Virus record (IMG/VR): IMGVR_UViG_3300042868_007474
Coordinates: 1-56,325 of that record
DNA from: a virus
Reading direction: 5' to 3' (one strand)
DNA: 56,325 nucleotides
Shown: positions 1 through 56,325 of the stretch, one piece after another
How positions within the stretch are numbered: position 1 is the stretch's first letter
Layout of the letters: the number at the start of each line of letters is the position of its first letter
Position numbers and translations under genes: made by a program
Notes under the pieces: model-generated
What the model was told of the DNA's origin: nothing
The model's input: only the letters and a program-made list of their open reading frames with translations
Database searches by the model: none

Positions 1-685
1 TTCCCTTGTTTTGCAACCAAACGACTCCCGTCACCTTCTTGGTTCGCTTGTCTGGTTTGTTGCCAAGAGCCTTGGCCGCAATCATCCATCCGCCAGCCAT
101 CAACCCCACCCTTGTCGCAACACTATTGTTGGTCATTAATGTCTGGATGCTCTGCGGCTTTCTAACATAAATTGGAGGTTTTTTACTGCCTTTTGGCTTT
201 CTTCCCTTTTTCCACTTATATAGCATTTCAAGGTCAGCCCTGTCTTCAACCTGCTGTCTACCAAGTCCATCTGGAGTTATGCCACCTCTACGCATGAATT
301 CTTGTAAAACATCAGCCCACTTCTTTTGGGAAATAAGAGAGTTTATTGTTTTATTTGTGCTTTTGAATCCATAAGCCTCACATGATGCCCAATCTTGATT
401 TAAAAGATATTGACCAAATGTTCTGCTCTTGATTGGTCTAAATGCAATACCAACTGTTTTTTGATGGTTTTTCATAACCTTATCAAAAGACCAAGCCATT
501 GCCGCTCCCTTTGTTGAAAGGGGGAGTGAGGACTTAATCAAGTCATGGCACATACCAGTGGCGTGTTCAGTGAGGAATACCTTTGCAAGTTCTCTATACT
601 TGTCCTTTAATGCCCGTGTAGCGGGCATATAAGACTCCTCTATCTGGACAACGCCAGTCCCACGCTTATTTACCGTTGTTGTCAT
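1..685 (-). CDS. partial neck/tail-completion protein (positional)
   Basis: The reading frame starts with ATG in a TAATG overlap with the upstream connector gene and stays open to the left edge, giving about 228 residues without a stop. The protein is basic; it contains an early YMPATRALKDKYRELAK helix and later a Lys-rich KKGRKPKGSKKP stretch and a hydrophobic GLMAGGWMIAAKAL segment. I recognise no family motif. In lambda-like head modules the gene after the FII-type connector encodes a tail-completion or neck protein (Z), so that role is inferred from order only. The stop-start overlap suggests translational coupling. Confidence 0.6.
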   Translation of the reverse strand, partial: MTTTVNKRGTGVVQIEESYMPATRALKDKYRELAKVFLTEHATGMCHDLIKSSLPLSTKGAAMAWSFDKVMKNHQKTVGIAFRPIKSRTFGQYLLNQDWASCEAYGFKSTNKTINSLISQKKWADVLQEFMRRGGITPDGLGRQQVEDRADLEMLYKWKKGRKPKGSKKPPIYVRKPQSIQTLMTNNSVATRVGLMAGGWMIAAKALGNKPDKRTKKVTGVVWLQNKG

Positions 686-1029
686 TACTGATTGGACGCT
701 ATCACGAACACATCAATCCAAGGGCTTGGCGGCCTTCTAGTGACCTGTCTGATGGTATACTGGTCGTTGTATATGTTCATCGACTCCCCGTGCTTTGGAG
801 GGGCAAGGAAGTAGACAGACCCCTCTTTGGCTAATAGTCTAACCCTGTATCCAGACTTATACACAAAGCCACCATCCCCCAGCGTTTCCTCGATTGGGTT
901 TGTGTCTATGAGTGCGATTACGCTTTGGTTGCGAAATTTGATTTCACGACCAAACTCAGTTAAAAATTCATTGCCGTCTGCGGCTATCTCGTCCCAAAGT
1001 GACATAAAAAAGGGTGGCGTTTCCGCCAC
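685..1029 (-). CDS. head-tail connector protein, FII-like
   Basis: 114 residues starting at GTG (MAETPPFF). The C-terminal half alternates short beta-type segments (VRLLAKEGSVYFLAPP, then QYTIRQVTRRPPSPWIDVFVI), the style of small head-closure or joining proteins. It lies between the capsid genes and the putative neck gene, where lambda has FII. A terminator hairpin for the preceding gene overlaps its start codon. Family assignment is by length, pattern and position, not by a diagnostic motif. Confidence 0.55.
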   Translation of the reverse strand: MAETPPFFMSLWDEIAADGNEFLTEFGREIKFRNQSVIALIDTNPIEETLGDGGFVYKSGYRVRLLAKEGSVYFLAPPKHGESMNIYNDQYTIRQVTRRPPSPWIDVFVIASNQ

Positions 1030-1031
1030 CC
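1006..1031 (-). terminator. rho-independent terminator
   Basis: Minus-strand hairpin GGGTGGCG/CGCCACCC with a short GAAA-type loop, followed by six T. It ends the 67-residue gene at 1047-1250 and overlaps the first codons of the next gene. Confidence 0.75.
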
Positions 1032-1046
1032 ATTGTTACCTGTCAA

Positions 1047-1250
1047 TTAAGCAGGAGGTGGGGTATAAGACAGGCCAAGTGCCTCAATTTCAGCCATTAG
1101 TTCAGCCTTTGTGGGCTTCGTAACGACAGAGAGGGCGGTCTTAGCCTTGCCCCCGTTCTTGAGTTCGCTCATGCCATATACCTTCTTCTGGGATGGGTTA
1201 TAAAACATAGTCCATCCAGCAGGTATGGTGATATCAATTAGTGTATTCAT
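1047..1250 (-). CDS. small virion-region protein, unknown
   Basis: 67 residues. It begins MNTLIDITIPAGWTMFYNP and ends with a KPTKAELMAEIEALGLSY helix, which resembles the short helix-extension-helix ends of some small phage head proteins. It lies 3 bp downstream of the large repeat protein and is closed by a hairpin terminator, so it is probably co-expressed with that protein. No function can be assigned. Confidence 0.7.
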   Translation of the reverse strand: MNTLIDITIPAGWTMFYNPSQKKVYGMSELKNGGKAKTALSVVTKPTKAELMAEIEALGLSYTPPPA

Positions 1251-1253
1251 GGG

Positions 1254-3638
1254 TTAAGAAAAAGTGTAGTATCCTCCGTTGCCATCGGAGTAGTAATAAG
1301 TGTAAATATCAGTCATGCTTCCATCGTCATAGTAAGACTGTGAGCCAAAGTAAGTTCCGTATGAGGCATATGATGTTGATGAATCGGTGTAGTATCCTCC
1401 CATTCCGTCATGGTATTCTGTGTATGAGTAAGTTCCGTTTTCATACTGAGTTCCGTTTATGTCTATGTAGTTTGGATAACTATCGCCATTACCCGTTGGT
1501 TCTCCGTATGAAGGATATCCGCCACCTCCTCCAGTATATTCGCCTTGATAATAACTGCCCTCTCCATTTGAGTAATAATTATAGTCGTTGCAATTTCCGA
1601 GATACTGACCATACTCATAATAACTATTTCCGCTTTCCGAGTAAGTTCCTCCCATGCCATCTGCATAAATACTGTAGTCGCTACTTCCGACCTGCCAATC
1701 GCTACATCCAGCATTAGCATATATTGGAGAACTATTCCCTTCAATGTATGTTCCATATGCTGGATATTCGCCACCCCCACCCGTGTATTCGCCTTGATAT
1801 GAGCCACCTTGGCCGTCCGCATAGTAGTTGTAATCATTGCAGTTGCCAATTGAAGTTCCGTAAGAATAGTAATTATTGCCGCCGCTTGTGTATGTTCCAC
1901 CCATGCCGTCAGCGTATGTAGTAGAACTGTAAGTTCCAGTAGTGAAACTTCCGCAACCAACATCAACAGTATAGTTTCCGCCATCACTGCTTAACTCAGT
2001 GCCATAAGGCGGGAATGCGTTGACTTCTTCCGTATAATAACTTCCAGAGCCGTTTGTATAATATCTATAAGTAGAGTCCTCTGTCAATAGAGTTCCGCTC
2101 GGAATATATGAACTTGAAATCTCAACTCCACTGCTTCCGCAGTTTCCATCAGCGATAGTGTCTTCGTATTGATACCCGACAGTATATGTTCCTGCGTTAA
2201 TTATGATGGTTAAATCGGTAGTAACTCTTCCGATTGAAGTTCCAGCGGCTGGGCAGTTGTTTGTCTTTGGTTCAGAGTAATAACTGCCAGCACCATCAGA
2301 GTAGTAATAATTGTCAAGTCCATCGTGAACCTGTTGTCCGTTAGGAACATAAACCATGCCCGTGCATTCACCCCAGATAACATATCCATATCCATCATCC
2401 ATTCCACGCTTCGTGTTCGTTCCAAGAGTAACGCTGACACCCTCAATCTGAACTACAATTGGTTCTGCACAATTCTCGTAAACGCTAAACGGATAAACAA
2501 TAGTTGGGTCACACTCATCTGTTGCTCCACCATTAACAGGGTTTATAAGCGGTCTCCTCACTGAGCATGGAGGGGGAGGAGGTTGGTCTGGCGTTTCTGC
2601 CTCAAACTTCCAGACAACCGTCCCTTCCTGCACATTGTCAATTCTGCCAACCCAAGCACCAGAATGAATTCTTTCATCTCCATCGACTTTATATGTAACT
2701 AAGTATCTACCATTTGGAATTGGTTGCCCAATTTGGTCTGTTATTGAAAGGTCGTTATCAAACTTATATGGAGCATCCCCAACAATATAATTAACCCAAG
2801 TTGTTTGATACCTTCCATCTTTATCTTCTCTTCGCTTCACGCCAGTCTCTTTCACTTCTGTCGTTCCACCATTGCCATCCGCAACTATATATGTTGTTGG
2901 GGATTTTGTAATATATCTTGGATTATAATAAGGGCCGTATGCAGTTCCTCCGAAATCAAGCGAATATATTGTCTTTGTTTCTATTTTAAATTCACTGATA
3001 ATGTCTTGGAAGTCTATCCTGTATCCATTGGGGTAGAAACATGGGCTGTTTCCTTCTCCAGTCGTTTGATGCTCAATTCTTCCGCTAGAATATCTTTTTA
3101 CGGTTTTATTTATATAAGACCCGTTAAAGACAGTTCCATCTCTGTCGTATCCCAAAACAAATCCACATTCTTCCGTTGTAGATAAGAGAGTGTCATTAGC
3201 ATCTGCAAAAGGGCTAGACCCGTTGGCTAACTGATTGACATTGAATGCCATCCCCTTGCTTGCTCCATCATTTAATCCAGTGCTTGAAATTGGGGGGGCT
3301 GGCGGTGGCAATGTAACATTAGTTGTCCAAGCGGAAGGATGGGTAACTGGGCCGTATCCGCCAGCCCCGATGAAGTTAATTAACTTGTAAACTGTTCCGT
3401 TGAGTTTAACTAATGCTCCAGTGCCATATGTTGCCCCGTTGTTATATTCTGGGATAGAGTCTGAGAGATTACCAAAGTCTAAACTAGCCTTGGGTGCGGC
3501 ATAAAGGTAAGCCACGCCATCCGTGGTTATCGTCTTGTAGAAGTCCTTGGCCTCGGACATTGTATTGAACTGCTTCACATAGCCGCCACCATCGGAATTG
3601 ACGACTATAATAACTGGATGATTTGGTCTATATGCCAT
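1254..3638 (-). CDS. large Tyr/Gly/Ser-rich repeat protein, putative head fibre or decoration
   Basis: 794 residues. Residues 8-54 (VIIVVNSDGGG to AYLYAAPK) match the module found in the three small genes just upstream. The middle (about 150-400) is a mixed region with a PPPPPCS linker. From about residue 420 to the end there are at least eight Y-x-D/N-G-x-G-x-Y units, including a long unit of about 80 residues (GNCNDYNYY ... GEYTGGGG ... YPxYG) present twice. Acidic, almost no Lys in the repeat part. ATG overlaps the upstream stop in TGATG. Position next to the capsid gene, not the tail genes, favours a capsid-bound fibre or adhesin; a tail fibre is possible. Confidence 0.75.
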   Translation of the reverse strand: MAYRPNHPVIIVVNSDGGGYVKQFNTMSEAKDFYKTITTDGVAYLYAAPKASLDFGNLSDSIPEYNNGATYGTGALVKLNGTVYKLINFIGAGGYGPVTHPSAWTTNVTLPPPAPPISSTGLNDGASKGMAFNVNQLANGSSPFADANDTLLSTTEECGFVLGYDRDGTVFNGSYINKTVKRYSSGRIEHQTTGEGNSPCFYPNGYRIDFQDIISEFKIETKTIYSLDFGGTAYGPYYNPRYITKSPTTYIVADGNGGTTEVKETGVKRREDKDGRYQTTWVNYIVGDAPYKFDNDLSITDQIGQPIPNGRYLVTYKVDGDERIHSGAWVGRIDNVQEGTVVWKFEAETPDQPPPPPCSVRRPLINPVNGGATDECDPTIVYPFSVYENCAEPIVVQIEGVSVTLGTNTKRGMDDGYGYVIWGECTGMVYVPNGQQVHDGLDNYYYSDGAGSYYSEPKTNNCPAAGTSIGRVTTDLTIIINAGTYTVGYQYEDTIADGNCGSSGVEISSSYIPSGTLLTEDSTYRYYTNGSGSYYTEEVNAFPPYGTELSSDGGNYTVDVGCGSFTTGTYSSTTYADGMGGTYTSGGNNYYSYGTSIGNCNDYNYYADGQGGSYQGEYTGGGGEYPAYGTYIEGNSSPIYANAGCSDWQVGSSDYSIYADGMGGTYSESGNSYYEYGQYLGNCNDYNYYSNGEGSYYQGEYTGGGGGYPSYGEPTGNGDSYPNYIDINGTQYENGTYSYTEYHDGMGGYYTDSSTSYASYGTYFGSQSYYDDGSMTDIYTYYYSDGNGGYYTFS

Positions 3639-3838
3639 CAGAGTGTTAATTCAATTGGGTTCGGGTTGCCAATAGCAGACTTTCTCTTTGATGGCGTAAA
3701 ATAATAATAAGCATCTAGCCCGTCTGAAATCGCCTGTTTGTAAGCAATCTGACATTCGGTAGAGTTTTCATACTGCTTCACCTTGATTGTATTGTCAAGA
3801 TTAACTATAATCAATGTTGAGTATTTTTTGATATACAT
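3638..3838 (-). CDS. small protein with shared virion N-terminal module
   Basis: 66 residues consisting almost only of the module shared with the 794-residue protein: a TLIIVNLD strand, KVKQYENS, a helix ending in ISDGLDAYYYF, then a basic tail. Its stop overlaps the start of the 794-residue gene (TGATG), which implies coupled translation. The module order (strand, Lys-x-Tyr, helix, D/E-G-x-x-A-Y-x-Y-x-x-P) is seen directly; a structural role such as a decoration subunit is inference. Confidence 0.75.
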   Translation of the reverse strand: MYIKKYSTLIIVNLDNTIKVKQYENSTECQIAYKQAISDGLDAYYYFTPSKRKSAIGNPNPIELTL

Positions 3839-3845
3839 ATACCAA

Positions 3846-3874
3846 TAAAAAGGGGTGGCTTGATGCCACCCCTT
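3846..3874 (-). terminator. rho-independent terminator
   Basis: Minus-strand hairpin AGGGGTGGC/GCCACCCCT with a 5-nt loop and a following TTTTT. It ends the 115-residue gene at 3896-4243. Confidence 0.8.
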
Positions 3875-3895
3875 GATATCTGTCCACCGATATTG

Positions 3896-4243
3896 TTATT
3901 CTAAGTCGATAGCCACATCCGAAGATGTTGCTTTCGGGTTGAATGACTTTCCAGAGAACTTTTCCTTTGTCTTAACAACCCATCCGCTTTGTTTGGCTTC
4001 CTGCTTAACTTCCTGTGCTTCGGCTGGCTTATTATAGACCATCTTAGCCAACTCCTTTGTTTCAGCCGCCGACTTGCACCGCTTGTCGGCTACTGGGTGC
4101 TGATAGAAGTATGCTTCCTTGCCTTCTTCACGGGCTTTAACGAAATCATTGATTCCGACTTGGCTATCCTTCTTGTCATACGCTTTTGAGGTAAGGTTTC
4201 CCTTCGCATCAACTGTAACAAGGAACGAGAATGTTTTAGACAT
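3896..4243 (-). CDS. virion-region protein with shared N-terminal module
   Basis: 115 residues. Residues 4-50 carry the same module as the two following genes (FSFLVTVDAKGN ... KAREEGKEAYFYQHP). The C-terminal half is Lys/Glu-rich (AEAQEVKQEAKQSGWVVKTKEKFSGK) and probably helical. A TTGACA lies upstream, but its best -10 match (CATACC) is about 19 nt away, so the promoter is weaker than others here. Followed by a strong terminator. Putative minor head protein. Confidence 0.72.
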   Translation of the reverse strand: MSKTFSFLVTVDAKGNLTSKAYDKKDSQVGINDFVKAREEGKEAYFYQHPVADKRCKSAAETKELAKMVYNKPAEAQEVKQEAKQSGWVVKTKEKFSGKSFNPKATSSDVAIDLE

Positions 4244-4285
4244 ATTGGTATGGTGAGTGGTTTGTGGCTGGTGTCAAGGACTAAA

Positions 4286-4516
4286 TTAGTCCCACTGGTC
4301 GAGATTTGTCGGAATAGAAACCGTATCATCTCGATGGAACTTTGTTGGCTGGGGCTGTTCAAAAAGTAGAACCCGAGTGTTGGCATTGCCAACTTCGACC
4401 TTGAAAGCCTGTCTAGCATCCTTTACATTTGAGAAAATGTAAGAATCACGAGAAACAGTGTCTAGAACGGGGTCGAATCTTTCAACAATAATTAACGAAT
4501 AGTCTGGATGAGCCAT
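4286..4516 (-). CDS. small virion-region protein, divergent module copy
   Basis: 76 residues: YSLIIVERFDP, an acidic turn, FSNVKDARQAFKVEV, then VLLFEQPQP. This is the most divergent of the four consecutive proteins that share the strand-helix-strand-Pro module. It begins just after the capsid-gene terminator, with a TTGACA 14 nt before the ATG. That spacing does not fit the usual promoter, so its expression signal is uncertain. Confidence 0.68.
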   Translation of the reverse strand: MAHPDYSLIIVERFDPVLDTVSRDSYIFSNVKDARQAFKVEVGNANTRVLLFEQPQPTKFHRDDTVSIPTNLDQWD

Positions 4517-4546
4517 TTGTTCTGGACTATTGTCAACTATACAAAC

Positions 4547-4570
4547 AAAAGACCCCCATTTCTGGGGGTC
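4547..4570 (-). terminator. rho-independent terminator after capsid gene
   Basis: Minus-strand hairpin GACCCCC/GGGGGTC with a short AGAAAT loop, followed by TTTTGTTTG. It separates the major capsid gene from the small module proteins downstream. Confidence 0.8.
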
Positions 4571-4593
4571 TCGTTAGTTATCTAACCTTTAGA

Positions 4594-5541
4594 TTAGATA
4601 GCGATAATCTTACCGAGAGTGCCTGTCGAACCAATCTGCACACCGTAAAGGATGCTCATCGACAGTTTCTGCTTGCCCGAGTCACCATCATACCATTCAC
4701 GGACTTGGACGGTAAGGCCAGACTTTTCGTCTGTGGCCGAGGCGACATTGCCATACCAGTTCTGAGGAAGGGCTGGCTGGCGTGTGGCGATAAGGATGGA
4801 CTCTGGGGTGCAAGCGATGCCCTTCATGTTGGCAACGGAAGCAGGGAGAGCGGTATACTGATTGACTTCGAAGCCGTGGATACGGGGCAGAAGGTTCTCA
4901 GTCAGAGGGGCATTTGTGCCAGACGCATACTGGGCAGAAATGGCGTTGTCCTTAGCGAGTGATGTGTAAAGCGAGGGCTTGACAATCAGAATGCGGTTGG
5001 CTTGAGGAACATTGCGGTTCGTCAGAGCCTCGGAGATGGAAGCCACAGCGTCAGCATCGAAGGCGGCAACTGTGCCGTTGTAAGCGTGGACGGTGGGGTT
5101 AGTGACAGCATCCCAATCAAGACCATCGACCGTTTCACGGTAGTTGGCGTTGGTGACGAGGGCGAAGATATCATCAAGGACGGCCTTGGAGACGGCGTGA
5201 GCCGCAGGACGGATGAAGGTGCGGCGAAGCACATCATAACCACCCTTAGCGACTTCACCATCGGAGAAGCCCATCACGAAGCCTTTATGCTTGTCGAGGG
5301 TGATTTTGCGTTCCAGAGACTCAACATCAGTGACTTGGTAGCCGTTAGCACCAATGTCAGTGATTGTCGTGACTGGAGAAGCGATGCGGGTAGCAACGGT
5401 TTCGCCACGGGTAGCGATTTCACCGCCGAAGTTCGTAGTGAACTTAGAGATGAGTGGGAACTCAGCAAGGAGCGTTGAAAGCGAATCCTGTGCGATGAGA
5501 TTGAGGTTAATGCCCCCAATTGCGTTAGTGCCAAGTGACAT
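4594..5541 (-). CDS. major capsid protein (HK97-fold type)
   Basis: 315 residues. An N-terminal arm (SLGTNAIGGINLNLIAQDSL) is followed by a central domain with the usual capsid pattern: GFVMGFSDGEVAKGG, AVSKAVLDDIFALV, an ISEALTNRNVPQANRILIVKPSLY segment, then a C-terminal beta-rich end (LTVQVREWYDGDSGKQKLSMSILYGVQIG). Size and place after protease and scaffold fit the major head subunit. No cleaved N-terminal delta domain is obvious. The ATG follows CTTATAAACT with no Shine-Dalgarno; a TTGACA lies about 42 nt upstream without a matching -10. A terminator follows. No other gene in the cluster could be the coat. Confidence 0.85.
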   Translation of the reverse strand: MSLGTNAIGGINLNLIAQDSLSTLLAEFPLISKFTTNFGGEIATRGETVATRIASPVTTITDIGANGYQVTDVESLERKITLDKHKGFVMGFSDGEVAKGGYDVLRRTFIRPAAHAVSKAVLDDIFALVTNANYRETVDGLDWDAVTNPTVHAYNGTVAAFDADAVASISEALTNRNVPQANRILIVKPSLYTSLAKDNAISAQYASGTNAPLTENLLPRIHGFEVNQYTALPASVANMKGIACTPESILIATRQPALPQNWYGNVASATDEKSGLTVQVREWYDGDSGKQKLSMSILYGVQIGSTGTLGKIIAI

Positions 5542-5600
5542 AGTTTATAAGATGTATTTTTGAGTTACAGTTTTTGGCTACTGTCAACCGTCACAAATAA

Positions 5601-5622
5601 AAGAGCCCCTTTCGGGGCTCTG
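5601..5622 (-). terminator. rho-independent terminator
   Basis: Minus-strand hairpin AGAGCCCC GAAA GGGGCTCT followed by a T/A-rich run. It ends the basic head protein gene and lies just upstream of the capsid gene. Confidence 0.85.
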
Positions 5623-5641
5623 TTTTTGATTCATTTAAGGC

Positions 5642-6247
5642 TTACTTCCCGCCCTTTTTAGCGGCCTTACGAGCGGCGGCTTTTTCCTTGCTTCGGCGAA
5701 CCTTTTCCTTCTTTCGAAGTTGCTTGGTTCGGAGAGCGACCTGCTTCTTGCTTTTAAGGGGCTTTCCGCCAGTAACTGCTCCTTGGTTCTTGGGGGTCAT
5801 CACGCCAAAGCCTCTTGGGAAACGAGGGGCTTTACCGCTACCCGCACCACGGGACTTCTTCTCAGCACCATCCTTAAAGACTCGCTCAGAACCACGCTTA
5901 AGGGCCACACCTTCCTTGCCGAAGTCAGACTGGACTGGGCGGAATGTTGGCTTCATCGTGCCTTCCTTACGACCAAGGATTTGGTCACGGTTATCAGCAG
6001 TCACCTTAACTCGCTCAACCTTGCCGTCTTTGCCCTTGATGGCAATAATGTCGCCATTCTTGACAACATCGCCCGCTCGGCTTGGCTCAATTTCGCCAGT
6101 AGACCGACCAGCAGTTCCGAAGTTAGAATTGGTAACAACGAGTTGTCCCGTCTTCTTGCCTTCACGCAGTTTTGCGTTGTGAGAGCGAACCTTAGCGGCT
6201 CGGGTTAGAGAGCCGTCAGCGGCTTGATAGAATGTTCTTCCTGCCAT
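5642..6247 (-). CDS. highly basic head-region protein
   Basis: 201 residues. The N-terminal half contains a beta-type segment (DVVKNGDIIAIKGKDGKVERVKV). The last 60 residues are almost entirely Lys/Arg/Ala (KSKKQVALRTKQLRKK and onward to KKGGK). It occupies the place between scaffold and coat where lambda carries decoration gene D, but the basic tail is unlike D. A nucleic-acid-binding or capsid-interior role is plausible. It has its own promoter (TTGACA-N16-CATAGT) and a 34-nt A/C-rich leader without Shine-Dalgarno. Confidence 0.75.
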   Translation of the reverse strand: MAGRTFYQAADGSLTRAAKVRSHNAKLREGKKTGQLVVTNSNFGTAGRSTGEIEPSRAGDVVKNGDIIAIKGKDGKVERVKVTADNRDQILGRKEGTMKPTFRPVQSDFGKEGVALKRGSERVFKDGAEKKSRGAGSGKAPRFPRGFGVMTPKNQGAVTGGKPLKSKKQVALRTKQLRKKEKVRRSKEKAAARKAAKKGGK

Positions 6248-6281
6248 ATTAGTGTGTGTTTGTTAGTGGGTTGAGGTTGTA

Positions 6282-6309
6282 ACTATGCACAACCCCTCCC
6301 CGTTGTCAA
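6282..6309 (-). promoter_or_regulatory. promoter of basic head protein gene
   Basis: TTGACA at 6304-6309, 16-nt spacer, CATAGT at 6282-6287 on the minus strand. The leader that follows is rich in A and C and lacks a Shine-Dalgarno sequence. Confidence 0.8.
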
Positions 6310-6316
6310 GCGTTAA

Positions 6317-7417
6317 TTAAGAACGCTTGGAACGGAGGATGGAAGAGGCGTGACGCTCAATTGTCTGCTTGTTAGCCAGATAGAACTTACGCTGTTCAAC
6401 GCCAGCAAGGGCTTCGAACTTCTTATAGATATCGGAGTCGGTTTCAGCGACAACTTCTTGGTCAACCGAGATGGCGACCGCTTCCGTGCCTTGCTTGGAG
6501 ACGATTTGAGCGGCCTTAGTTTCGACCGTGCTGGCTGACTTCTCAAGAGAGCCGACCTTAGCCATAAGGGCTTCAAACTTATCTTCCAGAGCCTTGTAAG
6601 CCTTGGTTTCGAGTGCAACTGCCTGTGAGACAGCGACTTCCGTGGAAGCCTGTGGCTTCGAAATGGTCAAGGAAGCCAGTTTTTCAAGAGCCGCTTCAAT
6701 TTTGGAGTTAAGAACTTCAACAGCCGAGGGAGCAGGGGCTTCAGAAGCGACAGGAGCGGAAACAGTCGTTTCAGCAACGGGAGTCTGGACGACTTCTTCC
6801 GCTTGAGGGGCTTCGGTTGTTTCTTGGGCCGAGGGTTCTGCACCATCGACGATGAGTTTCTTGTCTGACGCATTGTTACGAGGTTTGCCGAGAGGGTTTT
6901 CACGATGACGCTTCTGGTTCATCGGAGCATTGACGGTCTGGTTCTTGTTGATACCACCGAGTTGGTTGGCGGCTTCTTTTTCGCCTTCATCTTCGGATTC
7001 TTCGTCTTCCATTTCGCCACCGTCTTCAGCCTTCTTTTCTGGCTCAGACTTGACTTCTTCTTCCTTAGTCATTGGCTTTGGCTTTTCTTCAGACTTCTCT
7101 TCCTTGGAGTCTTCCTTCTTTTCGTCAGCAGGAGCATCCTTCTTGTCTTCATCCTTCTTGGGCTCAAACATAGCACAATACTTGGCTTCCATTTCTTCAA
7201 CCTTACCGCCCATAGCCTTATGGTAGTCCTTGATGTTGGTGTCCATCTCCAGAACCTTCTTCATGGCTTCTGTGAGGTTTTCTTCCATCTTCTTCATACG
7301 CTCAGTGTATGTGTTGTTTTCACCAGCAAAAGCGGTGAACTTTTCCTCAAAAGCCTTAGTCTGGGCTTCCTGTGAGTCGAGGAGTTGCTTGAGGAGATTG
7401 TCAATGGATTTGCTCAT
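6317..7417 (-). CDS. putative scaffold protein
   Basis: 366 residues. A predicted coiled coil covers residues 1-95 (LLKQLLDSQEAQTKAFEEK, then MKKMEENLTEAMKKVLEM). A very acidic Lys/Glu/Asp region (about 97-155) follows, then an Ala/Val/Glu-rich stretch and a second coiled coil (about 260-300, ALEDKFEALMAKVGSLEKS). The C-terminus is basic (SSILRSKRS), as in scaffolds that contact coat protein. It sits between the prohead protease and coat genes, the usual place for a scaffold. Its promoter TTGACA-N16-CATAAT leaves only 6 nt before the ATG, so the mRNA is probably leaderless. Confidence 0.7.
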   Translation of the reverse strand: MSKSIDNLLKQLLDSQEAQTKAFEEKFTAFAGENNTYTERMKKMEENLTEAMKKVLEMDTNIKDYHKAMGGKVEEMEAKYCAMFEPKKDEDKKDAPADEKKEDSKEEKSEEKPKPMTKEEEVKSEPEKKAEDGGEMEDEESEDEGEKEAANQLGGINKNQTVNAPMNQKRHRENPLGKPRNNASDKKLIVDGAEPSAQETTEAPQAEEVVQTPVAETTVSAPVASEAPAPSAVEVLNSKIEAALEKLASLTISKPQASTEVAVSQAVALETKAYKALEDKFEALMAKVGSLEKSASTVETKAAQIVSKQGTEAVAISVDQEVVAETDSDIYKKFEALAGVEQRKFYLANKQTIERHASSILRSKRS

Positions 7418-7423
7418 TTGAAT

Positions 7424-7451
7424 ATTATGATTGTAAATGTTCTATTGTCAA
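7424..7451 (-). promoter_or_regulatory. promoter of putative scaffold gene
   Basis: TTGACA at 7446-7451, 16-nt spacer, CATAAT at 7424-7429 (minus). The ATG begins at 7417, 6 nt beyond the -10, where transcription would normally start. Confidence 0.82.
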
Positions 7452-7476
7452 CCGAAAATGCTCGGTTGCGTATGCA

Positions 7477-8442
7477 TTAGATGCCGATTTTGGCCGCTAA
7501 CTTGGACTGTGCAACTGACTGCATCATAGCACGATTGGCCTTGATGATTTCCTTGGCTTGCTTCCATTCATCCACAAGCGTGGTAGCCATTCCAATTCGA
7601 ACGGCTTCATCGCCGTAGAAGGACTGACCTTGGAGGTTTGCCTCGTCCACGAAGGCACGAACGGACTTAACATCACGGATAAACCTGCGGTGAAGTTCAA
7701 TAACTTCATCTTGAAGACGCTGGAATTGCAGGTCTGTGAGGGGGAGGTGTTCGACCCCTGCCGCTTTGTATTCGCCAGACTTAATTACCGTAATTTTGAC
7801 ACCATCTTCTTCATATTTAGCCGATAAGTCCTTGACAACCAGATAGATACCGCAAGCACCAATGCTTGAAGATGGGGTAACAATGAATCTATCGCACTGC
7901 GAGGCGAGCCAGAATGCGGCAGAGCCGCAGTCGCCTTCACAATATGCAGTAGTGGGCTTAGAAAATGTTCTAATCTTCTTAGCGACTTCTTCCAGACCTG
8001 TTGTAGAGCCACCGCCAGAATTAAATTTAAATACAACATCTTTAACATCGTCACGCTTTTCCCACGCATCGAGTGTGCAGGAAATGTCGCAAAGGTCTGA
8101 GCATCCAAGCATACGCTCGACTTTAGTCAAGCCCTTGCCGATAACGCCATTGACCTCAATGCAACCGATATTATCATCAACCTTTGGTTCAATGAGTTCG
8201 GAGAAGAAATTCTCCATATCGTTGGCTGAAGAATCCTCATCACCCCAAGGCGATGCCGCTCTGCGGTTTGACGAACGACCCTTCTTCTTCTCATACTTAT
8301 CCGACCAAGCGGACATATGATATGCAATATCTGGGTTAGATAAGATTAGATTTGCGTTATCAAGGAAAGCCTGTGCCTTCAGCGGGTCAATAAGCATCGG
8401 CCTTCCAGCCGCAATTGCATAACATAAGTCGTTTCTAATCAT
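7477..8442 (-). CDS. S49-family prohead protease (lambda C-like)
   Basis: 321 residues of the SppA/S49 serine peptidase family. FNSGGGSTTGLEEVA lies at about 140-153, the nucleophile region CGSAAFWLAS has the probable catalytic Ser174, and IKSGEYKAAG has the probable general-base Lys226. Such proteases mature the portal, scaffold and coat in lambda-type heads. The N-terminal 90 residues are extra and lack a signal peptide. The C-terminus (LDEWKQAKEIIKANRAMM-type helices) is short, so the scaffold is a separate gene rather than an internal product as in lambda C/Nu3. It starts 5 bp after the portal stop. Confidence 0.88.
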   Translation of the reverse strand: MIRNDLCYAIAAGRPMLIDPLKAQAFLDNANLILSNPDIAYHMSAWSDKYEKKKGRSSNRRAASPWGDEDSSANDMENFFSELIEPKVDDNIGCIEVNGVIGKGLTKVERMLGCSDLCDISCTLDAWEKRDDVKDVVFKFNSGGGSTTGLEEVAKKIRTFSKPTTAYCEGDCGSAAFWLASQCDRFIVTPSSSIGACGIYLVVKDLSAKYEEDGVKITVIKSGEYKAAGVEHLPLTDLQFQRLQDEVIELHRRFIRDVKSVRAFVDEANLQGQSFYGDEAVRIGMATTLVDEWKQAKEIIKANRAMMQSVAQSKLAAKIGI

Positions 8443-8447
8443 ATATT

Positions 8448-10148
8448 TTAGCCGTAGAAGGATTGGTCAACAGGCCGTGATAGCCCGCCGTTCTGTTTTG
8501 GTATAGCGTCAACTGGCATTTCTGTTTTTTCTACCGCAGAAATGCCCTTTGAAACTTTTGGTTCGGCTGTTTCTGGCTCGCCCTCACCAACCCTGTCCTT
8601 GATTTCGTCATACCCCATGTCTCCTGCAACATCTTTGGTCTCAAAGACAGGCTTGCCGTCTGGGCCGATGATTGGTTTACCATCTGCGTCCAGTTTGGGT
8701 TGCATATTGCTATTTGTGTTTCCTCCGCCCTGCGGAGAGAAACGGAAGAGGTCTTCTCTTGACAATCCAGTGTCCTTGGCTAACTTCTCAAGGAACAGGA
8801 AGTTCTTGGCTCTCTTACGCATGGACTTCTCATACTGATAGCCACGCATCGCAAAGTCGTCTTCAATTGTAACACGACCCATTTCAAGGTCGGCTCGTTC
8901 ATTGGCTGAATCACGGCCAGCATCAACGGTGACGGGCTTGGTCGTCATCCAATCAACCTTCCACCAGTTACGAGCAGAAGGGAGGTCGCCACGGGAAATC
9001 TTAGTTCCAAGCCAATACTTAAAGTATTCATTAAGGAATCGCTTTATGATGATATTCTGACGCTTTGCGAAATATCGTCCAGCCTTGGCTACGACAAGGC
9101 GGACTGCACTGCCGCCAGCCTTTGTTGGGTCTGCAAGGAATTCGTAAGGAAGTGAACCGAGAACGGAATCTCGTCTTAGATGTTCAATGAATCCAGTAAA
9201 TGCTGTTGTTGGTCGGGCTGGTTGGTGGGCAATTAATTCTTCATTTGGCTGAAGAACGGCGGTTACACCGCCGAGAATGCGGTTCATCTCGGTAGTGTTG
9301 CTTGGTTGGGTGCTATTGGTTGGAACACCAAGACCAATGTCTCCATTGTCTGGCCCAAGTTCGTGAGTCTTGAGGATTCGGCTTATACGGGCGTTGTCCT
9401 TTGCGGCGACCTTCTCCATCGCAAGCAAGTCCATCTCGTCTCTGAGGTTCGTTATGGCGTGTTGGTGAGGGGGATACGCACGGGATGCTGTCGCATGACT
9501 AGCATCGTAGATGTGCATCATGGCGGATGCTGGAACTTGGCTAAACTCCCCATTTGACTGCTTTACATAATAGATGGTAGGAACTCCAAACTTATTATAC
9601 TTAATGCCGTCATTGATAGTCGTATCGCTAATCATTGTCGGAGGAGTCTCAATTCTATGAGTTTCGACAATCTGGAATTTTGGAATACCGCCACGCTTGG
9701 CCTTAATTGCAAAGATTTCGCCATCTCGGTCAAGTGCTTGACAGATTATATAAAGCGATTCTAACATCGAAAACCGACCCGTAACCTCTGGGTTCTCGCA
9801 TTCCTGCTCCCATTCAGCCTCAATGAGCGACTGCCAGTCAAAATCTCCACCATTGGCTTGCATATTTATGCCATCGCCAATCGTGTAAATAGCCGTGTCA
9901 GAAATCATCTGACGGAACAGGCCGTTATTCTTTTCAAGCCAGCGAGAAAGACGAACCATCTCTCGTCTGACCGAATCCGTCATCTCCGCACGGAAGTCCG
10001 TGGGGGGAGGAGCGTCTACTCGGGTTCTATGGACAGACTGCCTTGCAGACTCCCATGCTCCCATATACGCTTTTGGGCGTATGGCATTAGAGATAGCCAG
10101 TCTGGCTCTCTCAAAAAATCCGAGTGGTTTCTTTTGTGGTTCGTTCAT
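8448..10148 (-). CDS. portal protein, lambda gpB family
   Basis: 566 residues. The N-terminus (PLGFFERARLAISNAIRPKAYMGA) and the pattern MVRLSRWLEKNNGLFRQMISD, REMDLLAMEKVAAKDNARI, RRDSVLGSLPYEFLADPTKAGGSAVRLV, followed by RNWWKVDWMTTKPVTVDAGRD, are typical of the lambda-type portal family. It forms the dodecameric ring at the packaging vertex. The C-terminal about 100 residues are Gly/Asp/Pro-rich and probably disordered. Its start overlaps the gpW-like gene stop in ATGA, so translation is coupled. Confidence 0.9.
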   Translation of the reverse strand: MNEPQKKPLGFFERARLAISNAIRPKAYMGAWESARQSVHRTRVDAPPPTDFRAEMTDSVRREMVRLSRWLEKNNGLFRQMISDTAIYTIGDGINMQANGGDFDWQSLIEAEWEQECENPEVTGRFSMLESLYIICQALDRDGEIFAIKAKRGGIPKFQIVETHRIETPPTMISDTTINDGIKYNKFGVPTIYYVKQSNGEFSQVPASAMMHIYDASHATASRAYPPHQHAITNLRDEMDLLAMEKVAAKDNARISRILKTHELGPDNGDIGLGVPTNSTQPSNTTEMNRILGGVTAVLQPNEELIAHQPARPTTAFTGFIEHLRRDSVLGSLPYEFLADPTKAGGSAVRLVVAKAGRYFAKRQNIIIKRFLNEYFKYWLGTKISRGDLPSARNWWKVDWMTTKPVTVDAGRDSANERADLEMGRVTIEDDFAMRGYQYEKSMRKRAKNFLFLEKLAKDTGLSREDLFRFSPQGGGNTNSNMQPKLDADGKPIIGPDGKPVFETKDVAGDMGYDEIKDRVGEGEPETAEPKVSKGISAVEKTEMPVDAIPKQNGGLSRPVDQSFYG

Positions 10149-10393
10149 CTGTCTACTTGTCGGTTATAGTTCGTGTAAAGTCCTCTAACTTGCTTCTTAT
10201 CAAGGAGTTCCAGAGCAAATTGTGCTTCGTGGAGGGTTTCTTTGGGGGATAGTGCAAACTGCTTAGATGCACTTGTAACCCCATCTCCATAAGACATAAT
10301 TGTTTTCCCCTCAAGAATCAAGGCAACAGCCTTATCTCGCATTGCCTCGATTGTGGCACGGGGAAGACCAACAAATAATCCGATTGCTGACAT
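10145..10393 (-). CDS. gpW-like head-tail joining protein
   Basis: 82 residues. The core pattern MRDKAVALILEGKTIMSYGDG followed by TLHEAQFALELL matches the small helical gpW family, including the Gly-Lys-x-x-x-S-Y-x-D-G turn. In lambda W lies between A and B, as here between the terminase group and the portal. The first few residues (SAIGLFVGLP) and a Tyr/Arg C-terminus are additions. The stop is shared with the portal start. Confidence 0.78.
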   Translation of the reverse strand: MSAIGLFVGLPRATIEAMRDKAVALILEGKTIMSYGDGVTSASKQFALSPKETLHEAQFALELLDKKQVRGLYTNYNRQVDR

Positions 10394-10422
10394 AAGTGTT
10401 GGCTTATGTCAACAAAAGTTAT

Positions 10423-10593
10423 TTATGAGCGTTTCTCAAAGCGTTTCTTAACTTCGTCAATCAACTTATCGACACGGAGGCTTTCCTCTGGAGCGACATA
10501 CTTCTTGTGAATTTTGTCGGTTTTTGTGTCTTTTGGGTTGAAAAACGAGCCATCGTCTCGCTTTGATGTATCTTTATCTTTTTTATTAGTCAT
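10423..10593 (-). CDS. small charged protein, unknown
   Basis: 56 residues if it starts at the ATG that overlaps the upstream stop by 8 nt (MTNKKDKDTSKRDDG). An upstream extension would run deep into the previous gene and is less likely. Lys/Asp-rich and probably disordered, with a C-terminal helix (EESLRVDKLIDEVKKRFEK). Coupled to the metalloprotease-like gene before it. Function unknown. Confidence 0.6.
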   Translation of the reverse strand: MTNKKDKDTSKRDDGSFFNPKDTKTDKIHKKYVAPEESLRVDKLIDEVKKRFEKRS

Positions 10594-11404
10594 TATATAA
10601 TGTCTCGTATCCTTTGCTTGGAATAAACTTGTATTTAAGTCCTTGGCGACTTGCAAACTCTTTCATATAAGTGTGGTGAGCCTGTGCTTTTGCCGCTTGA
10701 TTTAATTTAAACTGAGGAAGTTTCTGGTTGATGCTTCTCCAAGCCGCTCTTGTTTTGGCTTGAAATACCATAGCATCAAAGTCTCTATATTTAGCGTTTG
10801 GTGGCATTTCTACCACATAAACACCCTCTCTTGCGGCAACAATCCATCTCCTCTCAGCCGAATAACGGCCAGCCAGAATGTCGCCCTTTGAAAAAGACTG
10901 CCCATAAGGTCTTTTATCCGTAGATGGATGGTTGTGAAGGGATGTTCCGCCGACAAGACCCCCCTTGGGTATCTTTGCACTGCAAGATTTTTCAGAACCT
11001 TGAGTCCAGCCCCAAAAGCGTCCATCCTTGTCCCATACAAAAAGAACTTCTTTATCCATATTTGCGTCCTTCATCCAACTAACAACCCGTGCTTCGTTAA
11101 ACTTAAATGATGGGTCGTCTTGCTGGCCTTTGCCTTTGCCGTCAACAAACTCAAGGGTTTTAAGTGCAATGAATGCATCCGTTGCTTCACCCCTGTTGAG
11201 GGTTTCCTTAATTTGCTCTGGAGTCATCATCATAACTAGCAGTCTTGCTTTTGCAACCTCTTCTGGGGAGAACTTAAGGCCAGTTCTATTCCCCATGTCC
11301 ATATATGTGTTCTCAAGCGATTGCTTTGCCATTTTCGCCAACTGACGCTCTGTTGGGACGAGTTCTCTTCGTCCGTCAGTCATTCTGTATGAGCGTCCTG
11401 CCAT
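10586..11404 (-). CDS. JAB/MPN-like metalloprotease-type protein in head cluster
   Basis: 272 residues. Residues 157-175 contain H-N-H-P followed by S172-x-x-D175, the zinc-binding signature of the JAMM/MPN fold, preceded by strands LFVWDKDGRFWG and KIPKGGLVGGTSL. The flanking regions are helical and unassigned. The family includes deubiquitinase-like and peptidoglycan-peptide-cleaving enzymes. Position between terminase and gpW suggests a virion or assembly role, not tail-tip lysis. An essential upstream Glu (possibly in the 118-135 strand region) is not certain, so activity is unproven. It lies about 120 nt downstream of its own promoter. Confidence 0.65.
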   Translation of the reverse strand: MAGRSYRMTDGRRELVPTERQLAKMAKQSLENTYMDMGNRTGLKFSPEEVAKARLLVMMMTPEQIKETLNRGEATDAFIALKTLEFVDGKGKGQQDDPSFKFNEARVVSWMKDANMDKEVLFVWDKDGRFWGWTQGSEKSCSAKIPKGGLVGGTSLHNHPSTDKRPYGQSFSKGDILAGRYSAERRWIVAAREGVYVVEMPPNAKYRDFDAMVFQAKTRAAWRSINQKLPQFKLNQAAKAQAHHTYMKEFASRQGLKYKFIPSKGYETLYND

Positions 11405-11522
11405 TTTGTTGTTAGTTTGTCTACTGTAAAGTAAATGGATGGCTGTTCAGAAGGTATGACCCAACCGTTTGGAGGTAACAGCCCTTTCGCAACTGTTCTT
11501 CTTCAGCCACCCACAAACATAC

Positions 11523-11550
11523 AATACACATTCCCGTGCCTTAGTCAAGC
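11523..11550 (-). promoter_or_regulatory. promoter after terminase gene
   Basis: TTGACT at 11545-11550, 16-nt spacer, TATTGT at 11523-11528 (minus). The 120-nt leader before the gene at 11404 contains a possible 29-codon ORF (GTG start, MAEEEQLRKGCYLQ) ending in TAG near 11428; I consider that ORF doubtful. Confidence 0.7.
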
Positions 11551-11556
11551 CCAATC

Positions 11557-13380
11557 TCACGATTGAGCCTCTGTCTTCTCTGGCTCTAAAACAGGCTCTT
11601 CCTTCGGCACTCCAAGGAGACCAAATGCGGCGGCGGGGACAAGTTGCATCACTTCACAGTCCCACAAGTGATTCGCCCGATTACCAATACGCTTCCACAT
11701 CGGCTTTCCATTGTTCTCCATGACTCTGGCCTCTGACTCCATCTGCTCGATATAGTCTTGACCACAGTCCGATGGGCAGGTATGCCTTCCCGTCTTCCTT
11801 AGACGGCTCAATTGGTCTTTCAATGCTAAGTTTGAAAAGTGGTGGACTCTAACTACCCCCGTTCCAGCATTAACAAGTCGGGCTGGGGCGTAAGTCTTAT
11901 TGATTGTTCTGAATCCGCCAGAGGTCTGAACCCTCCAAGGGAACTCAGAGCGAGCGTCACCTCTCAAGGCCGTAAACTTAAATATTCCACAGTTGCGGAT
12001 AACATCATCAAATTGGTCTCCGCAGTCAACATACACCAGAGCCTTCGCCACGCCGTTGGCGGTAGCATACTCGTCAACATCATTCCAAGTAGAAACAAAC
12101 TTCCATCTACGGAGGCGGCTCACGCCGCCCTCCGCCCATCCTCGGACAAGGCAATAGAATCCAGTTCTCTGCACATCGACAGTCATAAATCTAACTGGAA
12201 TCTGGTCTTTCAATTCTCTCTCGGAATGAATCTTCTTTGTCTGCGGGTTAATCAATGCCTCACCCTCCCATTCGTCTCCCTGCTTATAGTCGCCGATAGA
12301 CTGAAGTGTATCAAAGGCATCTGGGGCATCCGTCCAGAACTTGGCTAACTGTTTCTGGGTGAAAATCCGAATAGGCCCAGAGTCTCCATTCAAGTCCATT
12401 ATAAGTTTAGAGCGAATATAAGTCTCAGCCGCCGCTCCCCAAGAGCGGGCGGCAAGGCAGTTCCAAGTATACCCAGCATTGTATTCTGCGGCCTGTGGAT
12501 TTGTAACCGCATAGAACCCCCTGTTGTTCATTTCATCACGATTAGCCCTGCTGTCACGAAAGATGTGCTTACACCCCTCACATTCATAGGTGGTATTATT
12601 GCGTATTTTATTATAGTCGTATTCGCCCTCGTAAATCATCGCATCTTGAGGGAGGCGTATCTGCTCCCACTTCCACTCCTGCTTAAAATCACAATGCGGA
12701 CAGGCAAATGACCACACCCGCTTGTCAGTAGTATGCCACACCTCCTCGGTCTCATCGCCTTGAAATCCTCCCTGTGACATGAATATACGCTTGCCCAACC
12801 AGCCAAATGAGGTCACACGGGCTGTGCATTCCGCCAAGTGTCCCTTCGGATACAGCCAAGTTTCGTCAGCCACCAGCCATCTGATAGAACGGCGTTGCAG
12901 GTTCTTCTCATTGAACGCCCCAAGACACCAGAAGGTCATATCGTTCGTCTGGACTGTATCGCCCTTGGACTTCTCTTCTCCCTTGGGCAACTTTGACATG
13001 ACGGGTGGGCAGTTCTCCCACAGGATTCTAAGACGAGTTTTCATCCAGTCCGCCGCATTCCCGTCCGTATCATTCAGATATAAAGTCGGGGCTGGCTGTC
13101 TAGCCAGAATATAGCAACTTAGCATCTCAGCCGCCAGCGACTTACCCGATTGGATAGGTGCTATAACCTGCGTCAATCTCTTCTCTGGGTCGGCGAACGA
13201 CCTCAACGGCTCAATCAGCCACGGCGTTTCCTTGGCACGAAAGCCAGCGGGCATCGGAGAGAACGGAATAGACCTTATATTTTCTTCAAGCCAAGCAACA
13301 ATGTCGCCACCCTCGTCTGGCTTAAAAATCTTACGCAGTCTCGCCTCCACGCTGTCCGCCAACCTCATGTCGGTCTTCAT
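11557..13380 (-). CDS. terminase large subunit, GpA family
   Basis: 607 residues. Packaging ATPase domain: Walker A-like APIQSGKS at 74-81 and Walker B LVADE at 169-173. A Cys4 zinc knuckle follows (CPHC at about 227-230, CEGC at about 267-270), as in GpA proteins. The C-terminal nuclease domain has MTVDVQRTGFYCLVRGW and ALVYVDCGD with acidic residues for metal binding. The product cuts and translocates DNA with the Nu1-like partner. The start overlaps the previous stop in TGATG. The Glu/Pro-rich tail (VPKEEPVLEPEKTEAQS) may be a portal-docking end. Confidence 0.93.
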   Translation of the reverse strand: MKTDMRLADSVEARLRKIFKPDEGGDIVAWLEENIRSIPFSPMPAGFRAKETPWLIEPLRSFADPEKRLTQVIAPIQSGKSLAAEMLSCYILARQPAPTLYLNDTDGNAADWMKTRLRILWENCPPVMSKLPKGEEKSKGDTVQTNDMTFWCLGAFNEKNLQRRSIRWLVADETWLYPKGHLAECTARVTSFGWLGKRIFMSQGGFQGDETEEVWHTTDKRVWSFACPHCDFKQEWKWEQIRLPQDAMIYEGEYDYNKIRNNTTYECEGCKHIFRDSRANRDEMNNRGFYAVTNPQAAEYNAGYTWNCLAARSWGAAAETYIRSKLIMDLNGDSGPIRIFTQKQLAKFWTDAPDAFDTLQSIGDYKQGDEWEGEALINPQTKKIHSERELKDQIPVRFMTVDVQRTGFYCLVRGWAEGGVSRLRRWKFVSTWNDVDEYATANGVAKALVYVDCGDQFDDVIRNCGIFKFTALRGDARSEFPWRVQTSGGFRTINKTYAPARLVNAGTGVVRVHHFSNLALKDQLSRLRKTGRHTCPSDCGQDYIEQMESEARVMENNGKPMWKRIGNRANHLWDCEVMQLVPAAAFGLLGVPKEEPVLEPEKTEAQS

Positions 13381-13610
13381 CAGTATCCGAGTCTCTTTGC
13401 TGTAACTATTTCCTCTGCCGACTCAATGATTCGCAGACCCTCTTCAAGCCCATCAATAGATACATAAGACTTAAACCCAAGCGATTCAGTATCTACTTCT
13501 TGTATTAAAGTAATTGAACTGTGCTTGACCCAAGTCACAATCGTCTTATCTTCAGTCGGGCCATCCTCAGACTTCGGAACAAAAATGTGTAGTTTTATAT
13601 ATTCAGCCAT
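13380..13610 (-). CDS. small protein between terminase subunits, unknown
   Basis: 76 residues from the ATG at 13610 (MAEYIKLHIFVPKSEDG), chosen because it overlaps the stop of the small-terminase gene by 8 nt. A longer frame exists but lies inside that gene. The sequence reads as a small alpha/beta fold (TIVTWVKHSSITLIQEV; FKSYVSIDGLEEGLRIIESAEEIV). No family recognised. It is translationally linked to both terminase genes. Confidence 0.68.
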   Translation of the reverse strand: MAEYIKLHIFVPKSEDGPTEDKTIVTWVKHSSITLIQEVDTESLGFKSYVSIDGLEEGLRIIESAEEIVTAKRLGY

Positions 13611-14370
13611 TGTCGGAAATTGGTTTATCTTCTTCGTCATAAGAGACCTCATCGAGGTCAATCCCATCTTCGCCACCCAAGCCCATGTCCTTGTCCACAG
13701 ACTCTCCCTCTGGCATCTCAACGGGAGGGAGTGGCTTTGCCACTCCGCCCGTAAACTCTACCTGCGGTGCATACTCGGAAATCTTTCTGAACAGGTCGTC
13801 ACGGAAGTCCCGAAACGCTTTCAAAGCCTTCGGGGGATTATCTGGGTTTGCCTGTGGTGCTACCGTCAACTCCGCTCGCTCTATCAATGACCTCAACTGA
13901 CCAAGTATCTTCCCAAACCGTTGCGTTGCTTCATCAGCGTCAACTAATCGCCCTCGCTCTTGCAAACGAATATGCCTCTCTCTCTCAAGACGGAGAAGCG
14001 TGGCTATCGCTCGGTCATAGTTCCCATACAACTTGCTTTGACTCGGGTCTCCAGCCGCAACCGCTTGCTCAAAGGTCTCCCGAGTCATCTCAACCAACGC
14101 AATCTGCTGATTAATTCTCCCGTCCATCTCGTCATCCCCAGTAGAGCCTCCAGCACTCACCGCATTCAAAATCTCATCCAACTTATCTAAACTTAACGGC
14201 TGGACGGGTATCGCAATATGTCCTTCCCTCTGATTATCCGTCCTCCGTCTATCCCTCCATGCCTTCGCCGCTTCTGGACTGTCAACGGGCATCCCCTGTG
14301 CCACTAACTGAGTCACTCTAACACGACTCACCCCCAAATGTCCAGCCAATTCTTCGTGTGTTAATGCCAT
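13603..14370 (-). CDS. terminase small subunit, Nu1-like
   Basis: 255 residues. The N-terminal MALTHEELAGHLGVSRVRVTQLVAQGMP is a winged-helix/HTH as in Nu1-type small terminases. A helical multimerisation region follows (NYDRAIATLLRLERERHIRLQERGRLVDADEATQRFG) and the C-terminus is acidic and disordered (last 60 residues). It should recognise the packaging site and recruit the large subunit. Upstream, TTGGTA-N16-ACTTAT and a short AACCAAAA leader may be its promoter. Confidence 0.83.
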   Translation of the reverse strand: MALTHEELAGHLGVSRVRVTQLVAQGMPVDSPEAAKAWRDRRRTDNQREGHIAIPVQPLSLDKLDEILNAVSAGGSTGDDEMDGRINQQIALVEMTRETFEQAVAAGDPSQSKLYGNYDRAIATLLRLERERHIRLQERGRLVDADEATQRFGKILGQLRSLIERAELTVAPQANPDNPPKALKAFRDFRDDLFRKISEYAPQVEFTGGVAKPLPPVEMPEGESVDKDMGLGGEDGIDLDEVSYDEEDKPISDNG

Positions 14371-14399
14371 TTTTGGTTATAAGTGCTTCTAAAAATCAC

Positions 14400-14681
14400 T
14401 TACCAAGTTTTTGGCAGGGGCGTATACATATAACCCAGCGGGCGGAAGTCTGAAGTAATAGATTCCTTAGACGGGGGGTGGGGGGTGGGGGTGGGGGTGG
14501 TATGGGGGTGTGGGGTGTGCTGTGCTATGGTGTGTTCAAGGCCGTCAGCATTGGTTGTGACGGGCTTTGTTGCATCATCCGAGCCGAGCATGGTGAACGA
14601 CCCATCAAGCGTGTTGTAGACGGCGTGGACGGGTGTTGGAGTATTGTTATCCCAATATAGAATTGTGTAAGAGATATTCAT
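14400..14681 (-). CDS. small protein with Thr-Pro-His repeat
   Basis: 93 residues. The N-terminal 50 residues (MNISYTILYWDNNTPTPVHAV) look globular and beta-rich. Residues about 55-70 are a TPHPHTTPTPTPHPP repeat encoded by the G-run tract on the opposite strand. No recognised domain. It lies between the HTH protein and the small terminase and could be a minor assembly factor; I cannot say more. Confidence 0.55.
   Translation of the reverse strand: MNISYTILYWDNNTPTPVHAVYNTLDGSFTMLGSDDATKPVTTNADGLEHTIAQHTPHPHTTPTPTPHPPSKESITSDFRPLGYMYTPLPKTW
14473..14516 (+). other. G-run tract, potential G-quadruplex
   Basis: On the plus strand five to six closely spaced runs of five or six G separated by single T or short TAT/TGT spacers. 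It lies inside the coding strand complement of the Thr-Pro-His repeat. This exceeds the usual four-run requirement for an intramolecular quadruplex. Confidence 0.7.
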
Positions 14682-14723
14682 TACAATGTAATGTTGTTTG
14701 TAAGTGGTTGCGTATGGTGTTTG

Positions 14724-15359
14724 TTATGATGGGTCGGTGTCGTCCTGTGGGGTGGGGGCGGTAGCCCCCCCCTCATCATCATCACCCTTGTTTGCTTTCT
14801 TCCACGCTTTGGCGTATGCTTTACACGCTTCTTCACTACGCATATACTGTGAGGGGGAGAGGTTAAACAGTTGCTGTATACGCTTAACCTTCTTGGATAC
14901 GAACTGTCTGCTACATCCCTTGATGCGTGATAGTTCTGTCTCTGTGGGTGGGTCGCCCATACCGAACGCTATAAGGATACAGCGTGATTGGAATAGCACC
15001 TCTGGGGACTCTGATAGTTGCATAGCCATTACTACACGGCGTATGATGTTCTCTACCTCATCTTGGTCATACAAGCGTTTGGGTAGTGCCTCTGGGTCGT
15101 CAAAAGCGTTGTTTTCCTTGAAGCCGAAAGCCGAGTGATTTGGCTGAACTTCGAAGATGTAGTTTGAGTCAATTATGCCCAAGGGGTGCATTGGTTCGGG
15201 TAGTCCAACACGCTGTTCCTTGGGGAGGGTCTTATACCAAGCATTATAAACATCGTCCCCCGTTTCGCCGTATGCAGATTTCTCGGTTTTAGAAAAATCT
15301 GTTTTCGCTATCTTTTTGGCCTTGTGACTCTTGTGGGAGTCTCTGGGGTTGTTTTTCAT
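14724..15359 (-). CDS. HTH DNA-binding protein, possible sigma-like or late regulator
   Basis: 211 residues from the ATG at 15359. A TTG 27 nt upstream could extend it, but it follows a small hairpin. The N-terminus is very basic (NNPRDSHKSHKAKKIAK). Around residue 140-175, PPTETELSRIKGCSRQFVSKKVKRIQQLF is a clear helix-turn-helix of the region-4 type. The C-terminus is acidic and low complexity. It lies first in the packaging-gene direction, so it may activate or regulate late genes; this is inference. No core-polymerase-binding region 2 is recognisable. Confidence 0.7.
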   Translation of the reverse strand: MKNNPRDSHKSHKAKKIAKTDFSKTEKSAYGETGDDVYNAWYKTLPKEQRVGLPEPMHPLGIIDSNYIFEVQPNHSAFGFKENNAFDDPEALPKRLYDQDEVENIIRRVVMAMQLSESPEVLFQSRCILIAFGMGDPPTETELSRIKGCSRQFVSKKVKRIQQLFNLSPSQYMRSEEACKAYAKAWKKANKGDDDEGGATAPTPQDDTDPS

Positions 15360-15391
15360 ATGGTGCTTGACGGCTTGTCTACGCAAGCATA

Positions 15392-15419
15392 TATATTATA
15401 TTAAGAATCGTGAAGTCAA
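15392..15419 (-). promoter_or_regulatory. possible promoter of HTH gene
   Basis: TTGACT at 15414-15419 on the minus strand, with AATATA 16 nt (or TATATA 18 nt) downstream in a TATATA-rich stretch. The -35 is good and the -10 ambiguous. Confidence 0.55.
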
Positions 15420-15427
15420 GCGTTTAA

Positions 15428-15448
15428 GAAGAAAACCCTGCGGGTTTC
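15428..15448 (-). terminator. rho-independent terminator after primase-helicase
   Basis: Minus-strand hairpin AAACCC GCA GGGTTT followed by TCTTCTT. It separates the replication operon from the HTH/packaging operon. Confidence 0.75.
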
Positions 15449-15539
15449 CTCGACTTGAGTTGGTTTATTCAAAATATTTGGAAAACAATGAAAAGTTGTG
15501 TTCAAACGAGATTAACAATCAAGACCTAGAGCAATGTAT

Positions 15540-17573
15540 TTATTGTCTCCATTTAATGCCCTGCCAAGCCTGTCGGCGATTGTCCCAGACAATAATTGGG
15601 TTTGTGGTTGAGAGACGAATGAGGTGGGCGATAACATCCACGGCTGTTGGCATCCCGATACGCATCCGTTCCATCACAATAGCCACAAGGGGGCTTTGGA
15701 GCGGGTCGGACAGGTGTTGGGTCGGCTCAATGTCTATGACCTTCTGGAGGTCAGCCAGAGAGAAGTTAGCCATCGTGTTCTCATCGTTCACCTCCCAGAG
15801 AATACGACCCTCGGCGTGGCGGAGGTTCATAATGACTGTGGACTTTCCGTCCTTGTCCTTGAGTCCAGCCCGCTTGCCTCGCTTGGTGAGGACGAGTTCG
15901 AAGAAGGGCTTCATCTTGTCAGTTCGGCGAAGCACGGCGACCTCACGACTCCAATTTACAAGTTCGGAAGAACCGAGCCCGCTATATGCGAGGTCTGAGA
16001 TGGAGGCCGCTGATGCGTCCTCCTTGGCCTTGGGCTTGCCCGTGTGGTGAAGCCAAATCCAGACGACCTTGGTCTCTTGGAGGACGGGCTGTATCCAATT
16101 GCGGAGGAAGCGGGAAGAGTATTCTTGGCTAGACACATCCCCGCCAGCGAAGGAGAGGAGGGGGTCGGCGAAGAAGAAGTCGGCGTTATTGTGAACGATT
16201 AGTTTACGGGCTTGCTTCACAAACGCTTCCCCAACCTTTACTGTCTCACGATAGAACTTTATATTAGAACGCAGGAGAGTCTTCTCCTCGTCCGTAAGGG
16301 ACATTGAGCCCGTGATGCCCTTGAACGCCTCTGCGAGGTCTCCCGTGTCGTTCTCCGCTTGCATCACGATACACTTGTAAGGGCGATTAACCTCAATGCC
16401 GAAGAAGGGGCGACCGATAGCCAGCATCACCGCCATTTGCATCAAGAAGGATGACTTGCCAATGCCCGACTGACCGATGATGGACAGCGACCCGCCTTGG
16501 CACAGCCAGCGATTGCCGAGGACTGTGGTCGGGTCGTTTTCGGTGTCATAGTTCTCCAAGTCATCTACTGTAATTTCATCGGGGACTTCGCTGGACTCCA
16601 AATATGAAACCCAATTGTCCCAAGAGTCAGCACCGACATTGAGTGCAACAATACGCTGTTCCTTCTCGCCACGATACACGCCACCAAGGCGTGACCAGCG
16701 AGACGGATTTTTTGTCATCTCGTCTGGCTCGTAGTCGGAGAGGTAGTCGAACACCGCCTGTCGGCGGAGTCGCCATTCGTTTGAGTCCTTGGCATCTACA
16801 CGCACCCAAGCGTGGAGGCTCTTGCCTCCGCTGTCGATGATAGCACCGATGGGCAGATTGGACTGCTTGAAAATCGCAAACTGTTCTTCCTTGGGTCGGG
16901 TGTCGAACTCAACAAGGACATAGCGATGAATTGCAACCGAGTCGTCTCGGCCAGAATAGTCTCCTTCAAGGATTGGATTGATACGAACATAAGCACCTTG
17001 AGGCTTGTTTCGATATAATTCGTTGTCTGTAGGATTAGTTCCAAAGTAGCGGTCAATCCACCATTGGACTGTCTGGAATGTCCCTTTGCTCGCAGGAAAC
17101 CACCGCCCGTCCTCATCCTGCCCTGCTTCGTTCGTGATACAGATGACTTCCTCTGGCTTGAAACAGTTCAGCAGGAGGTCTTTGGTCGTAAACGCCTCCG
17201 TCTCTGGCACGGAGCGAGCGTTAGCGAGGTTGACCTTAAACTTGCCCGATTGCGTGACTGTCTGGCTAGACGGGAGCATCTTGCGAGGCTCAAGGTTGGC
17301 ATTGTCGTCAAGCATCCAGCCACGGGGCTTTGAATGAGGAGTGTTGTATGCGTCCTTAATCTTATGCTTCAACTCCCTCTCGTTCCACGGAGGGCTACAC
17401 TTAAGATTATATGCCGTCATCAACGCCGTGGTCTCAACCTCTGCGAGATTGAAGCCGTGGGCTAACGCCACGGCGAGGGCGAAGGTCTGTGAATGACCGC
17501 CCGAACCAGCGACAGCGGGGGGCATAGCGGAAGCATATCTGCTTGCCCGCTCGTAAGGGGAGAGTGGTGGCAT
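15540..17573 (-). CDS. primase-helicase (PriCT + AEP-like + RepA-type ATPase)
   Basis: 677 residues. Residues 1-90 resemble a primase C-terminal (PriCT) domain (GFNLAEVETTALMTAYNLKCSPPWNERELKHKI). Residues about 190-310 look like an archaeo-eukaryotic/RepB-type primase, with VLVEFD at 219-224 and SGGKSLHAWVRVDA at 248-261. Residues 355-560 form a RecA-like ATPase: Walker A GQSGIGKS at 367-374, a DPLLSF Walker B region and VVWIWLHHTGK. It probably both primes and unwinds phage DNA. Strong own promoter (TTGACA-N16-CATAGT) overlapping the end of the previous gene; leader without Shine-Dalgarno. Confidence 0.85.
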   Translation of the reverse strand: MPPLSPYERASRYASAMPPAVAGSGGHSQTFALAVALAHGFNLAEVETTALMTAYNLKCSPPWNERELKHKIKDAYNTPHSKPRGWMLDDNANLEPRKMLPSSQTVTQSGKFKVNLANARSVPETEAFTTKDLLLNCFKPEEVICITNEAGQDEDGRWFPASKGTFQTVQWWIDRYFGTNPTDNELYRNKPQGAYVRINPILEGDYSGRDDSVAIHRYVLVEFDTRPKEEQFAIFKQSNLPIGAIIDSGGKSLHAWVRVDAKDSNEWRLRRQAVFDYLSDYEPDEMTKNPSRWSRLGGVYRGEKEQRIVALNVGADSWDNWVSYLESSEVPDEITVDDLENYDTENDPTTVLGNRWLCQGGSLSIIGQSGIGKSSFLMQMAVMLAIGRPFFGIEVNRPYKCIVMQAENDTGDLAEAFKGITGSMSLTDEEKTLLRSNIKFYRETVKVGEAFVKQARKLIVHNNADFFFADPLLSFAGGDVSSQEYSSRFLRNWIQPVLQETKVVWIWLHHTGKPKAKEDASAASISDLAYSGLGSSELVNWSREVAVLRRTDKMKPFFELVLTKRGKRAGLKDKDGKSTVIMNLRHAEGRILWEVNDENTMANFSLADLQKVIDIEPTQHLSDPLQSPLVAIVMERMRIGMPTAVDVIAHLIRLSTTNPIIVWDNRRQAWQGIKWRQ

Positions 17574-17590
17574 TTTTGTGGTGTCAGTCT

Positions 17591-17618
17591 ACTATGCAGA
17601 CCAACGCCCCATTGTCAA
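17591..17618 (-). promoter_or_regulatory. promoter of primase-helicase gene
   Basis: TTGACA at 17613-17618, 16-nt spacer, CATAGT at 17591-17596 (minus). The -35 box overlaps the stop codon region of the upstream gene. Confidence 0.83.
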
Positions 17619-18115
17619 GATGAAAACAGGTCTCGCTTGTCGTCCTGCTTCTTCTTCTCGTTCTCGGCACGAACCTCAAGGGCATAGATGGATGCGTTGC
17701 ACAGAGCCGTATTAAAGCGTTCTCTGGAGCGTCTCCAAGCACAGCGGACAAACTCCTTCGGGATGCGTCTCTCGATGCACCAGAAAGCGATTGTGTCCGA
17801 ACGCTCACGATAAAACAATGAGTCGTCAATGTCTGTCTTGTTCGCCCACTTGTAAGTTGCGTCAAAGAAATCAATCGCTCCGCTTGTGTTGTTTTCGATA
17901 GCCATCAGCACTTGCACGATGGTCTCGTTATAGACGGCGGAAATCTTGGCTTGGTATAAGTCCCCCGTGGACTTCTCCTGCCCCTTGACGATTGTAGCCT
18001 CGTCTGTCTCTGACTCTATGATGTTCCAGCCGAGCGGGTTCTTCTCCTGCTCGATTGGGTCAAGTTCGTGATACTGCACGGGAGGGGTCGCCTCGGCCTC
18101 AAAAGGGACGGTCAT
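17615..18115 (-). CDS. replication-operon protein, unknown
   Basis: 166 residues from the ATG at 18115 (MTVPFEAEATPP), which overlaps the stop of the SSB-like gene by 17 nt. An upstream TTG/ATG would push further into that gene. Mostly helical, with Trp/Arg-rich C-terminal half (FWCIERRIPKEFVRCAWRRSRERF) and a charged tail ending FSS. No family recognised. Being co-translated between a putative SSB and the primase suggests a replication accessory such as a loader or Cas4-like factor, but no motif supports either. Confidence 0.65.
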   Translation of the reverse strand: MTVPFEAEATPPVQYHELDPIEQEKNPLGWNIIESETDEATIVKGQEKSTGDLYQAKISAVYNETIVQVLMAIENNTSGAIDFFDATYKWANKTDIDDSLFYRERSDTIAFWCIERRIPKEFVRCAWRRSRERFNTALCNASIYALEVRAENEKKKQDDKRDLFSS

Positions 18116-18476
18116 CCTGCTCGGATGACTCCTTTCTGTTCTGCCATGTCTTTGGCTTACCGAAACCAGATGCGGGCGGAACGCCCGCACCCTTACGAGC
18201 CTTCCACTCTTGGTAGTCAGCCTCCTTGATTGCTTCGGCGGTGCTAGTGTCGTCCGCTCCGTTGTAAGTCAGTTGCTCGGGAGACACCCAAATCTTTTCG
18301 CCTGTCTGATGCTCGCCATTGTATTCGACTGTGATGGCTTTCACGCCAAACTTGGTTTGGACACCCGCCTTGACCACAAGGACAGTCTTGCCAGCAAACT
18401 TGCCGTTCTTGACTGTGCAGATGTTGGAGAAGGCAAGGTCGTGTAGTGACTCGTTATCGTTTTCGTGTTCGCTCAT
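18099..18476 (-). CDS. putative single-stranded DNA-binding protein (SSB-like tail)
   Basis: 125 residues from the ATG at 18476, which directly follows the promoter leader. Residues 15-75 read as a small beta barrel (ICTVKNGKFAGKTVLVVKAG, KAITVEYN, KIWVSPEQL). A Gly/Pro/Lys linker follows, and the last residues EQDDRPF closely match the acidic DDxPF tip with which bacterial SSBs recruit partners. Located first in the operon with primase-helicase. The barrel is not diagnostic, so SSB is an inference from fold pattern, tip and context. Confidence 0.6.
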   Translation of the reverse strand: MSEHENDNESLHDLAFSNICTVKNGKFAGKTVLVVKAGVQTKFGVKAITVEYNGEHQTGEKIWVSPEQLTYNGADDTSTAEAIKEADYQEWKARKGAGVPPASGFGKPKTWQNRKESSEQDDRPF

Positions 18477-18495
18477 ATTGGTTTGTGCATTGGTG

Positions 18496-18523
18496 AATAT
18501 GCATGGTTTCTGTCGATTGTCAA
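18496..18523 (-). promoter_or_regulatory. promoter of replication operon
   Basis: TTGACA at 18518-18523, 16-nt spacer, CATATT at 18496-18501 (minus), followed by a 19-nt leader rich in A and C before the ATG. Confidence 0.82.
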
Positions 18524-18848
18524 GCAGAACAATCACCCCGACTATTGATTGTCCGAAGGGGTCATTTCCTAGGCCGTGCGGCCACGCTCCGCTCGGGTCG
18601 TCAAATCGGGGCATTTTGTGGCGTTTTTCGAGCCCTCTGGAAATCGGTTCTGCGGGGGGCTTCTCTGAGCCTGTGGTTAAGCAAGCCCAAGGGCTTGCGA
18701 GGTCGTGGCGGGCATTCTAGAGGCCATTCTGGAGGTGCGTGTTTAATGCTCGGCAGTCCAAAAATTTATATGATTGAACGCTCATAAAAATCATATCCGT
18801 CATAAAGCCCTCGTTAAATGATTTGTAAAAAAATCGTAAAACTCCGCC

Positions 18849-18888
18849 ACTTGGCACACTTCCGAGCAAATGCAGACCCGTGCCAAGT
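18849..18888. repeat. inverted repeat ACTTGGCAC / GTGCCAAGT
   Basis: Perfect 9-nt arms at 18849-18857 and 18880-18888 with a 22-nt spacer. A candidate binding site for a dimeric regulator or replication initiator. Confidence 0.7.
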
Positions 18889-18906
18889 CCGAGTTTTTAC
18901 AATTCT

Positions 18907-18941
18907 TTGACGAAAATAAATCTGCATCTAAACTCAGATTT
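18907..18941 (+). promoter_or_regulatory. promoter with overlapping operator at head of gene array
   Basis: TTGACG at 18907-18912, 16-nt spacer, TAAACT at 18929-18934. The inverted repeat AAATCTG / CAGATTT (18918-18924 and 18935-18941) brackets the -10 box and would let a repressor block it. Confidence 0.7.
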
Positions 18942-18978
18942 ATCTCGTCTCGGAGCGGGGAAAGTCTACCTTCCTCAT

Positions 18979-19104
18979 ATGACCGCAACGCTCCTCGCCC
19001 TCGCCCTCGCTTACGCCCTCGCCCTCGTTTGGCTTCACCGCAAACTCCGCACCACTCCCGCCCTTACGGGTCTCCTCTCCGAAATCCGTGCCGAGAACCG
19101 CTAA
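18979..19104 (+). CDS. 41-residue membrane protein, unknown
   Basis: Starts at the ATG 44 nt after the -10 box. Residues 4-21 (TLLALALAYALALVWLHR) form one transmembrane helix followed by a basic segment, so the N-terminus is probably outside. First gene of the array; no terminator before the next gene, so the two likely share a transcript. Confidence 0.65.
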   Translation: MTATLLALALAYALALVWLHRKLRTTPALTGLLSEIRAENR

Positions 19105-19141
19105 CACTTTCCCAACCCAAACCCAACCCAACCCAACGCAT

Positions 19142-19324
19142 ATGTCCCCCGCCCTCCTCGCCTCCCTCGCCAACCTCGCCAACCTTGAGGCAAAGCACCC
19201 CAAGGTCGCCCTCGCCGTCCGAGTGGAAAACTCCCACCTCGCCCCCCGTGCCAACGCCTCCGAGGAGGTCGTCAAGGCTTGGGTCAAGTTCCTCACCCTC
19301 GAAATCCGCAACCTCGCCCGCTAA
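19142..19324 (+). CDS. 60-residue helical protein, family A
   Basis: The ATG follows a 35-nt leader made of CCCAAC repeats. Residues 14-45 (KHPKVALAVRVENSHLAPRANASEE) match the protein at 23892-24074 closely (KHPKEATAIRLRNHLLAPKANAEE), so these two are paralogues. Helical and charged; function unknown. No own promoter, so it is read from the upstream promoter. Confidence 0.7.
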   Translation: MSPALLASLANLANLEAKHPKVALAVRVENSHLAPRANASEEVVKAWVKFLTLEIRNLAR

Positions 19325-19380
19325 ACCGACCGCCCCCGCAAGGGGGCGACCCTCCCACCCTCCAAACCGACCTTTCCAAA

Positions 19381-19629
19381 ATGACCGCCTCCCAAATCAT
19401 CCCCGCTTGGACTTTCCTCGCCGACCTCTCGGACGGCGACACCCTCACCCTCCGAGGCGTTGCCGTCACCCTCTCCCCTGCGACCCGCCTCCCGCTCGCC
19501 CTCGCCCTCGCCCGCAACCTCGGACTCCGCAAGGGTGCGGTCGTCACCCGAGCCCTCCGCTCGGACGGCGACATGACCCGCTCCGCCCTCCGCACCGACC
19601 CGAGCAAGGTCAAGTTCAAGGGCGAGTGA
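19381..19629 (+). CDS. 82-residue protein, unknown
   Basis: Starts at the ATG 56 nt after the previous stop; between them is a CCCCCGCAAGGGGG hairpin without T-run followed by CCACCCTCCAAA, an arrangement also seen before the gene at 25334. The product is beta-rich at the N-terminus (TLTLRGVAVTL) and basic at the end (SALRTDPSKVKFKGE). Very GC-rich (CTC, GCC, CGC codons). Confidence 0.65.
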   Translation: MTASQIIPAWTFLADLSDGDTLTLRGVAVTLSPATRLPLALALARNLGLRKGAVVTRALRSDGDMTRSALRTDPSKVKFKGE

Positions 19630-19730
19630 GCCCGAGCGGGCGACCGAGCGAGCCGAGGCGACCGACCTCGGCCTTCGGCTCTCCGCACCTAGCAAGCGGA
19701 GCGAGCCCCGTGCATAGGACTGTGCGTGGT

Positions 19731-19742
19731 GAACGCCCGTTC
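19731..19742. repeat. GAAC-N4-GTTC palindrome
   Basis: GAACGCCCGTTC, flanked by T and A. One of seven such sites in the array; the core matches the Gram-positive type of LexA box. Confidence 0.6.
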
Positions 19743-19871
19743 ACGCCCACCCCCGCCGACCCGACCCGAGGCGAGGGCGTAGCCCGAGCCCGACCCGTGA
19801 CCCCGAAAAACCGACCCCCTGTTTTTCCAGACCACTCCCAGCCGACCCCCTGCATAGGATTGCAGGACGGT

Positions 19872-19883
19872 GAACGCCTGTTC
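19872..19883. repeat. GAAC-N4-GTTC palindrome
   Basis: GAACGCCTGTTC, preceded by a TGCATAGGA string as at the 19731 copy. Confidence 0.6.
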
Positions 19884-20078
19884 ACTACGCTCCTCCCGCT
19901 CGGACGGCTCTGGAAGCCCGCCCTCTGGCGACCCGTGGCTAACCTCTGGCAAGCCACGCAAGGGCTCTGGCGACCCTCTGGCGACCTCTGGCGACCTGTC
20001 CCTGCCTCACCCTCGGACGGCGTAAACGCCCCGCCCAGCGGGGCTTAAAACTATTTTGAAAATAAAACAAAAATGTCC

Positions 20079-20106
20079 TTGTGTGTTTCGGCGGTCTCTG
20101 ATTGTG
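20079..20106 (+). promoter_or_regulatory. array promoter
   Basis: TTGTGT at 20079-20084, 16-nt spacer, ATTGTG at 20101-20106 (or GATTGT one base earlier), with an A/T-rich stretch upstream. The leader before the ATG is A/C-rich. Confidence 0.6.
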
Positions 20107-20144
20107 TGTCGGTGTTCCCACTAACAACTAACAAAAATAAAAAT

Positions 20145-20444
20145 ATGACCACCACCGACCTCGCCACCCTTTCCGCCCGCAACCTCCTCGCCGATGCCTT
20201 CGGTGCGAACGGAGGCCATGTCGGCTACCTTGTGGACGAACTCAACCGCCTCGTCCGCAACGCCCCCATCGGGCAGGAGCGGGCGATTGTCGCCCGTGGC
20301 GTGGCGGGCATCCGCTACGACCGCTACGACCCCCTGCTGGGTCTCCGCTATAACGATGCCTTCTGGACGGCGGTGGACGACCTCTGCTGGATGGAGGAGG
20401 CCAACGCCGAGGTGGTCTCCACCTTCTACTCGGAGGAGGAGTAA
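20145..20444 (+). CDS. 99-residue acidic protein, unknown
   Basis: Starts at MTTTDLATLSARN after an ACTAACAACTAACAAAAATAA leader-type sequence; upstream in-frame ATG lies inside the promoter. Helical N-terminal half, Arg/Tyr-rich middle (GIRYDRYDPLLGLRYND), acidic end (STFYSEEE). No family recognised. Single-gene unit. Confidence 0.7.
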   Translation: MTTTDLATLSARNLLADAFGANGGHVGYLVDELNRLVRNAPIGQERAIVARGVAGIRYDRYDPLLGLRYNDAFWTAVDDLCWMEEANAEVVSTFYSEEE

Positions 20445-20565
20445 AACTCCGAGCCCGAGCCGAGAGGTTCGGGTTTCGTTTTGCTCCCGCCTAGCAAACG
20501 GAGCGACCCGAGCGGACGGCTGGTCGCTAGGCCGCACACACGCCGAAAGTTTTTTAAAATAGTTG

Positions 20566-20593
20566 TTGTAATTTTCGGGACGGGTGTCAGTCT
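20566..20593 (+). promoter_or_regulatory. array promoter with AT-rich upstream element
   Basis: TTTTTTAAAATAGTTG precedes TTGTAA at 20566-20571; 16-nt spacer; CAGTCT at 20588-20593. An ATG lies exactly 5 nt after the -10. Confidence 0.72.
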
Positions 20594-20618
20594 CGGAGAT
20601 GCACCAACCGCAACACCC

Positions 20619-20852
20619 ATGACCTCCCTCGCCCTCGACTCCCTCCTCGCTGACCTCGCCAAGGCTCAGAACGCCGTGGAGAACGCCATGCACACCGCCA
20701 CGAAGTTGGAGCAAGCCGATTGGTGGATGGAGGGTGGCAAGATGGTAGTCGGTCGCCACGCCAAGGCCGCTCGCACCCGCCTTGCCAAGGCTCGCCGTGA
20801 GCGTGACCGCCTCACCCGCAGGGTGGACGACCTCAAGGCACGGATGGGCTGA
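20619..20852 (+). CDS. 77-residue coiled-coil protein, unknown
   Basis: The ATG at 20619 overlaps the stop of a 7-codon upstream ORF that begins 5 nt after the -10 (MHQPQHP, TGA inside CATGA). The product is helical, with Lys/Arg-rich heptads (AARTRLAKARRERDRLTRRVDDLKARM), suggesting coiled coil or RNA/DNA binding. A hairpin and T-run follow (20853-20895). Confidence 0.72.
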   Translation: MTSLALDSLLADLAKAQNAVENAMHTATKLEQADWWMEGGKMVVGRHAKAARTRLAKARRERDRLTRRVDDLKARMG

Positions 20853-20993
20853 CCGCCCCCCGAGGGGGCTCATCCGAGAGGATGGGCTTTTTCGGCGACC
20901 CCGTTGCTAGGTAGCATGGTGACGAAAATAATTTAAAAATGTTCTTGTGCTTCGGGCGGGTTGTGCTACTGTGTCTTTGTTCCCACTACACCA

Positions 20994-21128
20994 ATGCTCG
21001 CCAAACACTACACCGCCCTCGTCAAGTTCAATGAAACCGCCTCGGTCATCCGCTCCGTCAAAGAGATGTTGAAGGCCGACAAAGCCCGCACCCGCAAGAT
21101 GTGGGCTGACCGCAAGGCGGGCAAGTAA
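20994..21128 (+). CDS. 44-residue basic protein, unknown
   Basis: Short gene (MLAKHYTALVKFNET...WADRKAGK) with its own promoter, TTGTGC-N16-TACTGT, and leader CCCACTACACCA before the ATG. Helical and basic. The same leader string, TTCCCACTACACCA, precedes the next gene, which suggests duplicated control segments. Confidence 0.68.
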   Translation: MLAKHYTALVKFNETASVIRSVKEMLKADKARTRKMWADRKAGK

Positions 21129-21225
21129 GCCCGCCCGACCTTCGTCACCCCGTCCGAAAATAATTGAAAATAAATCTTGTAATCCAAAAACATTCTGTCA
21201 CTCTGTAATAGTTCCCACTACACCA

Positions 21226-21393
21226 ATGACCCACCAAGAAACCGTCCGTCACCTCCGCCTCGCCCACGCCCGCCATATGGCGACCTTCGACCGCTATGCC
21301 AAAGCGGGCAACGCCTCCGAGGCAAAGTATTGGCTCGGGCGAGCCGCCGAGGCTCACCAGAAACTGCTCGACCTCGGAGAGGTGGCTATCTAA
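21226..21393 (+). CDS. 55-residue helical protein, unknown
   Basis: MTHQETVRHLRLAHARHMAT followed by a second helix (EAKYWLGRAAEAHQKLLDLGE): a compact two-helix hairpin. Preceded by TTGTAA (good -35) with a weak -10 16 nt on, and by the same leader as the previous gene. Function unknown. Confidence 0.68.
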   Translation: MTHQETVRHLRLAHARHMATFDRYAKAGNASEAKYWLGRAAEAHQKLLDLGEVAI

Positions 21394-21517
21394 CGCCACC
21401 CGAGGCAACGCCCCCGAAAGGGGGCTTCGGCTTTGCCGTTTGCTAGGTGTGGGCTACGAAAGATTTCTGAAAATAGTTCTATCTTTTTTTGGAGGGGTGT
21501 GGTATAGTGTATGAGTA

Positions 21518-21766
21518 ATGAAAAACCTCATCTCCATCGCACCGCTCACCATCATCCGCAAGTCCGCCAGCGGACTCGCTGTCGAGGTCGTCACCGCTCA
21601 AGTCGAGGGCATGATGTGCCTTCGCCGAAACTTCGGCATCTGCGGGAAGTGGCTTCCCCTCTCGCAGGTGGTCGTAAAAGACCGCAAGGTGGTCGCCGTC
21701 TCGGGCTGGCTGGTCAAGGCCAAGAAACTCGACCTCCTGCCCGAGGGTGAGGTCGGGGCTTGGTAA
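21518..21766 (+). CDS. 82-residue protein with KWLPLSQV motif
   Basis: The ATG lies 9 nt after TATAGT of the promoter (TATCTT-N16-TATAGT), so the mRNA has almost no leader. The second half (GICGKWLPLSQV ... VSGWLVKAKKL) follows a pattern common in small phage proteins, a Trp-x-Pro-x-Ser-Gln turn and a Trp-Leu-x-x-Lys helix. Function unknown; probably a small beta-rich fold. Confidence 0.75.
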   Translation: MKNLISIAPLTIIRKSASGLAVEVVTAQVEGMMCLRRNFGICGKWLPLSQVVVKDRKVVAVSGWLVKAKKLDLLPEGEVGAW

Positions 21767-21905
21767 GCCACCGCCTCGGGGTCTCACGACCTCGGGGCTT
21801 TTTCCTGTCGGTTTTCTAGGCTAAGATATTTTAGAAAAAACAAAAATACTTCTCGACATTTCGTCCGACCTCGCCATTGTCATAGATGCACCAACCGCAA
21901 CACCA

Positions 21906-22097
21906 ATGAACAAGCCCAGCAAACTCCTCCTCACCAACGCCCCCCGAGCCCTCGCCCTTGAGGTCAAGATGGCAAAGGTTCGGGTCAAGCAACTCAAGGA
22001 ACGCATCAAACAAAGCAAGCGAGATGAAGCCCGAGCCAAGGTCGAACTCCTCGGGGCTGAGTCTGTCCTCGCAAAACTCCTCGCACGGGTTGCGTAA
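21906..22097 (+). CDS. 63-residue basic coiled-coil protein
   Basis: MNKPSKLLL start; Lys/Arg-rich helix (VRVKQLKERIKQSKRDEARAK). Promoter TCGACA-N16-CATTGT; an ATG sits 5 nt after the -10 and opens a 7-codon ORF (MHQPQHQ) whose TGA overlaps this gene's ATG. Same arrangement as at 20619. Confidence 0.72.
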   Translation: MNKPSKLLLTNAPRALALEVKMAKVRVKQLKERIKQSKRDEARAKVELLGAESVLAKLLARVA

Positions 22098-22229
22098 GCG
22101 ACAAGCCCTTGCCTCGGGGTCAGCCGACCTCGGGGCTTCGGCTTCGCCGTTTGCTAGGTCTTGGTATCGCAAAGAAAATAGAAAATAGTTCTTGTATTTT
22201 TCTTCGGCCTGTTCTAATGTATTGGAGTT

Positions 22230-22424
22230 ATGAAAAACACCACCACGCAGGAAGTCGTCACCGAAATGTCCCTCAAGGATGCCCAAGGCATCGCCAAGTT
22301 CTTGGCGGGGCGAGCCGAGGTCGAAAAGACCGAGGAAGCCCGCAACGCCGTCGCCCTCTGGGAGATGGAGGTCGCTCGGCTGTCGTCCGAACTTGACAAC
22401 CTTCGGAGCGGGCTGGCGGGCTAA
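22230..22424 (+). CDS. 64-residue helical protein, unknown
   Basis: MKNTTTQEVVTEMSLKDAQGIAKFL with an acidic coiled-coil-like second half (ALWEMEVARLSSELDNLRSGL). The promoter has TTGTAT with TAATGT 17 nt on; the ATG follows within 8 nt. Terminator CCCC TCAC GGGG plus T6 at 22448-22470. Confidence 0.72.
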   Translation: MKNTTTQEVVTEMSLKDAQGIAKFLAGRAEVEKTEEARNAVALWEMEVARLSSELDNLRSGLAG

Positions 22425-22447
22425 CGCCCCCCCGCCTCGGATGGAAC

Positions 22448-22471
22448 AGCCCCTCACGGGGCTTTTTTGTA
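22448..22471 (+). terminator. rho-independent terminator
   Basis: AGCCCC TCAC GGGGCT followed by TTTTTT. Representative of the hairpins that close most single-gene units. Confidence 0.85.
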
Positions 22472-22554
22472 GCACAGACCTAGCAAAGATAATTGCGTGT
22501 TGGGTGAAAATATATCTCGACACGGGGCGACCATTGTGCAGGATAGTGGATGTT

Positions 22555-22824
22555 ATGACTACCACCGCCTTCGACCACATCATCCCCTTCAACTCCCGTA
22601 TGCTCGACCTCGCCCTCGCCCGTATGCGATATGACAGCGAGCCCACCGAGGCCAACCGAGCCCGCCGAACGGGTGCGGAGCAATCGGCCTTTGATGCCCT
22701 CCGTGTCGCCCGTCCGCACATCCACCCCGACACCTTCCTTGCCCTCCTCGCCCTCATCCCCGCCGTCACGGGGTCGGTCAATCCGAACGGCATCCGTGTC
22801 GTCCCCCGCCAGCGGACGGCGTGA
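22555..22824 (+). CDS. 89-residue protein, unknown
   Basis: The ATG is the second of ATGTTATGA, 5 nt after the first. Promoter TCGACA-N16-CAGGAT. The sequence is helical and Arg/Ala-rich (MLDLALARMRYDSEPTEANRARR; FLALLALIPAVTGSVNPN). No known family. Confidence 0.7.
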   Translation: MTTTAFDHIIPFNSRMLDLALARMRYDSEPTEANRARRTGAEQSAFDALRVARPHIHPDTFLALLALIPAVTGSVNPNGIRVVPRQRTA

Positions 22825-22917
22825 GGGTCGGGGGTCGCCGAGACCGCTCGGCGGCTTCGCCGTTTGCTAGGCGGCGTAAACGCTCGCAGACGCTCATAAA
22901 AGTTTTCAGCGTGAGTC

Positions 22918-22944
22918 CTTTGCTACATTGTAGCATAAAAAACG
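22918..22944. promoter_or_regulatory. intergenic element II, copy 1
   Basis: CTTTGCTACATTGTAGCATAAAAAA. Shares the TTG...ATTGTAGCA-nAAAAA pattern with six other intergenic sites. Confidence 0.55.
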
Positions 22945-23061
22945 GGTCTCCGTCAATACTTAATTTCATTTTTTATTTCAAAAATAAATCACAATTGTCT
23001 TGTGCTTCTCGGATAGTTCGCCATTGTAGTTCTTGTCACCCGACACCCAACACCAAAACAT

Positions 23062-23295
23062 ATGCACCCCGCCCCCCAGAACTGCACCGCCCCCGAACTG
23101 TTCCTCTACTCCGCCACTCGGACTTACCTCCGCTTGGAAGCCCGCACGGACGGGCGGATGTCGATGAGCAAGGCCGCTCGCCCCAACGCCCTCCTCCTCT
23201 TGGAGGTTCACGCAGGGGTCAAACTCCCCAAGCGTGTCAAGGCGACCGAACTGCTCGCCAAGTTTGAGGAAGCCTTCGGCAAGTATCTCCCGTAA
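23062..23295 (+). CDS. 77-residue protein, unknown
   Basis: MHPAPQNCTAPELFLYSATRTY. The leader CACCCAACACCAAAACAT is A/C-rich; promoter TTGTGC-N16-CATTGT. Basic and helical second half. Preceded by intergenic element II and followed by a CCCCC TGTC GGGGG hairpin (23307-23333). Confidence 0.7.
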   Translation: MHPAPQNCTAPELFLYSATRTYLRLEARTDGRMSMSKAARPNALLLLEVHAGVKLPKRVKATELLAKFEEAFGKYLP

Positions 23296-23469
23296 GGGAG
23301 GACGGCCAATGGTAACAGCCCCCTGTCGGGGGCTTTGTCATTTGTAAAAATCATTTTTACAATTTTTACAATTAGAGTGCCTACGAAACTAAATGACGGG
23401 TATCGGTCATAAACTTTTTTAAAAAAAGTGCTTGTGATTTTTCGAACCTTCGTCCATAGTGATGGAGTA

Positions 23470-23727
23470 ATGAATACCGAACCTTCTATGACCCCGAAAG
23501 AAATCATCACGGACTGCGAAAACAAGTGTCGCTTCCTCAACGGCCAGATTGCTGGCATCGACAAGGCTCTCCGCCTCTTGGCTAACGCTCTCTCGCCCGA
23601 AGGGCTGGCGATGGTCGCCTCTCTGGAAGCGACTCGCAAGACCCTTGACGACCAAGCGACCGCTCTCTCTGTCAAGCGACAGGACGCAGAAATCGCCCTT
23701 TACACGACCGATTTGAGCAAGGAGTAA
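23470..23727 (+). CDS. 85-residue helical protein, unknown
   Basis: Start MNTEPSMTPKEIITD is 10 nt after CATAGT (TTGTGA-N17-CATAGT); an earlier in-frame ATG lies within the promoter. Two long helices with a Cys pair near the front (CENKCRFL). The C-terminal part (DQATALSVKRQDAEIALYTTDLSK) suggests coiled coil. Unknown function. Confidence 0.72.
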   Translation: MNTEPSMTPKEIITDCENKCRFLNGQIAGIDKALRLLANALSPEGLAMVASLEATRKTLDDQATALSVKRQDAEIALYTTDLSKE

Positions 23728-23891
23728 GCAAGGTCGGGCGGGGCTAACGCCCTGCCCTTTTTTGCGACCCGTTTCCTAGGCGGAATTATTTCACTTTGAC
23801 GAAAGATTTTTCTTTCTTTTTTCCGACACCCGTGCTATTGTCCTCTTGTCGCCGTGAGCGACACAAAACCAAAACCAAACCAAACAAAACC

Positions 23892-24074
23892 ATGACCCCC
23901 GCCACCACCGCCATCGTCTCGCAGTTCAACGCCCTCGCCGAGAAGCACCCCAAGGAAGCGACCGCCATCCGCCTCCGCAACCACCTCCTCGCCCCCAAGG
24001 CGAACGCCGAGGAGGCCGTCCTCAAAGGCTTCTGGCTGATGATGGTCGCCGAACTCCGACAGGCGGTCAAGTAA
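23892..24074 (+). CDS. 60-residue helical protein, family A
   Basis: Paralogue of the gene at 19142 (shared AEKHPKxATAIRLRNHLLAPKANAEE region). Long A/C leader (ACCAAAACCAAACCAAAC) before the ATG; -10 TATTGT about 50 nt upstream with a poor -35. Ends LRQAVK. Function unknown. Confidence 0.72.
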   Translation: MTPATTAIVSQFNALAEKHPKEATAIRLRNHLLAPKANAEEAVLKGFWLMMVAELRQAVK

Positions 24075-24245
24075 GCCCCCACGGGTCAAGGCAAGGCTCG
24101 CCCCACGGGGCGGGCTTTTTTGTTGCCCGAGGTTCTCGACCTCGACCACCCCGTTTGCTAGGCCGCACGGGTAGCAAAAATAATTAAAATAGTTCTCGAC
24201 CTTTTTGGAAACATACCCCATAGTCATCTTATCGAAACAACCCTT

Positions 24246-24491
24246 ATGTCCTCCTCCTCCCTCTTCATCTCCCTCGGCGACCTGCTCGACCCCAACTGCC
24301 CCGTGGCAAAGGTCGCCCGAGAAAACGCCCGCCTCCACGCCGAGGAGGTCGCCCGAGTGACCGCCCTTGTCGCCGAGCGGGAAGCCTCCAAAGCCCGCTG
24401 GGCGGCGATGAGCAAGGAGGACAAGGAGGAAGCGATGCAGGATTGGGAATGGTCTATGATGCCCGAGGGCGAGGACTACCCCGAGGACTGA
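24246..24491 (+). CDS. 81-residue acidic coiled-coil protein
   Basis: MSSSSLFISLGDLLDPNCPVAKVARENARLH, then a Glu/Ala/Arg helix and the acidic end MMPEGEDYPED. Promoter TCGACC-N17-CATAGT. No family recognised. Confidence 0.7.
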   Translation: MSSSSLFISLGDLLDPNCPVAKVARENARLHAEEVARVTALVAEREASKARWAAMSKEDKEEAMQDWEWSMMPEGEDYPED

Positions 24492-24519
24492 CCTCCTCGC
24501 CGAGCGGGAAGCCCGTAGT

Positions 24520-24531
24520 GAACGGGCGTTC
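24520..24531. repeat. GAAC-N4-GTTC palindrome
   Basis: GAACGGGCGTTC, flanked T/A, preceded by GTAG. It could also form part of a small GCCCG/CGGGC hairpin. Confidence 0.55.
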
Positions 24532-24632
24532 ACCGCCCTGCCGCCTACGAAACATAAAGACAGGTATCGCTCATAAAAAAAGTTAAAATAGTTCTCGCAA
24601 TTTTCTAAACGATGGTCATAGTCATAGATGTT

Positions 24633-24848
24633 ATGAACCTCATCCTCCTCACTACCTCCCTCCGCCACCCCGACCTGTCGTCTTACCGCCAGCCCGATGG
24701 CTCGACCCACTACCTCGCCGATGCTTACAGCACGGGCTGGTATCGAGCCCAAGGCGAGCAGTTGGAGGCGACTGTTAAGACCCTCCTCTCGGAGGTCGAA
24801 GCCAAGGACAAGGAAATCGAACGCCTCACCGCCCTCCTCGCCCGATAA
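24633..24848 (+). CDS. 71-residue protein, unknown
   Basis: The second ATG of ATGTTATGA, 10 nt after CATAGT (TCGCAA-N16-CATAGT). Globular front (Arg/His/Tyr), C-terminal coiled coil ETVKTLLSEVEAKDKEIERL-type. Followed by the terminator at 24866-24889. Confidence 0.72.
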   Translation: MNLILLTTSLRHPDLSSYRQPDGSTHYLADAYSTGWYRAQGEQLEATVKTLLSEVEAKDKEIERLTALLAR

Positions 24849-24865
24849 GGGCGAAGGTCGGAACG

Positions 24866-24889
24866 CCCCCGAGGTCGGGGGCTTTTTGT
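24866..24889 (+). terminator. rho-independent terminator
   Basis: GCCCCCGA GGT CGGGGGC followed by TTTTTG. Strong hairpin. Confidence 0.82.
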
Positions 24890-25011
24890 TGCTCGGTTTG
24901 CTAGGTCTGCCTCCCGCAAAGATTTTAAAAATAGTTCTGGTATTTTCGGGCTGGGTGTGCTATTGTATCTTTGCAATCAGCAACCCAATCCAACCCAAAT
25001 CCAACGCCACT

Positions 25012-25287
25012 ATGTTCCCCCGCAATACCGACCCCACCCGTGAAGAAATGGTCGCCTTCCTTAAGGCAACCCCTCTGCATGACCATCGTGAGACCGCTGA
25101 CAGCATTGAGTTAGCCATCCACGCCTTCGCCACGGAAAACTACGATGGGCAGTTCTCCAACCTCTACATCGCCCTCTCCGCCTCGCCCGTCAGTTCTTAT
25201 GAGAACATTGACAGGGATTGGCTGGAAGCAAACGATGCGACCGCCTGTATGATGTTTGACGACCTTGAAACCGCCTTCGCTGGCTAA
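25012..25287 (+). CDS. 91-residue acidic protein, unknown
   Basis: MFPRNTDPTREEMVAFLKATPLHDH. A/C leader (CCAATCCAACCCAAATCC) without Shine-Dalgarno; -10 TATTGT, -35 TGGTAT. Mixed helical (SIELAIHAFATENYD, SNLYIALSASPVSSYEN). No family recognised. The next small gene follows after a CCCCCCGCAAGGGGGG hairpin lacking a T-run. Confidence 0.72.
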   Translation: MFPRNTDPTREEMVAFLKATPLHDHRETADSIELAIHAFATENYDGQFSNLYIALSASPVSSYENIDRDWLEANDATACMMFDDLETAFAG

Positions 25288-25333
25288 CCCTCACGCCCCC
25301 CGCAAGGGGGGCAACCCCTCACCCTCCAAAAAA

Positions 25334-25447
25334 ATGTTCGACCCTCACCAAATGGATTACATAGTCGGGATGTTCTACCTCGGGCTTGCCGCCGCTGGCA
25401 TCTGCCTTGTTGGCTGGCTCTGCCTCCGCATCTTCGGCGACCTCTGA
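25334..25447 (+). CDS. 37-residue membrane peptide
   Basis: MFDPHQMDYIVGMFYLGLAAAGICL continues as one transmembrane helix and ends RIFGDL. The start follows CCCTCCAAAAAA, with no promoter, so it is probably translated from the transcript of the preceding gene. Could be a small membrane modulator. Confidence 0.65.
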   Translation: MFDPHQMDYIVGMFYLGLAAAGICLVGWLCLRIFGDL

Positions 25448-25556
25448 CCGCCTCGGACGGGCTCGGGCTCGGGCGGTTGCTCGGGCTCGGGCTTTGCCTT
25501 GCGACCCAAAGCAACGGCGTTTCCCATACCTATGCTGTATGCTAGGTCTGGGTAGT

Positions 25557-25568
25557 GAACGGATGTTC
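25557..25568. repeat. GAAC-N4-GTTC palindrome
   Basis: GAACGGATGTTC within TAGTGAACGGATGTTCAGTAG, just upstream of the next promoter. Confidence 0.6.
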
Positions 25569-25629
25569 AGTAGTAAGATTTTTAAAATAGTTCTTGTTTT
25601 TTTTCGTGGGTCGGGTATGGTGGTGGAGT

Positions 25630-26043
25630 ATGAAACACATCCCCGCCACCGACCTCGCCTCCGACACCTCCAACGCCCCCGCCCCCGCCCTCTGGGCTCT
25701 CGGGCGTGAGTTGTTCCCCCGCCCCGCCTCCGCCAAGTCCCACAAGGCCAAGGTCGAGGCCATCCTCGCCTCCCCCTCCGACCTCCGCCGTCTCGCCGCC
25801 GAGTCGGGCTGGAAGGTTCTCTCGGCTTTCGCCGATAAGGTCGCCAAGACCGCCAATTGGAACGACTATTGCGACCGCCACTCCACGCATTGGGGCTATA
25901 ACCGCAAGATGTTCTGGTCTGACAAGATGGTTTCCTGTGTCGAGCGGGCTCTCGCCTCGGTCAAGGGTTTCGAGCCCTCCGAGGTCGCCGAGTGGCAGTC
26001 CGAGTGCGACCATTGGGATGCCCTCCGCAAGGGCGAAATCTAA
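25630..26043 (+). CDS. 137-residue protein, unknown
   Basis: Start MKHIPATDLASDTSN, 8 nt after TATGGT (TTGTTT-N16-TATGGT). Helical, Trp/Cys-rich C-terminal half (WNDYCDRHSTHWGYNRKMFW; ECDHWDALRKG). One of the larger array proteins; no recognised family. Terminator CCCCC GACAA GGGGG with T6 at 26067-26092. Confidence 0.75.
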   Translation: MKHIPATDLASDTSNAPAPALWALGRELFPRPASAKSHKAKVEAILASPSDLRRLAAESGWKVLSAFADKVAKTANWNDYCDRHSTHWGYNRKMFWSDKMVSCVERALASVKGFEPSEVAEWQSECDHWDALRKGEI

Positions 26044-26066
26044 TCCCCCCGCCACAAGGCAACCAG

Positions 26067-26092
26067 CCCCCGACAAGGGGGCTTTTTTGTGC
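26067..26092 (+). terminator. rho-independent terminator
   Basis: AGCCCCCGACAAGGGGGCT followed by TTTTTT. Confidence 0.85.
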
Positions 26093-26368
26093 CTCCGTTA
26101 TTTCAGCCCTCCGAGACGATGGCTATCGAGAAAGCCACGGGGGTCTGCTTGCCCTCTGGCTTGGCATCTGGCGGGCTTTGGCTACGGAGACGGGTCAATG
26201 GTCGGGCTTGGCTACGCAAGCCCTCTACGGGGCTTTAAATCGTGCGGAGATTGGACGGCCTTAACCTCCGCAAATCTGCGTAGATTGCACAGACCTAGCA
26301 AACGCACCGCCCGCTCCGCTCCGCTGGTTGCTAGGTGGCTGGTTCGCAAAAGATTTTAAAAATAGTTC
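26093..26368. other. non-coding stretch with CTAGGT sites
   Basis: No supported gene. Contains CGGAGA strings, two CTAGG/CCTAG sites in opposite orientation (about 26292 and 26331) and a run of CCGCTCCGCT. Weak ORFs here lack promoter and codon signals. Confidence 0.5.
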
Positions 26369-26396
26369 TCGCAATTTTCGCAATCCCTGTCATAGT
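26369..26396 (+). promoter_or_regulatory. promoter of tRNA-like gene
   Basis: TTTTAAAAATAGTTC, then TCGCAA at 26369-26374, 16-nt spacer, CATAGT at 26391-26396. Transcription would start about 20 nt before the tRNA-like 5' end. Confidence 0.75.
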
Positions 26397-26422
26397 CTTT
26401 TTATTGTTCTTATAAAAACCAC

Positions 26423-26528
26423 GGAGACGGGACGGGTGTCCTGCTGGAAAGCCCGCAAGGGCGGGGGGCTTAACAGCCCTTCGGGTGAAATCCCAAGGTA
26501 GAGGGTTCGACTCCCTCCGTCTCCTCCA
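26423..26528 (+). tRNA. tRNA-like RNA, isotype unassigned
   Basis: 106 nt. The acceptor GGAGACG (26423-26429) pairs with CGTCTCC (26518-26524), followed by discriminator T and encoded CCA. The T arm GAGGG TTCGACT CCCTC is canonical. The interior is enlarged: CGGG/CCCG or GGAC/GTCC could be the D arm, AAGGGC/GCCCTT an anticodon stem with a 13-nt loop containing CTTAAC, and GGG TGAAAT CCC a variable arm. No clean 7-nt anticodon loop exists. Acceptor and type-II size recall tRNA-Ser, -Leu or -Sec; a degenerate tRNA or a tRNA mimic are alternatives. It has its own promoter and lies between two protein units. Confidence 0.6.
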
Positions 26529-26552
26529 TTTTAAAATAATTAAAAATAGTTC

Positions 26553-26580
26553 TCGACTTTTTTCCGACCCGTGTCATAGT
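26553..26580 (+). promoter_or_regulatory. array promoter, typical class-I form
   Basis: TTAAAAATAGTTC, then TCGACT at 26553-26558, 16-nt spacer, CATAGT at 26575-26580, then CATCT and ATGTTATGA. Confidence 0.8.
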
Positions 26581-26590
26581 CATCTATGTT

Positions 26591-26725
26591 ATGAAAAACA
26601 AAGTTACCTTCGCTCAAGTCCTCCTCTCCGTCCGCAAGGTCGGGGGTCGCCCCTCGGTCGCCTTCCTCCCCAAGAAGGCCAAGGCCAAGGCCGACCGCCA
26701 CTCTTGGAAGAAGGAGCAGGAGTAA
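26591..26725 (+). CDS. 44-residue basic protein, family C
   Basis: MKNKVTFAQVLLSVRKVGG with a Lys-rich end (KKAKAKADRHSWKKEQE). Paralogue of the gene at 34590 (MKNKTITQMEVLKAVRK ... KRKEWKREEW). The start is the second ATG of ATGTTATGA, 10 nt after the -10. Possibly nucleic-acid binding because of its charge. Confidence 0.75.
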   Translation: MKNKVTFAQVLLSVRKVGGRPSVAFLPKKAKAKADRHSWKKEQE

Positions 26726-26867
26726 GGCACACGCCCCCGAGGTCGGGGGCTTCTTGCTACCCAAGACCTACGGAACTTAATGGCAGATGCCAATCATAAA
26801 ATAATTAAAATAGTTCTCGACTTATTCCTGCCCCGTGGCATAGTCATAGATGCACCAACCAAAACAT

Positions 26868-27071
26868 ATGAACCGCACCGAAAAAATCGAATCCATCCTC
26901 ACCCACATCTCTTACTCCGTCTCACAGGCGAAGGCATCGAAGAAGGAGGGTCTCCGCAACGCCGAGCGGTCTTACCTTCACGACATCTCCGACCTCGCCC
27001 TTGAACTGTCCCGCCTCACGGCAATCGAGTGGAGCAAGGCAAGCAACGCCGAGACTGTCACCAAGGAGTGA
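26868..27071 (+). CDS. 67-residue helical protein, unknown
   Basis: MNRTEKIESILTHISYSVSQ. An in-frame ATG six codons upstream, 5 nt after the -10 (TCGACT-N16-CATAGT), would add MHQPKH; the internal ATG fits the usual A/C leader CACCAACCAAAACAT. Mostly helical. Followed by a CCCCC GAGA GGGGG hairpin. Confidence 0.7.
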   Translation: MNRTEKIESILTHISYSVSQAKASKKEGLRNAERSYLHDISDLALELSRLTAIEWSKASNAETVTKE

Positions 27072-27220
27072 GGTCTCTCGGCAACACGCCCCCGAGAGGG
27101 GGCTTGTCCGTAGCACGGGCCTAGCAAACATAACGACAGATACCGCTCATAAAAAAGATAAAATAGTTATTGCATTTTCGGCGACCCGTGTCATTCTTCT
27201 CTATGCACCCAGCAACACCA

Positions 27221-27547
27221 ATGAAAACCAAAGCCAAAACCAAACTGTTCGAATTCCACCAAAACAACTCGGGAGGCCACTTCTGGCTGACGGAGGACAT
27301 CGGCCACAAGACCTTTATCGAGGCCAAGAGCCCCAAGGAGGCCGACAAGATTGCCGAGGGCAAGGGCATCTACTTCCACGGCATCGGCGACTGTGAGTGC
27401 TGTGGGGCTCGCTTCTCCTCCTCGACCAATTGGGGTGGCAAGCCCTTCGAAGGCGACCCCTTTGAGTTCGACAAGTGGGACAGGTCTGGCTCGGTTCACA
27501 TCGTCCACTACAAGGACGGCACTCGGAAGTCCCAGACCAAGGAGTGA
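27221..27547 (+). CDS. 108-residue protein with CECC motif
   Basis: MKTKAKTKLFEFHQNNS; in-frame ATG 18 nt upstream (MHPATP) sits 5 nt after CATTCT and is possible. The middle (FIEAKSPKEADKIAEGKGIYFHGIGDCECCGARF) resembles a small phage domain with Cys-x-Cys-Cys-Gly that often pairs with C-terminal aromatic strands. The C-terminal half is acidic then basic. The CECCG motif recurs at 33933-34187. Metal binding is plausible, function unknown. Confidence 0.75.
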   Translation: MKTKAKTKLFEFHQNNSGGHFWLTEDIGHKTFIEAKSPKEADKIAEGKGIYFHGIGDCECCGARFSSSTNWGGKPFEGDPFEFDKWDRSGSVHIVHYKDGTRKSQTKE

Positions 27548-27663
27548 ACAACAGCCCCCTCGGTGGGGGCTTTCTTGTGACCCGTTTGCTAGGTCGCATG
27601 GTCGCCGAAAATATTTAAAATAGTTGTTGCATTTTCCGACCCCTGTGCTATTGTGATGGAGTT

Positions 27664-27858
27664 ATGACCAACACCGACCCAGAAGAATACACCCAAGACG
27701 ACTACATCCAAGACTGCATTGACGAGTCCGAGCGGGCTTGGTCTCGCTGTGGGCGAGACGAGGACACCGAGGAGGACGAGGACTCTGGCGAGGAGTCCTG
27801 CGAGGACGAGGAGGAGGACGATGACGGCTCGTATTGTCGCACGACTCGGATGTGCTAA
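27664..27858 (+). CDS. 64-residue very acidic protein
   Basis: Nearly half of the residues are Asp or Glu (ESERAWSRCGRDEDTEEDED and onward), ending CRTTRMC with several Cys. Promoter TTGCAT-N16-TATTGT, start 9 nt after the -10. Such charge could mimic DNA, as in antirestriction or nuclease inhibitors, but no motif proves it. Confidence 0.7.
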   Translation: MTNTDPEEYTQDDYIQDCIDESERAWSRCGRDEDTEEDEDSGEESCEDEEEDDDGSYCRTTRMC

Positions 27859-27986
27859 CGGACGGAACGCCCCGAAAGGGGCTTGTCCGCACATAGTGCC
27901 TACGGAACTTAATGGATGGTATCAGTCGTAAAATAGTTTAAAATAAACTTGCAATCGTCCGATGGATGACCATTCTAGTTTATGCA

Positions 27987-28262
27987 ATGAATAACTACTC
28001 CTCCCTCCGCAACCTGTCCGTAGTCGAACACAACCAGATGCTGGTGATGCGTTCCAACCCCAAGACGGAAACCGCTCGCATAAAGGCTCTCGACCTCCTG
28101 CTGGTTGAAATGGAAGCCCGCCGAAACTACCAGATGGCTCTCCCGTTGTCCTCCAAGGCTCTTCGCATCGCCTCTGGCAAGACCAACAAGGCTCTTCAAT
28201 CCTTCTTCAAGGCAAAGGACAAGGACAACGGTTTTGAGCCCACCTTTAAGGTGGTGGCATAA
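27987..28262 (+). CDS. 91-residue basic protein, unknown
   Basis: Start MNNYSSLRNLSVVEHNQ. Promoter TTGCAA-N16-CATTCT; the ATG is the second of ATGCAATGA, so a two-codon upstream ORF overlaps it. Helical core (RIKALDLLLVEMEARRNYQMAL) and Lys-rich end. Terminator CCCCC GAGA GGGGG plus T-rich run at 28283-28312. Confidence 0.75.
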   Translation: MNNYSSLRNLSVVEHNQMLVMRSNPKTETARIKALDLLLVEMEARRNYQMALPLSSKALRIASGKTNKALQSFFKAKDKDNGFEPTFKVVA

Positions 28263-28282
28263 AGATAGCCACAGGCAACCGA

Positions 28283-28312
28283 GCCCCCGAGAGGGGGTTT
28301 TCTTTTGGGTGC
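28283..28312 (+). terminator. rho-independent terminator
   Basis: AGCCCCCGAGAGGGGGTT with TTCTTTT tail. Confidence 0.8.
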
Positions 28313-28341
28313 GTAGCATAGACCTAGCATACGGGGTGTGT

Positions 28342-28362
28342 GTCTATATGGTAGCATAAAAA
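28342..28362. promoter_or_regulatory. intergenic element II, copy 2
   Basis: TCTATATGGTAGCATAAAAA, a variant of the TATAGTGTAGCA-nAAAAA pattern, followed 12-20 nt later by GCGTCAATA. Confidence 0.5.
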
Positions 28363-28458
28363 CTGCTTTGCGTCAATAACTATTTTCAAAATAAAAAAAC
28401 AAAAAAGATGAGAATGTGCTTGTGTCGGACGCAAGGAGTCTTATGTTCATAGTTGCTT

Positions 28459-28641
28459 ATGACGCTCCACTACATCATCACCAACCCGAACGAAACTGAC
28501 GAACAGGGGAACACCCTCTGCTGGTCGAACAAGGACGGATGGGTGTCCAAGGACACCGCCGACCGCTTCAACAAGGAGGACACCAACACCCTCACCCTGC
28601 CCGCTGGTGGCATCTGGGACTACACTATGACCTTGGACTAA
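28459..28641 (+). CDS. 60-residue protein, unknown
   Basis: MTLHYIITNPNETDEQGNTL, a small protein with W-S-N-K-D-G-W-V-S and an LTLPAGGIWDY C-terminus. ATG preferred over an in-frame TTG two codons upstream. Promoter TTGTGT-N16-TATGTT. No family recognised. Confidence 0.72.
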   Translation: MTLHYIITNPNETDEQGNTLCWSNKDGWVSKDTADRFNKEDTNTLTLPAGGIWDYTMTLD

Positions 28642-28836
28642 CCCCCAACGCATAAGGCGAGAGGGGCAGGGAAACCTGCCCTTTTTCGTGACCCGATTGC
28701 TAGGTCGCTAATTGTAAAAAGATTGTAAAAATAAATCGTTCGAAAAATGAAAAATGTTCTTGTGCCAGAAAGATAAACCTGTATTGTCATCTATGTCACC
28801 AAGACACAACCCAACACAACCCAACACCCCCCGCAT

Positions 28837-29049
28837 ATGAACCACATCCCCGACTACGGCAAATACAGCATCGGCAAGACCGCCGACCTCCCCGCCAACG
28901 ACCCCATCCACGCCAACCCGAACGCCCTGCCGTTCTACATCTACGACACGATTGATGGCTATCTGGTCGATACTGTGGCGACCGAGAAGAAGGCAGTCGC
29001 CAAGGTTCTGGAATGGTGCGAGGATGACGAACTGATGGGCGACTTCTAA
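28837..29049 (+). CDS. 70-residue protein, unknown
   Basis: MNHIPDYGKYSIGKTADLPAN; ends in an acidic helix (KVLEWCEDDELMGDF). Promoter TTGTGC-N16-TATTGT; 5 nt later an ATG opens a 15-codon ORF (MSPRHNPTQPNTPRI) whose TGA overlaps this gene's ATG. The intervening leader is CCAACACAACCC-type. Confidence 0.73.
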   Translation: MNHIPDYGKYSIGKTADLPANDPIHANPNALPFYIYDTIDGYLVDTVATEKKAVAKVLEWCEDDELMGDF

Positions 29050-29226
29050 ACCGCCCAGCCCGACAGTCGCCCCCGCAAGGGGGCTTTGTCGTTTGTAAAA
29101 AAGTCTTTTACAATTTTTACAATTCAGTAGCCTAGCATCGTGGTCATAAAAATCTTTGCCAAAGTGAAAAATAAACTTGTGTTAGCCACGGGTCTCGTCT
29201 AGTGTATCCTCCTTCCCGCAATACAT

Positions 29227-29469
29227 ATGAACAACATCACCACCGCCAAGTTCAACTACCTGCCCGAGGCCATCAAGGCCGAATACATCAAGGCATCCAA
29301 AGCCCTGCTGTTCGCCGAGGCCGACCTCGCCCGCATCAAGGACGACCTCACCTCCTCGGACGGCGACATCTACACCGCCGAGGTCGCCCGAGGTATCGCC
29401 CTCACCGCCTTCCTTACCGCCAACAAGGCGAGGAATGAGGCGGCACAAGCGAACAACAAGGGAGTCTAA
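29227..29469 (+). CDS. 80-residue helical protein, unknown
   Basis: MNNITTAKFNYLPEAIKAEYI followed by Ala-rich helices. -35 TTGTGT, -10 TAGTGT (17-nt spacer), leader ending CGCAATACAT. CCCCC TTGC GGGGG hairpin just after the stop. Unknown function. Confidence 0.72.
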   Translation: MNNITTAKFNYLPEAIKAEYIKASKALLFAEADLARIKDDLTSSDGDIYTAEVARGIALTAFLTANKARNEAAQANNKGV

Positions 29470-29705
29470 TCCCTTATGTCGCCCCCTTGCGGGGGCTTCC
29501 GACTGACCACCGATAAGGTGGCTTTCGTTATGCCTTTTGCTAGGTCTCTATATATAGATTATACACCCCCTTGCGTATGATGTAAAGAACAATATGCAAA
29601 AATTGGTTCATTTATTTTTGAATGTTCATTTTAGAATGAACTAACTATTTTAAAATAATTTCACTTTGGGCTTGTGCTTCTCCGTGCATCTGTCATCTTA
29701 CTTCT

Positions 29706-29999
29706 ATGGCAACCACCACCACCACTCCCATCTGGGACAAACTCATCTCCACCGCCGACTATACCCGAGTCCGTGAAAAGACCTGTGGCCTTGTCCACGA
29801 GGTCTTCTCCACCGCCGATGGTTGGTCTGAAGCCCGTGGGGCGACCCATACCCTCTACTGTGGCGAAGGCCACGGCAAGGGTATCCGCCCCGCCCGCCTC
29901 CTCCAGACTGTCCTCTGGGTTGGCACGGACGAGACCCCGACCGCCGATGGCACGGACACCCGCATCGTCTGGGAGAAGTGGGAGGTCAAACGCCTCTGA
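29706..29999 (+). CDS. 97-residue protein, unknown
   Basis: MATTTTTPIWDKLISTADYTRVREK, with a Cys/Gly region (YCGEGHGKGIRPARLL) and a terminal TRIVWEKWEVKRL strand. Leaderless: ATG 6 nt after CATCTT (TTGTGC-N16-CATCTT). Upstream gap holds the palindrome GTTCATT-TTAG-AATGAAC (about 29621-29638). No family recognised. Confidence 0.72.
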   Translation: MATTTTTPIWDKLISTADYTRVREKTCGLVHEVFSTADGWSEARGATHTLYCGEGHGKGIRPARLLQTVLWVGTDETPTADGTDTRIVWEKWEVKRL

Positions 30000-30152
30000 C
30001 CACGGAGGGGGCAAGGGGCGAAAGCCCCGACCTCCCGTTTGCTAGGCGGAGCATACGACCGACTCCACTCATAAAAATAGTTAAAAAAGTTGTTGCTTTA
30101 AAAATTAAAATCTCCATGTTCATAGATGCACCAACGCACTCCCAACAACATT

Positions 30153-30362
30153 ATGAACCCGCTCCTCATCATCGAACTGTCCAACAGCCACACCGCCTCT
30201 GGACTCCCCATCCGCAAGTGGTCTGCTTACACCAAGCAAAAACTGCTCCTTGCTTACATCAACGGCAAGGTCTCTGAAAAGTCCTTCCAGACCGCAGTCT
30301 CGGCGGTCGAACAATTCCGCATCATGGTCGAAGCCAAGGAAGCCCAAGTGGTCGAGGCGTAA
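30153..30362 (+). CDS. 69-residue protein, unknown
   Basis: MNPLLIIELSNSHTASGLPIR; an in-frame ATG nine codons upstream lies 5 nt after CATGTT and could be the real start (MHQRTPNNI). Helical middle, coiled-coil end (AVEQFRIMVEAKEAQVVEA). Promoter has TTGCTT-N16-CATGTT. Confidence 0.68.
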   Translation: MNPLLIIELSNSHTASGLPIRKWSAYTKQKLLLAYINGKVSEKSFQTAVSAVEQFRIMVEAKEAQVVEA

Positions 30363-30501
30363 GCCTCGGCGGGACAGCCCCCGATGGGGGCTTTCTCAGC
30401 CCGTAGACCTACGGAACTAAACGACAGGTATCGCTCATAAAAAGTTTTAAATAATTTAAAAAAATGCTTGTGCTTCCCGTGGCATCTGTCAGTCTATCGG
30501 T

Positions 30502-30750
30502 ATGGAAATTACTTCCAACGGGGCTAACTCCTCGGGCAACTCCCCTGCCCGACTCACCCTCGCCGAGGCCAACCTCGCCGTCCGTGCGGCTTACGGCAAG
30601 GTCTCTGCGACCAGCCGAGCCCTCAACGAGGCTGTCGAGGGTAGCGAAGGCTACCACCTCGCCCGAGCCCATTGGCTCATCGCCTTGGACAACCGAGACC
30701 ACGCCGAGGCCGTGGTGTTCGCCCTTGAGGACGAAGCCCGAGGGGGCTAA
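30502..30750 (+). CDS. 82-residue helical protein, unknown
   Basis: MEITSNGANSSGNSPARL, then three Ala-rich helices (EANLAVRAAYGKVSATSRALNEA). Leaderless: ATG 6 nt after CAGTCT (TTGTGC-N16-CAGTCT). CCCCC TCAC GGGGG terminator with T5 follows. Confidence 0.73.
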   Translation: MEITSNGANSSGNSPARLTLAEANLAVRAAYGKVSATSRALNEAVEGSEGYHLARAHWLIALDNRDHAEAVVFALEDEARGG

Positions 30751-30885
30751 CGCCCTTGATGGGTCGCCCCCTCACGGGGGCTTTTTACACGCCGTGCCTA
30801 CGGAACTTAATGACAGGTGTTGAGCATAAAATAGTTTGAGATTTTTCTTGAAAAAGTTTCCGAGGTTCACAGTATGGTAGATGTT

Positions 30886-31050
30886 ATGAATACCAATATG
30901 ACCACCCCGCTCCCCTCCATCCACTTCAACAACGAGAAGTCGTTGGCGACCTTCCTCGCCACCTTCATCTCCACGGGCTCGACCGCCCACTACTCGGTGG
31001 TCGAACTCGGCGAAGGACACTTCCTCCTTCAGTTCTCTGGGGCTTACTAA
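30886..31050 (+). CDS. 54-residue protein, unknown
   Basis: MNTNMTTPLPSIHFNNEKSL; then a hydrophobic FLATFISTGSTAHYSVVEL. The start is the second ATG of ATGTTATGA, which follows CAGTAT by 5 nt (TTGAAA-N16-CAGTAT). Beta-rich small protein. Confidence 0.7.
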   Translation: MNTNMTTPLPSIHFNNEKSLATFLATFISTGSTAHYSVVELGEGHFLLQFSGAY

Positions 31051-31137
31051 GCCCTCGGGGCTCGGGGTCAGTCTCTGACCTCGGGTCATCCCGCTCGCTA
31101 GGTCGCTCACTCGGTCGTTTTTGGTCTGGTCGGAGTC

Positions 31138-31163
31138 CGTTTGGATTATTGTAGCACAAAAAC
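31138..31163. promoter_or_regulatory. intergenic element II, copy 3
   Basis: GTTTGGATTATTGTAGCACAAAAAC, then CCGTCAAGCA. Matches the consensus closely. Confidence 0.58.
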
Positions 31164-31298
31164 AGCACCGCCGTCAAGCAAATAGATGAAGATTTATTTT
31201 TAAATAAAATGAGAAAGTTCTTGTGTCGGTCGGTGGATGTTGTAGAGTGATGGAGTCGAAAGACACCAAACACCAACCCAACCCAAACAAACAACAAT

Positions 31299-31565
31299 AT
31301 GTCCACCCAATCGTTCAACAGCATGGAAGTCTTCACCTGCCGTATGGCTCTCCGCACGGCGGCAGAAAGCAAGGGCAAGATGCACCTCACCAACCCCGTC
31401 CTCGTTCGCCGTTGTGCGACCCGCCTCCTCACCGCAATCGGGGTGCAGGGCATCACCAACCGCACCCGCTGGGAAACCCTCCACCAGACCTTCGAAGCGA
31501 CCTTCGGTGTCCAGATGGATGAGCAGGACGCTCAACGCAAGGCAGAGGTCGCCAAGGCGAACTAA
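31299..31565 (+). CDS. 88-residue protein, unknown
   Basis: MSTQSFNSMEVFTCRMAL; basic first half, amphipathic helices after (TRWETLHQTFEATFGVQMDE). TTGTGT-N16-TAGAGT promoter and a long CCAACCCAACCCAAACAAA-type leader. A strong GGGTCGGGGC terminator lies at 31590-31616. Unknown. Confidence 0.72.
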   Translation: MSTQSFNSMEVFTCRMALRTAAESKGKMHLTNPVLVRRCATRLLTAIGVQGITNRTRWETLHQTFEATFGVQMDEQDAQRKAEVAKAN

Positions 31566-31589
31566 TCGCCCGCCGAGGCAAGACCGCCT

Positions 31590-31616
31590 CGACCCTTACG
31601 GGTCGGGGCTTTTTGC
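31590..31616 (+). terminator. rho-independent terminator
   Basis: CGACCC TTAC GGGTCG GGGC followed by TTTTTG. Confidence 0.8.
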
Positions 31617-31642
31617 GTTCACCTGTTCAGCCGTTCACTAGT

Positions 31643-31654
31643 GAACAAATGTTC
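31643..31654. repeat. GAAC-N4-GTTC palindrome
   Basis: GAACAAATGTTC, next to a further GTTCACTAGTGAAC palindrome that shares one arm. Confidence 0.62.
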
Positions 31655-31690
31655 ACGGCCAACCTGCCTATGTAGCGTATCAAAAAAGAA

Positions 31691-31716
31691 CAAATCTCTA
31701 TTGTAGCAGAAAAACG
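31691..31716. promoter_or_regulatory. intergenic element II, copy 4
   Basis: AAATCTCTATTGTAGCAGAAAAAC, followed by AAAAAGATAAAAATAAATCG. Confidence 0.58.
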
Positions 31717-31806
31717 GATACGACACAAGAAAAAAGATAAAAATAAATCGTCTAAATAAATGAGAAAGTTCTTGTCGAAATCGAAAAAAACCTCTATGGT
31801 ATCGTT

Positions 31807-32334
31807 ATGGAAAACACTCCATCGGGGCTCAACCTCGTCAGCACCTCCCCTGCTGACCTCACCACCAACGCCAGCACCTTCGTCAGCGTGTGCAACGCCC
31901 GCAAGGGTCAGTTCATCCGCCTGTCGTATCGCTCCAACCCCAAGCCCTCCGCCAAGTTCAAGGGCGTGGTCTTGGAGAAGGTCAGCACGGGCATCTACCG
32001 CACGGGCGTTGACTTCGCCAACCTCTCCGCCGTCAAGGAGGGTATCGCCAATAAGGAGCGTGGCGAGGTTCAGCCCCTTAACGAGGGTCAGTCTTGGCTG
32101 GTGTTCCCCTTCGTCATCCGCACCGCCAAGGGCGGGGAACTCCTTCGCATCACCACCGCCGAGGGTCAGCGGGCGGAGGTCGTGTTCAAGGCGGACGGCG
32201 TGGAGGTCTCCAAGGAACAGTTTGAGTCTTACCTCATCCCGTCCGCCCGCTCGGATGCCAAGACCGAGCCCCTGCTGGTGTTCACCATCAAGGCGGAGAA
32301 CCTCATCAGCGTGGCGGGGATTGACCTCCCGTAA
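31807..32334 (+). CDS. 175-residue protein, family B, unknown
   Basis: One of the largest array genes. It is clearly paralogous to 38159-38674: shared KGQFIxLSxxSxPxPSAKFKGV, GxYRTGxxFANL, KERGEVQPL, ADGVEVSKEQFES and FTIxAENL segments spread along the whole length. Beta-rich with a short internal helix; no catalytic signature. Leaderless (TATGGT, 6 nt, ATG). Two family members each preceded by element II suggest a dosage-relevant early protein. Confidence 0.78.
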   Translation: MENTPSGLNLVSTSPADLTTNASTFVSVCNARKGQFIRLSYRSNPKPSAKFKGVVLEKVSTGIYRTGVDFANLSAVKEGIANKERGEVQPLNEGQSWLVFPFVIRTAKGGELLRITTAEGQRAEVVFKADGVEVSKEQFESYLIPSARSDAKTEPLLVFTIKAENLISVAGIDLP

Positions 32335-32515
32335 GGGAGGCGGGTCGGGCAACGGGCTCGGGGGCTTGACCGCCCTCGGGCTCTTATGCTTTAAATCGGT
32401 CGTATCCGATGCCTAGCATCGTAGCATAGGTATGTCGTTATGAGCGTTGGCGGTCATAAAATAGTTGGAAATAAATCTTGTAATTTGGCACGGGGTGGGG
32501 TAGAGTATCTATGTT

Positions 32516-32740
32516 ATGAAAAACACCGCTACCATTAAAAAAACTCACACCCGCTGTTGGGGCTGGGCAAATAAATCCTTCACTATCCACAAGGGTATGA
32601 AGTGCGTCCTCGCTACCAACCTCCCCGAGGGCTCGGGCTATTGGCTCAAAAACATCCCAAAGGAGATGAAGGGCAATCTCGACTATAAGGGATGGCACGA
32701 GGTCTATGGCATCCTCATCCGTCCCGAGGAGGTGGCATAA
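32516..32740 (+). CDS. 74-residue basic protein, unknown
   Basis: MKNTATIKKTHTRCWGWANKSF followed by a Trp/Lys-rich middle (YWLKNIPKEMKGNLDYKGWHEVYG). The start is the second ATG of ATGTTATGA. TTGTAA-N17-TAGAGT promoter. Unknown function; no terminator before the next promoter. Confidence 0.72.
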   Translation: MKNTATIKKTHTRCWGWANKSFTIHKGMKCVLATNLPEGSGYWLKNIPKEMKGNLDYKGWHEVYGILIRPEEVA

Positions 32741-32800
32741 GCCACCCCTCGCAAATACTTTAAAATAAAACTTGCAAACCCCAGACCCTTGGCTATCTTA

Positions 32801-33046
32801 ATGACTGATATGACTACCCAGACCCCCGAAAATATCCTCACCCTCCTCGGATGGCATGAGACCCAATCCTCTACTGTTGCCTTCCGTCAGTATCGGATTG
32901 CCAAGAATGAGACGACCGCAGAGTGGAGGCGTATCCCCGTCAATAACTACCTGCTCACGATGTGCCGTGACGGCTCGGTATGGGGCGACTACATCACCAT
33001 TAACCTCGGGATGAAGGACAGGGAGATGGTGGTCGCCAAGTGGTGA
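32801..33046 (+). CDS. 81-residue protein, unknown
   Basis: MTDMTTQTPENILTLLGWHE; alternatives are the ATG at 32810. Trp-rich (TAEWRRIPVNNYLLTMCRDG, VWGDYITINL), with two candidate starts because the upstream ATG sits at the end of the -10 region (TTGCAA-N16-TATCTT). Single-gene unit; function unknown. Confidence 0.7.
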   Translation: MTDMTTQTPENILTLLGWHETQSSTVAFRQYRIAKNETTAEWRRIPVNNYLLTMCRDGSVWGDYITINLGMKDREMVVAKW

Positions 33047-33164
33047 GATAGCCACGCCGCCCAAAGGGGTGGCACGGCTACGCCGTTGATAGGTTCTATG
33101 CACGGCAAGAAAGTTGAAAATACTTCTCGACTTTCAGACACCGATGGTCATTATGGTAGATGTT

Positions 33165-33302
33165 ATGAACATCTCCGACCTCCCCGCTCTCCTCCTCCTT
33201 GGAGGCTTCTCCTTCTCCTTCGGCTTCGGCCTCGCCCTCTGCCTTGACATGGCACAGGCGGCTCGCCGTGGCGACCTTGACCTGCCCCTTCGGCAGGAGT
33301 AA
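33165..33302 (+). CDS. 45-residue membrane protein
   Basis: MNISDLPALLLLGGFSFSFGF forms one transmembrane helix with a short polar tail (QAARRGDLDLPLRQE). The start is the second ATG of ATGTTATGA, after TCGACT-N16-CATTAT. Function unknown. Confidence 0.7.
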   Translation: MNISDLPALLLLGGFSFSFGFGLALCLDMAQAARRGDLDLPLRQE

Positions 33303-33392
33303 GGCAACGGCCTCACCTCTCGGGGTGGGGCTTTCCTTTGCTACGCTTGCTAGGTTGCAAGACTACGCCCACAATGTGGGGCTGGCTCGACC

Positions 33393-33417
33393 AATTTGGT
33401 ATAGTGTAGCAGAAAGC
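33393..33417. promoter_or_regulatory. intergenic element II, copy 5
   Basis: AATTTGGTATAGTGTAGCAGAAAG, then GTAAAGTAAAAAAG. Close to the consensus. Confidence 0.58.
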
Positions 33418-33511
33418 CACGGGTCTGTAAAGTAAAAAAGTGAAGATTTATTTTTTAAAAAAAGCATTTTCACCTTGTGCTTTTCCGAAAGAGGGTCATA
33501 GTTAGTCCTGT

Positions 33512-33784
33512 ATGAACTACATCACCCTCACCTCCTCCATCCACGATAGCGAAAAGATTGCCTTCGGCATCCCCGCAGAAGCCCTTGAAGCGGTCGTGGC
33601 GACCCTCACCCTCAACCCCGAGACGGAAGTCCCCGTGGCGGTCTCTGAACGCCTTGTGGGTATGTCCACGGAATACTCAACTGTGTTCCGTGCGACCCTT
33701 GCCAAGCCCGACCCCGAGATTGACTCCGAGTGGCATCTGGTCGCCGAGGCTGGCGGTCATCCCGTTTACTTCCTCCAACAGTAA
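33512..33784 (+). CDS. 90-residue protein, unknown
   Basis: MNYITLTSSIHDSEKIAFGIP; beta/alpha mixture ending HPVYFLQQ. Start 9 nt after CATAGT (TTGTGC-N16-CATAGT). A CCCC TCAC GGGG terminator follows at 33808-33832. No family. Confidence 0.75.
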   Translation: MNYITLTSSIHDSEKIAFGIPAEALEAVVATLTLNPETEVPVAVSERLVGMSTEYSTVFRATLAKPDPEIDSEWHLVAEAGGHPVYFLQQ

Positions 33785-33932
33785 GGGGAGGTCAAGGCGG
33801 GTCAGCCCCCTCACGGGGGCTTTCTTGTTTGCACGGCCACGCTGTTGCTAGGTCGCATATACGACTGAACCCAGTCAAATAAAGTTTAAAATAAACTTGT
33901 AATCGGGTGCGGGACTGTTAGAGTAGTGAAGT

Positions 33933-34187
33933 ATGAAAAACCAAATCGCAGAAGAACTCGTCTCCCTCCACGCCCTCCGTGCCTTTGACAAGGGGATGGA
34001 TGCGTGGGGCGACACCCTCGACCCCCACTTCTCCAAGTCCCCCTGCGAGTGTTGCGGGACGCACCTTGCGGGAGACCGCTTTGATTGTGAAGCCCTTGCC
34101 CTTGTGGTGCGGGACGGACGGCAGTCCCTTCACAAGTTGAATGACACCTTTGCCTGTTGCCCCGACTGCGTAGTGAAGTGGCAGTAA
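33933..34187 (+). CDS. 84-residue Cys-rich putative zinc protein
   Basis: SKSPCECCGTHLAGDRFDC in the middle and CCPDCVVKW at the end form two Cys pairs (C-E-C-C, C-C-x-x-C) able to bind zinc; CECCG is shared with 27221-27547. The start MKNQIAEELVSLHALRAF is 8 nt after TAGAGT. The next gene's promoter begins inside the end of this gene. Confidence 0.75.
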   Translation: MKNQIAEELVSLHALRAFDKGMDAWGDTLDPHFSKSPCECCGTHLAGDRFDCEALALVVRDGRQSLHKLNDTFACCPDCVVKWQ

Positions 34188-34232
34188 AATAAACTTGCAA
34201 TCCACCCAGCACCCGCCATACTTATCCCTGTT

Positions 34233-34469
34233 ATGAAAAACGAACCCTCCTTGTGTGACCATTGTGCCGAGCCGATTGACTTCGGCTCTTATCACCCCTT
34301 CACGGCTGTCCCTTGGGACACCGCCTCCGCCTCCAAAGGCGAGTCCGCTTGCCTTTGCTCGGCTTGCGTCTCGGACTTCAAGGAGCAGGAGGACTCGGAG
34401 GAAGATACCGAGTATGATGGACAGCCAGATGAGATGCAGGAGTGGCACGACTTCGACCCCGACTGCTAA
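34233..34469 (+). CDS. 78-residue acidic Cys-pair protein
   Basis: CDHCAEPIDFG at 8-18 and CLCSACVSDF at about 41-50 form a C-x-x-C / C-x-x-C zinc-ribbon pattern; the C-terminal half is very acidic (EQEDSEEDTEYD). Promoter TTGCAA-N16-CATACT overlaps the end of the previous gene. Small zinc ribbon, function unknown. Confidence 0.76.
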   Translation: MKNEPSLCDHCAEPIDFGSYHPFTAVPWDTASASKGESACLCSACVSDFKEQEDSEEDTEYDGQPDEMQEWHDFDPDC

Positions 34470-34589
34470 TCGGGAGTCAGCCCCTTGCGGGGCTTTACCC
34501 GTTGATAGGTTATTACAATGAAACAATCCAAAAAGAAAGTTAAAAATAAACTTGCAAAGCGTAAACGGATACGCAAGATAGTCCGTGTT

Positions 34590-34721
34590 ATGAAAAACAA
34601 GACTATTACCCAGATGGAAGTTCTCAAAGCCGTCCGCAAGACGCTCCCGCCCGCCTCCCGTGCCTTCACGGATAAGCGTGGCAAGGACAAGCGTAAGGAG
34701 TGGAAGCGGGAGGAGTGGTGA
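34590..34721 (+). CDS. 43-residue basic protein, family C
   Basis: MKNKTITQMEVLKAVRKTLPP ending KRKEWKREEW; paralogue of 26591-26725. Promoter TTGCAA-N16-CAAGAT, start 10 nt after it in GTTATGA context. A longer frame upstream lies in the promoter. The stop overlaps the next gene's GTG in GTGA. Confidence 0.75.
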   Translation: MKNKTITQMEVLKAVRKTLPPASRAFTDKRGKDKRKEWKREEW

Positions 34722-34879
34722 GCGACCTCTACCAAGTGTGCGAGTGGACGCTTGAGCGTCCCAACGCCGCAAGATGCAATCGCCTCCGCAATCTGCTTGT
34801 TAGGATGGGTTATCCCATCGAGACCCAATGGTGGACTGACGAGCAGGTTGTAACCTTTGCGAAACGCACCACCCACTAA
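34718..34879 (+). CDS. 53-residue protein, family D
   Basis: Starts with GTG inside the previous stop (GTGA): MSDLYQVCEWTLERPNAARC. The NRLRNLLVRMGYPIETQWWTDEQV segment matches AYARRMMVVLGYPAETATWDDAQ of the gene at 36797-37030, so these are paralogues. Helical; function unknown. The only clear GTG-coupled pair in the array. Confidence 0.68.
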   Translation: MSDLYQVCEWTLERPNAARCNRLRNLLVRMGYPIETQWWTDEQVVTFAKRTTH

Positions 34880-34929
34880 CCTACGAAACTAAACGACAGG
34901 TCTCGGTCGTAAAATAATTTAAAATAGTT

Positions 34930-34957
34930 TTGACAACACCCCTTGGTTGTGCATAAT
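34930..34957 (+). promoter_or_regulatory. strong class-II promoter
   Basis: TTGACA at 34930-34935, 16-nt spacer ending TGTG, CATAAT at 34952-34957. ATG starts 10 nt later. Confidence 0.85.
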
Positions 34958-34967
34958 GTATCTCGTT

Positions 34968-35177
34968 ATGAAAACCAAAAAAGAAAAACAAACGCACTTC
35001 GTCACCGCCAACATCACCATCGTCTATGAGGTCTTTACGGACTCCAAGGGCAAGGCGGAAATCAAGTTTATGGAGGCGTTCGAGAACCTTGACGAGCGAG
35101 CCGAGATGGTTCGTGATTGCATCCTTGAAATCGAAAAGGTTGAGAACGCTCACGAACATCTCGGAGATGCAGAATAA
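34968..35177 (+). CDS. 69-residue acidic protein, unknown
   Basis: MKTKKEKQTHFVTANITIVYEVF, a strand-helix fold with acidic C-terminus (RDCILEIEKVENAHEHLGDAE). The promoter (TTGACA-N16-CATAAT) is near consensus, so it should be strongly expressed. Start 10 nt after the -10. Confidence 0.75.
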   Translation: MKTKKEKQTHFVTANITIVYEVFTDSKGKAEIKFMEAFENLDERAEMVRDCILEIEKVENAHEHLGDAE

Positions 35178-35182
35178 TTAAT

Positions 35183-35210
35183 TTGACAAACCACAACGCA
35201 ACGCCATACT
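35183..35210 (+). promoter_or_regulatory. strong class-II promoter
   Basis: TTGACA at 35183-35188, 16-nt spacer, CATACT at 35205-35210; ATG 10 nt later. Confidence 0.85.
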
Positions 35211-35220
35211 GTATCTTGTT

Positions 35221-35484
35221 ATGACCAACCTCCGACCATCATCCAAACTCACCAAGGAAGAACTCGCCAAGGCTACGCCAGAGACCCGCAGGGTCTTGGC
35301 TATGAAGCCCGTCATCTATCCCAAGACCGACAAGGGCTTTGGAAAGGCCGAGGATGACTTTGCCTTCCTTATGGACTATGCCCTTGGAACTGACGAGGGT
35401 GAAGTTATCAACAACGCCTTGAATTGGAAGCGTTGGGAACTCTCGGAATACTACGAAAAGAAATACGGCTGGGATATCTGTTAA
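35221..35484 (+). CDS. 87-residue protein, unknown
   Basis: MTNLRPSSKLTKEELAKATPETR, then a globular part (DDFAFLMDYALGTDEGEVINNAL) ending YEKKYGWDIC. Followed by a GCCCC..GGGGC hairpin. No recognised domain. Confidence 0.74.
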   Translation: MTNLRPSSKLTKEELAKATPETRRVLAMKPVIYPKTDKGFGKAEDDFAFLMDYALGTDEGEVINNALNWKRWELSEYYEKKYGWDIC

Positions 35485-35611
35485 TAGTTTGCCCCGTCAA
35501 GGGGGCAACACATACATAGGTTTGTATATGCAGGTATTCAGTCGTGAAATAGTTTAAAATAAACTTGTAAAGCATCCCGACTTGTGCATTATAGTAAGTC
35601 TATCACCCGCT

Positions 35612-35830
35612 ATGAACACCACACCCAGCACCCACGCCATCGTCACCGACCTCGGAACTCAATGGTTCGACCTCCTCGGCCTCCGCAATGAAGCCCCTTA
35701 CGGGAGTGCCAAGTATAACCGAGCCGAGGCCAAGATGACCATCCTTGAGGACAAGGCATCTATGCTAATCTTTAATGACACCGACCACACTATGTGTGAG
35801 TGCCTCAACGGCAGGGAGGAGGAGCGTTAA
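35612..35830 (+). CDS. 72-residue protein, unknown
   Basis: MNTTPSTHAIVTDLGTQWFDLLGLR, with a helical middle and ECLNGREEER end. Promoter TTGTAA-N16-CATTAT; leader of about 15 nt. The N-terminal part of the longer frame lies in the promoter. Confidence 0.72.
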   Translation: MNTTPSTHAIVTDLGTQWFDLLGLRNEAPYGSAKYNRAEAKMTILEDKASMLIFNDTDHTMCECLNGREEER

Positions 35831-35970
35831 GAGGCAGGGCGAGACGCACCAAATGCGTCATCGCTCCGCTTGCTAGGTATGTTATATGATTGGTTTCGGT
35901 CGTATCTTTTTATTCTATTTTATCTTTTGGTGCTGGACTTTCTCCCCTCGGTGTGCATACTTGTTCTTCT

Positions 35971-36267
35971 ATGACCCCCCACAGCATCATTGACACCACC
36001 CAGCGGGCTTGCCTCCGACTCCTCCCGCACAAGCCCACGGAGGACGGCGTTGTTTACCTCCGAGAGGTCATCACCACGACTCTCGACTCTATCGGCATTG
36101 ACGAGAAAATGCCCGTGGTGGTCAAGCACATGGCAGTCCTTGCCGAGTGGGATGTTGAACACCTCCACCAATTCGAAAGCCACCAGCGACCTCACATCAT
36201 CGAGTGCCTTGGCATCTGTGCGTATCTCTCCGACAAGATGAACGAAGGTTATTTTCAAAATAACTGA
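35971..36267 (+). CDS. 98-residue protein, unknown
   Basis: MTPHSIIDTTQRACLRLLPHKP; helical, with a His/Glu-rich middle (AVLAEWDVEHLHQFESHQRPH). -10 CATACT, -35 TGGACT. ATG 13 nt after the -10. The following gene's promoter starts right after the stop. Confidence 0.72.
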   Translation: MTPHSIIDTTQRACLRLLPHKPTEDGVVYLREVITTTLDSIGIDEKMPVVVKHMAVLAEWDVEHLHQFESHQRPHIIECLGICAYLSDKMNEGYFQNN

Positions 36268-36334
36268 AAATAAACTTGCATTAAAAAATGATTTGTGCAT
36301 ACTGTATCTTCTCACCCAATACCAACAAAAACAA

Positions 36335-36655
36335 ATGAAGCCCAACACCGACACCCTCAACGCCTTCCTTGACGAACACACCACGCACTTGTCTGCGGAG
36401 GTCGTGTCCCTCTGGATGGAGAACCTCCACGAAACCGAGCCGACTCGGGATATCCTCGACCAAGCCGAAGAGGCTTATATCGGTGAGTTCCGAGACCTTA
36501 CCCGCCTTGCCGAGTATCTGATTGATGAGTCGGGTATGCTCTCAAACATCCCCTCCGAGGTCGCCAATTATTTCGACTACGAGAAGTATGGCAATGACCT
36601 CCGAATGGGTGGAGATGTTTGGGAGTCGGAAGGACACTTCTTCCGCAACATCTAA
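36335..36655 (+). CDS. ArdA-like antirestriction protein (short)
   Basis: 106 residues from MKPNTDTLNAFLDE after an A/C leader. The C-terminal half, EAYIGEFRDLTRLAEYLIDE, then ANYFDYEKYGNDLRMGGDVW and GHFFRN, follows the ArdA pattern (F-x-D-Y/F-E-x-Y-x-x-D-L, then G-x-x-F). The N-terminal about 50 residues are short compared with full ArdA (about 160-170), so only the C-terminal domain is present. ArdA mimics DNA and blocks type I restriction. Acidic overall. Activity of a short form is untested. Confidence 0.68.
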   Translation: MKPNTDTLNAFLDEHTTHLSAEVVSLWMENLHETEPTRDILDQAEEAYIGEFRDLTRLAEYLIDESGMLSNIPSEVANYFDYEKYGNDLRMGGDVWESEGHFFRNI

Positions 36656-36796
36656 CCAGCGGGAGACCGCCCCGAGAGGGGGCTTCTCCTTTGGTCGGAT
36701 ACATAGGCAATGCTATGGTTGAAAATAATTAAAAATTATCTTGTAAGTTTTAGATTTTATGTCATACTGTATCTCTATCACCCACCACACACAACA

Positions 36797-37030
36797 ATGA
36801 GCCGCACCCCTCCCGAAACCGACACCGAAATCCGTAACGAGTTCTCCGACCGCTACAACTACTTCTCGTTTATGACGATGGTAGCCCAATGCAAGAACCG
36901 TGCCTCCCAGAAGGCCGTCTGTGCTTACGCCCGCCGCATGATGGTCGTCCTTGGCTATCCCGCCGAGACCGCCACTTGGGACGATGCCCAGACCATCAAC
37001 TACGCACAAAATATTGTGATGATGGGCTAA
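36797..37030 (+). CDS. 77-residue helical protein, family D
   Basis: MSRTPPET..., with the RASQKAVCAYARRMMVVLGYP segment shared with 34718-34879. Promoter TTGTAA-N16-CATACT; leader CACCCACCACACACAACA. Helical bundle-like; unknown role. Confidence 0.72.
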   Translation: MSRTPPETDTEIRNEFSDRYNYFSFMTMVAQCKNRASQKAVCAYARRMMVVLGYPAETATWDDAQTINYAQNIVMMG

Positions 37031-37075
37031 AAATAATCTTGTATTCAAACCCAATCCGTGCATACTGTATCTACT

Positions 37076-37336
37076 ATGACCACCAACTATTCCCCCCAGC
37101 AGGTTTCTCACATCGCCCTCCAGCACCTTGACTGCCCCGAGCATCTTCCTCGGGCGTGGTCTGACATGACCCCCAGCGAACAGGCTATGGCCGTCTGGTT
37201 TATGAGACGCAGGGACTACCACACCCGCTCGGGAGTGGCTTACCACATCCTCGGCTGTGCCACCAAGGCCAAGGGCGACCATCTCACCGAGGCCGAGGCC
37301 GACACCCTCTGGGAACTCATCTTCCCCAAGGAGTGA
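37076..37336 (+). CDS. 86-residue protein, unknown
   Basis: MTTNYSPQQVSHIALQHLDCP, then a helical Trp/Met-rich region (RAWSDMTPSEQAMAVWFMRRR) and an acidic end. Promoter TTGTAT-N16-CATACT with only 9 nt to the ATG. No family recognised. Confidence 0.74.
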   Translation: MTTNYSPQQVSHIALQHLDCPEHLPRAWSDMTPSEQAMAVWFMRRRDYHTRSGVAYHILGCATKAKGDHLTEAEADTLWELIFPKE

Positions 37337-37458
37337 GGCACGGGGGGCTTTGCCCCTCGGCTTCGCCGTTGCTAGGTATCTATACGCACGAATGCCGTCA
37401 TAAAATAAATGCATTTGGTGCTTGAAAAAACCTCCGACCCGTGTATCCTGTATCTCGT

Positions 37459-37683
37459 ATGAATGAGAACTCAATTGCCCGCCTCGGCTTTGACGCTTGG
37501 GCTGATAACATCATCGTCAATGTCATCGAGAACGCCCCTCCCTTGCCCTTCAAGTGGGAGGACGACCACGGGACGACTGTGGCTATCACCCGCCAAGGAG
37601 ACGACCTCCACGGGGTCGTAAGGGCATACTATCACGGCTGGCAGACTCACGAAGTCTCCGTGAAAAATAAGTTTAAAAAGTGA
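37459..37683 (+). CDS. 74-residue protein, unknown
   Basis: MNENSIARLGFDAWADNIIVN; beta-rich with ITRQGDDLHGVVRAYYHGW. Promoter TTGAAA-N16-TATCCT and 9 nt to the ATG. Basic C-terminal KNKFKK tail. Unknown. Confidence 0.73.
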   Translation: MNENSIARLGFDAWADNIIVNVIENAPPLPFKWEDDHGTTVAITRQGDDLHGVVRAYYHGWQTHEVSVKNKFKK

Positions 37684-37735
37684 TTGCACAAACCTCTAAA
37701 CTGTGCATACTGTAATTCTCTCCCCCACCAAAACA

Positions 37736-37915
37736 ATGAAAACCCCACAAAACCAAAAAGCAGAAATCGCCCGCCTCATTAAGTATATCACCAAGCAAGC
37801 GGTGATTTGCGATGACGGACGCTCCATCGGCTCGGAAGAGGAACAGCAGGAGCAGTCCTGCCGACTGATGGAAGCACTTCTCCGCCTCAACATCCTCATT
37901 GACGAGCAGGAGTAA
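37736..37915 (+). CDS. 59-residue helical protein, unknown
   Basis: MKTPQNQKAEIARLIKYITKQ with Glu-rich second half (EEEQQEQSCRLMEALLRLNI). TTGCAC-N16-CATACT. Small helical adaptor-like protein of unknown role; followed by a CCCCC..GGGGG hairpin with T-run. Confidence 0.72.
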   Translation: MKTPQNQKAEIARLIKYITKQAVICDDGRSIGSEEEQQEQSCRLMEALLRLNILIDEQE

Positions 37916-38010
37916 GGGGTAAGGCAGGACAAACAAACCGAGGGGGCTCACGCCCCCTCTTTTGTTTTGTGTTAGTCGGCTTCGCCTCCTATGCACCAGA
38001 TGCGTCAGCC

Positions 38011-38036
38011 CATTTGGTATAGTCTAACAGAAAAAC
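38011..38036. promoter_or_regulatory. intergenic element II, copy 6
   Basis: CATTTGGTATAGTCTAACAGAAAAAC, then GTAAAGCAC. Lies between the terminator of the previous gene and a 38093-38120 promoter. Confidence 0.6.
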
Positions 38037-38092
38037 AAAACAAAGTAAAGCACTAAACCAAAAATAAAAGTTTAGTTATTTTCTCAAATCGC

Positions 38093-38120
38093 TTTACTTC
38101 CGTCTCAAAGTGTGCATAGT
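38093..38120 (+). promoter_or_regulatory. array promoter
   Basis: TTTACT at 38093-38098, 16-nt spacer, CATAGT at 38115-38120; an in-frame ATG follows 5 nt later. Confidence 0.7.
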
Positions 38121-38158
38121 AGTCTATGTCACCAACGACACCAACCACCCAAAAACAT

Positions 38159-38674
38159 ATGAGCCACAACATCACCAACACGAAAGCCCTCGCCTTCGTC
38201 CACGCCTGCAACGACAAGAAGGGTCAGTTCATCGAACTGTCCTTCAAGTCCGAACCGACCCCCGCTTCCGCCTTCAAGGGCGTGAAGTTGGAAAAGTTCA
38301 CCAAGGGCGTGTATCGCACGGGTATCAACTTCGCCAACCTCGCCCCCGTCAAGGAAGCGATTGAAAACAAGGAGCGGGGTGAAGTCCAGCCCCTCGCTTG
38401 GGGTTCGTGGGCGGTTTTCCCCCTCGTCATCGCCCATACCAACAAGGCGGGCGAATACAAGGAATACCTCCGTATCACCTTCTCCCCCTCCCACAAGCCC
38501 GTTGTGGCTTACAAGGTGGACGGCGTGGAAGTGTCGAAGGAACACTTCGAAAGCCACCTGCGTCCGTCCGACCGCCTCCCGAAGCCCCCGACCTTGGTGT
38601 TCAACATCGAAGCGGACAACCTTCTGGAAGTCCACGGGCTCGACCTCACGGAAGCCGAAGTGTCGGGGGTCTAA
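38159..38674 (+). CDS. 171-residue protein, family B, unknown
   Basis: Paralogue of 31807-32334 over its full length (KGQFIELSFKSEPTPASAF, VYRTGINFANL, KERGEVQPL, VDGVEVSKEHFES). I chose the ATG after the CCAAAAACAT leader; an in-frame ATG 33 nt upstream (MSPTTPTTQKH) is 5 nt after the -10 and may be the leaderless start. Function unknown; similar proteins in pairs suggest a host-takeover or DNA-contact role only by guess. Confidence 0.78.
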   Translation: MSHNITNTKALAFVHACNDKKGQFIELSFKSEPTPASAFKGVKLEKFTKGVYRTGINFANLAPVKEAIENKERGEVQPLAWGSWAVFPLVIAHTNKAGEYKEYLRITFSPSHKPVVAYKVDGVEVSKEHFESHLRPSDRLPKPPTLVFNIEADNLLEVHGLDLTEAEVSGV

Positions 38675-38730
38675 CCCCCAGCCCTCTGGGGCTCGCCTCC
38701 ACCTCGCAAGGGGTGGGGGCTTCTCCGTTT

Positions 38731-38760
38731 GAACAGGCGTTCAGTAGTGAACATCTGTTC
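38731..38760. repeat. two GAAC-N4-GTTC palindromes
   Basis: GAACAGGCGTTC (38731-38742) and GAACATCTGTTC (38749-38760), separated by AGTAGT. Tandem arrangement 113 nt upstream of the next start. Confidence 0.65.
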
Positions 38761-38872
38761 ACCAATCATAGACCTATGCATTAGACATAGGTATGGTTAT
38801 GGCGGAAGGCGGTCAAATAAAGTTGTCGATTGTAGTTGTAATTTTTCCCGACCCGTGCATACTGACTCTCGT

Positions 38873-39196
38873 ATGAATAACACTACCAAGTTCCCCAAGT
38901 TCAGAACCTTCCTCAACGACCACAACAAATCGCCGAGGGCTATTGCCCTCGCCGTGTGCAACAAGGCATCCAAGAACGCCTGTTCCTGTTCGCTGGACGA
39001 CCTGCCCGAGACCTTCTCCTTCGTCCGTGAGGTCGATACGATGGAGAACACTATTGCCAATTGGGGCATCCCTCGCAACCCCTCTGACGGGCAGATTGAA
39101 GCCCTTTACAAGCACGCCTTGGAAGCCGTCCAAGACCTCTCCGTGTCGGCGGGCTTCTATCGCCTCCACAGCATTAAGCACCCGATTAAAATCTAA
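38873..39196 (+). CDS. 107-residue protein, unknown
   Basis: MNNTTKFPKFRTFLNDHNKSP; central Cys-rich stretch (NKASKNACSCSLDDLPETF) and helical C-terminus. ATG 8-9 nt after CATACT (TTGTAA-N16-CATACT). The longer upstream frame covers the promoter and is not used. Confidence 0.74.
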   Translation: MNNTTKFPKFRTFLNDHNKSPRAIALAVCNKASKNACSCSLDDLPETFSFVREVDTMENTIANWGIPRNPSDGQIEALYKHALEAVQDLSVSAGFYRLHSIKHPIKI

Positions 39197-39238
39197 AAAT
39201 CTTCTTGCAAAAAACCAAAACCCATACATACTACTTAA

Positions 39239-39526
39239 ATGCACATCACCCATCATCACAACTGCCACATCCATTCGGCTGTCCAGAACCTTACCCACGC
39301 AATCAAGCACCTCGAAAATGCTGACAAGGAGTTTCTTGTCGCCGAGGTGGTAGCATCCATTGGCGAGACGGGGGCGGTAGTCCCCGAGGATTATGTTCGC
39401 TTTATCGCAAATCCGTCCCGTAAGGAAGGTCGCTATCGCCTCCTCCGTGCCATCTCCGAAATGGAAAACGCTATTAAGGATGTCAGAAAGTCCCTTGAAA
39501 CCGACCCCAATAATGTCGAAAGTTGA
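39239..39526 (+). CDS. 95-residue His-rich helical protein
   Basis: MHITHHHNCHIHSAVQNLTHA: His-rich N-terminus, then helices and acidic end. Leaderless: ATG 7 nt after CATACT (TTGCAA-N16-CATACT). The His cluster could bind metal. Its stop overlaps the next gene by about 14 nt. Confidence 0.72.
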   Translation: MHITHHHNCHIHSAVQNLTHAIKHLENADKEFLVAEVVASIGETGAVVPEDYVRFIANPSRKEGRYRLLRAISEMENAIKDVRKSLETDPNNVES

Positions 39527-39695
39527 GGATGCGGATAGCCACCGAATGGCCGAGGTCAGAGACCTTGTGCTATTCGTTATCCGAGCCAAAGATAAATTGG
39601 CTGGGCAACCCGAGCCAGCCCGCTCGGAGAACCTTGCCCGTATCAAGGAAGCACAGATGAGGCTTGAAATTATAAAGTCCCATATGGGGCTGTAA
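39513..39695 (+). CDS. 60-residue helical protein, unknown
   Basis: MSKVEDADSHRMAEVRDLVLFV... starts inside the end of the previous gene. A GGGGCT GTA AGCCCC hairpin overlaps its stop codon, a possible attenuator or terminator without T-run. Coupled with the previous gene. Confidence 0.66.
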   Translation: MSKVEDADSHRMAEVRDLVLFVIRAKDKLAGQPEPARSENLARIKEAQMRLEIIKSHMGL

Positions 39696-39719
39696 GCCCC
39701 ATTGACATAAGACAATTAT

Positions 39720-39923
39720 ATGGATAAGTATATTAAAACGGCTTACGATGCGGCACTCTCGGCGGGGACTCCACTTCAAAAAGAAGCGTGTGCAAAGTTT
39801 AAGGAAGTTATGCTTGAGGCAGGTGGCCCAAAAGAGTTCCAAGAATGGTCTGACGAAAAGGTTATGGACTTCGCAATAGACCTTATACTAAAAACCAAGA
39901 TTAGACAGCACATAATTGATTGA
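39720..39923 (+). CDS. 67-residue helical protein, unknown
   Basis: MDKYIKTAYDAALSAGTPLQ, followed by more helices. A TTGACA lies 21 nt upstream but its spaced -10 falls inside the gene, so the promoter is doubtful and it may be read from the preceding gene. AT-rich codon use differs from neighbours (GAT, AAA), hinting at separate origin. Confidence 0.65.
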   Translation: MDKYIKTAYDAALSAGTPLQKEACAKFKEVMLEAGGPKEFQEWSDEKVMDFAIDLILKTKIRQHIID

Positions 39924-40009
39924 TAGGTATTTATATGACGGCATTCGGTCATTAAAATAGTTTAAGATAAACTTGCATTTGGTTGCAGGGTGTGCATACT
40001 GTATCTCGT

Positions 40010-40375
40010 ATGAAACACACCACCAAGAAAGCCATCCTCATTAACGCCAAGACCAACACCGTCAGTTTCGTGGAGGTCGGTGAATACACCGACATTTACA
40101 AGCACTGCGGTTATCAGACCTTTACCTGCGTGGGTCTCCCGCAGGAGAAGGAAACCCTCTATGTCGATGACGAGGGTCTTATCAATGGCACGGACTACGG
40201 CTTTACCATCGAGGGCTACGCCGACCCCCTTATGGGCAACGGACTCATTCTCGGGACTCGTTCCAACGGGGACAGCCGAGACACCGACCTTACGGTTGAG
40301 GAAGTTTGTAAAATGGTTCGCATTCTTCGCCCAACGGCTTTCGGCTTCATTTCGATGAAGCCCACGGCTGGATAA
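40010..40375 (+). CDS. DUF3846-like protein
   Basis: 121 residues. KKAILINAKTNTVSFVEVGEYTDIYKHCG, then ETLYVDDEGLINGTDYGF, EGYADPLMGNGLILGT. The D-D-E-G-L turn and the PLxGNGLxxG segment are typical of DUF3846 proteins, small phage proteins of unknown function. Promoter TTGCAT-N16-CATACT with 9 nt to the ATG. Basic N-terminus, beta-rich core. Confidence 0.75.
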   Translation: MKHTTKKAILINAKTNTVSFVEVGEYTDIYKHCGYQTFTCVGLPQEKETLYVDDEGLINGTDYGFTIEGYADPLMGNGLILGTRSNGDSRDTDLTVEEVCKMVRILRPTAFGFISMKPTAG

Positions 40376-40390
40376 TTGGTTAAAATCTTC

Positions 40391-40418
40391 TTGACATTAC
40401 TCACACTATTCGCATACT
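40391..40418 (+). promoter_or_regulatory. strong class-II promoter
   Basis: TTGACA at 40391-40396, 16-nt spacer, CATACT at 40413-40418. Confidence 0.85.
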
Positions 40419-40428
40419 TATTAACACT

Positions 40429-40761
40429 ATGGACTACCAGATTTACGAAGTTGTAATTCGCTACCTTGACACCCCAGACGAAGAACCCCACGCCGTCCTT
40501 GTGTCGGTCGGGGAAGACCAGCCCGAGGAGGGTGGCGAGGATGACGAGGCTTGTTTTTTCCATTTCTACCCGTTTGAGTGGGAAGACCTTTGCAAGACCA
40601 TTAAGGAGGGTTTCCGCTATGATGTAGACGGCGAGTTCCGAGTTGAGAACCACGGGGACGAGTATGTTGAAGACCTTGCCAATGAGCCAGACGAAGACCC
40701 AGAGCCAATGGGCGATGAGGTCGAAGGCGAGACCGAGCAAGAACCAGAACAGGGTGCTTGA
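40429..40761 (+). CDS. 110-residue acidic protein, unknown
   Basis: Beta-rich front (MDYQIYEVVIRYLDTPDEEPHA), acidic EEGGEDDE turn, FYPFEWEDLCKTI, then a strongly acidic tail (NEPDEDPEPMGDEVEGETEQ). Start 10 nt after CATACT. The tail could be a DNA mimic; no motif found. Ends the plus-strand block before the RNA region. Confidence 0.72.
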   Translation: MDYQIYEVVIRYLDTPDEEPHAVLVSVGEDQPEEGGEDDEACFFHFYPFEWEDLCKTIKEGFRYDVDGEFRVENHGDEYVEDLANEPDEDPEPMGDEVEGETEQEPEQGA

Positions 40762-40805
40762 CGGCTCTGCCGCTTGTTAGGTATCTTGCAGTAACTTAAA
40801 CAACT

Positions 40806-40843
40806 GAAAGACCCCCCACACGAAACACCGTGTGGAGGGTCAG
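40806..40843 (-). terminator. terminator of RNA-1
   Basis: Minus-strand hairpin GACCCTCCACAC GGTGTTTC GTGTGGGGGGTC followed by TTTC. Very strong stem (10-11 bp); it also may stop plus-strand read-through. Confidence 0.8.
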
Positions 40844-41137
40844 TTGTTATGTATGAACCAACGCTAAATGAAGGCTAACAGGGATAGTTCCAGCGACAAC
40901 AATAACATTCCGTGCCTTGCAACCAACAACAACAACGCTTGGGGCTCTTACGATGCTCCCCACTTCCCTGTTAGCACAAATTAATCGGAGATTTTTCGAT
41001 AGTCCTTTTCACCCTGCTCTGGTTAGACCAATCGAGGGTGTCGGCTCACCGCTGGTAGTCGGTGGCAGTCCTTACGGATACTGCAAGGGGGCGGGCCTCA
41101 CGGCTTGTCGCATCTCCAAAGTGTTTCAATCAACGAT
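40806..41137 (-). ncRNA. candidate structured RNA-1 (about 330 nt)
   Basis: A minus-strand promoter (TTGCAT 41166-41171, 16-nt spacer, CATACT 41144-41149) would start RNA near 41137, ending at the hairpin 40806-40843. No ORF longer than about 14 codons begins near the 5' end. Potential helices: GCC GTGA GGC, CACCG ... CGGTG, CACCCT ... AGGGTG enclosing TGGT CTA ACCA, ATCG ... CGAT, and an 11-bp long-range helix GCTAACAGGGA (40965-40975) with TCCCTGTTAGC (40874-40884). Its first residues resemble RNA-2. No known class was recognised (not tmRNA, RNase P or group I intron by eye). Confidence 0.62.
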
Positions 41138-41143
41138 ACATAC

Positions 41144-41171
41144 AGTATGCATAACCTTTCGGATAATGCAA
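41144..41171 (-). promoter_or_regulatory. promoter of RNA-1
   Basis: TTGCAT, 16-nt spacer, CATACT then GTATGTATC on the minus strand, matching the array class-II form although all neighbouring genes are on plus. Confidence 0.8.
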
Positions 41172-41179
41172 GAAGAAAG

Positions 41180-41373
41180 TTGAATGTCTTGTGCCTTTGC
41201 AGATGGGGGAAGTTCTCCGTATTCCCACCCGCTTTGTCCGCACAAGCATCTTGGGTTTGTAGTCGGAGCGTTCCGCTCCCGCTGTCTCTTCCCCCGCTTT
41301 GGACACGGGGTGATAGCCATTGGCAACCAGCGAGGTTTCTACAAACTTGCACAAAGTGATTTCAATTAACAAT
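41180..41373 (-). ncRNA. candidate structured RNA-2 (about 190 nt)
   Basis: Promoter at 41380-41407 (minus). The transcript would begin near 41373 and share its start (GTTRATTGAAA-CACTTTG) with RNA-1. Nested pairing: CTTTGT with ACAAAG, GTTTGTAG with CTACAAAC, and internal hairpins CCCCG/CGGGG, GGAGCG GAA CGCTCC and GGGAA/TTCCC. The 66-codon ORF on this strand crosses the RNA-1 promoter and does not look like a protein. No terminator is visible before the RNA-1 promoter, so read-through into RNA-1 is possible. A rod-like fold recalls 6S RNA, but no diagnostic feature confirms it. Confidence 0.58.
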
Positions 41374-41379
41374 AAATAC

Positions 41380-41407
41380 AGTATGCATACCTCCGAAAGA
41401 AATGCAA
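41380..41407 (-). promoter_or_regulatory. promoter of RNA-2
   Basis: TTGCAT at 41402-41407, 16-nt spacer, CATACT at 41380-41385 on the minus strand. Confidence 0.8.
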
Positions 41408-41504
41408 GCACCATTTTAACATTCATTTGCTAGGTCGCTATATGATTGAAAATAGTTGAATAAACATCTTGAAAAAAATCTAAAACCTGTAATACTGTAT
41501 CTCT

Positions 41505-41693
41505 ATGACACTCGCTCAATACCAGCAAGGAATGAAACGACTCGCCGAAATCCGCAACAGCCTTACCACGGCTCGGCAGGAACTCGCCTCCGAGAAGAAC
41601 TACGACCTGCGTGAAATGCATCAAGCGGTTATCAATGCCCTTATGGCAGAAATGCAGGAAACCGAAACCTTAATGAACGGACTTCAAAAATAA
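41505..41693 (+). CDS. 62-residue helical protein, unknown
   Basis: MTLAQYQQGMKRLAEIRNSL; coiled-coil type helices ending ETETLMNGLQK. Promoter TTGAAA-N16-AATACT, ATG 9 nt after it. Unknown role. Confidence 0.72.
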   Translation: MTLAQYQQGMKRLAEIRNSLTTARQELASEKNYDLREMHQAVINALMAEMQETETLMNGLQK

Positions 41694-41757
41694 TTCATTT
41701 TCATCTTTACATTAAATCAGATTTGTGCATACTGTATCTTCTAACCCAAACAACCAA

Positions 41758-42045
41758 ATGACCACACTCAAAACCGTCTCCATCTACAACACCATCGACA
41801 CGATGACCGCCCGCAAGCCCTCTTGTTGGGGGGATATCCCCGCCGTGGCTGTCGCTCACGAACTGAAATCCATTCTGTTCGGTCGCCTCCCCGTGCTGGA
41901 AATCGAGTCCGCAGAATACCATCCCCTCGATGACATTGAAGGTGGTGTGCCGAACCAGCGTTTTATGCTGAACTACGGCGAGAAGACTTACTATGTGAAC
42001 TCCGAGGGCTATAACTATTGCCGATACATTTGCGAAATTGTTTGA
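41758..42045 (+). CDS. 95-residue protein, unknown
   Basis: MTTLKTVSIYNTIDTMTARKPS, beta-rich with Cys/Tyr end (YNYCRYICEIV). Promoter TTTACA-N16-CATACT; A/C leader (CTAACCCAAACAACCAA). No family. Confidence 0.73.
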   Translation: MTTLKTVSIYNTIDTMTARKPSCWGDIPAVAVAHELKSILFGRLPVLEIESAEYHPLDDIEGGVPNQRFMLNYGEKTYYVNSEGYNYCRYICEIV

Positions 42046-42092
42046 CTTTCCAACCCAAATAACCATACTAACTAAATCCAACCAACACTACT

Positions 42093-42359
42093 ATGAGCAA
42101 TATGTCTTACTGCCGTTTCGAAAATACCGTCTCCGACTTGGAGGACTGCGTTGAGTCGTGGAGCGATGGTGTTTCGTCCAAGGACGAAGCCCGAGCCCGC
42201 CAGCGACTTGTCGAGGTCGCCGAGGAAGTCCTCTCCCTCTACCGCTCTGACAGGGAGATGGTGGACAGCCTTGAACTCAATGAGGAGGGCAAGTCTTACG
42301 AGGCTGACGATGACGACACGGAGGACGAGGATAACGAGTCCTCCTCGGACTCCGAGTAA
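42093..42359 (+). CDS. MSNMSYCRF-family protein
   Basis: 88 residues starting MSNMSYCRFENTVSDLEDCVESW. This N-terminal signature is common in phage proteins of unknown function (SYCRFxNTxxDLxDC). The acidic helical rest ends in an Asp/Glu/Ser tail (DDDDTEDEDNESSSDSE). Promoter TTGACT-N16-CATACT with an A/C-rich 26-nt leader. Terminator CCCC TCAC GGGG plus T4 at 42365-42387. Confidence 0.78.
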   Translation: MSNMSYCRFENTVSDLEDCVESWSDGVSSKDEARARQRLVEVAEEVLSLYRSDREMVDSLELNEEGKSYEADDDDTEDEDNESSSDSE

Positions 42360-42439
42360 GGTTTAGCCCCTCACGGGGCTTTTCCTTTGGTTTGGTTGTT
42401 AGGTATCTAACAGACCCCAAAGTTGCCCCCACGGCGACC

Positions 42440-42465
42440 CATTTGGAATATTGTAGCACATTCGC
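42440..42465. promoter_or_regulatory. intergenic element II, copy 7
   Basis: CATTTGGAATATTGTAGCACATTC, then GTAAAGCAAAAAG. Confidence 0.6.
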
Positions 42466-42532
42466 AAGCCGTTGTAAAGCAAAAAGATAAGAGTTTATTC
42501 TTTGATTGTTTTACGAAAAGATAACTTTGTGC

Positions 42533-42560
42533 TTGCGGAAACTTAAATCGTATGCATACT
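42533..42560 (+). promoter_or_regulatory. promoter of DUF932-like gene
   Basis: TTGCGG at 42533-42538, 16-nt spacer, CATACT at 42555-42560; leader of about 50 nt, A/C-rich. Confidence 0.75.
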
Positions 42561-42614
42561 TGTAAGAGTCCAATCAAGGACAACCAACCAAAACTAAACC
42601 AAACCAAAATACAT

Positions 42615-43490
42615 ATGACCACGAACCTCACCACCACCACCGCCTCGGAAGCCATTGAGCGTCAGACTGAAAAGTTTGACTACACGGTTTCCCAAGTCCC
42701 GTTCCACCTCCCGAACGGCTCGCAGACCCGTTTTCTCGCTAATGTGCGGGATGACAACGGCGAAGTCCTCGGGTGCGTCTCCGACCGCTACGAAGTCCTC
42801 CAAAACTCCGATATGCTCGGGGCTTCCGAAGACCTCTTCAAGGCCGAGGGCTTCTCTAACTTCAAGCGTAAGACCGTTTGCACGAACGGCGGGGCTCGCA
42901 TCCGAGCCATTTATGACTTCCCCGACCACGGCTTCAAACTGTCGAACGGGAACGACCTCACCTTCCGCTTGAAGGTTCAGAACTCCTTTGACGGCTCGCT
43001 CCGTGCCTCGTTCCAAGTCGGTCTCGTTCGCCTCGTTTGCACGAACGGCCTTGCCCTCCCCGTTGCGGCTGTTGGTATGTCCCGCAAGCACACCCAGCAC
43101 CTCGACCCGAACGGTCTCCGTGAGGCGTTCGCCCGCTCCATTAACGCCTTCAAGGAGTCCGCTCCCCTCTTCAATCGGATGATTGAGACCCGCTTGACGC
43201 AGGAGGAGGGCAACAGCATCCTGCTGAACTTCGAAAAGTCCAAGGTTATGAGCGAGCGGATGCGTGAGGGCATACAAGCGGTTTGGGAGCGTCCGACTTA
43301 CGCCGAGGACAGCACCCGCAACCTGTTCAACCTCTACAACGCCACGACCCAGCACCTTACCCATTCGGTTGAGGGCAAGCGGTTCGAACTTGCCGAGCGT
43401 GTGAACACGGGAGTCCTCAACTCCATCTCCAAGGCGGTGAAGCGAAACAACCTCGCCTCGCTGATGGTTGCCAACCTCGGGGATAACTAA
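42615..43490 (+). CDS. DUF932-like phage/plasmid protein
   Basis: 291 residues, the largest array gene. RFLANVRDDNGEVLGCVSDRYEVLQN near the front, KRKTVCTNGGARIRAIYDFPD, RASFQVGLVRLVCTNGLALP and an AERVNTGVLNSISKAVKRN end agree with DUF932 (phage/plasmid-like) proteins. The family is common on mobile DNA; the function is unknown, possibly DNA-associated. ATG preferred after the ACCAAACCAAAATACAT leader; an in-frame start in the promoter is not used. A long GC-rich hairpin follows the stop. Confidence 0.78.
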   Translation: MTTNLTTTTASEAIERQTEKFDYTVSQVPFHLPNGSQTRFLANVRDDNGEVLGCVSDRYEVLQNSDMLGASEDLFKAEGFSNFKRKTVCTNGGARIRAIYDFPDHGFKLSNGNDLTFRLKVQNSFDGSLRASFQVGLVRLVCTNGLALPVAAVGMSRKHTQHLDPNGLREAFARSINAFKESAPLFNRMIETRLTQEEGNSILLNFEKSKVMSERMREGIQAVWERPTYAEDSTRNLFNLYNATTQHLTHSVEGKRFELAERVNTGVLNSISKAVKRNNLASLMVANLGDN

Positions 43491-43586
43491 TCCCCCGAGC
43501 GGGCGGGTCGAACAGGGTGGGGGCTAACGCCCCCGCCCTTTCTTTGTTTGCAAGCATTGACAAACCTGCTATGCTGTCCCCCTCAT

Positions 43587-43922
43587 ATGGTATCCAAAAA
43601 AGATTATTTTAAAGTTGACCTTTTCCCCGATGGTATGCATTGTCCAAAATGCAGGGGAGTGCATTTCCACCCCAAGGCAACGGTTTTACCAAACCTAGTA
43701 TCCGTAGTGCCAGACCCAAAGGGTAAGGACGGGAAAGTTAGCCTGTGGGTGGCTCGGTCTGAGTGCCTAACAACAGGGTGCAACGGCTTTGTGGATTGGA
43801 CATTCCATCCCGACTACTGCAACGGAGACCGCCTTGGAAACCCTTATAGAGCCATTGTAGAGTGGGGTTCTAACCCACTTGGGCTGGAAGCGTTCAAGGA
43901 CTTCCCTCGGAGCAATAGTTAA
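43587..43922 (+). CDS. 111-residue Cys-pair protein
   Basis: CPKCRGVHFHP and SECLTTGCNGFVDW: two Cys pairs (C-x-x-C, C-x4-C) suggest a zinc ribbon with a conserved aromatic core. The start at 43587 lies after a CCCTCAT leader; -35 TTGCAA, -10 TATGCT at 16 nt. Function unknown. Confidence 0.74.
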   Translation: MVSKKDYFKVDLFPDGMHCPKCRGVHFHPKATVLPNLVSVVPDPKGKDGKVSLWVARSECLTTGCNGFVDWTFHPDYCNGDRLGNPYRAIVEWGSNPLGLEAFKDFPRSNS

Positions 43923-43977
43923 GTTTTTTAGATTTGATGCTTGTATTTCTCAGAGGTTCGTGCATACTGTATCTACT

Positions 43978-44145
43978 ATGAAACACGAAATGGAATACAT
44001 CGCAACCATCCAAGTCCTCTCTGGCTCTATGGCTGGACAGATGCTTGAAATCGAAACGCTGGACAAGTGGGCTATTGGCTCTCACCACCACATCGCCGAG
44101 CAGACCTTTGTCGTCCTCGGCCTTGAAGAAAATCCGCTGGAATGA
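43978..44145 (+). CDS. 55-residue protein, unknown
   Basis: MKHEMEYIATIQVLSGSMAGQ, a compact beta-rich protein ending VVLGLEENPLE. Promoter TTGTAT-N16-CATACT, ATG 9 nt after. Unknown. Confidence 0.72.
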   Translation: MKHEMEYIATIQVLSGSMAGQMLEIETLDKWAIGSHHHIAEQTFVVLGLEENPLE

Positions 44146-44203
44146 AAATAAGACTTGTAATCTAAACCAAAATTTGCATACTGTATCTTCTCCAACCAAT
44201 ACC

Positions 44204-44449
44204 ATGAAAAACACTAACTACAAAATCCAGAACGACACCCTTGATAAGATTAAGCCCGCCCTTGATAAGGCAAAGATTAAGTGGGTGCTTGTCTTTGACG
44301 AGGATGTGCTTGACCGCCTTGACGGCGACCCCCGCCTTGCAAAACTCACGCCCGAAATCATGGAGTCCATCAAGGACGACACCGTTGATGCCCTTATGGA
44401 AGCGTGGGCTGATTGCATCGACTCTGCCATTGACAACAACATCCGATAA
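44204..44449 (+). CDS. 81-residue protein, family E
   Basis: MKNTNYKIQNDTLDKI; the stretch WVLVFDEDVLDRL ... MESIKDDTVDALMEAWADCI is related to genes at 45464 and 48349 (shared hydrophobic-acidic strand, then an I-K-x-x-V-x-D-A-L helix). Acidic. The promoter of the next gene (TTGACA) is embedded in its last codons. Unknown. Confidence 0.74.
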   Translation: MKNTNYKIQNDTLDKIKPALDKAKIKWVLVFDEDVLDRLDGDPRLAKLTPEIMESIKDDTVDALMEAWADCIDSAIDNNIR

Positions 44450-44457
44450 AGCATAAT
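44430..44457 (+). promoter_or_regulatory. promoter inside the end of gene 44204-44449
   Basis: TTGACA at 44430-44435, 16-nt spacer, CATAAT at 44452-44457. It drives 44467-44850; the -35 lies within the previous coding sequence. Confidence 0.82.
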
Positions 44458-44466
44458 ACTACTACT

Positions 44467-44850
44467 ATGGGACTCGACCAATACGCTTACTCGGTTAGCA
44501 AGGCAGACCGACCCCTGCTTGACTCGCAGGAATACTATGACGGCGAAGCCGTCATTGAGTCCCAAGAGGAACTTGCTTATTGGAGAAAACACGCCGACCT
44601 TAACGGATGGATGACCAACCTCTACCACAGCAAGGGTGGAGAAGGGAGTTTTAATGGAGAAATTCTTGAGTTAAATGAGGACGACCTCAACTCCCTGCAA
44701 GAAGCCGTCAAGGAAGGTCTTGAGACTGCTACGGGGTTTTTCTGGGGTGTGTCTGACGAGCGACACGACAACGAGACCGTGGCTTTCATCAAGAAGGCAC
44801 TACGAGAGGTGAAGAAGGGTAATGTAGTTTATTATTGTTGCTCTTGGTAA
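44467..44850 (+). CDS. conserved phage protein (MGLDQYAY family)
   Basis: 127 residues: MGLDQYAYSVSK, then YWRKHADLNGWMTNLY, LNEDDLNSLQEAV and GFFWGVSDERHDNE ... FIKKALREVKKGNVVYYCCSW. This N-terminus with a Trp-Arg-Lys-His motif and aromatic end is widely conserved in phages; the function is unknown. ATG 9 nt after CATAAT. A GCCCC/GGGGC terminator with T-run lies at 44854-44876. Confidence 0.78.
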   Translation: MGLDQYAYSVSKADRPLLDSQEYYDGEAVIESQEELAYWRKHADLNGWMTNLYHSKGGEGSFNGEILELNEDDLNSLQEAVKEGLETATGFFWGVSDERHDNETVAFIKKALREVKKGNVVYYCCSW

Positions 44851-44967
44851 AACAATGCCCCGCAGGTGCGGGGCTTCTGTTTGCTCTGGTTGTTAGGTAT
44901 GTATATGATTGAAAGAAATCATAAAATCTTCTTGCAATTTTTATAAACTTATGAATACTGTATGTCT

Positions 44968-45270
44968 ATGACTAAACCCAAGAAAGCCACCAAGTCCGTT
45001 GCCTGTCCCCACCTCGCTGTCGCTTATGAAGGCGGTGGCAATTGGGGTTGGGCATACTACAACACCGCTCAGAAGGCCGTAGAGGTCGCCGAATGGATTA
45101 AGGCGGGGAATAACACCAAGTTCGCTTGCAAGGGTCGTGTGGAGGCTGACAGCGACAAGGGAACGGTCATTAAGGACGGCTCGACCCTCTGGTGCATCCA
45201 CTTTCACTATGACAACACCAATCGCCCTGCATACATCCAGAGCGTTCCAAATATTCGCACTTTGTGGTAA
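44968..45270 (+). CDS. 100-residue protein, unknown
   Basis: MTKPKKATKSVACPHLAVAYEG; beta-rich (FACKGRVEADSDKG; STLWCIHFHYDN) ending IRTLW. Promoter TTGCAA-N16-AATACT; an in-frame ATG two codons upstream is possible. Unknown role. Confidence 0.72.
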   Translation: MTKPKKATKSVACPHLAVAYEGGGNWGWAYYNTAQKAVEVAEWIKAGNNTKFACKGRVEADSDKGTVIKDGSTLWCIHFHYDNTNRPAYIQSVPNIRTLW

Positions 45271-45311
45271 TAAATTCTTTACAAGCCCAACCACTTGTGC
45301 ATACTGTATCT

Positions 45312-45425
45312 ATGACTAACAAGAATACCAAGCGAGCCAGCGGTGGCTCTTTCTGGAAGGTCGAAAGCAAAGCCGACCTCCTTAAGCGACCTGCAAAAAA
45401 GTCTAAAAAAGTTCTTGCAAAATAA
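45312..45425 (+). CDS. 37-residue basic peptide
   Basis: MTNKNTKRASGGSFWKVESK ... KKSKKVLAK. Very Lys-rich. ATG 9 nt after CATACT (TTTACA-N16-CATACT). The next promoter (TTGCAA 45415) overlaps its last codons. Possibly binds nucleic acid. Confidence 0.66.
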   Translation: MTNKNTKRASGGSFWKVESKADLLKRPAKKSKKVLAK

Positions 45426-45442
45426 ACCAACTTCCACATACT
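45415..45442 (+). promoter_or_regulatory. promoter inside end of gene 45312-45425
   Basis: TTGCAA at 45415-45420, 16-nt spacer, CATACT at 45437-45442. Confidence 0.8.
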
Positions 45443-45463
45443 AATCAATCCACCACCAATACT

Positions 45464-45697
45464 ATGAATACCTCCCCCAAAAACAAAGCCCTCCTCGAAA
45501 TGTCCCGCCTTGCGGCTCGGCACGGCATCCTCTACCTCGTCATTGAAGACGAACTGATTGAGACTTACGCCGAAGACGCTGAACTCAAACTTGACTCCGT
45601 GACTATGATGGAGATTAAGGAAGCCGTCCTTGATGCCCTCCAGCAGGATGTTGAAGGACACATTGAGACCGCCGTAGATGATATGGTCGGTAACTAA
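45464..45697 (+). CDS. 77-residue protein, family E
   Basis: MNTSPKNKALLEMSRLAARHG, then ILYLVIEDELIETYAED and MMEIKEAVLDALQQDVEGHI. Paralogue of 44204-44449 and, more weakly, 48349-48591. Acidic; unknown function. Confidence 0.73.
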   Translation: MNTSPKNKALLEMSRLAARHGILYLVIEDELIETYAEDAELKLDSVTMMEIKEAVLDALQQDVEGHIETAVDDMVGN

Positions 45698-45723
45698 TTC
45701 TAACCCAAACCACAAATACAAAA

Positions 45724-45933
45724 ATGAAGCAATACCTCATCACAAAGACTATCACCATCTCGTTTGAATGCGAGGCTAAGAATGAAAAGGACGCTATCAA
45801 GCAGTTCAATTCTGACTTTGAAGATATGTTTAACAATACCGACTCTCAGTTGGACGAAGACCAGCCCGAGAATGTCTATGTAGCCAAGGAGAATGGGGAA
45901 TATGTCCCTGTTGCCGAAGCCAAGGATGCTTGA
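45724..45933 (+). CDS. 69-residue protein, family F
   Basis: MKQYLITKTITISFECEAKNEKD followed by an acidic end. A related pattern (I-x-I/L-x-x-x-C, helix with A/E-K-E-A) occurs at 46050-46271 and 47350-47571. No own promoter visible; 26 nt after the previous stop, so probably co-transcribed. CCCCC TCAC GGGGG terminator at 45939-45962. Confidence 0.72.
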   Translation: MKQYLITKTITISFECEAKNEKDAIKQFNSDFEDMFNNTDSQLDEDQPENVYVAKENGEYVPVAEAKDA

Positions 45934-46049
45934 ACAGAACGCCCCCTCACGGGGGCTTCTTCTTGGAATGATTGTTAGGCACTTATATGATTAAAGAATT
46001 TCATAAAATGTCCTTGCAATTTGTCCGACTTCATACATACTATCAATCT

Positions 46050-46271
46050 ATGACCACTACCAAAAAGAAAGCCAAGAAGCCCGTCCTTAAAACATTCATC
46101 GTATCCGAGCAAATCTTCCTTAATTGGGAGTGCAAGGCTACTTCCGCAAAAGAAGCCCGTGAGATGTATGAATTCTACATCGCTGACGATGTTCAACTTC
46201 AAGAACTCTTGAAGGAAGCGTTAGAGAACAAGTGGGATGCTGGTGTCAATGTGGAGGAAGTCAAGGAATGA
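46050..46271 (+). CDS. 73-residue protein, family F
   Basis: MTTTKKKAKKPVLKTFIVSEQIFLNWECKAT, then a helix (AKEAREMYEFYIADDVQLQELL). TTGCAA-N16-CATACT and 8 nt to the ATG. Its stop overlaps the next start (ATGA). Family F member; function unknown. Confidence 0.72.
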   Translation: MTTTKKKAKKPVLKTFIVSEQIFLNWECKATSAKEAREMYEFYIADDVQLQELLKEALENKWDAGVNVEEVKE

Positions 46272-46447
46272 AAGTCTACATTGCCTTCCTCTGGGGCAAC
46301 GGTAGCCCATACATTGAAGCCAAGTTGGAGAATGGGATGAAAGTCCCATTCCGAGACTTGACTACTTGGAACGCTAAGGCCAAGAAGCGAGTCAAGGAAC
46401 ACCTTGAAAGTGTCTACGGCTATAAAGAAGTTCACTTTATTACTTGA
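46268..46447 (+). CDS. 59-residue basic protein, unknown
   Basis: MKVYIAFLWGNGSPYIEAKLE; starts in an ATGA overlap with the preceding stop, so it is translationally coupled. Lys/Glu-rich end (KAKKRVKEHLESVYGYKEV). Unknown. Confidence 0.7.
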   Translation: MKVYIAFLWGNGSPYIEAKLENGMKVPFRDLTTWNAKAKKRVKEHLESVYGYKEVHFIT

Positions 46448-46477
46448 CCATTAACAACAAACCTGCATACTGACTTT

Positions 46478-46771
46478 ATGGAACACATCATTGCAAAAAT
46501 TATGAAAATGAAGCGAGAAGACCGAGTGGCTCTCGCCCACGGCCTCCTTATGGAACTTGAAAAAGCAGAGGACATTACCTGCTGGAACTTCTGGGAGCGT
46601 CAGACTGTTAAGGAAATTGCCCTTGAAAACATCAATGGCAAGATTTCCGAAGCCGAACTGACTGGCCTCATGGGTCGTCTCAACAAGGAGTGGGATAGCC
46701 TTGCCCAACACGATTGGGAAAAGTTCTCCGACAACCTTAACAAGCATCTTAAACAAATGCGAATTAAGTAA
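46478..46771 (+). CDS. 97-residue helical protein, unknown
   Basis: MEHIIAKIMKMKREDRVALAHG, then helical segments (DWEKFSDNLNKHLKQMRIK). Promoter TTGACC-N16-CATACT with 6 nt to the ATG. No family recognised. Confidence 0.73.
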   Translation: MEHIIAKIMKMKREDRVALAHGLLMELEKAEDITCWNFWERQTVKEIALENINGKISEAELTGLMGRLNKEWDSLAQHDWEKFSDNLNKHLKQMRIK

Positions 46772-46968
46772 TGAACAACCCAATCAAGGGCAATCGAGCA
46801 AATCCAAGCGAACCAGTAAATGTTCGCCGTTTTGCCGTAAGCAGATATAAAGTATTAATTAATGAAGCAGTTGAAATGCGGAAGCAGGACAAGAAGCGAT
46901 GGGAAGTCTTGTTCTCTATGAACAAATGGCAACCACAAGATGGCACAACGCAAACCAAGAAACCATAA
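46771..46968 (+). CDS. 65-residue basic protein, unknown
   Basis: Starts at an ATG overlapping the previous stop (TAATG). MNNPIKGNRANPSEPVNVRRF; basic with a helix (LINEAVEMRKQDKKRWEVLF). Co-translated group with neighbours. Unknown. Confidence 0.7.
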   Translation: MNNPIKGNRANPSEPVNVRRFAVSRYKVLINEAVEMRKQDKKRWEVLFSMNKWQPQDGTTQTKKP

Positions 46969-47155
46969 GATAGACCCAGCCAAGGTCGAAGAGGCGGCTC
47001 GGAGACTTGGACGCAGGGTGCTTGAACTAATGCTAGATGGTCTGGCTGACGATGAACTCGCAAGGGCATACGATGGTCTCCGAGATGCCTTGGTAGGTAT
47101 TCCAGACTACTCTTATACTCCACCAAAAAAGAAAGCCCCCACCCCGAAGGGGTGA
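46940..47155 (+). CDS. 71-residue basic protein, unknown
   Basis: MAQRKPRNHKIDPAKVEEAARRL followed by an acidic helix and a PPKKKAPTPKG tail. It overlaps the previous gene by 29 nt in another frame. Arg/Lys-rich; might bind nucleic acid. Ends at a hairpin shared with the opposite-strand genes. Confidence 0.68.
   Translation: MAQRKPRNHKIDPAKVEEAARRLGRRVLELMLDGLADDELARAYDGLRDALVGIPDYSYTPPKKKAPTPKG
47132..47154 (-). terminator. terminator of minus-strand pocket
   Basis: Minus-strand CACCCC TTC GGGGTG hairpin, followed by GGGGCTTTCTTTTTT. It serves the 47172 gene; on plus the T-run is weak. Confidence 0.72.
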
Positions 47156-47171
47156 GAGCGTCTTTAAGTTT

Positions 47172-47345
47172 TTACTTGCAATCGTATTTTTCTGCCCGCT
47201 CTTTGGCGATTTCCTCAATCTGATACCAGATTTTAGCCATTGTATCGTCATCATACTTGGCCTTGTCGTATTGACCTTGACCCCACGACCCCTTTGCCCA
47301 ATCAAGGGCGTGTAAGGCCGTGTTTCTGATTTCCTCGTTGGTCAT
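47172..47345 (-). CDS. 57-residue protein, unknown
   Basis: MTNEEIRNTALHALDWAKGSW, from the ATG just after the stop of the next upstream gene; the longer N-terminal frame overlaps that gene. Helical with a Trp and acidic stretch (DDDTMAKIWYQIEEIAKERAEK). Coupled to 47350-47571. Confidence 0.7.
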   Translation of the reverse strand: MTNEEIRNTALHALDWAKGSWGQGQYDKAKYDDDTMAKIWYQIEEIAKERAEKYDCK

Positions 47346-47349
47346 CGGT

Positions 47350-47571
47350 TTAGTATTCGTGGGTTTCGTTGCCCTCGGCATCCTGCGAGTAGCAGGTGAA
47401 GTCAGAGGAGTCAGCAATCATCTTGCCGAACTTGACATTCTCCACGAACGCATTAAGATACTTCTCTTGGGCTTCCTCGAAAGAGTTAGCCACGATGCCT
47501 CGGGATTGGATGGTGATGGTTTCGTTGAAGAAGTAAGTCTTCTTCGTGTTGGTGGTGTTTTCGTTGGTCAT
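47350..47571 (-). CDS. 73-residue protein, family F
   Basis: MTNENTTNTKKTYFFNETITI; related to 45724 and 46050 proteins (strand then E-E-A helix). Promoter TTGCAC 47614-47619, 16-nt spacer, CATACT 47592-47597, then an A/C leader CTCTCACCCAAACACC. Although on minus, it uses the array promoter type. Confidence 0.74.
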   Translation of the reverse strand: MTNENTTNTKKTYFFNETITIQSRGIVANSFEEAQEKYLNAFVENVKFGKMIADSSDFTCYSQDAEGNETHEY

Positions 47572-47632
47572 GGTGTTTGGGTGAGAGATACAGTATGTAT
47601 GGTTTTAGATTTTGTGCAAGACATTTGTCTGA

Positions 47633-47938
47633 TTATTTCAGATAAATCGTCTTCACTCGTTCGTAGTTTCCATTGATGCTGGTAGTAATGTCGAAAATCC
47701 TGTTATCAATAGAGCGGACTTCGAACTCTCCGCTTGCCATCTGTTTAAGGGCTTTGATAATCTTGCCTTCGTGTTCGTCAATTTCAAAGTATTCGCCCTT
47801 GCAACCGCAACGGCAGTTGTTGCCCTTGCCGATGTAGAGGTTATCCACCTTGTCAAGGGTGATGACAATCTCACCATCCCCATCAGACGAGGTGTGCTTG
47901 ATTTTGTATTCAGTTCCGAGGTTCATAGTGTTGGTCAT
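47633..47938 (-). CDS. 101-residue Cys-rich protein
   Basis: MTNTMNLGTEYKIKHTSSDG; contains CRCGCKGEYFEIDEHEGKII, with a C-x-C-x-C cluster and acidic turn. Promoter TTGTTG-N16-CATACT. Start 8 nt after the -10, so nearly leaderless. Metal binding plausible. Unknown family. Confidence 0.73.
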   Translation of the reverse strand: MTNTMNLGTEYKIKHTSSDGDGEIVITLDKVDNLYIGKGNNCRCGCKGEYFEIDEHEGKIIKALKQMASGEFEVRSIDNRIFDITTSINGNYERVKTIYLK

Positions 47939-47984
47939 AGAAATACAGTATGCACAGATTTTATAAAACAACAAGCATTATTTC

Positions 47985-48233
47985 TTACTTTCTTTGTCCA
48001 TTGGAGTCAAAGAGAACTTCAAAGGAAAGGTCTTCTACTTCCTTAATAGCCTCGGCAAGGGCAATGCGAGCCTCTTCGGCTCGCTTGCCAGAGCGTTCAA
48101 ACTCATAGTCAAAGGAAAGGGAAGGGTTGGTGAGTTGGAACATCACGCCGTGCTGTGCCTCACGAAATTGAGTCAATTTCCAGATAAGGTTTTTGCTGGC
48201 CTTGGCGAGTTCGGTTGCTTTATTGTTTTTCAT
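47985..48233 (-). CDS. 82-residue helical protein, unknown
   Basis: MKNNKATELAKASKNLIWKL; Arg/Glu-rich helices (EFERSGKRAEEARIALAEA). Promoter TTGAAA-N16-CATACT, 8 nt to the ATG. The upstream in-frame extension lies in the promoter. Unknown. Confidence 0.72.
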   Translation of the reverse strand: MKNNKATELAKASKNLIWKLTQFREAQHGVMFQLTNPSLSFDYEFERSGKRAEEARIALAEAIKEVEDLSFEVLFDSNGQRK

Positions 48234-48303
48234 AGAGATACAGTATGCACGGACTTGCACTTTTTTCAAGATAAAAGATTTAATATTTTGACGGCAGATG
48301 TGC

Positions 48304-48331
48304 TTGACATTTCTTGTAAAACCTGCACAAT
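48304..48331 (+). promoter_or_regulatory. strong promoter, start of last plus unit pair
   Basis: TTGACA at 48304-48309, 16-nt spacer, CACAAT at 48326-48331. Confidence 0.78.
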
Positions 48332-48348
48332 ACACCGTAAGCAATACT

Positions 48349-48591
48349 ATGGACAAAAAACAAACTCAAAAAGAAGCGGTCAAGCAAATTAAAAAAATCT
48401 GTAAAGAAACGGGGCTGGGGTGCTTCCTACTAACGGATGACATGACCTCGCACATACAGACCGAAAATGGGACGGCAATTTCAGAATCCCAGCGTGAAAA
48501 ACTGAAGGAGCGACTTATTGATTCTTTTAATGATATGTATTCTGACTATCTTGACGCACTTTCGCTTGACTTAGAGACAGAAGAGGAGTAG
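48349..48591 (+). CDS. 80-residue acidic protein, family E
   Basis: MDKKQTQKEAVKQIKKICKETG, then LGCFLLTDDMTSHI and an acidic helix (RLIDSFNDMYSDYLDALSLD). Resembles 44204 and 45464 products. The next promoter's TTGACT lies within its last codons. Confidence 0.72.
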   Translation: MDKKQTQKEAVKQIKKICKETGLGCFLLTDDMTSHIQTENGTAISESQREKLKERLIDSFNDMYSDYLDALSLDLETEEE

Positions 48592-48594
48592 ACT
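48566..48594 (+). promoter_or_regulatory. promoter inside end of gene 48349-48591
   Basis: TTGACT at 48566-48571, 17-nt spacer, TAGACT at 48589-48594; ATG 9 nt later. Confidence 0.7.
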
Positions 48595-48603
48595 GTATAT
48601 CGT

Positions 48604-48879
48604 ATGAAAAACAACTACTCCATCGAACAGTTCAACGCAGACCTTGAAAGCGGTGCATACACCCAACTGGGTATGTATCCCAAGTATTTTATCACTTCAG
48701 ATGGTGGCTGTCTGTCGTTTAAGTCGGCGTTGGAAAACGCCGAACTTATTCGAAATGAAATTAAGGACGGAGATTTTATGGGTTGGCGTGTTGTGGCTTG
48801 CGATATTAATTGGGAGTCGTTCCTTTATTGCGACCACTCCAATAAGCAAATTGAGTCTGCTTACGACCCCGTTGAGTAA
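48604..48879 (+). CDS. 91-residue protein, unknown
   Basis: MKNNYSIEQFNADLESGAYTQ; Tyr/Cys-rich with acidic helix (ELIRNEIKDGDFMGWRVVACD). Nearly leaderless. Last gene of the array before the tRNA block. Unknown function. Confidence 0.73.
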   Translation: MKNNYSIEQFNADLESGAYTQLGMYPKYFITSDGGCLSFKSALENAELIRNEIKDGDFMGWRVVACDINWESFLYCDHSNKQIESAYDPVE

Positions 48880-48880
48880 A

Positions 48881-48920
48881 CTTAAGAAGTATGCAATATT
48901 CGACTTGCATACTTCAAGTT
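48881..48920. repeat. long perfect hairpin at array/tRNA boundary
   Basis: Arms AAGTATGCAA (48887-48896) and TTGCATACTT (48905-48914) around an 8-nt loop, extended by AACTT/AAGTT outside. No T-run. It could be a terminator-like stem, a processing site or an operator; the arms carry TTGCAT and CATACT, parts of the promoter consensus. Confidence 0.7.
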
Positions 48921-48967
48921 GGTTGTTAGGTTCTTTATATAGACCCCCACGGGGGAGGGGGTGCAAA

Positions 48968-49042
48968 TGGTATCGAGGGTGGGAATCGAACCCACATTAG
49001 CGATTTAGAAGACCGCAGTCCTGTCCGTTGAACGACCTCGAT
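48968..49042 (-). tRNA. tRNA-Arg (TCT)
   Basis: Acceptor ATCGAGG/CCTCGAT, anticodon loop CTTCTAA with TCT, T loop TTCGATT, encoded CCA. Reads AGA. Confidence 0.85.
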
Positions 49043-49062
49043 ATAAGGATGACAAGAATCAA

Positions 49063-49437
49063 ATGAGATTGAACAAGTTATGCAAATCTTGCGGAGAGGT
49101 CAAGGATATAACATCCTTCTATGGGCATAACAAGGAATATAATACTACCCATTGGTGCAAGCCTTGCTTCAACAAGTATCAGCAAGCAAAGGCAGTTTCA
49201 AAGAAGAAAGTGTTTGTTAGGTTTCTTGGAAACAAGTGCAAGCGTTGTGGAATAAAGCACACAGGAAAGAATACTCCGATATTTGACTTTCACCATACTG
49301 ACGCTTCAACCAAGGACGGCGATTGGTCTAAGTTCAGACATATGTCCCTCGACAACATTCGTGTAGAGATGGCTAAATGCATCCTTCTATGCTCTAATTG
49401 TCATCGGATGCATCACCACAATAAGGCTAAAAAATAG
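49063..49437 (+). CDS. HNH endonuclease, likely homing type
   Basis: 124 residues with a C-x-x-C / C-x-x-C pair near the front (CKSCGEVKD, CKPCF), a further C-x-x-C (CKRCG), FDFHHTD and a C-terminal CILLCSNCHRMHHHN, the classic HNH form with His-His and two Cys pairs. It lies on plus between tRNA-Arg and tRNA-Gln, which are on minus. That placement is typical of free-standing homing nucleases that target tRNA loci. No phage pathway link is seen. Confidence 0.85.
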   Translation: MRLNKLCKSCGEVKDITSFYGHNKEYNTTHWCKPCFNKYQQAKAVSKKKVFVRFLGNKCKRCGIKHTGKNTPIFDFHHTDASTKDGDWSKFRHMSLDNIRVEMAKCILLCSNCHRMHHHNKAKK

Positions 49438-49505
49438 ACCCGCAGGGATTCGAACCCCGACAAGGAGAACCAAAAACTCCTGTGCTACCATTACACCACG
49501 GGTCT
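49435..49505 (-). tRNA. tRNA-Gln (TTG)
   Basis: Acceptor AGACCCG/CGGGTCT, loop TTTTGGT with TTG, T arm CGGGG TTCGAAT CCCTG. No encoded CCA. The anticodon stem has one mismatch next to the loop. Confidence 0.8.
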
Positions 49506-49619
49506 AAAATTGGACGGCCCTTCGGATTCATTTATCCTGTTTCGCAGGTTTCTATGGTTTGACTCATTGCGAGCCAAAATCATCCTCACTGGCCTTGGGT
49601 TAATTACGCCCCATTATAT

Positions 49620-49694
49620 TGGTGGAGACTAAGGGAATCGAACCCTTACTGGGCGGATGCAAACCGCCCGTGCTACCATTATCACTAAGTCCCC
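49620..49694 (-). tRNA. tRNA-Ala (TGC)
   Basis: Acceptor GGGGACT/AGTCTCC, loop TTTGCAT with TGC, encoded CCA. Confidence 0.85.
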
Positions 49695-49698
49695 AAAG

Positions 49699-49783
49699 CA
49701 GAGAGAGAGGGATTCGAACCCACGGGAGTTTAACCTCCTCCTGTTTTCAAGACAGGTGCAATAAACCGCTCTGCCATCTCTCT
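49699..49783 (-). tRNA. tRNA-Ser (TGA)
   Basis: 85 nt, long variable arm. Acceptor AGAGAGA/TCTCTCT, loop CTTGAAA with TGA. One T-stem mismatch. No encoded CCA. Confidence 0.8.
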
Positions 49784-49786
49784 AAA

Positions 49787-49860
49787 TATTGGAAGCGGGA
49801 GTCGAACCCGCAGTTGGACACATTTTAAGTGTGATGCGTCTGCCATTCCGCCATTCCAAC
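49787..49860 (-). tRNA. tRNA-Leu (TAA), short variable arm
   Basis: 74 nt. Leu-type D arm (GGCGGAATGGCAGACGC), loop CTTAAAA with TAA, T arm GCGGG TTCGACT CCCGC. The variable region is only about 6-7 nt instead of the usual long arm. No encoded CCA. Confidence 0.78.
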
Positions 49861-49866
49861 TAAATG

Positions 49867-49937
49867 CTGGGAGGGTGGGAGTCGAACCCACGCCAGAGGA
49901 TTTGGAGACCTCTGTGCTACCGTAACACTTCCTCCCA
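49867..49937 (-). tRNA. tRNA-Trp (CCA)
   Basis: 71 nt, loop CTCCAAA with anticodon CCA, acceptor TGGGAGG/CCTCCCA, T stem GTGGG/CCCAC. Confidence 0.82.
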
Positions 49938-49942
49938 CAAAG

Positions 49943-50014
49943 TCACCCAGACAGGACTTGAACCTGCAAACCCCTGCTCCCAAAGCAGGTGCGATACCAT
50001 TACGCTACTGGATG
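49943..50014 (-). tRNA. tRNA-Pro (TGG)
   Basis: Loop TTTGGGA with TGG, stem CCTGC/GCAGG, T loop TTCAAGT. No encoded CCA. Confidence 0.83.
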
Positions 50015-50018
50015 TAAA

Positions 50019-50462
50019 TTAAACAGAATACCAGAAGAACTTAGACTTTGGTATCTTGTAAAAGTATTCGCTGTCGTTCACAAACCTGTTTGGGGACTCC
50101 CTTGGAGTCGTCCCCTTAACGATAGCCATGATTTCGTCTTCGTTGCATATGCCGATTCTCTTCAAGGAAATCGACACGATGGCGTATTCGTGTAGACTAT
50201 ACTTTTTTGTGTCAAAGAACTTAACCTTTCTTTGCAGGAAGTTTACCTCTGCAAACGGGAACTCTTCTTTATCCCACACCATCCTTCGCTCTACTTCTAC
50301 ACACAGACTATGGTCTTCTGTGATTAAGTCAACACCATATTTGTCTGGGTTGTCGATTAGCACTATGCCGATGCGACCATACCACTCCTTAACGACCTCC
50401 CTTGCTGGGAGGTCATTCTCATCGTGAAGACTTTGTTCGAATGGTTTAGATTTTATATTCAT
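50019..50462 (-). CDS. putative PD-(D/E)XK nuclease inside tRNA cluster
   Basis: 147 residues. DKYGVDLITEDHSLCVEVERRMVW gives a D ... E-x-E arrangement, followed by FPFAEVNFLQRKVKFFDT, similar to small restriction-type or homing nucleases. It fills the space between tRNA-Pro and tRNA-Ile on the same strand. The catalytic Asp/Glu/x-Lys set is not fully convincing (ExE rather than ExK), so activity is uncertain. A restriction enzyme remnant is another option. Confidence 0.6.
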   Translation of the reverse strand: MNIKSKPFEQSLHDENDLPAREVVKEWYGRIGIVLIDNPDKYGVDLITEDHSLCVEVERRMVWDKEEFPFAEVNFLQRKVKFFDTKKYSLHEYAIVSISLKRIGICNEDEIMAIVKGTTPRESPNRFVNDSEYFYKIPKSKFFWYSV

Positions 50463-50466
50463 AAGA

Positions 50467-50542
50467 TGGTGGGCGTGGAGGGAGTTGAACCCTCGACTTA
50501 GCCCTTATAAAGAGCCCACTCTAACCGCTGAGTTACACGCCC
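50467..50542 (-). tRNA. tRNA-Ile (TAT)
   Basis: Loop TTTATAA with TAT; acceptor GGGCGTG/CACGCCC; encoded CCA. Confidence 0.84.
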
Positions 50543-50545
50543 AAA

Positions 50546-50621
50546 TGGTGGACTCGCTGGGACTTGAACCCAGAACAAACGACTTAAAAGGTCGCTACTC
50601 TAACCATTGAGTTACAAGTCC
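50546..50621 (-). tRNA. tRNA-Lys (TTT)
   Basis: Loop CTTTTAA with TTT; acceptor GGACTTG/CGAGTCC (one G-T); encoded CCA. Confidence 0.84.
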
Positions 50622-50624
50622 AAA

Positions 50625-50699
50625 TGGAGGTCTGTGACGGAGTTGAACCGACAACCGCCTGTTTACAAAACAGGTGTTCTACCATTGAACTAACAGACC
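50625..50699 (-). tRNA. tRNA-Thr (TGT)
   Basis: Loop TTTGTAA with TGT, acceptor GGTCTGT/ACAGACC, discriminator T, encoded CCA. First tRNA in transcript direction; a terminator hairpin is 14 nt upstream of its 5' end. Confidence 0.84.
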
Positions 50700-50712
50700 A
50701 TTTCAAAAGAGC

Positions 50713-50738
50713 AAAAAAGAGGGGGGCTTTCGCCCCCC
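50713..50738 (-). terminator. terminator after DUF669-like gene
   Basis: Minus-strand hairpin GGGGGGCGAAAGCCCCCC followed by TCTTTTTT. Any tRNA transcription from this direction must read through it. Confidence 0.85.
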
Positions 50739-50761
50739 AACTGTTAATTGACTTTTGTCAA

Positions 50762-51178
50762 TTAGAACGGAGCGTCTTCGGCCTTCGAATACTTGCTAAC
50801 CTTGAGGATGCTCTTTGCTTCGCCATCCTTGTTGGTATACGCTTCAGACTTCAGACTGACGGTCAACTTCATGCCCACGAAGGACTTGACGAAGTTGAAG
50901 AACTCACCCGACTTGGTGAAGTCGAACTCAGAACCGTGGGGAACTTTCATACCCGTGGCGATGATGAGTTGGTTGAGCCTCCAATAGACGGTATCCTTGT
51001 TGAGGAGGTCGTCCTTGACCTGTCGGTTCTTGCTGTCCTTGAAGGTAATCGAAGCCTTTTCGAAGCCCTGCTGGGTGAGGTTCTTTTCAACATTGTCAAT
51101 GACGACAATGTATTCACCTTCTTCAGCGAAGCGTTCGGGACGGTCGGAGGCGTTGAGGTCAACTTTGAACTTAGACAT
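50762..51178 (-). CDS. DUF669-like ssDNA-binding protein with acidic tip
   Basis: 138 residues. Pattern RPERFAEEGEYIVVIDNVEKN, WRLNQLIIATG, FFNFVKSFVGMKLTVSLKSE fits DUF669-type proteins of phage recombination modules. The end, SKYSKAEDAPF, resembles the SSB acidic tip. Probably covers ssDNA or assists RecT. It lies after a membrane gene and exonuclease in the same direction. Confidence 0.7.
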   Translation of the reverse strand: MSKFKVDLNASDRPERFAEEGEYIVVIDNVEKNLTQQGFEKASITFKDSKNRQVKDDLLNKDTVYWRLNQLIIATGMKVPHGSEFDFTKSGEFFNFVKSFVGMKLTVSLKSEAYTNKDGEAKSILKVSKYSKAEDAPF

Positions 51179-51183
51179 ATATA

Positions 51184-51531
51184 TTACTTGGTTTGGGAGT
51201 TAGTGGTAGAGGAGACAGTATGCACAGGAGTAGCCTTCTTGTCAAGCACCTTTTCAATATTCTTCACGGCAATCGCAGTGGAGAAGATGGCGTAAGTGAC
51301 GAGACCGATAGCAATGCCAACCGAGATTTCAGCGATGGTCTGGATGATACGCTTGCCACGGGAACTGATGGTGAAGATGGCTTCCTTCTTGATTTCTTCC
51401 TTGCAATAGTTATTATTGTAAGTGTAATAATCGTAGTAGTAGTTCTTCTGGCCTTCGTCAGAAGGTTCTTTGGTGGACTTCATGTCCCACTGTGGAGTGG
51501 GGGAGGAGGTGTGGATTTTCTTTTTGGTCAT
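51184..51531 (-). CDS. 115-residue single-pass membrane protein
   Basis: The Tyr/Asn-rich N-terminus (YYYDYYTYNNNY) precedes basic KEEIKKEAIFTISSRGKRII and one transmembrane helix (IAEISVGIAIGLVTYAIF), then a polar Thr/Ser tail. Position between nuclease and ssDNA-binding genes gives no clear role; a holin is unlikely because there is one helix after a long soluble part. Confidence 0.6.
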   Translation of the reverse strand: MTKKKIHTSSPTPQWDMKSTKEPSDEGQKNYYYDYYTYNNNYCKEEIKKEAIFTISSRGKRIIQTIAEISVGIAIGLVTYAIFSTAIAVKNIEKVLDKKATPVHTVSSTTNSQTK

Positions 51532-51553
51532 ATGTTTGTGGGTGAGGGGGTTA

Positions 51554-52459
51554 TTATGTCAGCCAGTAAGGCATTGTCAAGGCATTAATTCCTTTTGAGT
51601 GAGAAGGATACTTGCCCGTGGCAATACAGTTGGCGAGGGTCTCAAGGAGACGCTGACGGATTTTGAAGGCTTTGTCAAGGCTTTGTGCGTCAAGTTCATA
51701 CAGAGCCACGGAATGTGGGGGGACGGACTCAACAGCGACAAAAATGAAGCGTTCTACGGGCAATCCAGCAAGTCTGGCTACCGACATATAGTGTGCGGCT
51801 TGCATCCAGTATCCAAGACTCATAAACTTGCGACCAAATTCTTCGGCTGACGAGTCTTGCGTTGTCTTTAAGTCTACGATAACAGTTCCGTCCATAGTCA
51901 GAAGGTCGCAACGCATCTTACAGGCAATATCAAGACCCTTGACCTTTTCCGTAGCCATAATGGAAAGTTCGGCCTTGGCGGAATAATGTTTTAGATATGG
52001 GAGAACTTCTTCGTTCTCACAGACAGCCCGAGCCATTCCCTTGGCAAGAGCATCCTGCTCTTGCGTAATGGTCGTCTTGCCCTTGGTGCGTTCATAAAAC
52101 GCATTCCACCAAGTGATGCTTTCTGTGGCTTTCTCTGAAGGCTCTTCGGCACGGAGTTGAGCCGCAGTTGGCTTCTTGGGGGCATCCTCTGGGATGACCG
52201 CAATTTCATCAGCCCACTTCTCTGGTTCAAAGACAAGCGTATGAGTAGCAGTCCCAAGCATCATTGCTTGAGTAGAGGGGTCTGGAGGAGAGGTCATCCA
52301 CTGCCAGAAGTGTGCTGGGGATTTCTTGAGAGCCATAAGACCGCTCTTGGTAAGACCAAGGGTGCGGTGATATTGTTCAGCGTCAATCCCAGCATTGATG
52401 CCAGAGGGAAGGCTCGCAGAGTCCTGCTTGCCGTTATTGTCTGTGGAGTAGTTTCCCAT
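51554..52459 (-). CDS. exonuclease VIII-like nuclease (PDDEXK)
   Basis: 301 residues from the ATG at 52459, 2 nt after the RecT stop. LTKSGLMALKKSPAHFWQWM, MLGTATHTLVFEP, then KMRCDLLTMDGTVIVDLKTTQD (D ... D-x-K core) and QAAHYMSVARL match the RecE/exo VIII and DUF3799 family. It resects dsDNA so that the RecT-like protein can anneal. An upstream in-frame start would overlap recT. Confidence 0.82.
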   Translation of the reverse strand: MGNYSTDNNGKQDSASLPSGINAGIDAEQYHRTLGLTKSGLMALKKSPAHFWQWMTSPPDPSTQAMMLGTATHTLVFEPEKWADEIAVIPEDAPKKPTAAQLRAEEPSEKATESITWWNAFYERTKGKTTITQEQDALAKGMARAVCENEEVLPYLKHYSAKAELSIMATEKVKGLDIACKMRCDLLTMDGTVIVDLKTTQDSSAEEFGRKFMSLGYWMQAAHYMSVARLAGLPVERFIFVAVESVPPHSVALYELDAQSLDKAFKIRQRLLETLANCIATGKYPSHSKGINALTMPYWLT

Positions 52460-52460
52460 T

Positions 52461-53285
52461 TTACTTAATGCCCTCAAGGATACCAACAATCTTGGCTGGG
52501 GAGGCAAGGATACGCTGTGCGGTCATAGCATCAAGGTCTCGATAAGACTGACCTGCCTTGAGGTATCCCTTGGTTACGAGGTAGTTGCTCGCATTGGGCT
52601 CATACTTCAACAGGAGGTCGTCAAGACGACCTTGGATTGCCTTGACAGGTTCTTCCACGATTTCAACATCCGCAACTTGAGCCGCCACGGGGACGGGCTT
52701 GGGAGTGATGTTCTTCTCGGCGTTGCTGAAGTCAGAAACTTCTTCTGGGGTGTAGATGCCAGCAACAATCTGGGGCATCAGAAGACGAATTGCTTCAGAG
52801 ATACAGCGAGCGGTAAGCATCTGTCGGGGGAACTTCTGCCAATTAGCCTTGAGTTTACCAGCACCAGCAATAGCCACACCGTTCTTCATCATCTCGTCAA
52901 GCGAGACGGCAATTTCAACATCGTTACCATCACAAGTCCAAACACCAGCAACACGCTTGTCCGTGCGTTCAGTCCACTTGACCTTGCCACCAGAAGCGAG
53001 ATAGCGACCAAGCATAGCATCCGCTCGCATCGTCAGTTTGCCTTCAATGATGTGGTAAGTCTTGGCAAGTTCAAGGGGGGCTTTGCCTTCGGCAAGGCAC
53101 TGCATGGCAAGCACCATGCCCTGTTCAACTTTAGTGCAACCAAACATTCCAGAGCCAGAAATCATCTCGCCCATAAGTTGGATGGCTTGCATCGGGTCGT
53201 TAATTTTGTTGTAAAAAGCAGGAGCAGACATTTCGTTGCTCTTGCGAATGGACGGGACTGACGATTCGTTGGGATGTTCTTCCAT
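52461..53285 (-). CDS. RecT-like ssDNA annealing protein
   Basis: 274 residues. QGMVLAMQCLAEGKAPLELAK, KLTMRADAMLGRYLASGGKV, WTCDGNDVEIAVSLDEM, ANWQKFPRQMLTARCISEAIR and LLMPQIVAGIYTPEEV together give the RecT/Redbeta pattern. It anneals complementary single strands with the neighbouring exonuclease. Promoter TTGACG 53327-53332, 16-nt spacer, CATACT 53305-53310, then an A/C leader without Shine-Dalgarno. The C-terminus (KYEPNASNYLVTKGYLKAGQ) may be a small extra domain. Confidence 0.82.
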   Translation of the reverse strand: MEEHPNESSVPSIRKSNEMSAPAFYNKINDPMQAIQLMGEMISGSGMFGCTKVEQGMVLAMQCLAEGKAPLELAKTYHIIEGKLTMRADAMLGRYLASGGKVKWTERTDKRVAGVWTCDGNDVEIAVSLDEMMKNGVAIAGAGKLKANWQKFPRQMLTARCISEAIRLLMPQIVAGIYTPEEVSDFSNAEKNITPKPVPVAAQVADVEIVEEPVKAIQGRLDDLLLKYEPNASNYLVTKGYLKAGQSYRDLDAMTAQRILASPAKIVGILEGIK

Positions 53286-53304
53286 ATTTGTGGTGTAGAG
53301 ATGC

Positions 53305-53332
53305 AGTATGCACACAAGATGACATTCGTCAA
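53305..53332 (-). promoter_or_regulatory. promoter of recombination module
   Basis: TTGACG at 53327-53332, 16-nt spacer, CATACT at 53305-53310 (minus). A divergent plus promoter begins 10 nt away. Confidence 0.82.
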
Positions 53333-53341
53333 GAACAAAGA

Positions 53342-53369
53342 TTGATTCCCTCAACCTTTTTTACATATA
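53342..53369 (+). promoter_or_regulatory. divergent promoter
   Basis: TTGATT at 53342-53347, 16-nt spacer, CATATA at 53364-53369; the gene ATG follows 7 nt later. Confidence 0.68.
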
Positions 53370-53376
53370 CTTGATT

Positions 53377-53688
53377 ATGAAGGAAATCTCGGTGTTTGAG
53401 CCTCAAGAAATTAACGGTGAAACCGTTGAGCCCTTATGTATTCCTGCTTTAGATACCACTATATCACAAACTGTCGCTGGTGCAACTAATTTGTTATGGT
53501 TTGCATTCCATTTGTCATTAGCCGAGGGAAATCAGCAAGAAGCCATTAAATTAGCAGAAATGCTTAAAATTGCAATTAATGAAGAATCTTGCGAGGGTTT
53601 TCATAAAGAATTAGATGATGCGGTGAATATGCTTGACGAAACGCAAGAGGATGGGTATATTGATGAGGATGAAACACAATATCCGTAA
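53377..53688 (+). CDS. 103-residue acidic protein, unknown
   Basis: MKEISVFEPQEINGETVEPL; central hydrophobic helix (NLLWFAFHLSLAEGNQQEA), acidic end. AT-rich codons (TTA, ATT, GAA) unlike the array genes, so perhaps a different origin. Leaderless by its promoter. It overlaps the next gene's start. Confidence 0.7.
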   Translation: MKEISVFEPQEINGETVEPLCIPALDTTISQTVAGATNLLWFAFHLSLAEGNQQEAIKLAEMLKIAINEESCEGFHKELDDAVNMLDETQEDGYIDEDETQYP

Positions 53689-54136
53689 TCTCCTGTTCGC
53701 CCTTGCCTTCACCACTACGGTTCAAGCCGCATCCCCTGCGATGCTTGAGGCTGTGGCTATGGTTGAGTCCTCTAACAACCCCAAGGCGGTGGGGGACAAC
53801 GGTCTTGCCCGTGGTCTCTACCAATTGCATAAGCCCGCTTGGGAGCAGGTTAGCCAAGCCCGCAAGAAGGCTGGCCTCCCCGTCTGGGATTGGTCATACG
53901 CCCACAACAGGGAGATTTCGGGCATCTATGCCTCCGCTTACCTTGACTGGCTCTCTGACGGCCTTAAGAAGCGGCTGGGACGCAACCCCGAGCCGTGGGA
54001 GGTCTACGCCGCTTACAATCGGGGCTTGACTGGCTTCGCAAAGTTAGAATACTCCTTTGAATGCCTCCCGAAGCACACCAAGAAGGCTTGTCTAAAAATC
54101 AAGTCATCAGTCCCAAGTTCAGCCCGCAAGGGCTAA
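53669..54136 (+). CDS. lytic transglycosylase-type endolysin or virion lysozyme
   Basis: 155 residues from MKHNIRNLLFALAFTTTVQAAS, whose start resembles a signal peptide. The SLT/goose-lysozyme-like core follows: LEAVAMVESSNNPKAVGDNGLARGLYQLHKPAW (catalytic Glu in VES) and VYAAYNRG. It cleaves peptidoglycan. Secretion by signal peptide would allow export without a holin. An upstream ATG two codons earlier is possible. Confidence 0.8.
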   Translation: MKHNIRNLLFALAFTTTVQAASPAMLEAVAMVESSNNPKAVGDNGLARGLYQLHKPAWEQVSQARKKAGLPVWDWSYAHNREISGIYASAYLDWLSDGLKKRLGRNPEPWEVYAAYNRGLTGFAKLEYSFECLPKHTKKACLKIKSSVPSSARKG

Positions 54137-54615
54137 GGTTTGTGGCAATCGACAGTGGCTCTAACGGGGCTATCTGTCATTGCTCTTATATAAACCAGAA
54201 AATAGAACTTTATAAACTAAGTGGCCTTGAACCAGAATCACTATTACCTGTCCTTGATGCAAGTCTTGGTGACTTGGCTACCCTTGACTGCGTTATCATT
54301 GAACAGCCTCCGTATTTCATGGGGACAATGATTCCTTCAGCCCGCATAGCCGTATTGTTTGAGTCCTTTGGGATTATGGTTGGCTATCTGATGGCTAAGG
54401 GGGTCAAAGTGGTGAGGGTAACACCTAAGGCGTGGCAGAAGCGGCTCAACGACCACCTCGGCACTCGTGGAAAAATGAAACACGCAGACTGGAAGAGAAT
54501 ATTAACTAATTACGCAAAGTCAAAATATGGAGAAACTAAGGGCTTGACTGGTCAAACATCAGACGCTTTACTAATTGCTGAATGGTGGGTCAACGAAGGC
54601 ATATTTAATAAATGA
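54061..54615 (+). CDS. RuvC-like Holliday junction resolvase
   Basis: 184 residues. RFVAIDSGSNGAICHCS (first Asp), TLDCVIIEQPPYF (Glu), later GLTGQTSDALLIAEW (Asp) give the RNase-H-type acidic triad of phage RuvC-like enzymes. It would debranch recombined DNA before packaging. Two starts: the ATG at 54061 overlaps the lysozyme end; a GTG near 54139 would start just before the domain. The overlap favours coupling. Confidence 0.72.
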   Translation: MPPEAHQEGLSKNQVISPKFSPQGLRFVAIDSGSNGAICHCSYINQKIELYKLSGLEPESLLPVLDASLGDLATLDCVIIEQPPYFMGTMIPSARIAVLFESFGIMVGYLMAKGVKVVRVTPKAWQKRLNDHLGTRGKMKHADWKRILTNYAKSKYGETKGLTGQTSDALLIAEWWVNEGIFNK

Positions 54616-54902
54616 AACGCACTCCTCTAAAGCGAGGCACTAAACGCCTCAAGCCTGTATCAAAAAAGCGTGGGAAACAGAATACTGTTTATTCTGCCTT
54701 ACGAAAGGAATTTATTGCACAGCACCCAAAGTGCCAAGTGTGTGAAATGATTCCATCTGACCAAATACACCATCGCCGTGGGCGATGGGGTGAGCGTCTC
54801 AATGATGCTGAATTCTTCCTTGCCGTATGCCAGCCTTGTCATGTGAAAATTCACAATGACCCAGCGTGGGCATACTCACACGGATTTCTTCTTAAAAGAT
54901 AA
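54612..54902 (+). CDS. HNH endonuclease (packaging-associated type)
   Basis: 96 residues. Basic start (KRTPLKRGTKRLKPVSKKRG), C-x-x-C (CQVC), IHHRRGRWGERLNDAEFFL, CQPCHVKIHNDPAW: typical phage HNH nuclease with zinc-binding Cys pairs and the H-H core. Start overlaps the resolvase stop (ATGA). May assist packaging or recombination. Confidence 0.8.
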   Translation: MKRTPLKRGTKRLKPVSKKRGKQNTVYSALRKEFIAQHPKCQVCEMIPSDQIHHRRGRWGERLNDAEFFLAVCQPCHVKIHNDPAWAYSHGFLLKR

Positions 54903-55046
54903 CTCTTTAATTGCTTTCTTACGAGCAGTTTGAAGAGCGTGTTCTTTCTGTTCGGTTGTTAGGTTTATTTGTTTGCTGTCAAATAGCCTGTCTAGTTCCG
55001 CACGAAGAGTCTTTGTGATGTATTTATACTTTGCTTGTTTTCCCAT
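54876..55046 (-). CDS. 56-residue basic helical protein, unknown
   Basis: MGKQAKYKYITKTLRAELDRL; Lys-rich end (KKAIKELSFKKKSV). Chosen start lies inside the next gene's end. It overlaps the plus-strand HNH gene by 27 nt at the 3' ends. Unknown. Confidence 0.62.
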   Translation of the reverse strand: MGKQAKYKYITKTLRAELDRLFDSKQINLTTEQKEHALQTARKKAIKELSFKKKSV

Positions 55047-55395
55047 AAATAGAATAATTAGTTCCCTTTTGAGAGCCGTAAGGTGCTGTCTTAAATACGC
55101 AGTCATGCCTTGCCCCAAGTGAGTAAATTGTATAAATACTTGTTCCAAGCATTTCTGCTACCTGCTTTGCGGTATACTTTTTGGTATCCATATGAACAAG
55201 TTTTTGCTTAAGACTTCCCCATTCAAGTCTCTTGAACTCTGACTTAAGTTTAATATTGTAACGCTTTGCGGATGAGCGAAGAGCGTTGCAGGTTTTACCC
55301 GTGACACGACTAAGTTGTTGAATAGTTACGCCTTCTTGTTCTGCCATTCGAACGGCACGAAGCGTAGCACCCTGCTTATATCCATGATTAGTCAT
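55024..55395 (-). CDS. HTH DNA-binding protein
   Basis: 123 residues with two helix-turn-helix-like parts: EGVTIQQLSRVTGKTCNALRS and KYTAKQVAEMLGTSIYTIYSLG. Basic overall. Possibly a transcription regulator; operators unknown. Overlaps the following small gene. Confidence 0.7.
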   Translation of the reverse strand: MTNHGYKQGATLRAVRMAEQEGVTIQQLSRVTGKTCNALRSSAKRYNIKLKSEFKRLEWGSLKQKLVHMDTKKYTAKQVAEMLGTSIYTIYSLGARHDCVFKTAPYGSQKGTNYSIYGKTSKV

Positions 55396-55588
55396 TTTGT
55401 TTATTTGTTACCTCGATTGATTTTAGTCTGTTTATTTCTGATTTTGCAGATTTAAGTTCGTTTTGCATTTTAAATAGTTGGTCGTCTTTGCCGACTATTA
55501 AGTTGTAGTAGTTTTGCATTAAGCGATTAGCACCTTCTTTCCAAGACTTAAGTTCTTCGTTTTCTTTTATCAGTTCTTCGTTTGTCAT
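55388..55588 (-). CDS. 66-residue coiled-coil protein
   Basis: MTNEELIKENEELKSWKEGANRL, then LKSAKSEINRLKSIEV: long charged coiled coil. Overlaps both neighbours by a few nt; co-translated. Function unknown. Confidence 0.68.
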   Translation of the reverse strand: MTNEELIKENEELKSWKEGANRLMQNYYNLIVGKDDQLFKMQNELKSAKSEINRLKSIEVTNKQND

Positions 55589-55800
55589 TTGTTTTGTTCA
55601 GTTAGTCGCTTAATTTCCTTCTTGAGCGTCTTAATATCATCCTTTGCAAGTTCGGCGGCATAAAGATATGCCGTCAATGGGTCTGGTTGGTTTTTCAACT
55701 CTTTAATTTGTGCTTTGAGTTTGTCGTTCTCTAACTTCAACTTATAGTAATCAACATAAGCAACACAGTCAAGCGTTTCTGTTGAACCATAAATATCCAT
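55585..55800 (-). CDS. 71-residue coiled-coil protein
   Basis: MDIYGSTETLDCVAYVDYY then coiled coil (KLENDKLKAQIKELKNQ; KKEIKRLTEQNK). I prefer the ATG at 55800; the longer frame overlaps the previous gene. Unknown, same style as its neighbour. Confidence 0.65.
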   Translation of the reverse strand: MDIYGSTETLDCVAYVDYYKLKLENDKLKAQIKELKNQPDPLTAYLYAAELAKDDIKTLKKEIKRLTEQNK

Positions 55801-55820
55801 CCTGTATCGCTTCGGCTCGC

Positions 55821-56325
55821 TCACGACTGCTTGCCATCCTTGGCGGCGTTCCAGATTACCAAAGCCTTGAGGAAGTTTTTGGCATCCTTCTCCTCTCCGT
55901 TTGCCCATTCGGAAAGCATCGCATCACCTGCCTTGGTCAGCCTCTCGACCTGTTCGCACAGAAAAGCCGACCTTGCCATTTCCTTTTCGTGCATCTGGTC
56001 AAGGCACTCGTTGCCCTCTTTAAGCCGCTCGACCTCTTCCTTGAGGGCGGCGTGTGACCCAACGATGTATTTGATACGCTCTGGGAGGGTCATGTCAGCG
56101 AAGATGTCTCCGTTGTCGAACTCAAGTGTCTCGGAGTTAGCCATACGGATATACTGCGAAAGGTTGTATCCTCCGATAATTGCTGGCTTTGAGAGCCTCT
56201 CGACCTCGGCCTTGAGGCGGGCGTTCTCGGCAATAGTATCATCGAACAATGCTCGGTTGAACTGTGCGTGTAGTTCACTCACATCGACACGGAGGCTTGC
56301 CAGACGATACCGCTCGGCTTCGGCC
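55821..56325 (-). CDS. coiled-coil protein, open to right edge
   Basis: At least 153 residues from a GTG at 56282, but the frame continues upstream with plausible coding sequence (AEAERYRLASLRVDV) to the window edge, so the real start is probably outside. Repeated ENARLKAEVERL-type and EEVERLKEG coiled coils flank a short globular part (IIGGYNLSQYIRMANSETL). Unknown function. Confidence 0.65.
   Translation of the reverse strand, partial: AEAERYRLASLRVDVSELHAQFNRALFDDTIAENARLKAEVERLSKPAIIGGYNLSQYIRMANSETLEFDNGDIFADMTLPERIKYIVGSHAALKEEVERLKEGNECLDQMHEKEMARSAFLCEQVERLTKAGDAMLSEWANGEEKDAKNFLKALVIWNAAKDGKQS

Follow-up and report, generated by a model that had tools for sequence, protein, structure and literature searches.

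The small accessory genes of phages, mostly of unknown function, are believed to be directed against the host. Promoter-early stem-loop cassettes (PeSLs) of T4-type phages were reportedly described by Arbiol in 2010 and by Comeau in 2014. The available part of one source places in them a terminator stem-loop and a host-type early promoter, set between small accessory genes in gene-shuffling regions (PMC4503421). Likewise, as far as the accessible portions of their descriptions go, the SPO1 host takeover module and the T4 and kayvirus early promoters are associated with clustered small genes, mostly of unknown function, read from many strong host sigma-70 promoters (PMC6873191, PMC2988021, PMC7698491). 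The same portions report UP elements at T4 early promoters (PMC2988021), and 58 early promoters and 42 terminators found by RNA-seq in kayvirus 515A1 (PMC7698491).

A comparable array occupies much of the window, that is, the whole 56,325-nt stretch of viral DNA analysed here (IMG/VR record IMGVR_UViG_3300042868_007474). Our own gene caller found 79 genes (74 on the + strand, 5 on the - strand; median 78 aa) between 18.9 and 48.9 kb, which agrees with the row of about 80 small genes reported in a preliminary description of this DNA.

18907..48594, + strand: small-gene array; cassettes with a TAGG box abound in the left half (to ~34.9 kb), compact promoters in the right half
36335..36655, + strand: ArdA-like antirestriction protein inside the array; homologue in the sister phage G001 79% identical

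Only 3 homologous pairs were present among the 79 genes. Since most array genes have no kinship with one another, gene duplication does not account for the promoter design they share. A homologue in G001 was found for 39 of the 79 genes; gene order was scrambled between the two arrays, while the core genes on the flanks were collinear, and genes turn over between the sister phages. PADLOC gave zero matches among 80 proteins. The packaging genes (lambda-type portal, GpA terminase) show that the phage is not T4-type; Verrucomicrobia phage P8625 had the best E-value among the 20 TerL matches listed, and the sole GTDB match was a Verrucomicrobiota MAG. The array shares gene shuffling with the PeSL regions, but it lies in an unrelated phage family with lambda-type packaging genes, from Verrucomicrobiota. 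It is also a small-gene cluster with its own promoters, as in host takeover regions. However, according to the available texts those genes share multi-gene units, with 26 genes in SPO1 operons and 238 kayvirus ORFs in 35 units (PMC6873191, PMC7698491), whereas the array has 56 scored promoters per 67 genes having room in front, plus a phased box.

A de novo EM search of 75 upstream regions, which was given no motif, returned TTCTTGta-N14-ntgCATAcTg, that is, CTTGnn, a 16-nt spacer and CATAnT. At a cut-off of 10 bits the matrix matched the array's + strand 63 times, compared to a mean of 1.6 and a maximum of 5 in 60 local dinucleotide shuffles, and 12 on the - strand; the comparison with shuffled sequence that had been proposed thus came out in favour of the promoter. 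The hexamers exceed shuffled expectation, and their distances fall within the 16-18 nt of sigma-70-type promoters. Counted by gene, 58/79 had a promoter above 7 bits (shuffled 2.3) and 54/79 above 9 bits (shuffled 0.8). The promoter is real, but it precedes about 70% of the units and not nearly every one, as had been claimed, 21-25 of the 79 genes falling below these thresholds. Of 55 promoters above 8 bits, 49 had a spacer of 16 nt and 6 one of 17 nt; the occasional 15-nt spacer of the preliminary description was not seen. In held-out tests, a model trained on G001 alone recovered, at the 9-bit cut-off, 46/79 window array genes (shuffled 1.4, max 6) and one trained on the left half recovered 19/38 right-half genes (shuffled 0.2). 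The right-half model recovered only 3/41 left-half genes (shuffled 0.2), because the -10 region is more specialised in the right half.

It had also been proposed that one design serves all modules of the phage. The five core promoters named were all present with 16-nt spacers:

6282..6309, - strand: TTGACA-16-CATAGT, before 5642-6247
7424..7451, - strand: TTGACA-16-CATAAT, before 6317-7417; 1.3 bits with the array matrix, yet a good sigma-70 consensus
17591..17618, - strand: TTGACA-16-CATAGT, before the primase/helicase gene 15540-17573
18496..18523, - strand: TTGACA-16-CATATT, before 18099-18476, a gene called SSB-like earlier that gave no family match
53305..53332, - strand: TTGACG-16-CATACT, before RecT (52461-53285)

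In that form, the uniform design was not supported. Core genes use TTGACA-like promoters (-35 TTGAC(A/G/T)), mostly boxless, and the array splits into 34 box promoters and 22 promoters without a box; what all classes share is limited to the -35/-10 core with its 16-nt spacing. Box promoters have TAGG (or CCTA) upstream and stand far behind the preceding gene, in many cases with a terminator in between. In the no-box units the -35 lies 0-15 nt past the previous gene in 10/22. The right half, which is partly operon-like, holds most of the compact promoters; these closely follow the previous gene and often read CATACT(GTATCT).

37039..37066, + strand: compact boxless promoter TTGTAT-16-CATACT, 8 nt past the previous gene; -10 continues CATACTGTATCT; gene 37076-37336
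48242..48269, - strand: compact promoter TTGAAA-16-CATACT(GTATCT), before 47985-48233

Hairpins had been noted at many units, and terminator-like hairpins between the previous gene and the -35 were indeed found in 21/34 box units and 6/22 others of the window (shuffled 1.6 and 0.4). In G001 they were found in 30/38 box promoters and 0/14 others, so that in both phages the PeSL arrangement of a stem-loop joined to a promoter between small genes recurs. An AT-rich UP-like tract and the core are kept at unrelated genes in the two phages. Matches of the -35 to TTGACA were fewer in G001 box promoters (2.97 vs. 3.93 in the others, p = 0.008), as expected if box promoters need help; in the window box promoters were not weaker (3.68 vs. 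3.82, p = 0.91).

Examples of the box and its positions are as follows:

27553..27571, + strand: hairpin of the preceding gene's intrinsic terminator, in a box-class cassette
27590..27593, + strand: TAGG box in the context GTTTGCTAGGT, 33 nt before the -35, in the cassette of gene 27664-27858
27627..27654, + strand: -35 TTGCAT, 16 nt, -10 TATTGT of the same gene, with an AT-rich UP-like tract just upstream
26332..26396, + strand: TAGG (26332) and promoter TCGCAA-16-CATAGT (-35 at 26369, -10 at 26391) ahead of a tRNA-like RNA, 26423-26528
26767..26770, - strand: CCTA reverse box in the context ACCTACGGAAC, 46 nt before the -35 TCGACT at 26817; gene 26868-27071
28701..28704, + strand: TAGG box of the longest class, 55 nt before the -35 TTGTGC at 28760; gene 28837-29049
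37373..37376, + strand: TAGG box at the longer spacing of 45 nt, -35 TTGAAA at 37422; gene 37459-37683
38772..38792, no strand: box dyad ACCTATG-N7-CATAGGT, its CCTA 59 nt and its TAGG 44 nt before the -35 at 38836

In each phage TAGG was the top-ranking one of the 256 tetramers at 31-35 nt. With the -35 positions fixed without using TAGG, every copy 10-70 nt upstream of a scored -35 fell into three narrow classes: 32-34, 44-47 or 55-56 nt in the window (24/24) and 23-24, 32-35 or 44-45 nt in G001 (38/38). The distances follow roughly helical-turn steps, although in the window alone phase coherence peaked at 12.5-13 nt (R 0.74, compared with 0.54-0.61 at 10.5-11 nt), and reverse-form sites include off-phase distances (42, 59, 61 and 62 nt). 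Spacing to the -35 is tight, while that to the terminator T-run is mostly variable (7-17 nt). Two unlike linker families precede G001 promoters (TAGG-N8-TGCGTAAA and TAGG-N6-AATTGACCGAA) and share the spacing of ~34 nt. The flanks of the box are phage-specific (GTTTGCTAGGT in the window vs. CGGGGTAGGT in G001), with the same contrast in 4/4 homologue pairs. Intergenic words were all on the + strand in G001 (54/54) and divided 39 vs. 24 in the window.

This geometry resembles that of E. coli promoters under class I control by CRP, for which the available part of PMC6301791 reports a periodicity of ~10.5 bp and strong activation at -61.5, -71.5/-72.5 and -81.5/-82.5; the box would occupy helix-phased positions near -61, -71 and -82, upstream of the -35 at helical-turn spacing, with the window-only coherence maximum at 12.5-13 nt. 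Unlike the 22-bp CRP site (PMC6301791), the box is short and usually single. The start-associated sequences of cluster K phages (GGGATAGGAGCCC) are also repeated words before many small non-structural genes, but as presented in the accessible part of PMC3203893 they include a Shine-Dalgarno core and are found 3-7 bp ahead of the start codon, whereas the box is upstream of the -35 and the genes here use no Shine-Dalgarno sequence. The ATAGG likeness between the two is due to chance. Terminator/host-promoter cassettes are of a known kind; the phased TAGG box, CATAnT with its 16-nt spacer and the lack of a Shine-Dalgarno sequence are what this array adds to the PeSL plan.

TAGG/CCTA is avoided in coding DNA on both strands, where 6 copies were observed vs. 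77 expected in the window and 10 vs. 196 in G001 (synonymous-codon shuffling), the lowest of 120 non-palindromic 4-mer pairs. Avoidance on both strands indicates that the recognised form is probably double-stranded DNA. The whole window retains 46 TAGG and 26 CCTA and G001 63 and 2, most between genes; between array genes there was no excess in the window (36 TAGG vs. 35.8 in mononucleotide shuffles) but an excess in G001 (52 vs. 33.0, max 50). Relatives without visible boxes also avoid TAGG (e.g. 1 TAGG and 0 CCTA in 27 kb of relative G024), and something other than the boxes may underlie the avoidance.

No Shine-Dalgarno sequence was found ahead of the array genes. Many starts look nearly leaderless, and identical leaders (GATGGAGTCGAAAGACACC) precede unrelated genes. 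The available part of PMC10783764 reports that some Verrucomicrobia are scarce in Shine-Dalgarno sequences. Pfam recognised no phage RNA polymerase in 80 array, 19 other window and 48 non-array G001 proteins. Transcription of dispersed cassettes by the host RNA polymerase, as first suggested, is therefore the likeliest arrangement given the ordinary sigma-70-type core, albeit without the single design attached to it. The shared box favours an added regulator over constitutive host transcription alone, and one candidate is encoded near the end of the window:

55024..55395, - strand: double helix-turn-helix protein, candidate box-binding factor; two tandem relatives in G001

Its best E in a structure search was 0.04, which is not a confident match.

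The reading that we prefer, at about even chances, is one of accessory promoter-terminator cassettes of a Verrucomicrobiota phage, read by the host polymerase, probably with a TAGG-binding helper protein. The array would be an accessory region (of host-takeover or anti-defence type) of a tailed phage of ~79 kb, built from single-gene cassettes in a row, each transcribed separately; we infer its early timing and the functions of its proteins. Each cassette would begin with the previous gene's intrinsic terminator, followed by a TAGG box on a fixed face of the helix, the AT-rich UP-like tract and the sigma-70-type core, with the start codon nearly at the transcription start or after an A/C-rich leader lacking a Shine-Dalgarno sequence. 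Judging by the spacing, a sequence-specific double-strand DNA-binding protein, from host or phage, would sit on TAGG ~60, 70, 81 or 92 bp ahead of the start and may assist the polymerase as class I activators do. Compact promoters, with no box and mostly no terminator, may boost single genes inside longer transcripts. Gene content turns over between sister phages while the regulatory design persists.

Rather unlikely, in our view, is that a terminator-TAGG-promoter module, inherited as one piece like the PeSLs of T4-type phages, was spread by recombination with no regulator, the box and its spacing being passengers by descent. The co-occurrence of box and terminator, the few recurring linker families, the heavily shuffled gene content between collinear core genes and the shared leaders would all suit such a module. 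However, passengers do not explain the purge of TAGG from coding DNA, spacing classes about one turn apart with almost nothing between, a common spacing in two unlike linker families, or flanks changed throughout each phage.

Improbable, too, is a repressor or road-block site, at which a phage repressor between terminator and promoter silences or insulates the cassette. Cluster A mycobacteriophage stoperators and the 17-bp repeats of cluster O are likewise short phage-specific words in many, partly intergenic copies (PMC6550527, PMC4351075). According to the available text, stoperators keep one main orientation and a phage-specific consensus (PMC6550527). The many intergenic copies, the single orientation in G001 (39 vs. 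24 in the window), the phage-specific flank, the coding-DNA avoidance and the frequent position directly behind terminators would suit such a site. The cluster O repeats differ in being palindromes that also occur within genes (PMC4351075), and for neither do the accessible portions describe a tie to the -35 at fixed spacing (PMC6550527, PMC4351075). Stoperators need no fixed promoter distance, whereas here the box keeps its distance to the -35 and not to the T-run. Moreover, Pfam recognised no integrase or repressor in the scanned part of the window's proteins (80 array and 19 others) or in 48 non-array G001 proteins.

An equally doubtful proposal is that of mostly ordinary operons, with a few long transcripts dominating and the sites acting as weak internal promoters. 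The no-box units close behind the previous gene fit this, and in the available part of PMC7698491, 23 potential early promoters of Staphylococcus kayvirus 515A1 left the transcription landscape unchanged. The hairpins in 21/34 box units argue against it, as do the UP-like tract and core that recur before unrelated genes of both phages. Least probable is a host restriction-like target, purged like the seven 4-bp palindromes absent from the 56 kb and tolerated or protected between genes: the avoidance in boxless relatives and the nearly one-stranded copies in G001 agree with it, but the 46 TAGG and 26 CCTA of the window, in both orientations, and the 65 words of G001 remain, most intergenic and many at set promoter distances, and keeping copies would undo the purge.

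Cassettes read by the host polymerase with a helper protein may also form a phage-wide regulon, a tentative extension in which the word was purged from coding DNA on both strands and survives almost exclusively before 30-40 unrelated single-gene cassettes, as an activator site in phase with the helix, the flanks having changed throughout each phage, so that one factor would switch dozens of genes. If this were true, landing behind a box would bring a newly gained gene into the regulon, and a common phased control word would explain gene gain and loss without broken expression. Such accessory genes could be sought in uncultivated phages by a simple rule, CTTGnn-16-CATAnT with TAGG 33-34 nt ahead of it, give or take about one turn. 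Verrucomicrobiota are a phylum with few genetic parts, for which the array may provide promoters and a leader design free of Shine-Dalgarno sequences.

The window, which holds the small-gene array, is an entire IMG/VR virus entry, linear and 56,325 bp long, and encodes a tailed phage with the following features:

4594-5541, minus strand, MCP
7477-8442, minus strand, head protease
8448-10148, minus strand, portal
11557-13380, minus strand, GpA-type TerL
13603-14370, minus strand, TerS
15540-17573, minus strand, primase/helicase
36335-36655, ArdA (Pfam)
48.97-50.70 kb, ten tRNAs
50.8-53.4 kb, RecE-like exonuclease, RecT and SSB-like protein

The preliminary description had claimed that nearly every array gene has its own promoter of one fixed design, and had proposed aligning the upstream regions into a matrix. 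This design was recovered unprompted: a bipartite EM search of 75 upstream regions, with no motif supplied, gave CTTGnn-16-CATAnT as its best solution. Promoter classes were scored on the plus strand array genes with at least 30 nt in front (n = 67; cut-off 6 bits), and 56 of them had a promoter above 6 bits. The box TAGG or its reverse form CCTA was present within 66 nt upstream of 34 of these 56 promoters and absent in 22. The -35 lay a median of 93 nt behind the previous gene with a box vs. 39 nt without, and only 0-15 nt after it in 10 of the 22 no-box promoters. Terminator-like hairpins were found in 21/34 box units vs. 6/22 no-box units in the window, and in 30/38 vs. 0/14 in G001, the nearest sister phage (IMGVR_UViG_3300042154_002686, 80,561 bp; identity 86% in TerL, 83% in RecT and 88% in the DUF932 protein); the hairpin counts thus separate the two classes. 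Seven of the eight minus strand core promoters inspected had neither TAGG nor CCTA nearby, the exception being promoter 18496 (CCTAGG). Paralogy was rejected as the source of the shared design, as the 79 genes of the window include only 3 homologous pairs and the 81 of G001 only 4. Two good minus strand promoters (41138-41171 and 41374-41407) point away from the array; no gene is called around them on that strand (40.98-41.50 kb), and they possibly serve unannotated RNAs.

The box was found at discrete distances from the -35. For TAGG copies lying 10-70 nt ahead of a scored -35, the last base of the word was separated from the -35 by 32-34 nt (n = 14), 44-47 nt (n = 8) and 55-56 nt (n = 2) in the window, and 23-24 nt (n = 3), 32-35 nt (n = 33) and 44-45 nt (n = 2) in G001. 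There were no copies outside these classes within that range in either phage, and at 31-35 nt TAGG topped all 256 tetramers in both. CCTA was placed more loosely in the window (n = 14; two at 34 nt, seven at 46-48 nt, and one each at 42, 56, 59, 61 and 62 nt), those at 59, 61 and 62 nt each pairing with a TAGG that lies 44 or 47 nt from the -35. Letters reading GTTAGG had suggested integron-type recombination sites, which were set aside on spacing alone, because the spacing tracks the -35.

The four spacing classes had been noticed before the statistical test. The 26 distances outside the main peak, taken after removal of near-identical linkers, matched its phase when the period was set to 10.5-11.5 nt, and none of 20,000 random draws equalled this, although the distances are not independent; the window taken separately preferred 12.5-13 nt. 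The best reading of classes near 23, 34, 45 and 56 nt, although not a proof, is that they are helical turns. Assuming a start 7 nt after the -10, TAGG centres near -60, -70, -81 and -92. Class I CRP is strongest at -61.5, -71.5 and -82.5 and hardly active at -66.5 or -76.5 (PMC6301791).

Each phage has box flanks of its own, GTTTGCTAGGT for the window and CGGGGTAGGT for G001, and the difference holds for every one of the four homologue pairs with a box in both phages. Homologues in the G001 array were found for 39 of the 79 array genes; the core genes, unlike the array content, which turns over, are mostly in the same order in both phages. Arrays of this kind were absent from 18 of 19 primase-adjacent loci (3 of the 18 with less than 2.5 kb of flank) and present only in that of G001 (L107). 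The share of upstream regions above 8 bits was 0.64 in the window, 0.48 in G001 and 0-0.24 in 21 other records. Two related array proteins (31807-32334 and 38159-38674, 57% identity) have homologues adjoining the primase in box-less relatives; a related-locus search with 31807-32334 gave no match.

Depletion of TAGG/CCTA in coding DNA was assessed by synonymous-codon shuffling (120 non-palindromic pairs, 19 records). This was the lowest of the 120 pairs in the window (6 vs. 77 expected) and G001 (10 vs. 196), and also the most depleted in G027, G012, G002, G010, G004, G007, G009 and G024, but not in G015, G016, G017, G011, G018, G019, G022, P8625 or the MAG contig. The window holds 46 TAGG and 26 CCTA (39 and 24 not wholly within genes) and G001 63 and 2 (54 and 0). 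Between the array genes of the window, TAGG showed no excess (36 vs. 35.8 in mononucleotide shuffles); it is the place and context of the word that are unusual there, not its plain count. Dozens of promoters would hardly retain the word if it were simply a restriction target, whereas retention is expected of a protein-bound word that hinders genes when misplaced. Since avoidance extends to box-less relatives, a protein of the host, or else an earlier restriction system, is favoured over a phage protein.

Separately, the window has no copy of ACGT, AGCT, CCGG, CGCG, GATC, GCGC or GTAC (99-229 expected for each, Markov model). Near-total loss of 4-bp palindromes also occurs in G027, G001 and G015, the last being without any of ten palindromes; this looks like very strong restriction-site avoidance.

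The only HTH candidate by Pfam among 19 non-array and 80 array window proteins was a double-HTH protein (55024-55395, minus strand) with two tandem relatives in G001. A fold search gave no confident match (model pLDDT 73, pTM 0.42). As box regulator it is a candidate only.

A matrix from the right half of the array transferred poorly to the left (3 of 41 genes), which is a genuine limitation, because the -10 of the right half is part of a longer and less variable word, GTGCATACTGTATCT, with the inner palindrome ATACTGTAT. This word is common to the right-half and RecT promoters (34930-53332, both strands) and occurs at 17 places in the window with at most two mismatches (0.01 expected). It is nearly absent from the relatives; its inner 12 letters have one copy in G001, where some related promoters carry GCATCATGTAT instead. 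A repressor site over the -10 could cause the uniformity, GTGCATACTGTATCT/ATACTGTAT possibly being a phage-specific operator. The record G027 (L116; IMGVR_UViG_3300042549_003835) was ruled out as a third phage with this promoter, since it proved to be the window phage itself, with 99.99% identity across 10,594 bp (window 1-10594). It extends 22.9 kb beyond the left end of the window, giving a genome size of about 79 kb. At 56194-56317, 124 bp are 99% identical to the G001 end, G001 being otherwise about 75% identical, and the G001 and G027 starts share 115 bp at 100% identity; assembly probably broke here at a segment that was exchanged not long ago.

Shine-Dalgarno-like words preceded 5/101 window genes (shuffled 4%) and 13/144 in G001 (shuffled 6%). 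The -10 ended 0-11 nt from the ATG in 33 units, so their leaders are predicted to be a few nucleotides long; in the long leaders (20 units) A and C each make up 41% and G only 6%. Many short leaders between 20145 and 47155, spotted by eye, carry ATGTTATGA or ATGGAGTTATGA, an ORF of 2-3 codons close to the predicted transcription start whose stop overlaps the gene ATG. The missing Shine-Dalgarno is probably a host trait, because some Verrucomicrobia are Shine-Dalgarno-scarce (PMC10783764). TerL matched Verrucomicrobia phage P8625 (22.7% identity, E 2e-26) with the best E-value among the 20 matches listed of 211, and its sole match in GTDB by alignment was a Verrucomicrobiota MAG (42%); a search of genome contigs with the single TerL found no match. 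These alignments point to Verrucomicrobiota as the likely host phylum.

Pfam assigned the 80 array proteins to four families with one match each (DUF932, DUF7296, ArdA and DUF3846), PHROGs to 16 single-member families, most without function, and PADLOC gave no match among the 80. A tRNA-like RNA with its own box promoter (26423-26528) has a closed 7-bp acceptor stem, a T arm, a long variable arm and an encoded CCA; ARAGORN did not call it, and Rfam tRNA-Sec scored 25.2 bits (cut-off 47).

The array works in like manner to the PeSL (promoter-early stem-loop) cassettes of T4-type phages (PMC4503421), and to the way SPO1, T4 and kayviruses organise their small early genes. It belongs to neither, since the phage family differs and nothing equivalent to the phased box occurs in the passages on these systems that were consulted; the open-access literature searched yielded no phased upstream box in phages. 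From its position, its size and its one ArdA, our guess is that the array serves in anti-defence or host takeover.

Follow-up and report, generated by a model that had tools for sequence, protein, structure and literature searches.

A probable structured non-coding RNA next to a covarying RNA family in an uncultured lambda-like phage

The stretch of DNA analysed here in full, 56,325 nucleotides of a viral record and hereafter termed the window, harbors a gene-free gap of 743 nt (40762-41504) flanked by two plus-strand ORFs (40429-40761 and 41505-41693). The original prediction had placed an untranslated RNA, RNA-1, on the opposite strand of a gap of about 740 nt, and this arrangement was borne out, with RNA-1 running on the minus strand from approximately 41137 to 40806 (~330 nt, 332 nt by these ends). 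The features of the locus and the corresponding regions of related phages are collected in Table 1.

Table 1. Features of the RNA-1 locus in the window and of RNA islands in related phages
Feature	Position	Strand	Description
RNA-1 promoter	41140..41171	-	TTGCAT-N14-TGCATACTGTAT; -35 TTGCAT at 41171-41166, 16-nt spacer, extended -10 TGCATACT
Degenerate boxA-like element at RNA-1 transcript start	41118..41134	-	GTTGATTGAAACACTTT
RNA-1 conserved core	40975..41128	-	closing helix and four hairpins; from comparison with L002
RNA-1 variable 3' domain	40874..40975	-	closed by exact 11-bp helix GCUAACAGGGA/UCCCUGUUAGC
3' hairpin, terminator-like	40810..40841	-	14 pairs, then UUUCAGUUGU
RNA-2, pseudoknotted	41186..41355	-	R2 covariance model; upstream of RNA-1
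RNA-2 promoter	41376..41407	-	same promoter family as that of RNA-1
RNA-2 boxA-like element	41354..41370	-	GTTAATTGAAATCACTT
Structured-RNA islands (RNA-0, RNA-2, RNA-3, others) with tRNAs	L077 5500-4860; L083 15425-14930		
Structured-RNA islands (RNA-0, RNA-2, RNA-3, others) with tRNAs	L087 15462-15036; L096 1300-2120; L108 6413-5670		

The promoter of RNA-1, which predicts the same transcript start (~41137) as had been proposed before, is by its sequence one of the phage's own promoter family, whose TTGCAT-N14-TGCATACTGTAT pattern has 12 matches in the window at three or fewer mismatches and none in shuffled sequence. Members of this family precede many small genes between 34948 and 48269. 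A repeat of 38 bp (89% identical), which includes the boxA-like element, spans the starts of both RNA-1 and its upstream neighbor RNA-2. At the other end, the strong terminator of 10-11 bp that had been claimed was only partly confirmed, as the stem is strong and even longer than described, while the T tract that follows it (TTTCAGTTGT) is weak. It was also observed that the terminator hairpin within 40784-40848 can be extended by AACAACU/AGUUGUU flanking a UUUC tract, a pairing that would compete with termination.

The conserved core of RNA-1 is closed by a helix (41119-41112/40992-40985), inside which lie four hairpins at 41111-41091 (GUGA loop), 41084-41065 (GUAA loop), 41064-41047 and 41040-41010. 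The 3' domain is bounded by the long-range helix of the original prediction, 40965-40975 (TCCCTGTTAGC) with 40874-40884 (GCTAACAGGGA), which is exact over 11 bp and is present in the minimum free energy structure; the fold of this domain, however, is no better than that of shuffles (z -0.78). The whole 332 nt folds better than every one of 100 shuffled controls (z -3.63), but most of this excess is attributable to the terminator hairpin, since the z-score falls to -1.35 when the hairpin is removed; the conserved 5' core alone gives -2.44. Fold energy by itself would not carry the case for RNA-1, which is carried by comparison. The suggestion that the 11-bp helix represents the terminal inverted repeats of a mobile element was discarded, no second copy having been found in the window or the loci examined.

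When the DUF932-like protein encoded nearby (42615-43487) was used as query, nine IMG/VR contigs were retrieved, one of which, L002, has the RNA region. The 5' core of RNA-1 (~135 nt) is 93% identical between the two phages, with nine substitutions over 134 aligned columns; in 50-bp bins the identity amounts to 0.84-1.0 over RNA-1 as against mostly 0.3-0.75 around it, and it drops abruptly on the 3' side of the core. L002 lacks the 3' domain that carries the 11-bp helix and has in its place a short stretch of different sequence before a terminator-like hairpin. The latter has a 14-bp stem, whose lower part is conserved and whose upper part is replaced yet paired, and which was not called by the terminator scan. 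At the position of the RNA-1 promoter L002 carries TTGACA-16-CATCAT. The conserved part of RNA-1 is thus the 5' core rather than the domain of the 11-bp helix, the feature that had been stressed at the outset.

All 38 predicted core pairs, including those of the four hairpins, form standard pairs in both phages. Three of them are changed, all without loss of pairing, two by double compensatory substitution (41038/41012 and 41037/41013) and one by a change from U-A to U-G in the closing helix, which pairs on the minus strand only and therefore supports that strand as the RNA. With nine substitutions placed at random, two double compensations arose in 0.12% of trials and every pair was kept in 0.43%, figures that err on the optimistic side, the structure having been derived from the very sequences under comparison. 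When the alignment was slid, at most 41% of positions paired, compared with 100% of the true pairs, whereas a shuffle control on the two-sequence alignment was uninformative (132/500). Since hairpins 1-3 are invariant between the phages, the covariation test reaches no further than hairpin 4 and the closing helix. Selection at the RNA level on part of the core is supported by these pairings.

Immediately upstream of RNA-1 lies RNA-2, which the R2 model detects at E 7e-13 or better in 15 loci, one of them that of the window. The other phages with RNA-2 were first reached via the window's primase/helicase-like protein, and RNA-2 was found in them by sequence. Helices P3, P5 and P6 together with a UGUC/GACA pseudoknot are 93.7% paired, both sides are changed in 12 of 26 pairs, and the covariation score is 0.442 as opposed to 0.178 in shuffled and no more than 0.150 in slid controls. 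This covariation over 15 loci established RNA-2 as a genuine RNA family on the claimed strand. In the window, R2 matches only its own locus, so RNA-1 does not represent another copy of it. No terminator was found in a scan between the two, and transcripts of ~570 nt (RNA-2 plus RNA-1) and ~332 nt (RNA-1) are consequently expected; RNA-1 would make up the portion farther from the promoter in a joint unit with RNA-2 that starts at ~41373.

In most relatives, RNA-2 belongs to an island of structured RNAs that has the terminase gene on one side and the gpW-like/portal genes on the other. Its companions there include RNA-0 and, downstream of RNA-2, RNA-3, in whose closing helix five of 13 pairs are double-changed with all cells paired. 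A tRNA-Thr follows RNA-2 in L077 and L108, lying there between RNA-2 and RNA-3, and elsewhere tRNAs stand beside the island. Most islands open with a TTGACA promoter followed by a boxA, GTTCTTTAAMA, placed 34-37 nt after the first position of the -35 element; the E. coli rrnH leader, with its rrn leader boxA TGCTCTTTAACA, served as control. The rrn-type boxA pattern, GYTCTTTRAMA just downstream of the promoter, is present in most of the relatives' islands, and the window retains only GTTNNTTGAAANNACTT, with two mismatches to the relatives' core, to which its boxA has apparently decayed. RNA-2 and RNA-1 of the window and of L002 sit among small genes instead of by the terminase and portal genes, and the stretch preceding the window's gpW/portal genes showed no such island. 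RNA-1, ~8 kb from the window's own tRNA array, occupies the slot downstream of RNA-2 that RNA-3 holds in the relatives. Homology between RNA-1 and RNA-3 was considered and found no support, as of the RNA-3 hallmarks (its closing helix plus GCUGAYGA/UCRUCCAGC) only the UUUGG...CC ends are in common.

To date RNA-1 is known from two phages, the window and L002. Exact RNA-1 words in IMG/VR (L012, L014, L015, L017-L027) proved to be chance matches in unrelated sequence, with L002 the only real one, and two such words gave none among 84,980 genomes. The R1 model built for RNA-1, run on the relatives' contigs and unfiltered on their islands, yielded nothing convincing besides the window and L002; INPHARED phages and plasmids contained no real match to the RNA-1 region, nor did INPHARED phages to the islands of two relatives. 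At the gathering cut-off, Rfam 15 recognized only tRNAs in the window, and permissive scans of RNA-1 gave weak, chance-level matches only. No Rfam match of RNA-1 to RNase P, tmRNA, 6S, SRP RNA, known ribozymes or riboswitches was obtained, in agreement with the earlier statement that it resembles neither tmRNA nor RNase P, and RNA-1, RNA-2 and RNA-3 alike are without a match in Rfam 15 or the sequenced phages searched. The Thermales-rpoB motif (RF03109) scored 17.9 bits on the variable 3' domain against a cut-off of 77.3 bits, with UUUGUGCU, GUAAGAGCC and CCCUGUUAGC occurring in order; this was taken as chance, given that the model matches 8 of 14 control genomes (one over the cut-off) and that the domain is absent in L002.

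Taken together, the minus-strand pairing, the compensatory changes, the lack of a shared frame and the lack of an Rfam family uphold the initial reading of an unknown structured RNA, and RNA-1 is very probably a genuine, independent non-coding RNA. The closest analogues are GOLLD and ROOL, ornate, cage-forming RNAs of phages and prophages from tRNA islands, whose function is unknown and of which GOLLD sometimes carries tRNAs in its linker (PMC12286853). Like them, the RNAs described here appear to be untranslated, structured phage RNAs with complex folds, often near tRNA islands, and the tRNA between RNA-2 and RNA-3 in two relatives recalls the GOLLD linker. The proximity to tRNAs holds for the RNA-2 family, while for RNA-1 itself the tRNAs lie at that distance of ~8 kb in the same genome. 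On the other hand, the Rfam covariance models of both are unmatched here, and each of them is a single RNA of 600-800 nt, in contrast to the modules of ~110-170 nt seen here. The relatives' islands also resemble rRNA and tRNA operons in having a strong TTGACA promoter with a boxA at once behind it, after which comes a long stretch of structured RNA that is not translated and whose modules have tRNAs between or next to them, but there is no rRNA and the window boxA is degenerate. In adjoining terminase and portal genes, the relatives' RNAs are reminiscent of the phi29 pRNA, from which they differ in that RF00044 is unmatched, the large terminase is of another type (phrog_15) and the RNAs of the window lie in another region than terminase and portal. 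RNA-1 is best read as a putative member of a new tRNA-island-associated array of phage non-coding RNAs, GOLLD/ROOL-like in setting and style but matching neither.

As to what RNA-1 does, we lean slightly toward an independently transcribed, untranslated RNA that would have a structural role and act in trans. It would be transcribed from the phage-family promoter, alone or together with RNA-2, and would persist as a stable RNA acting by its fold, with the core offering its invariant loops, those of GNRA type among them, to a partner that may be protein or RNA. Its production in quantity might be ensured by rRNA-like, boxA-led transcription, as might that of the tRNAs beside the RNA-2 relatives. 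Given that tRNAs accompany the RNA-2 family, its most likely field of action is translation or the processing of tRNA and other RNA during infection; a role of this kind has been discussed for GOLLD and ROOL. The complementarity of RNA-1 to E. coli rRNA and to the phage tRNAs did not exceed the shuffled level, and there is accordingly no direct pointer to the ribosome. A complement of 10 nt to the peptidyl-transferase region of 23S rRNA (UGAGCCGACA) was rejected, in that shuffled cores do equally well (95% point 11) and an indel falls within it in L002.

Several other explanations need to be weighed against this structural, trans-acting RNA. That the conserved stretch encodes a small peptide is highly improbable, even though a plus-strand frame (GSPLVVGGSPYGYCKGAGLTACRISKV) is open across the core in both phages. 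An indel of 1 nt shifts its upstream part between the window and L002, and the ends also disagree, the L002 frame stopping soon past the identical stretch and that of the window continuing through the RNA-1 promoter. The identity extends to third positions, and coding would not predict compensatory pair changes. The search for a conserved protein thus disclosed a frame with differing start and end, and owing to indels no reading frame is common to both phages, consistent with the claim that no ORF fits. That the core is not under selection and is similar merely through recent exchange between the two phages would suit the two known copies and the abrupt fall of identity on the 3' side; the nine substitutions with every changed pair kept, as well as the conservation of the promoter and the neighboring RNA-2, render it improbable. 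Antisense regulation by base pairing to mRNAs of the phage or its host, for which a free-standing RNA of 332 nt with a promoter and a terminator-like end would be suitable, is if anything more improbable still, inasmuch as the longest complement elsewhere in the window, of 13 nt, shows no sign of exceeding chance and lies in the variable domain absent from L002, and the conserved core is mostly paired.

Two alternatives that draw on the island setting are merely unlikely rather than improbable. A cis-acting element, in which the nascent boxA and hairpins modify RNA polymerase for read-through of terminators, has models in the boxA/Nus system of rrn operons and the put RNAs of HK022, and agrees with the spacing of boxA in the relatives and with the position of several islands upstream of head genes on the same strand. 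The known put RNAs are smaller than the conserved core of RNA-1, however, and RNA-1 in the window runs into a terminator-like hairpin and a convergent gene, which leaves little downstream to be read; a terminator-like hairpin also separates the island from gpW/portal in two relatives (G023 and G016). This explanation is accordingly considered quite unlikely. Somewhat less so is a decoy or mimic acting in trans, which would titrate some factor of the host, for instance a defence enzyme that cleaves tRNAs, the RNA polymerase or a protein that binds RNA; it gains from the occurrence of the RNA-2 family alongside tRNAs and from the invariant loops of RNA-1, and loses from the lack of a tRNA-like elbow or acceptor and of a match to 6S or any other known family.

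With at least RNA-2 and RNA-3, two covariation-backed families are added, and RNA-1 is a likely third. GOLLD and ROOL rank among the large natural RNAs of unknown job beside phage tRNA islands, and the RNAs reported here are short enough for one-by-one study, while the promoters and boxA leaders predict the timing and manner of their production, so that a common function of such arrays would become testable. A bolder and tentative possibility is that the arrays constitute a new modular class of ornate RNA, in which boxA-led, rRNA-operon-like transcripts would deliver separately folding RNAs (RNA-0, RNA-2, RNA-3, or RNA-1 in the window phage) and tRNAs that jointly build an RNA particle or alter host translation.

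Some further observations concern boxA and the tRNAs. Additional boxA-like words (gttctttgaca) occur outside the described promoters at 17005 in L083 and at 50220 in the window, the latter within an ORF. ARAGORN with introns allowed, applied to the similar locus L102 only, made no tRNA-like call of the type seen on the minus strand of L095, where two tRNA-like stretches of 129 and 177 nt possess an acceptor, a D arm and a T arm, with a long insert replacing the anticodon arm. Inside the minus-strand tRNA array of the window, a plus-strand ORF (49063-49437) has, by eye, the look of an HNH/zinc-finger protein.

Follow-up and report, generated by a model that had tools for sequence, protein, structure and literature searches.

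We identified a structured RNA of approximately 190 nt, referred to as RNA-2, which is almost certainly a real, conserved RNA gene and which, as judged from sequence comparison, is a new and previously uncatalogued RNA family in a group of uncultivated tailed phages. The analysed stretch of DNA (hereafter the window) is the whole of the IMG/VR virus record IMGVR_UViG_3300042868_007474, 56,325 bases in length. RNA-2 and its neighbour RNA-1 are read from the minus strand (Table 1), which also carries the portal, head protease, major head protein, terminase and primase genes; ten tRNA genes are located at 48.9-50.7 kb. Among the best-ranked matches in catalogued phages, the terminase is approximately 25% identical and the primase approximately 30%, and by these predicted proteins the phage group is without a close relative in the catalogued collection.

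The comparison set consisted of 32 related uncultivated phage records, all metagenomic and mostly fragments, with some near-duplicates (G027/G031, G019/G020 and G022/G028). The lack of RNA-2 in close relatives with short contigs should not be read as evidence of its loss. The relative G001 is 80.5 kb in length, and the best of the genes flanking the two RNAs is 82% identical between this phage and the window. The last ~124 bases of the window (56194-56317) share 99% identity with the final 124 bases of G001, a value well above that of the neighbouring sequence, and both contigs end there.

Table 1. Features of the proposed RNA-2/RNA-1 unit in the window, and examples of the island found in relatives.
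Feature	Position	Strand	Remark
RNA-2 promoter, -35 element TTGCAT	41402..41407	-	Pattern common to ~20 promoters of the phage
RNA-2 promoter, GCATACTGTAT: -10 hexamer CATACT (41385-41380) and conserved GTAT	41376..41386	-	Exact match
RNA-2 leader GTTAATTGAAA, boxA-like but degenerate	41360..41370	-	Two mismatches to GTTCTTTGAAA
RNA-2, conserved structured RNA (model R1)	41173..41359	-	203.6 bits; covariation
RNA-1 promoter, -35 element TTGCAT	41166..41171	-	Directly 3' of the RNA-2 end
RNA-1 promoter, GCATACTGTAT (-10 at 41149-41144)	41140..41150	-	Promoter pattern
RNA-1 leader GTTGATTGAAA, same degenerate boxA-like element	41124..41134	-	Leader alignment
RNA-1, a different structured RNA; P1 GGAGAU/AUCUCC closes a multibranched fold	40985..41122	-	Near-unchanged core in G001
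Rho-independent terminator shared by RNA-2 and RNA-1	40810..40841	-	14-bp stem and T-rich tail
Island example	L111 2528-5079	+	RNA-2 read on this strand
Island example	L118 3917-5943	+	RNA-2 read on this strand

Fold, covariation and distribution of RNA-2

RNA-2 folded better than all 200 shuffled sequences (z -2.82). Helix P1 encloses P2, which contains P3 and P4, and a variable hairpin, and is followed by a two-part 3' hairpin (P5 and P6). Homologues were found by DNA comparison in G001 first, then in G027, G024 and G026, and a scan of viral contigs with CCGTGTCCAAAGCGGG added G015, L081 (G030), L087 (G031) and L093 (G032); the pattern CATACTGTATNTATNGTTNATTGAAA gave no match in such a scan. 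The covariance model R1, seeded with seven sequences, detected RNA-2 once each in 15 of the 32 related records (12 distinct sequences; weakest E 3.3e-14), including the non-seed genomes G019/G020, G028/G022, G009, G026 and G023. RNA-2 had no match in Rfam or in catalogued phages, and an Rfam search of the window at E<=10 revealed no convincing known family.

In the seed alignment, which was built without structure, 12 of 40 pairs showed pair-keeping changes on both sides and 97.7% of the cells were paired; the covariation score was 0.337, versus at most 0.095 when the partners were slid. The alignment of all hits (the 12 distinct sequences) was fitted to the structure model, and here 17 of the 40 pairs were doubly changed with pairing kept, 95.3% of the cells were paired, and the score was 0.380 versus at most 0.081. 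The strongest helix is P5 of the 3' hairpin, in which six of seven pairs covary. In a single homologue, that of G026, the 5' domain and the loop differ.

An earlier note on this DNA had described RNA-2 as a structured non-coding RNA with its own promoter and had named covariation among homologues as a check. The description is strongly supported by the fold relative to shuffles, the covariation, which bears out a common structure of RNA-2, and the promoter pattern. Of the two nested helices listed in the note, GTTTGTAG/CTACAAAC is P1 and is backed by compensatory changes. The outer one, CTTTGT/ACAAAG, is not conserved, its 5' strand not being kept in the homologues, and its 3' strand is part of the internal loop in the 3' hairpin, which is itself well supported. 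A coding explanation of RNA-2 was rejected, given that many indels have lengths not divisible by three and that the compensatory pairs fit a structure.

Proposed transcription unit and the relation of RNA-1 to RNA-2

The same TTGCAT-N16-CATACT promoter precedes both RNAs, as the earlier note had stated, and it belongs to approximately 20 promoters of the same pattern. The note names no strand; the promoters and the RNAs are all on the minus strand. The predicted start of RNA-2 is at ~41373. The 11-mer GCATACTGTAT, with up to two mismatches, occurs at 35 sites in the window versus 7.4 expected from shuffles, and ~20 sites of the same promoter layout precede genes on both strands between 34.9 and 53.3 kb. 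This putative phage-wide promoter can be written as TTGnnn-N16-CATACTGTAT (about 20 sites at 34951-53311); it often lies only a few bases before an ATG, which raises the question of whether the phage produces leaderless mRNAs. Both RNAs of G001 keep the promoter, with that phage's own variant GCATCATGT in the same place.

In the window, the interval from RNA-2 to RNA-1 showed no terminator-like site, and a hairpin equivalent to the 40841-40810 terminator follows RNA-1 in G001. The likely unit thus comprises promoter, RNA-2, promoter, RNA-1 and terminator, with no protein gene inside. The only minus-strand gene of the window that follows RNA-2 before the terminator is RNA-1; the product is therefore likely to be the RNA itself. 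A cis-acting role, in which RNA-2 would be a leader or put-like antiterminator for downstream genes, would suit the relatives, where the next gene begins 40-700 nt downstream and a boxA-like motif often lies just upstream. We nevertheless regard it as improbable, as RNA-2 is conserved in the window with only RNA-1 and the terminator downstream on its strand.

Between RNA-1 and the terminator, the window contains an insert (40870-40980) which is absent in G001 and has a strong closing stem, CTAACAGGGA/TCCCTGTTAG. A Thermales-rpoB match at 40980-40870, inside this insert, was weak (E 0.35) and was rejected.

Most of the RNA-1 core is unchanged in G001, compared with the identity of 82% for the best flanking gene, and the P5 stem CACCCU/AGGGUG is replaced there by CAUACU/AGUAUG. 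The RNA-1 model matches only RNA-1, in the window, in G001 and partially in G014 (E 0.00027), in which the module CGATTGGTCTAACCAGAGY keeps its sequence while the stem is different yet complementary. The occurrence of this module in so distant a phage (L032 12316-12454, i.e. G014 40636-40774) makes it a candidate binding motif. The apical motif of RNA-1 was also found in six bacterial genomes, where the flanking stem is missing, and these matches were read as chance; comparison of RNA-1 with catalogued phages gave only short pieces at chance level.

The earlier note regarded the two RNAs as a duplicated non-coding gene with a common fold. A shared 5' start does exist: the 30 nt at 41360-41389 and at 41124-41153 share 90% identity, comprising the promoter and the first ~20 nt of the leader. 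The similarity ends there, an outcome which the note itself had named as contradicting its proposal. The bodies of the RNAs gave no further convincing alignment, and the covariance models showed no cross-matches in the window, each finding only its own RNA. Moreover, the folds differ, as do the evolutionary distributions: RNA-1 is found only in the window and G001, with part of it in G014, and RNA-2 in 15 records. It is hardly credible that the two RNAs arose by duplication of a single gene; a shared promoter cassette is possible.

The note also suggested an action on host RNA polymerase like that of 6S RNA, which binds the polymerase holoenzyme, or else an antisense or decoy function. RNA-2 resembles 6S RNA in being small and having its own promoter, and it lies on the strand opposite to neighbouring genes. 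Unlike 6S RNA, it is branched and does not form a long hairpin with a central bubble. The 6S-like action is unsupported, no 6S match being found at E<=10, and on the opposite strand no well-supported gene overlaps RNA-2. The position of its homologues in an island of tRNAs and tRNA-like RNAs points in another direction, and the chance that any of these readings is correct appears very slight.

The RNA island of related phages

In 13 relatives, RNA-2 is located on the coding strand, with the terminase gene upstream of it and the portal-side genes downstream (the neighbour on that side being an 82-aa gene or a 370-530-aa ORF). It lies near the end of an island of 2.0-2.9 kb that has no ORF longer than about 180 aa. 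Such an island was noted in G027, G022, G024, G026, G009, G015, G019, G023, G030 and G032. Different phages have island blocks of 100-400 nt in common, in different order; for example, G027 1881-1997 matches G024 437-552, and G027 377-781 matches G024 556-974.

Ordinary tRNAs are present in the islands of many relatives. In addition, 28 T-arm-like hairpins were found in the sense orientation in 24 kb of island, versus a single antisense one and 2 in 66 kb of other sequence, several of the sense hairpins being followed by an acceptor strand and CCA. Upstream of RNA-2, several islands gave weak tmRNA-like and tRNA-Sec-like Rfam matches. The tRNA-like RNAs at L107 427-553, L099 1052-1097, L101 2112-2180 and L108 2491-2620 have a T-arm, an acceptor stem and mostly CCA, with the middle enlarged or missing, and match the tmRNA model weakly. 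In this island, the phages of the group carry an entire set of putative RNA genes that are as yet unexplained.

The NusB/E complex binds boxA upstream of 16S and 23S rRNA, and the published gamma-proteobacterial boxA consensus is GYTCTTTAANA (PMC5725501). The sense strand carries 17 motifs resembling this consensus in 22.6 kb of island, versus 1.1 expected from shuffles, with 1 in 67.8 kb elsewhere and 2 on the reverse strand. These motifs are concentrated towards the island start and, in many of the phages, immediately upstream of RNA-2 (e.g. in G030), a position to which that of the RNA-2 leader in the window corresponds. This leader departs from the consensus at the core positions C4 and T5, and matches to GTTCTTTGAAA are not enriched across the window as a whole.

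In the window and in G001, RNA-2 is situated about 30 kb from the terminase-portal site, next to the phage promoter, RNA-1 and the terminator, and of the island contents only RNA-2 and tRNAs are seen, at other places. The tRNA cluster of the window also includes a 115-nt non-tRNA stretch between tRNA-Ala and tRNA-Gln (49506-49620; 98% identical in G001), which is probably another structured RNA.

These locations bear on the idea that RNA-2 is a packaging RNA recruited to the portal or terminase. Such a role is known for pRNA of the phi29 type, which binds the portal and whose copies join into a ring through loop pairing between molecules. The terminase-portal neighbourhood in 13 relatives would fit this idea, but the same stretch holds tRNAs and tRNA-like RNAs unrelated to packaging, and in the window RNA-2 is far removed from it. 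Moreover, the GUCC/GGAC pairing that the loops might form is missing from some sequences, and no conserved complementary loop pair was seen; a packaging role is very improbable. An intramolecular kissing pair between the GUCC loop and GGAC of the 3' hairpin was likewise considered and found no support, being either invariant or broken.

Alternatively, RNA-2 might be a single domain within a larger assembly, with the island of 2-3 kb forming a giant ornate RNA, or a set of assembling RNAs, in the manner of GOLLD and ROOL nanocages. These are large structured phage RNAs that are often encoded close to tRNA islands, and the linker of GOLLD can contain tRNAs (PMC12286853). The phage origin, the tRNA island and the long protein-free stretch, which is moderately more structured than the terminase gene, would be consistent with an assembly of this kind. 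However, the Rfam models of GOLLD, ROOL and OLE gave no match, the reordering of blocks between phages suits separate cassettes better than one folded molecule, and RNA-2 persists in the window and G001 without the other cassettes. We therefore consider a giant RNA unlikely.

Possible role and comparison with known systems

A heptaloop, GUCCAAA/U, is present in 11 of the 12 distinct RNA-2 sequences (CUCGAAU in G026), and GUCCAAA is kept while its stem varies by clade (CCCCGU/GCGGGG, CCCGU/ACGGG, CUGGG/CCUGG and CCGGG/CCUGG). The loop has U33 and A37 of an anticodon loop, with CCA as the anticodon. Helix P2, which has no counterpart in the cloverleaf, encloses D-arm-like and anticodon-like hairpins. 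The architecture is otherwise unlike that of tRNA, and ARAGORN and the Rfam tRNA models call the flanking tRNAs but not RNA-2.

We propose that RNA-2 would be transcribed from its own promoter as an untranslated stable RNA, and that in relatives its transcription may involve rRNA-style boxA antitermination. With less certainty, it might, like its tRNA and tRNA-like neighbours, act on the translation machinery of the infected cell, perhaps via the invariant, anticodon-loop-like GUCCAAA. The role in translation is suggested by the island company together with this seven-base loop; neighbours alone are no proof of a shared function, and the role is put forward as a lead. The reading of RNA-2 as a trans-acting structured RNA of a phage tRNA and tRNA-like island, probably acting on translation, has in our judgement about an even chance of being correct, while action on translation, taken by itself, is a more tentative claim. 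Rather unlikely, in our estimate, is a bolder version, according to which the island, set amid packaging genes, would resemble an rRNA operon, being led by boxA and made up of many tRNA-like and structured RNAs in shuffled order. RNA-2 would be one of its core members, a tRNA-like molecule in which a Trp-type anticodon loop is fused to a hairpin, and would alter parts of the host translation apparatus together with the others during infection.

To our knowledge, few structured RNAs of phages have been described. Here, one conserved RNA has led to an island of 2-3 kb of putative RNA genes, with tRNA-like molecules and signals of the rRNA antitermination type, in a phage group whose terminase is at best ~25% identical to catalogued ones. 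The separately placed copy in the window suggests that RNA-2 by itself is worth retaining. RNA-seq, structure probing and pull-downs can now draw on a concrete alignment and structure.

Several known systems invite comparison. The island neighbours upstream of RNA-2 resemble tmRNA and tRNA-Sec in their T-arm, acceptor stem and, mostly, CCA; unlike true members of these families, they match below the gathering scores, and RNA-2 itself does not match. The boxA-like motifs of the relatives' islands may correspond to those in the leaders of rRNA operons, where boxA lies near the start of an untranslated transcript, whereas no rRNA match was found in the islands tested and the window motif is degenerate. 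The stable RNAs C and D of phage T4 are small non-tRNA RNAs of a phage tRNA cluster whose function is unknown, and in relatives RNA-2 is likewise a small non-tRNA RNA gene in such a cluster, with no detectable sequence relation to them in the search of the phage collection, the comparison being by sequence only. It was also through comparisons of this kind that GOLLD and ROOL came to light, and the structures that they form proved unexpected. Like them, RNA-2 of the relatives is a phage RNA near tRNA islands; unlike them, it is only ~190 nt long and persists as its own unit, and the island around it is built of reordered blocks.
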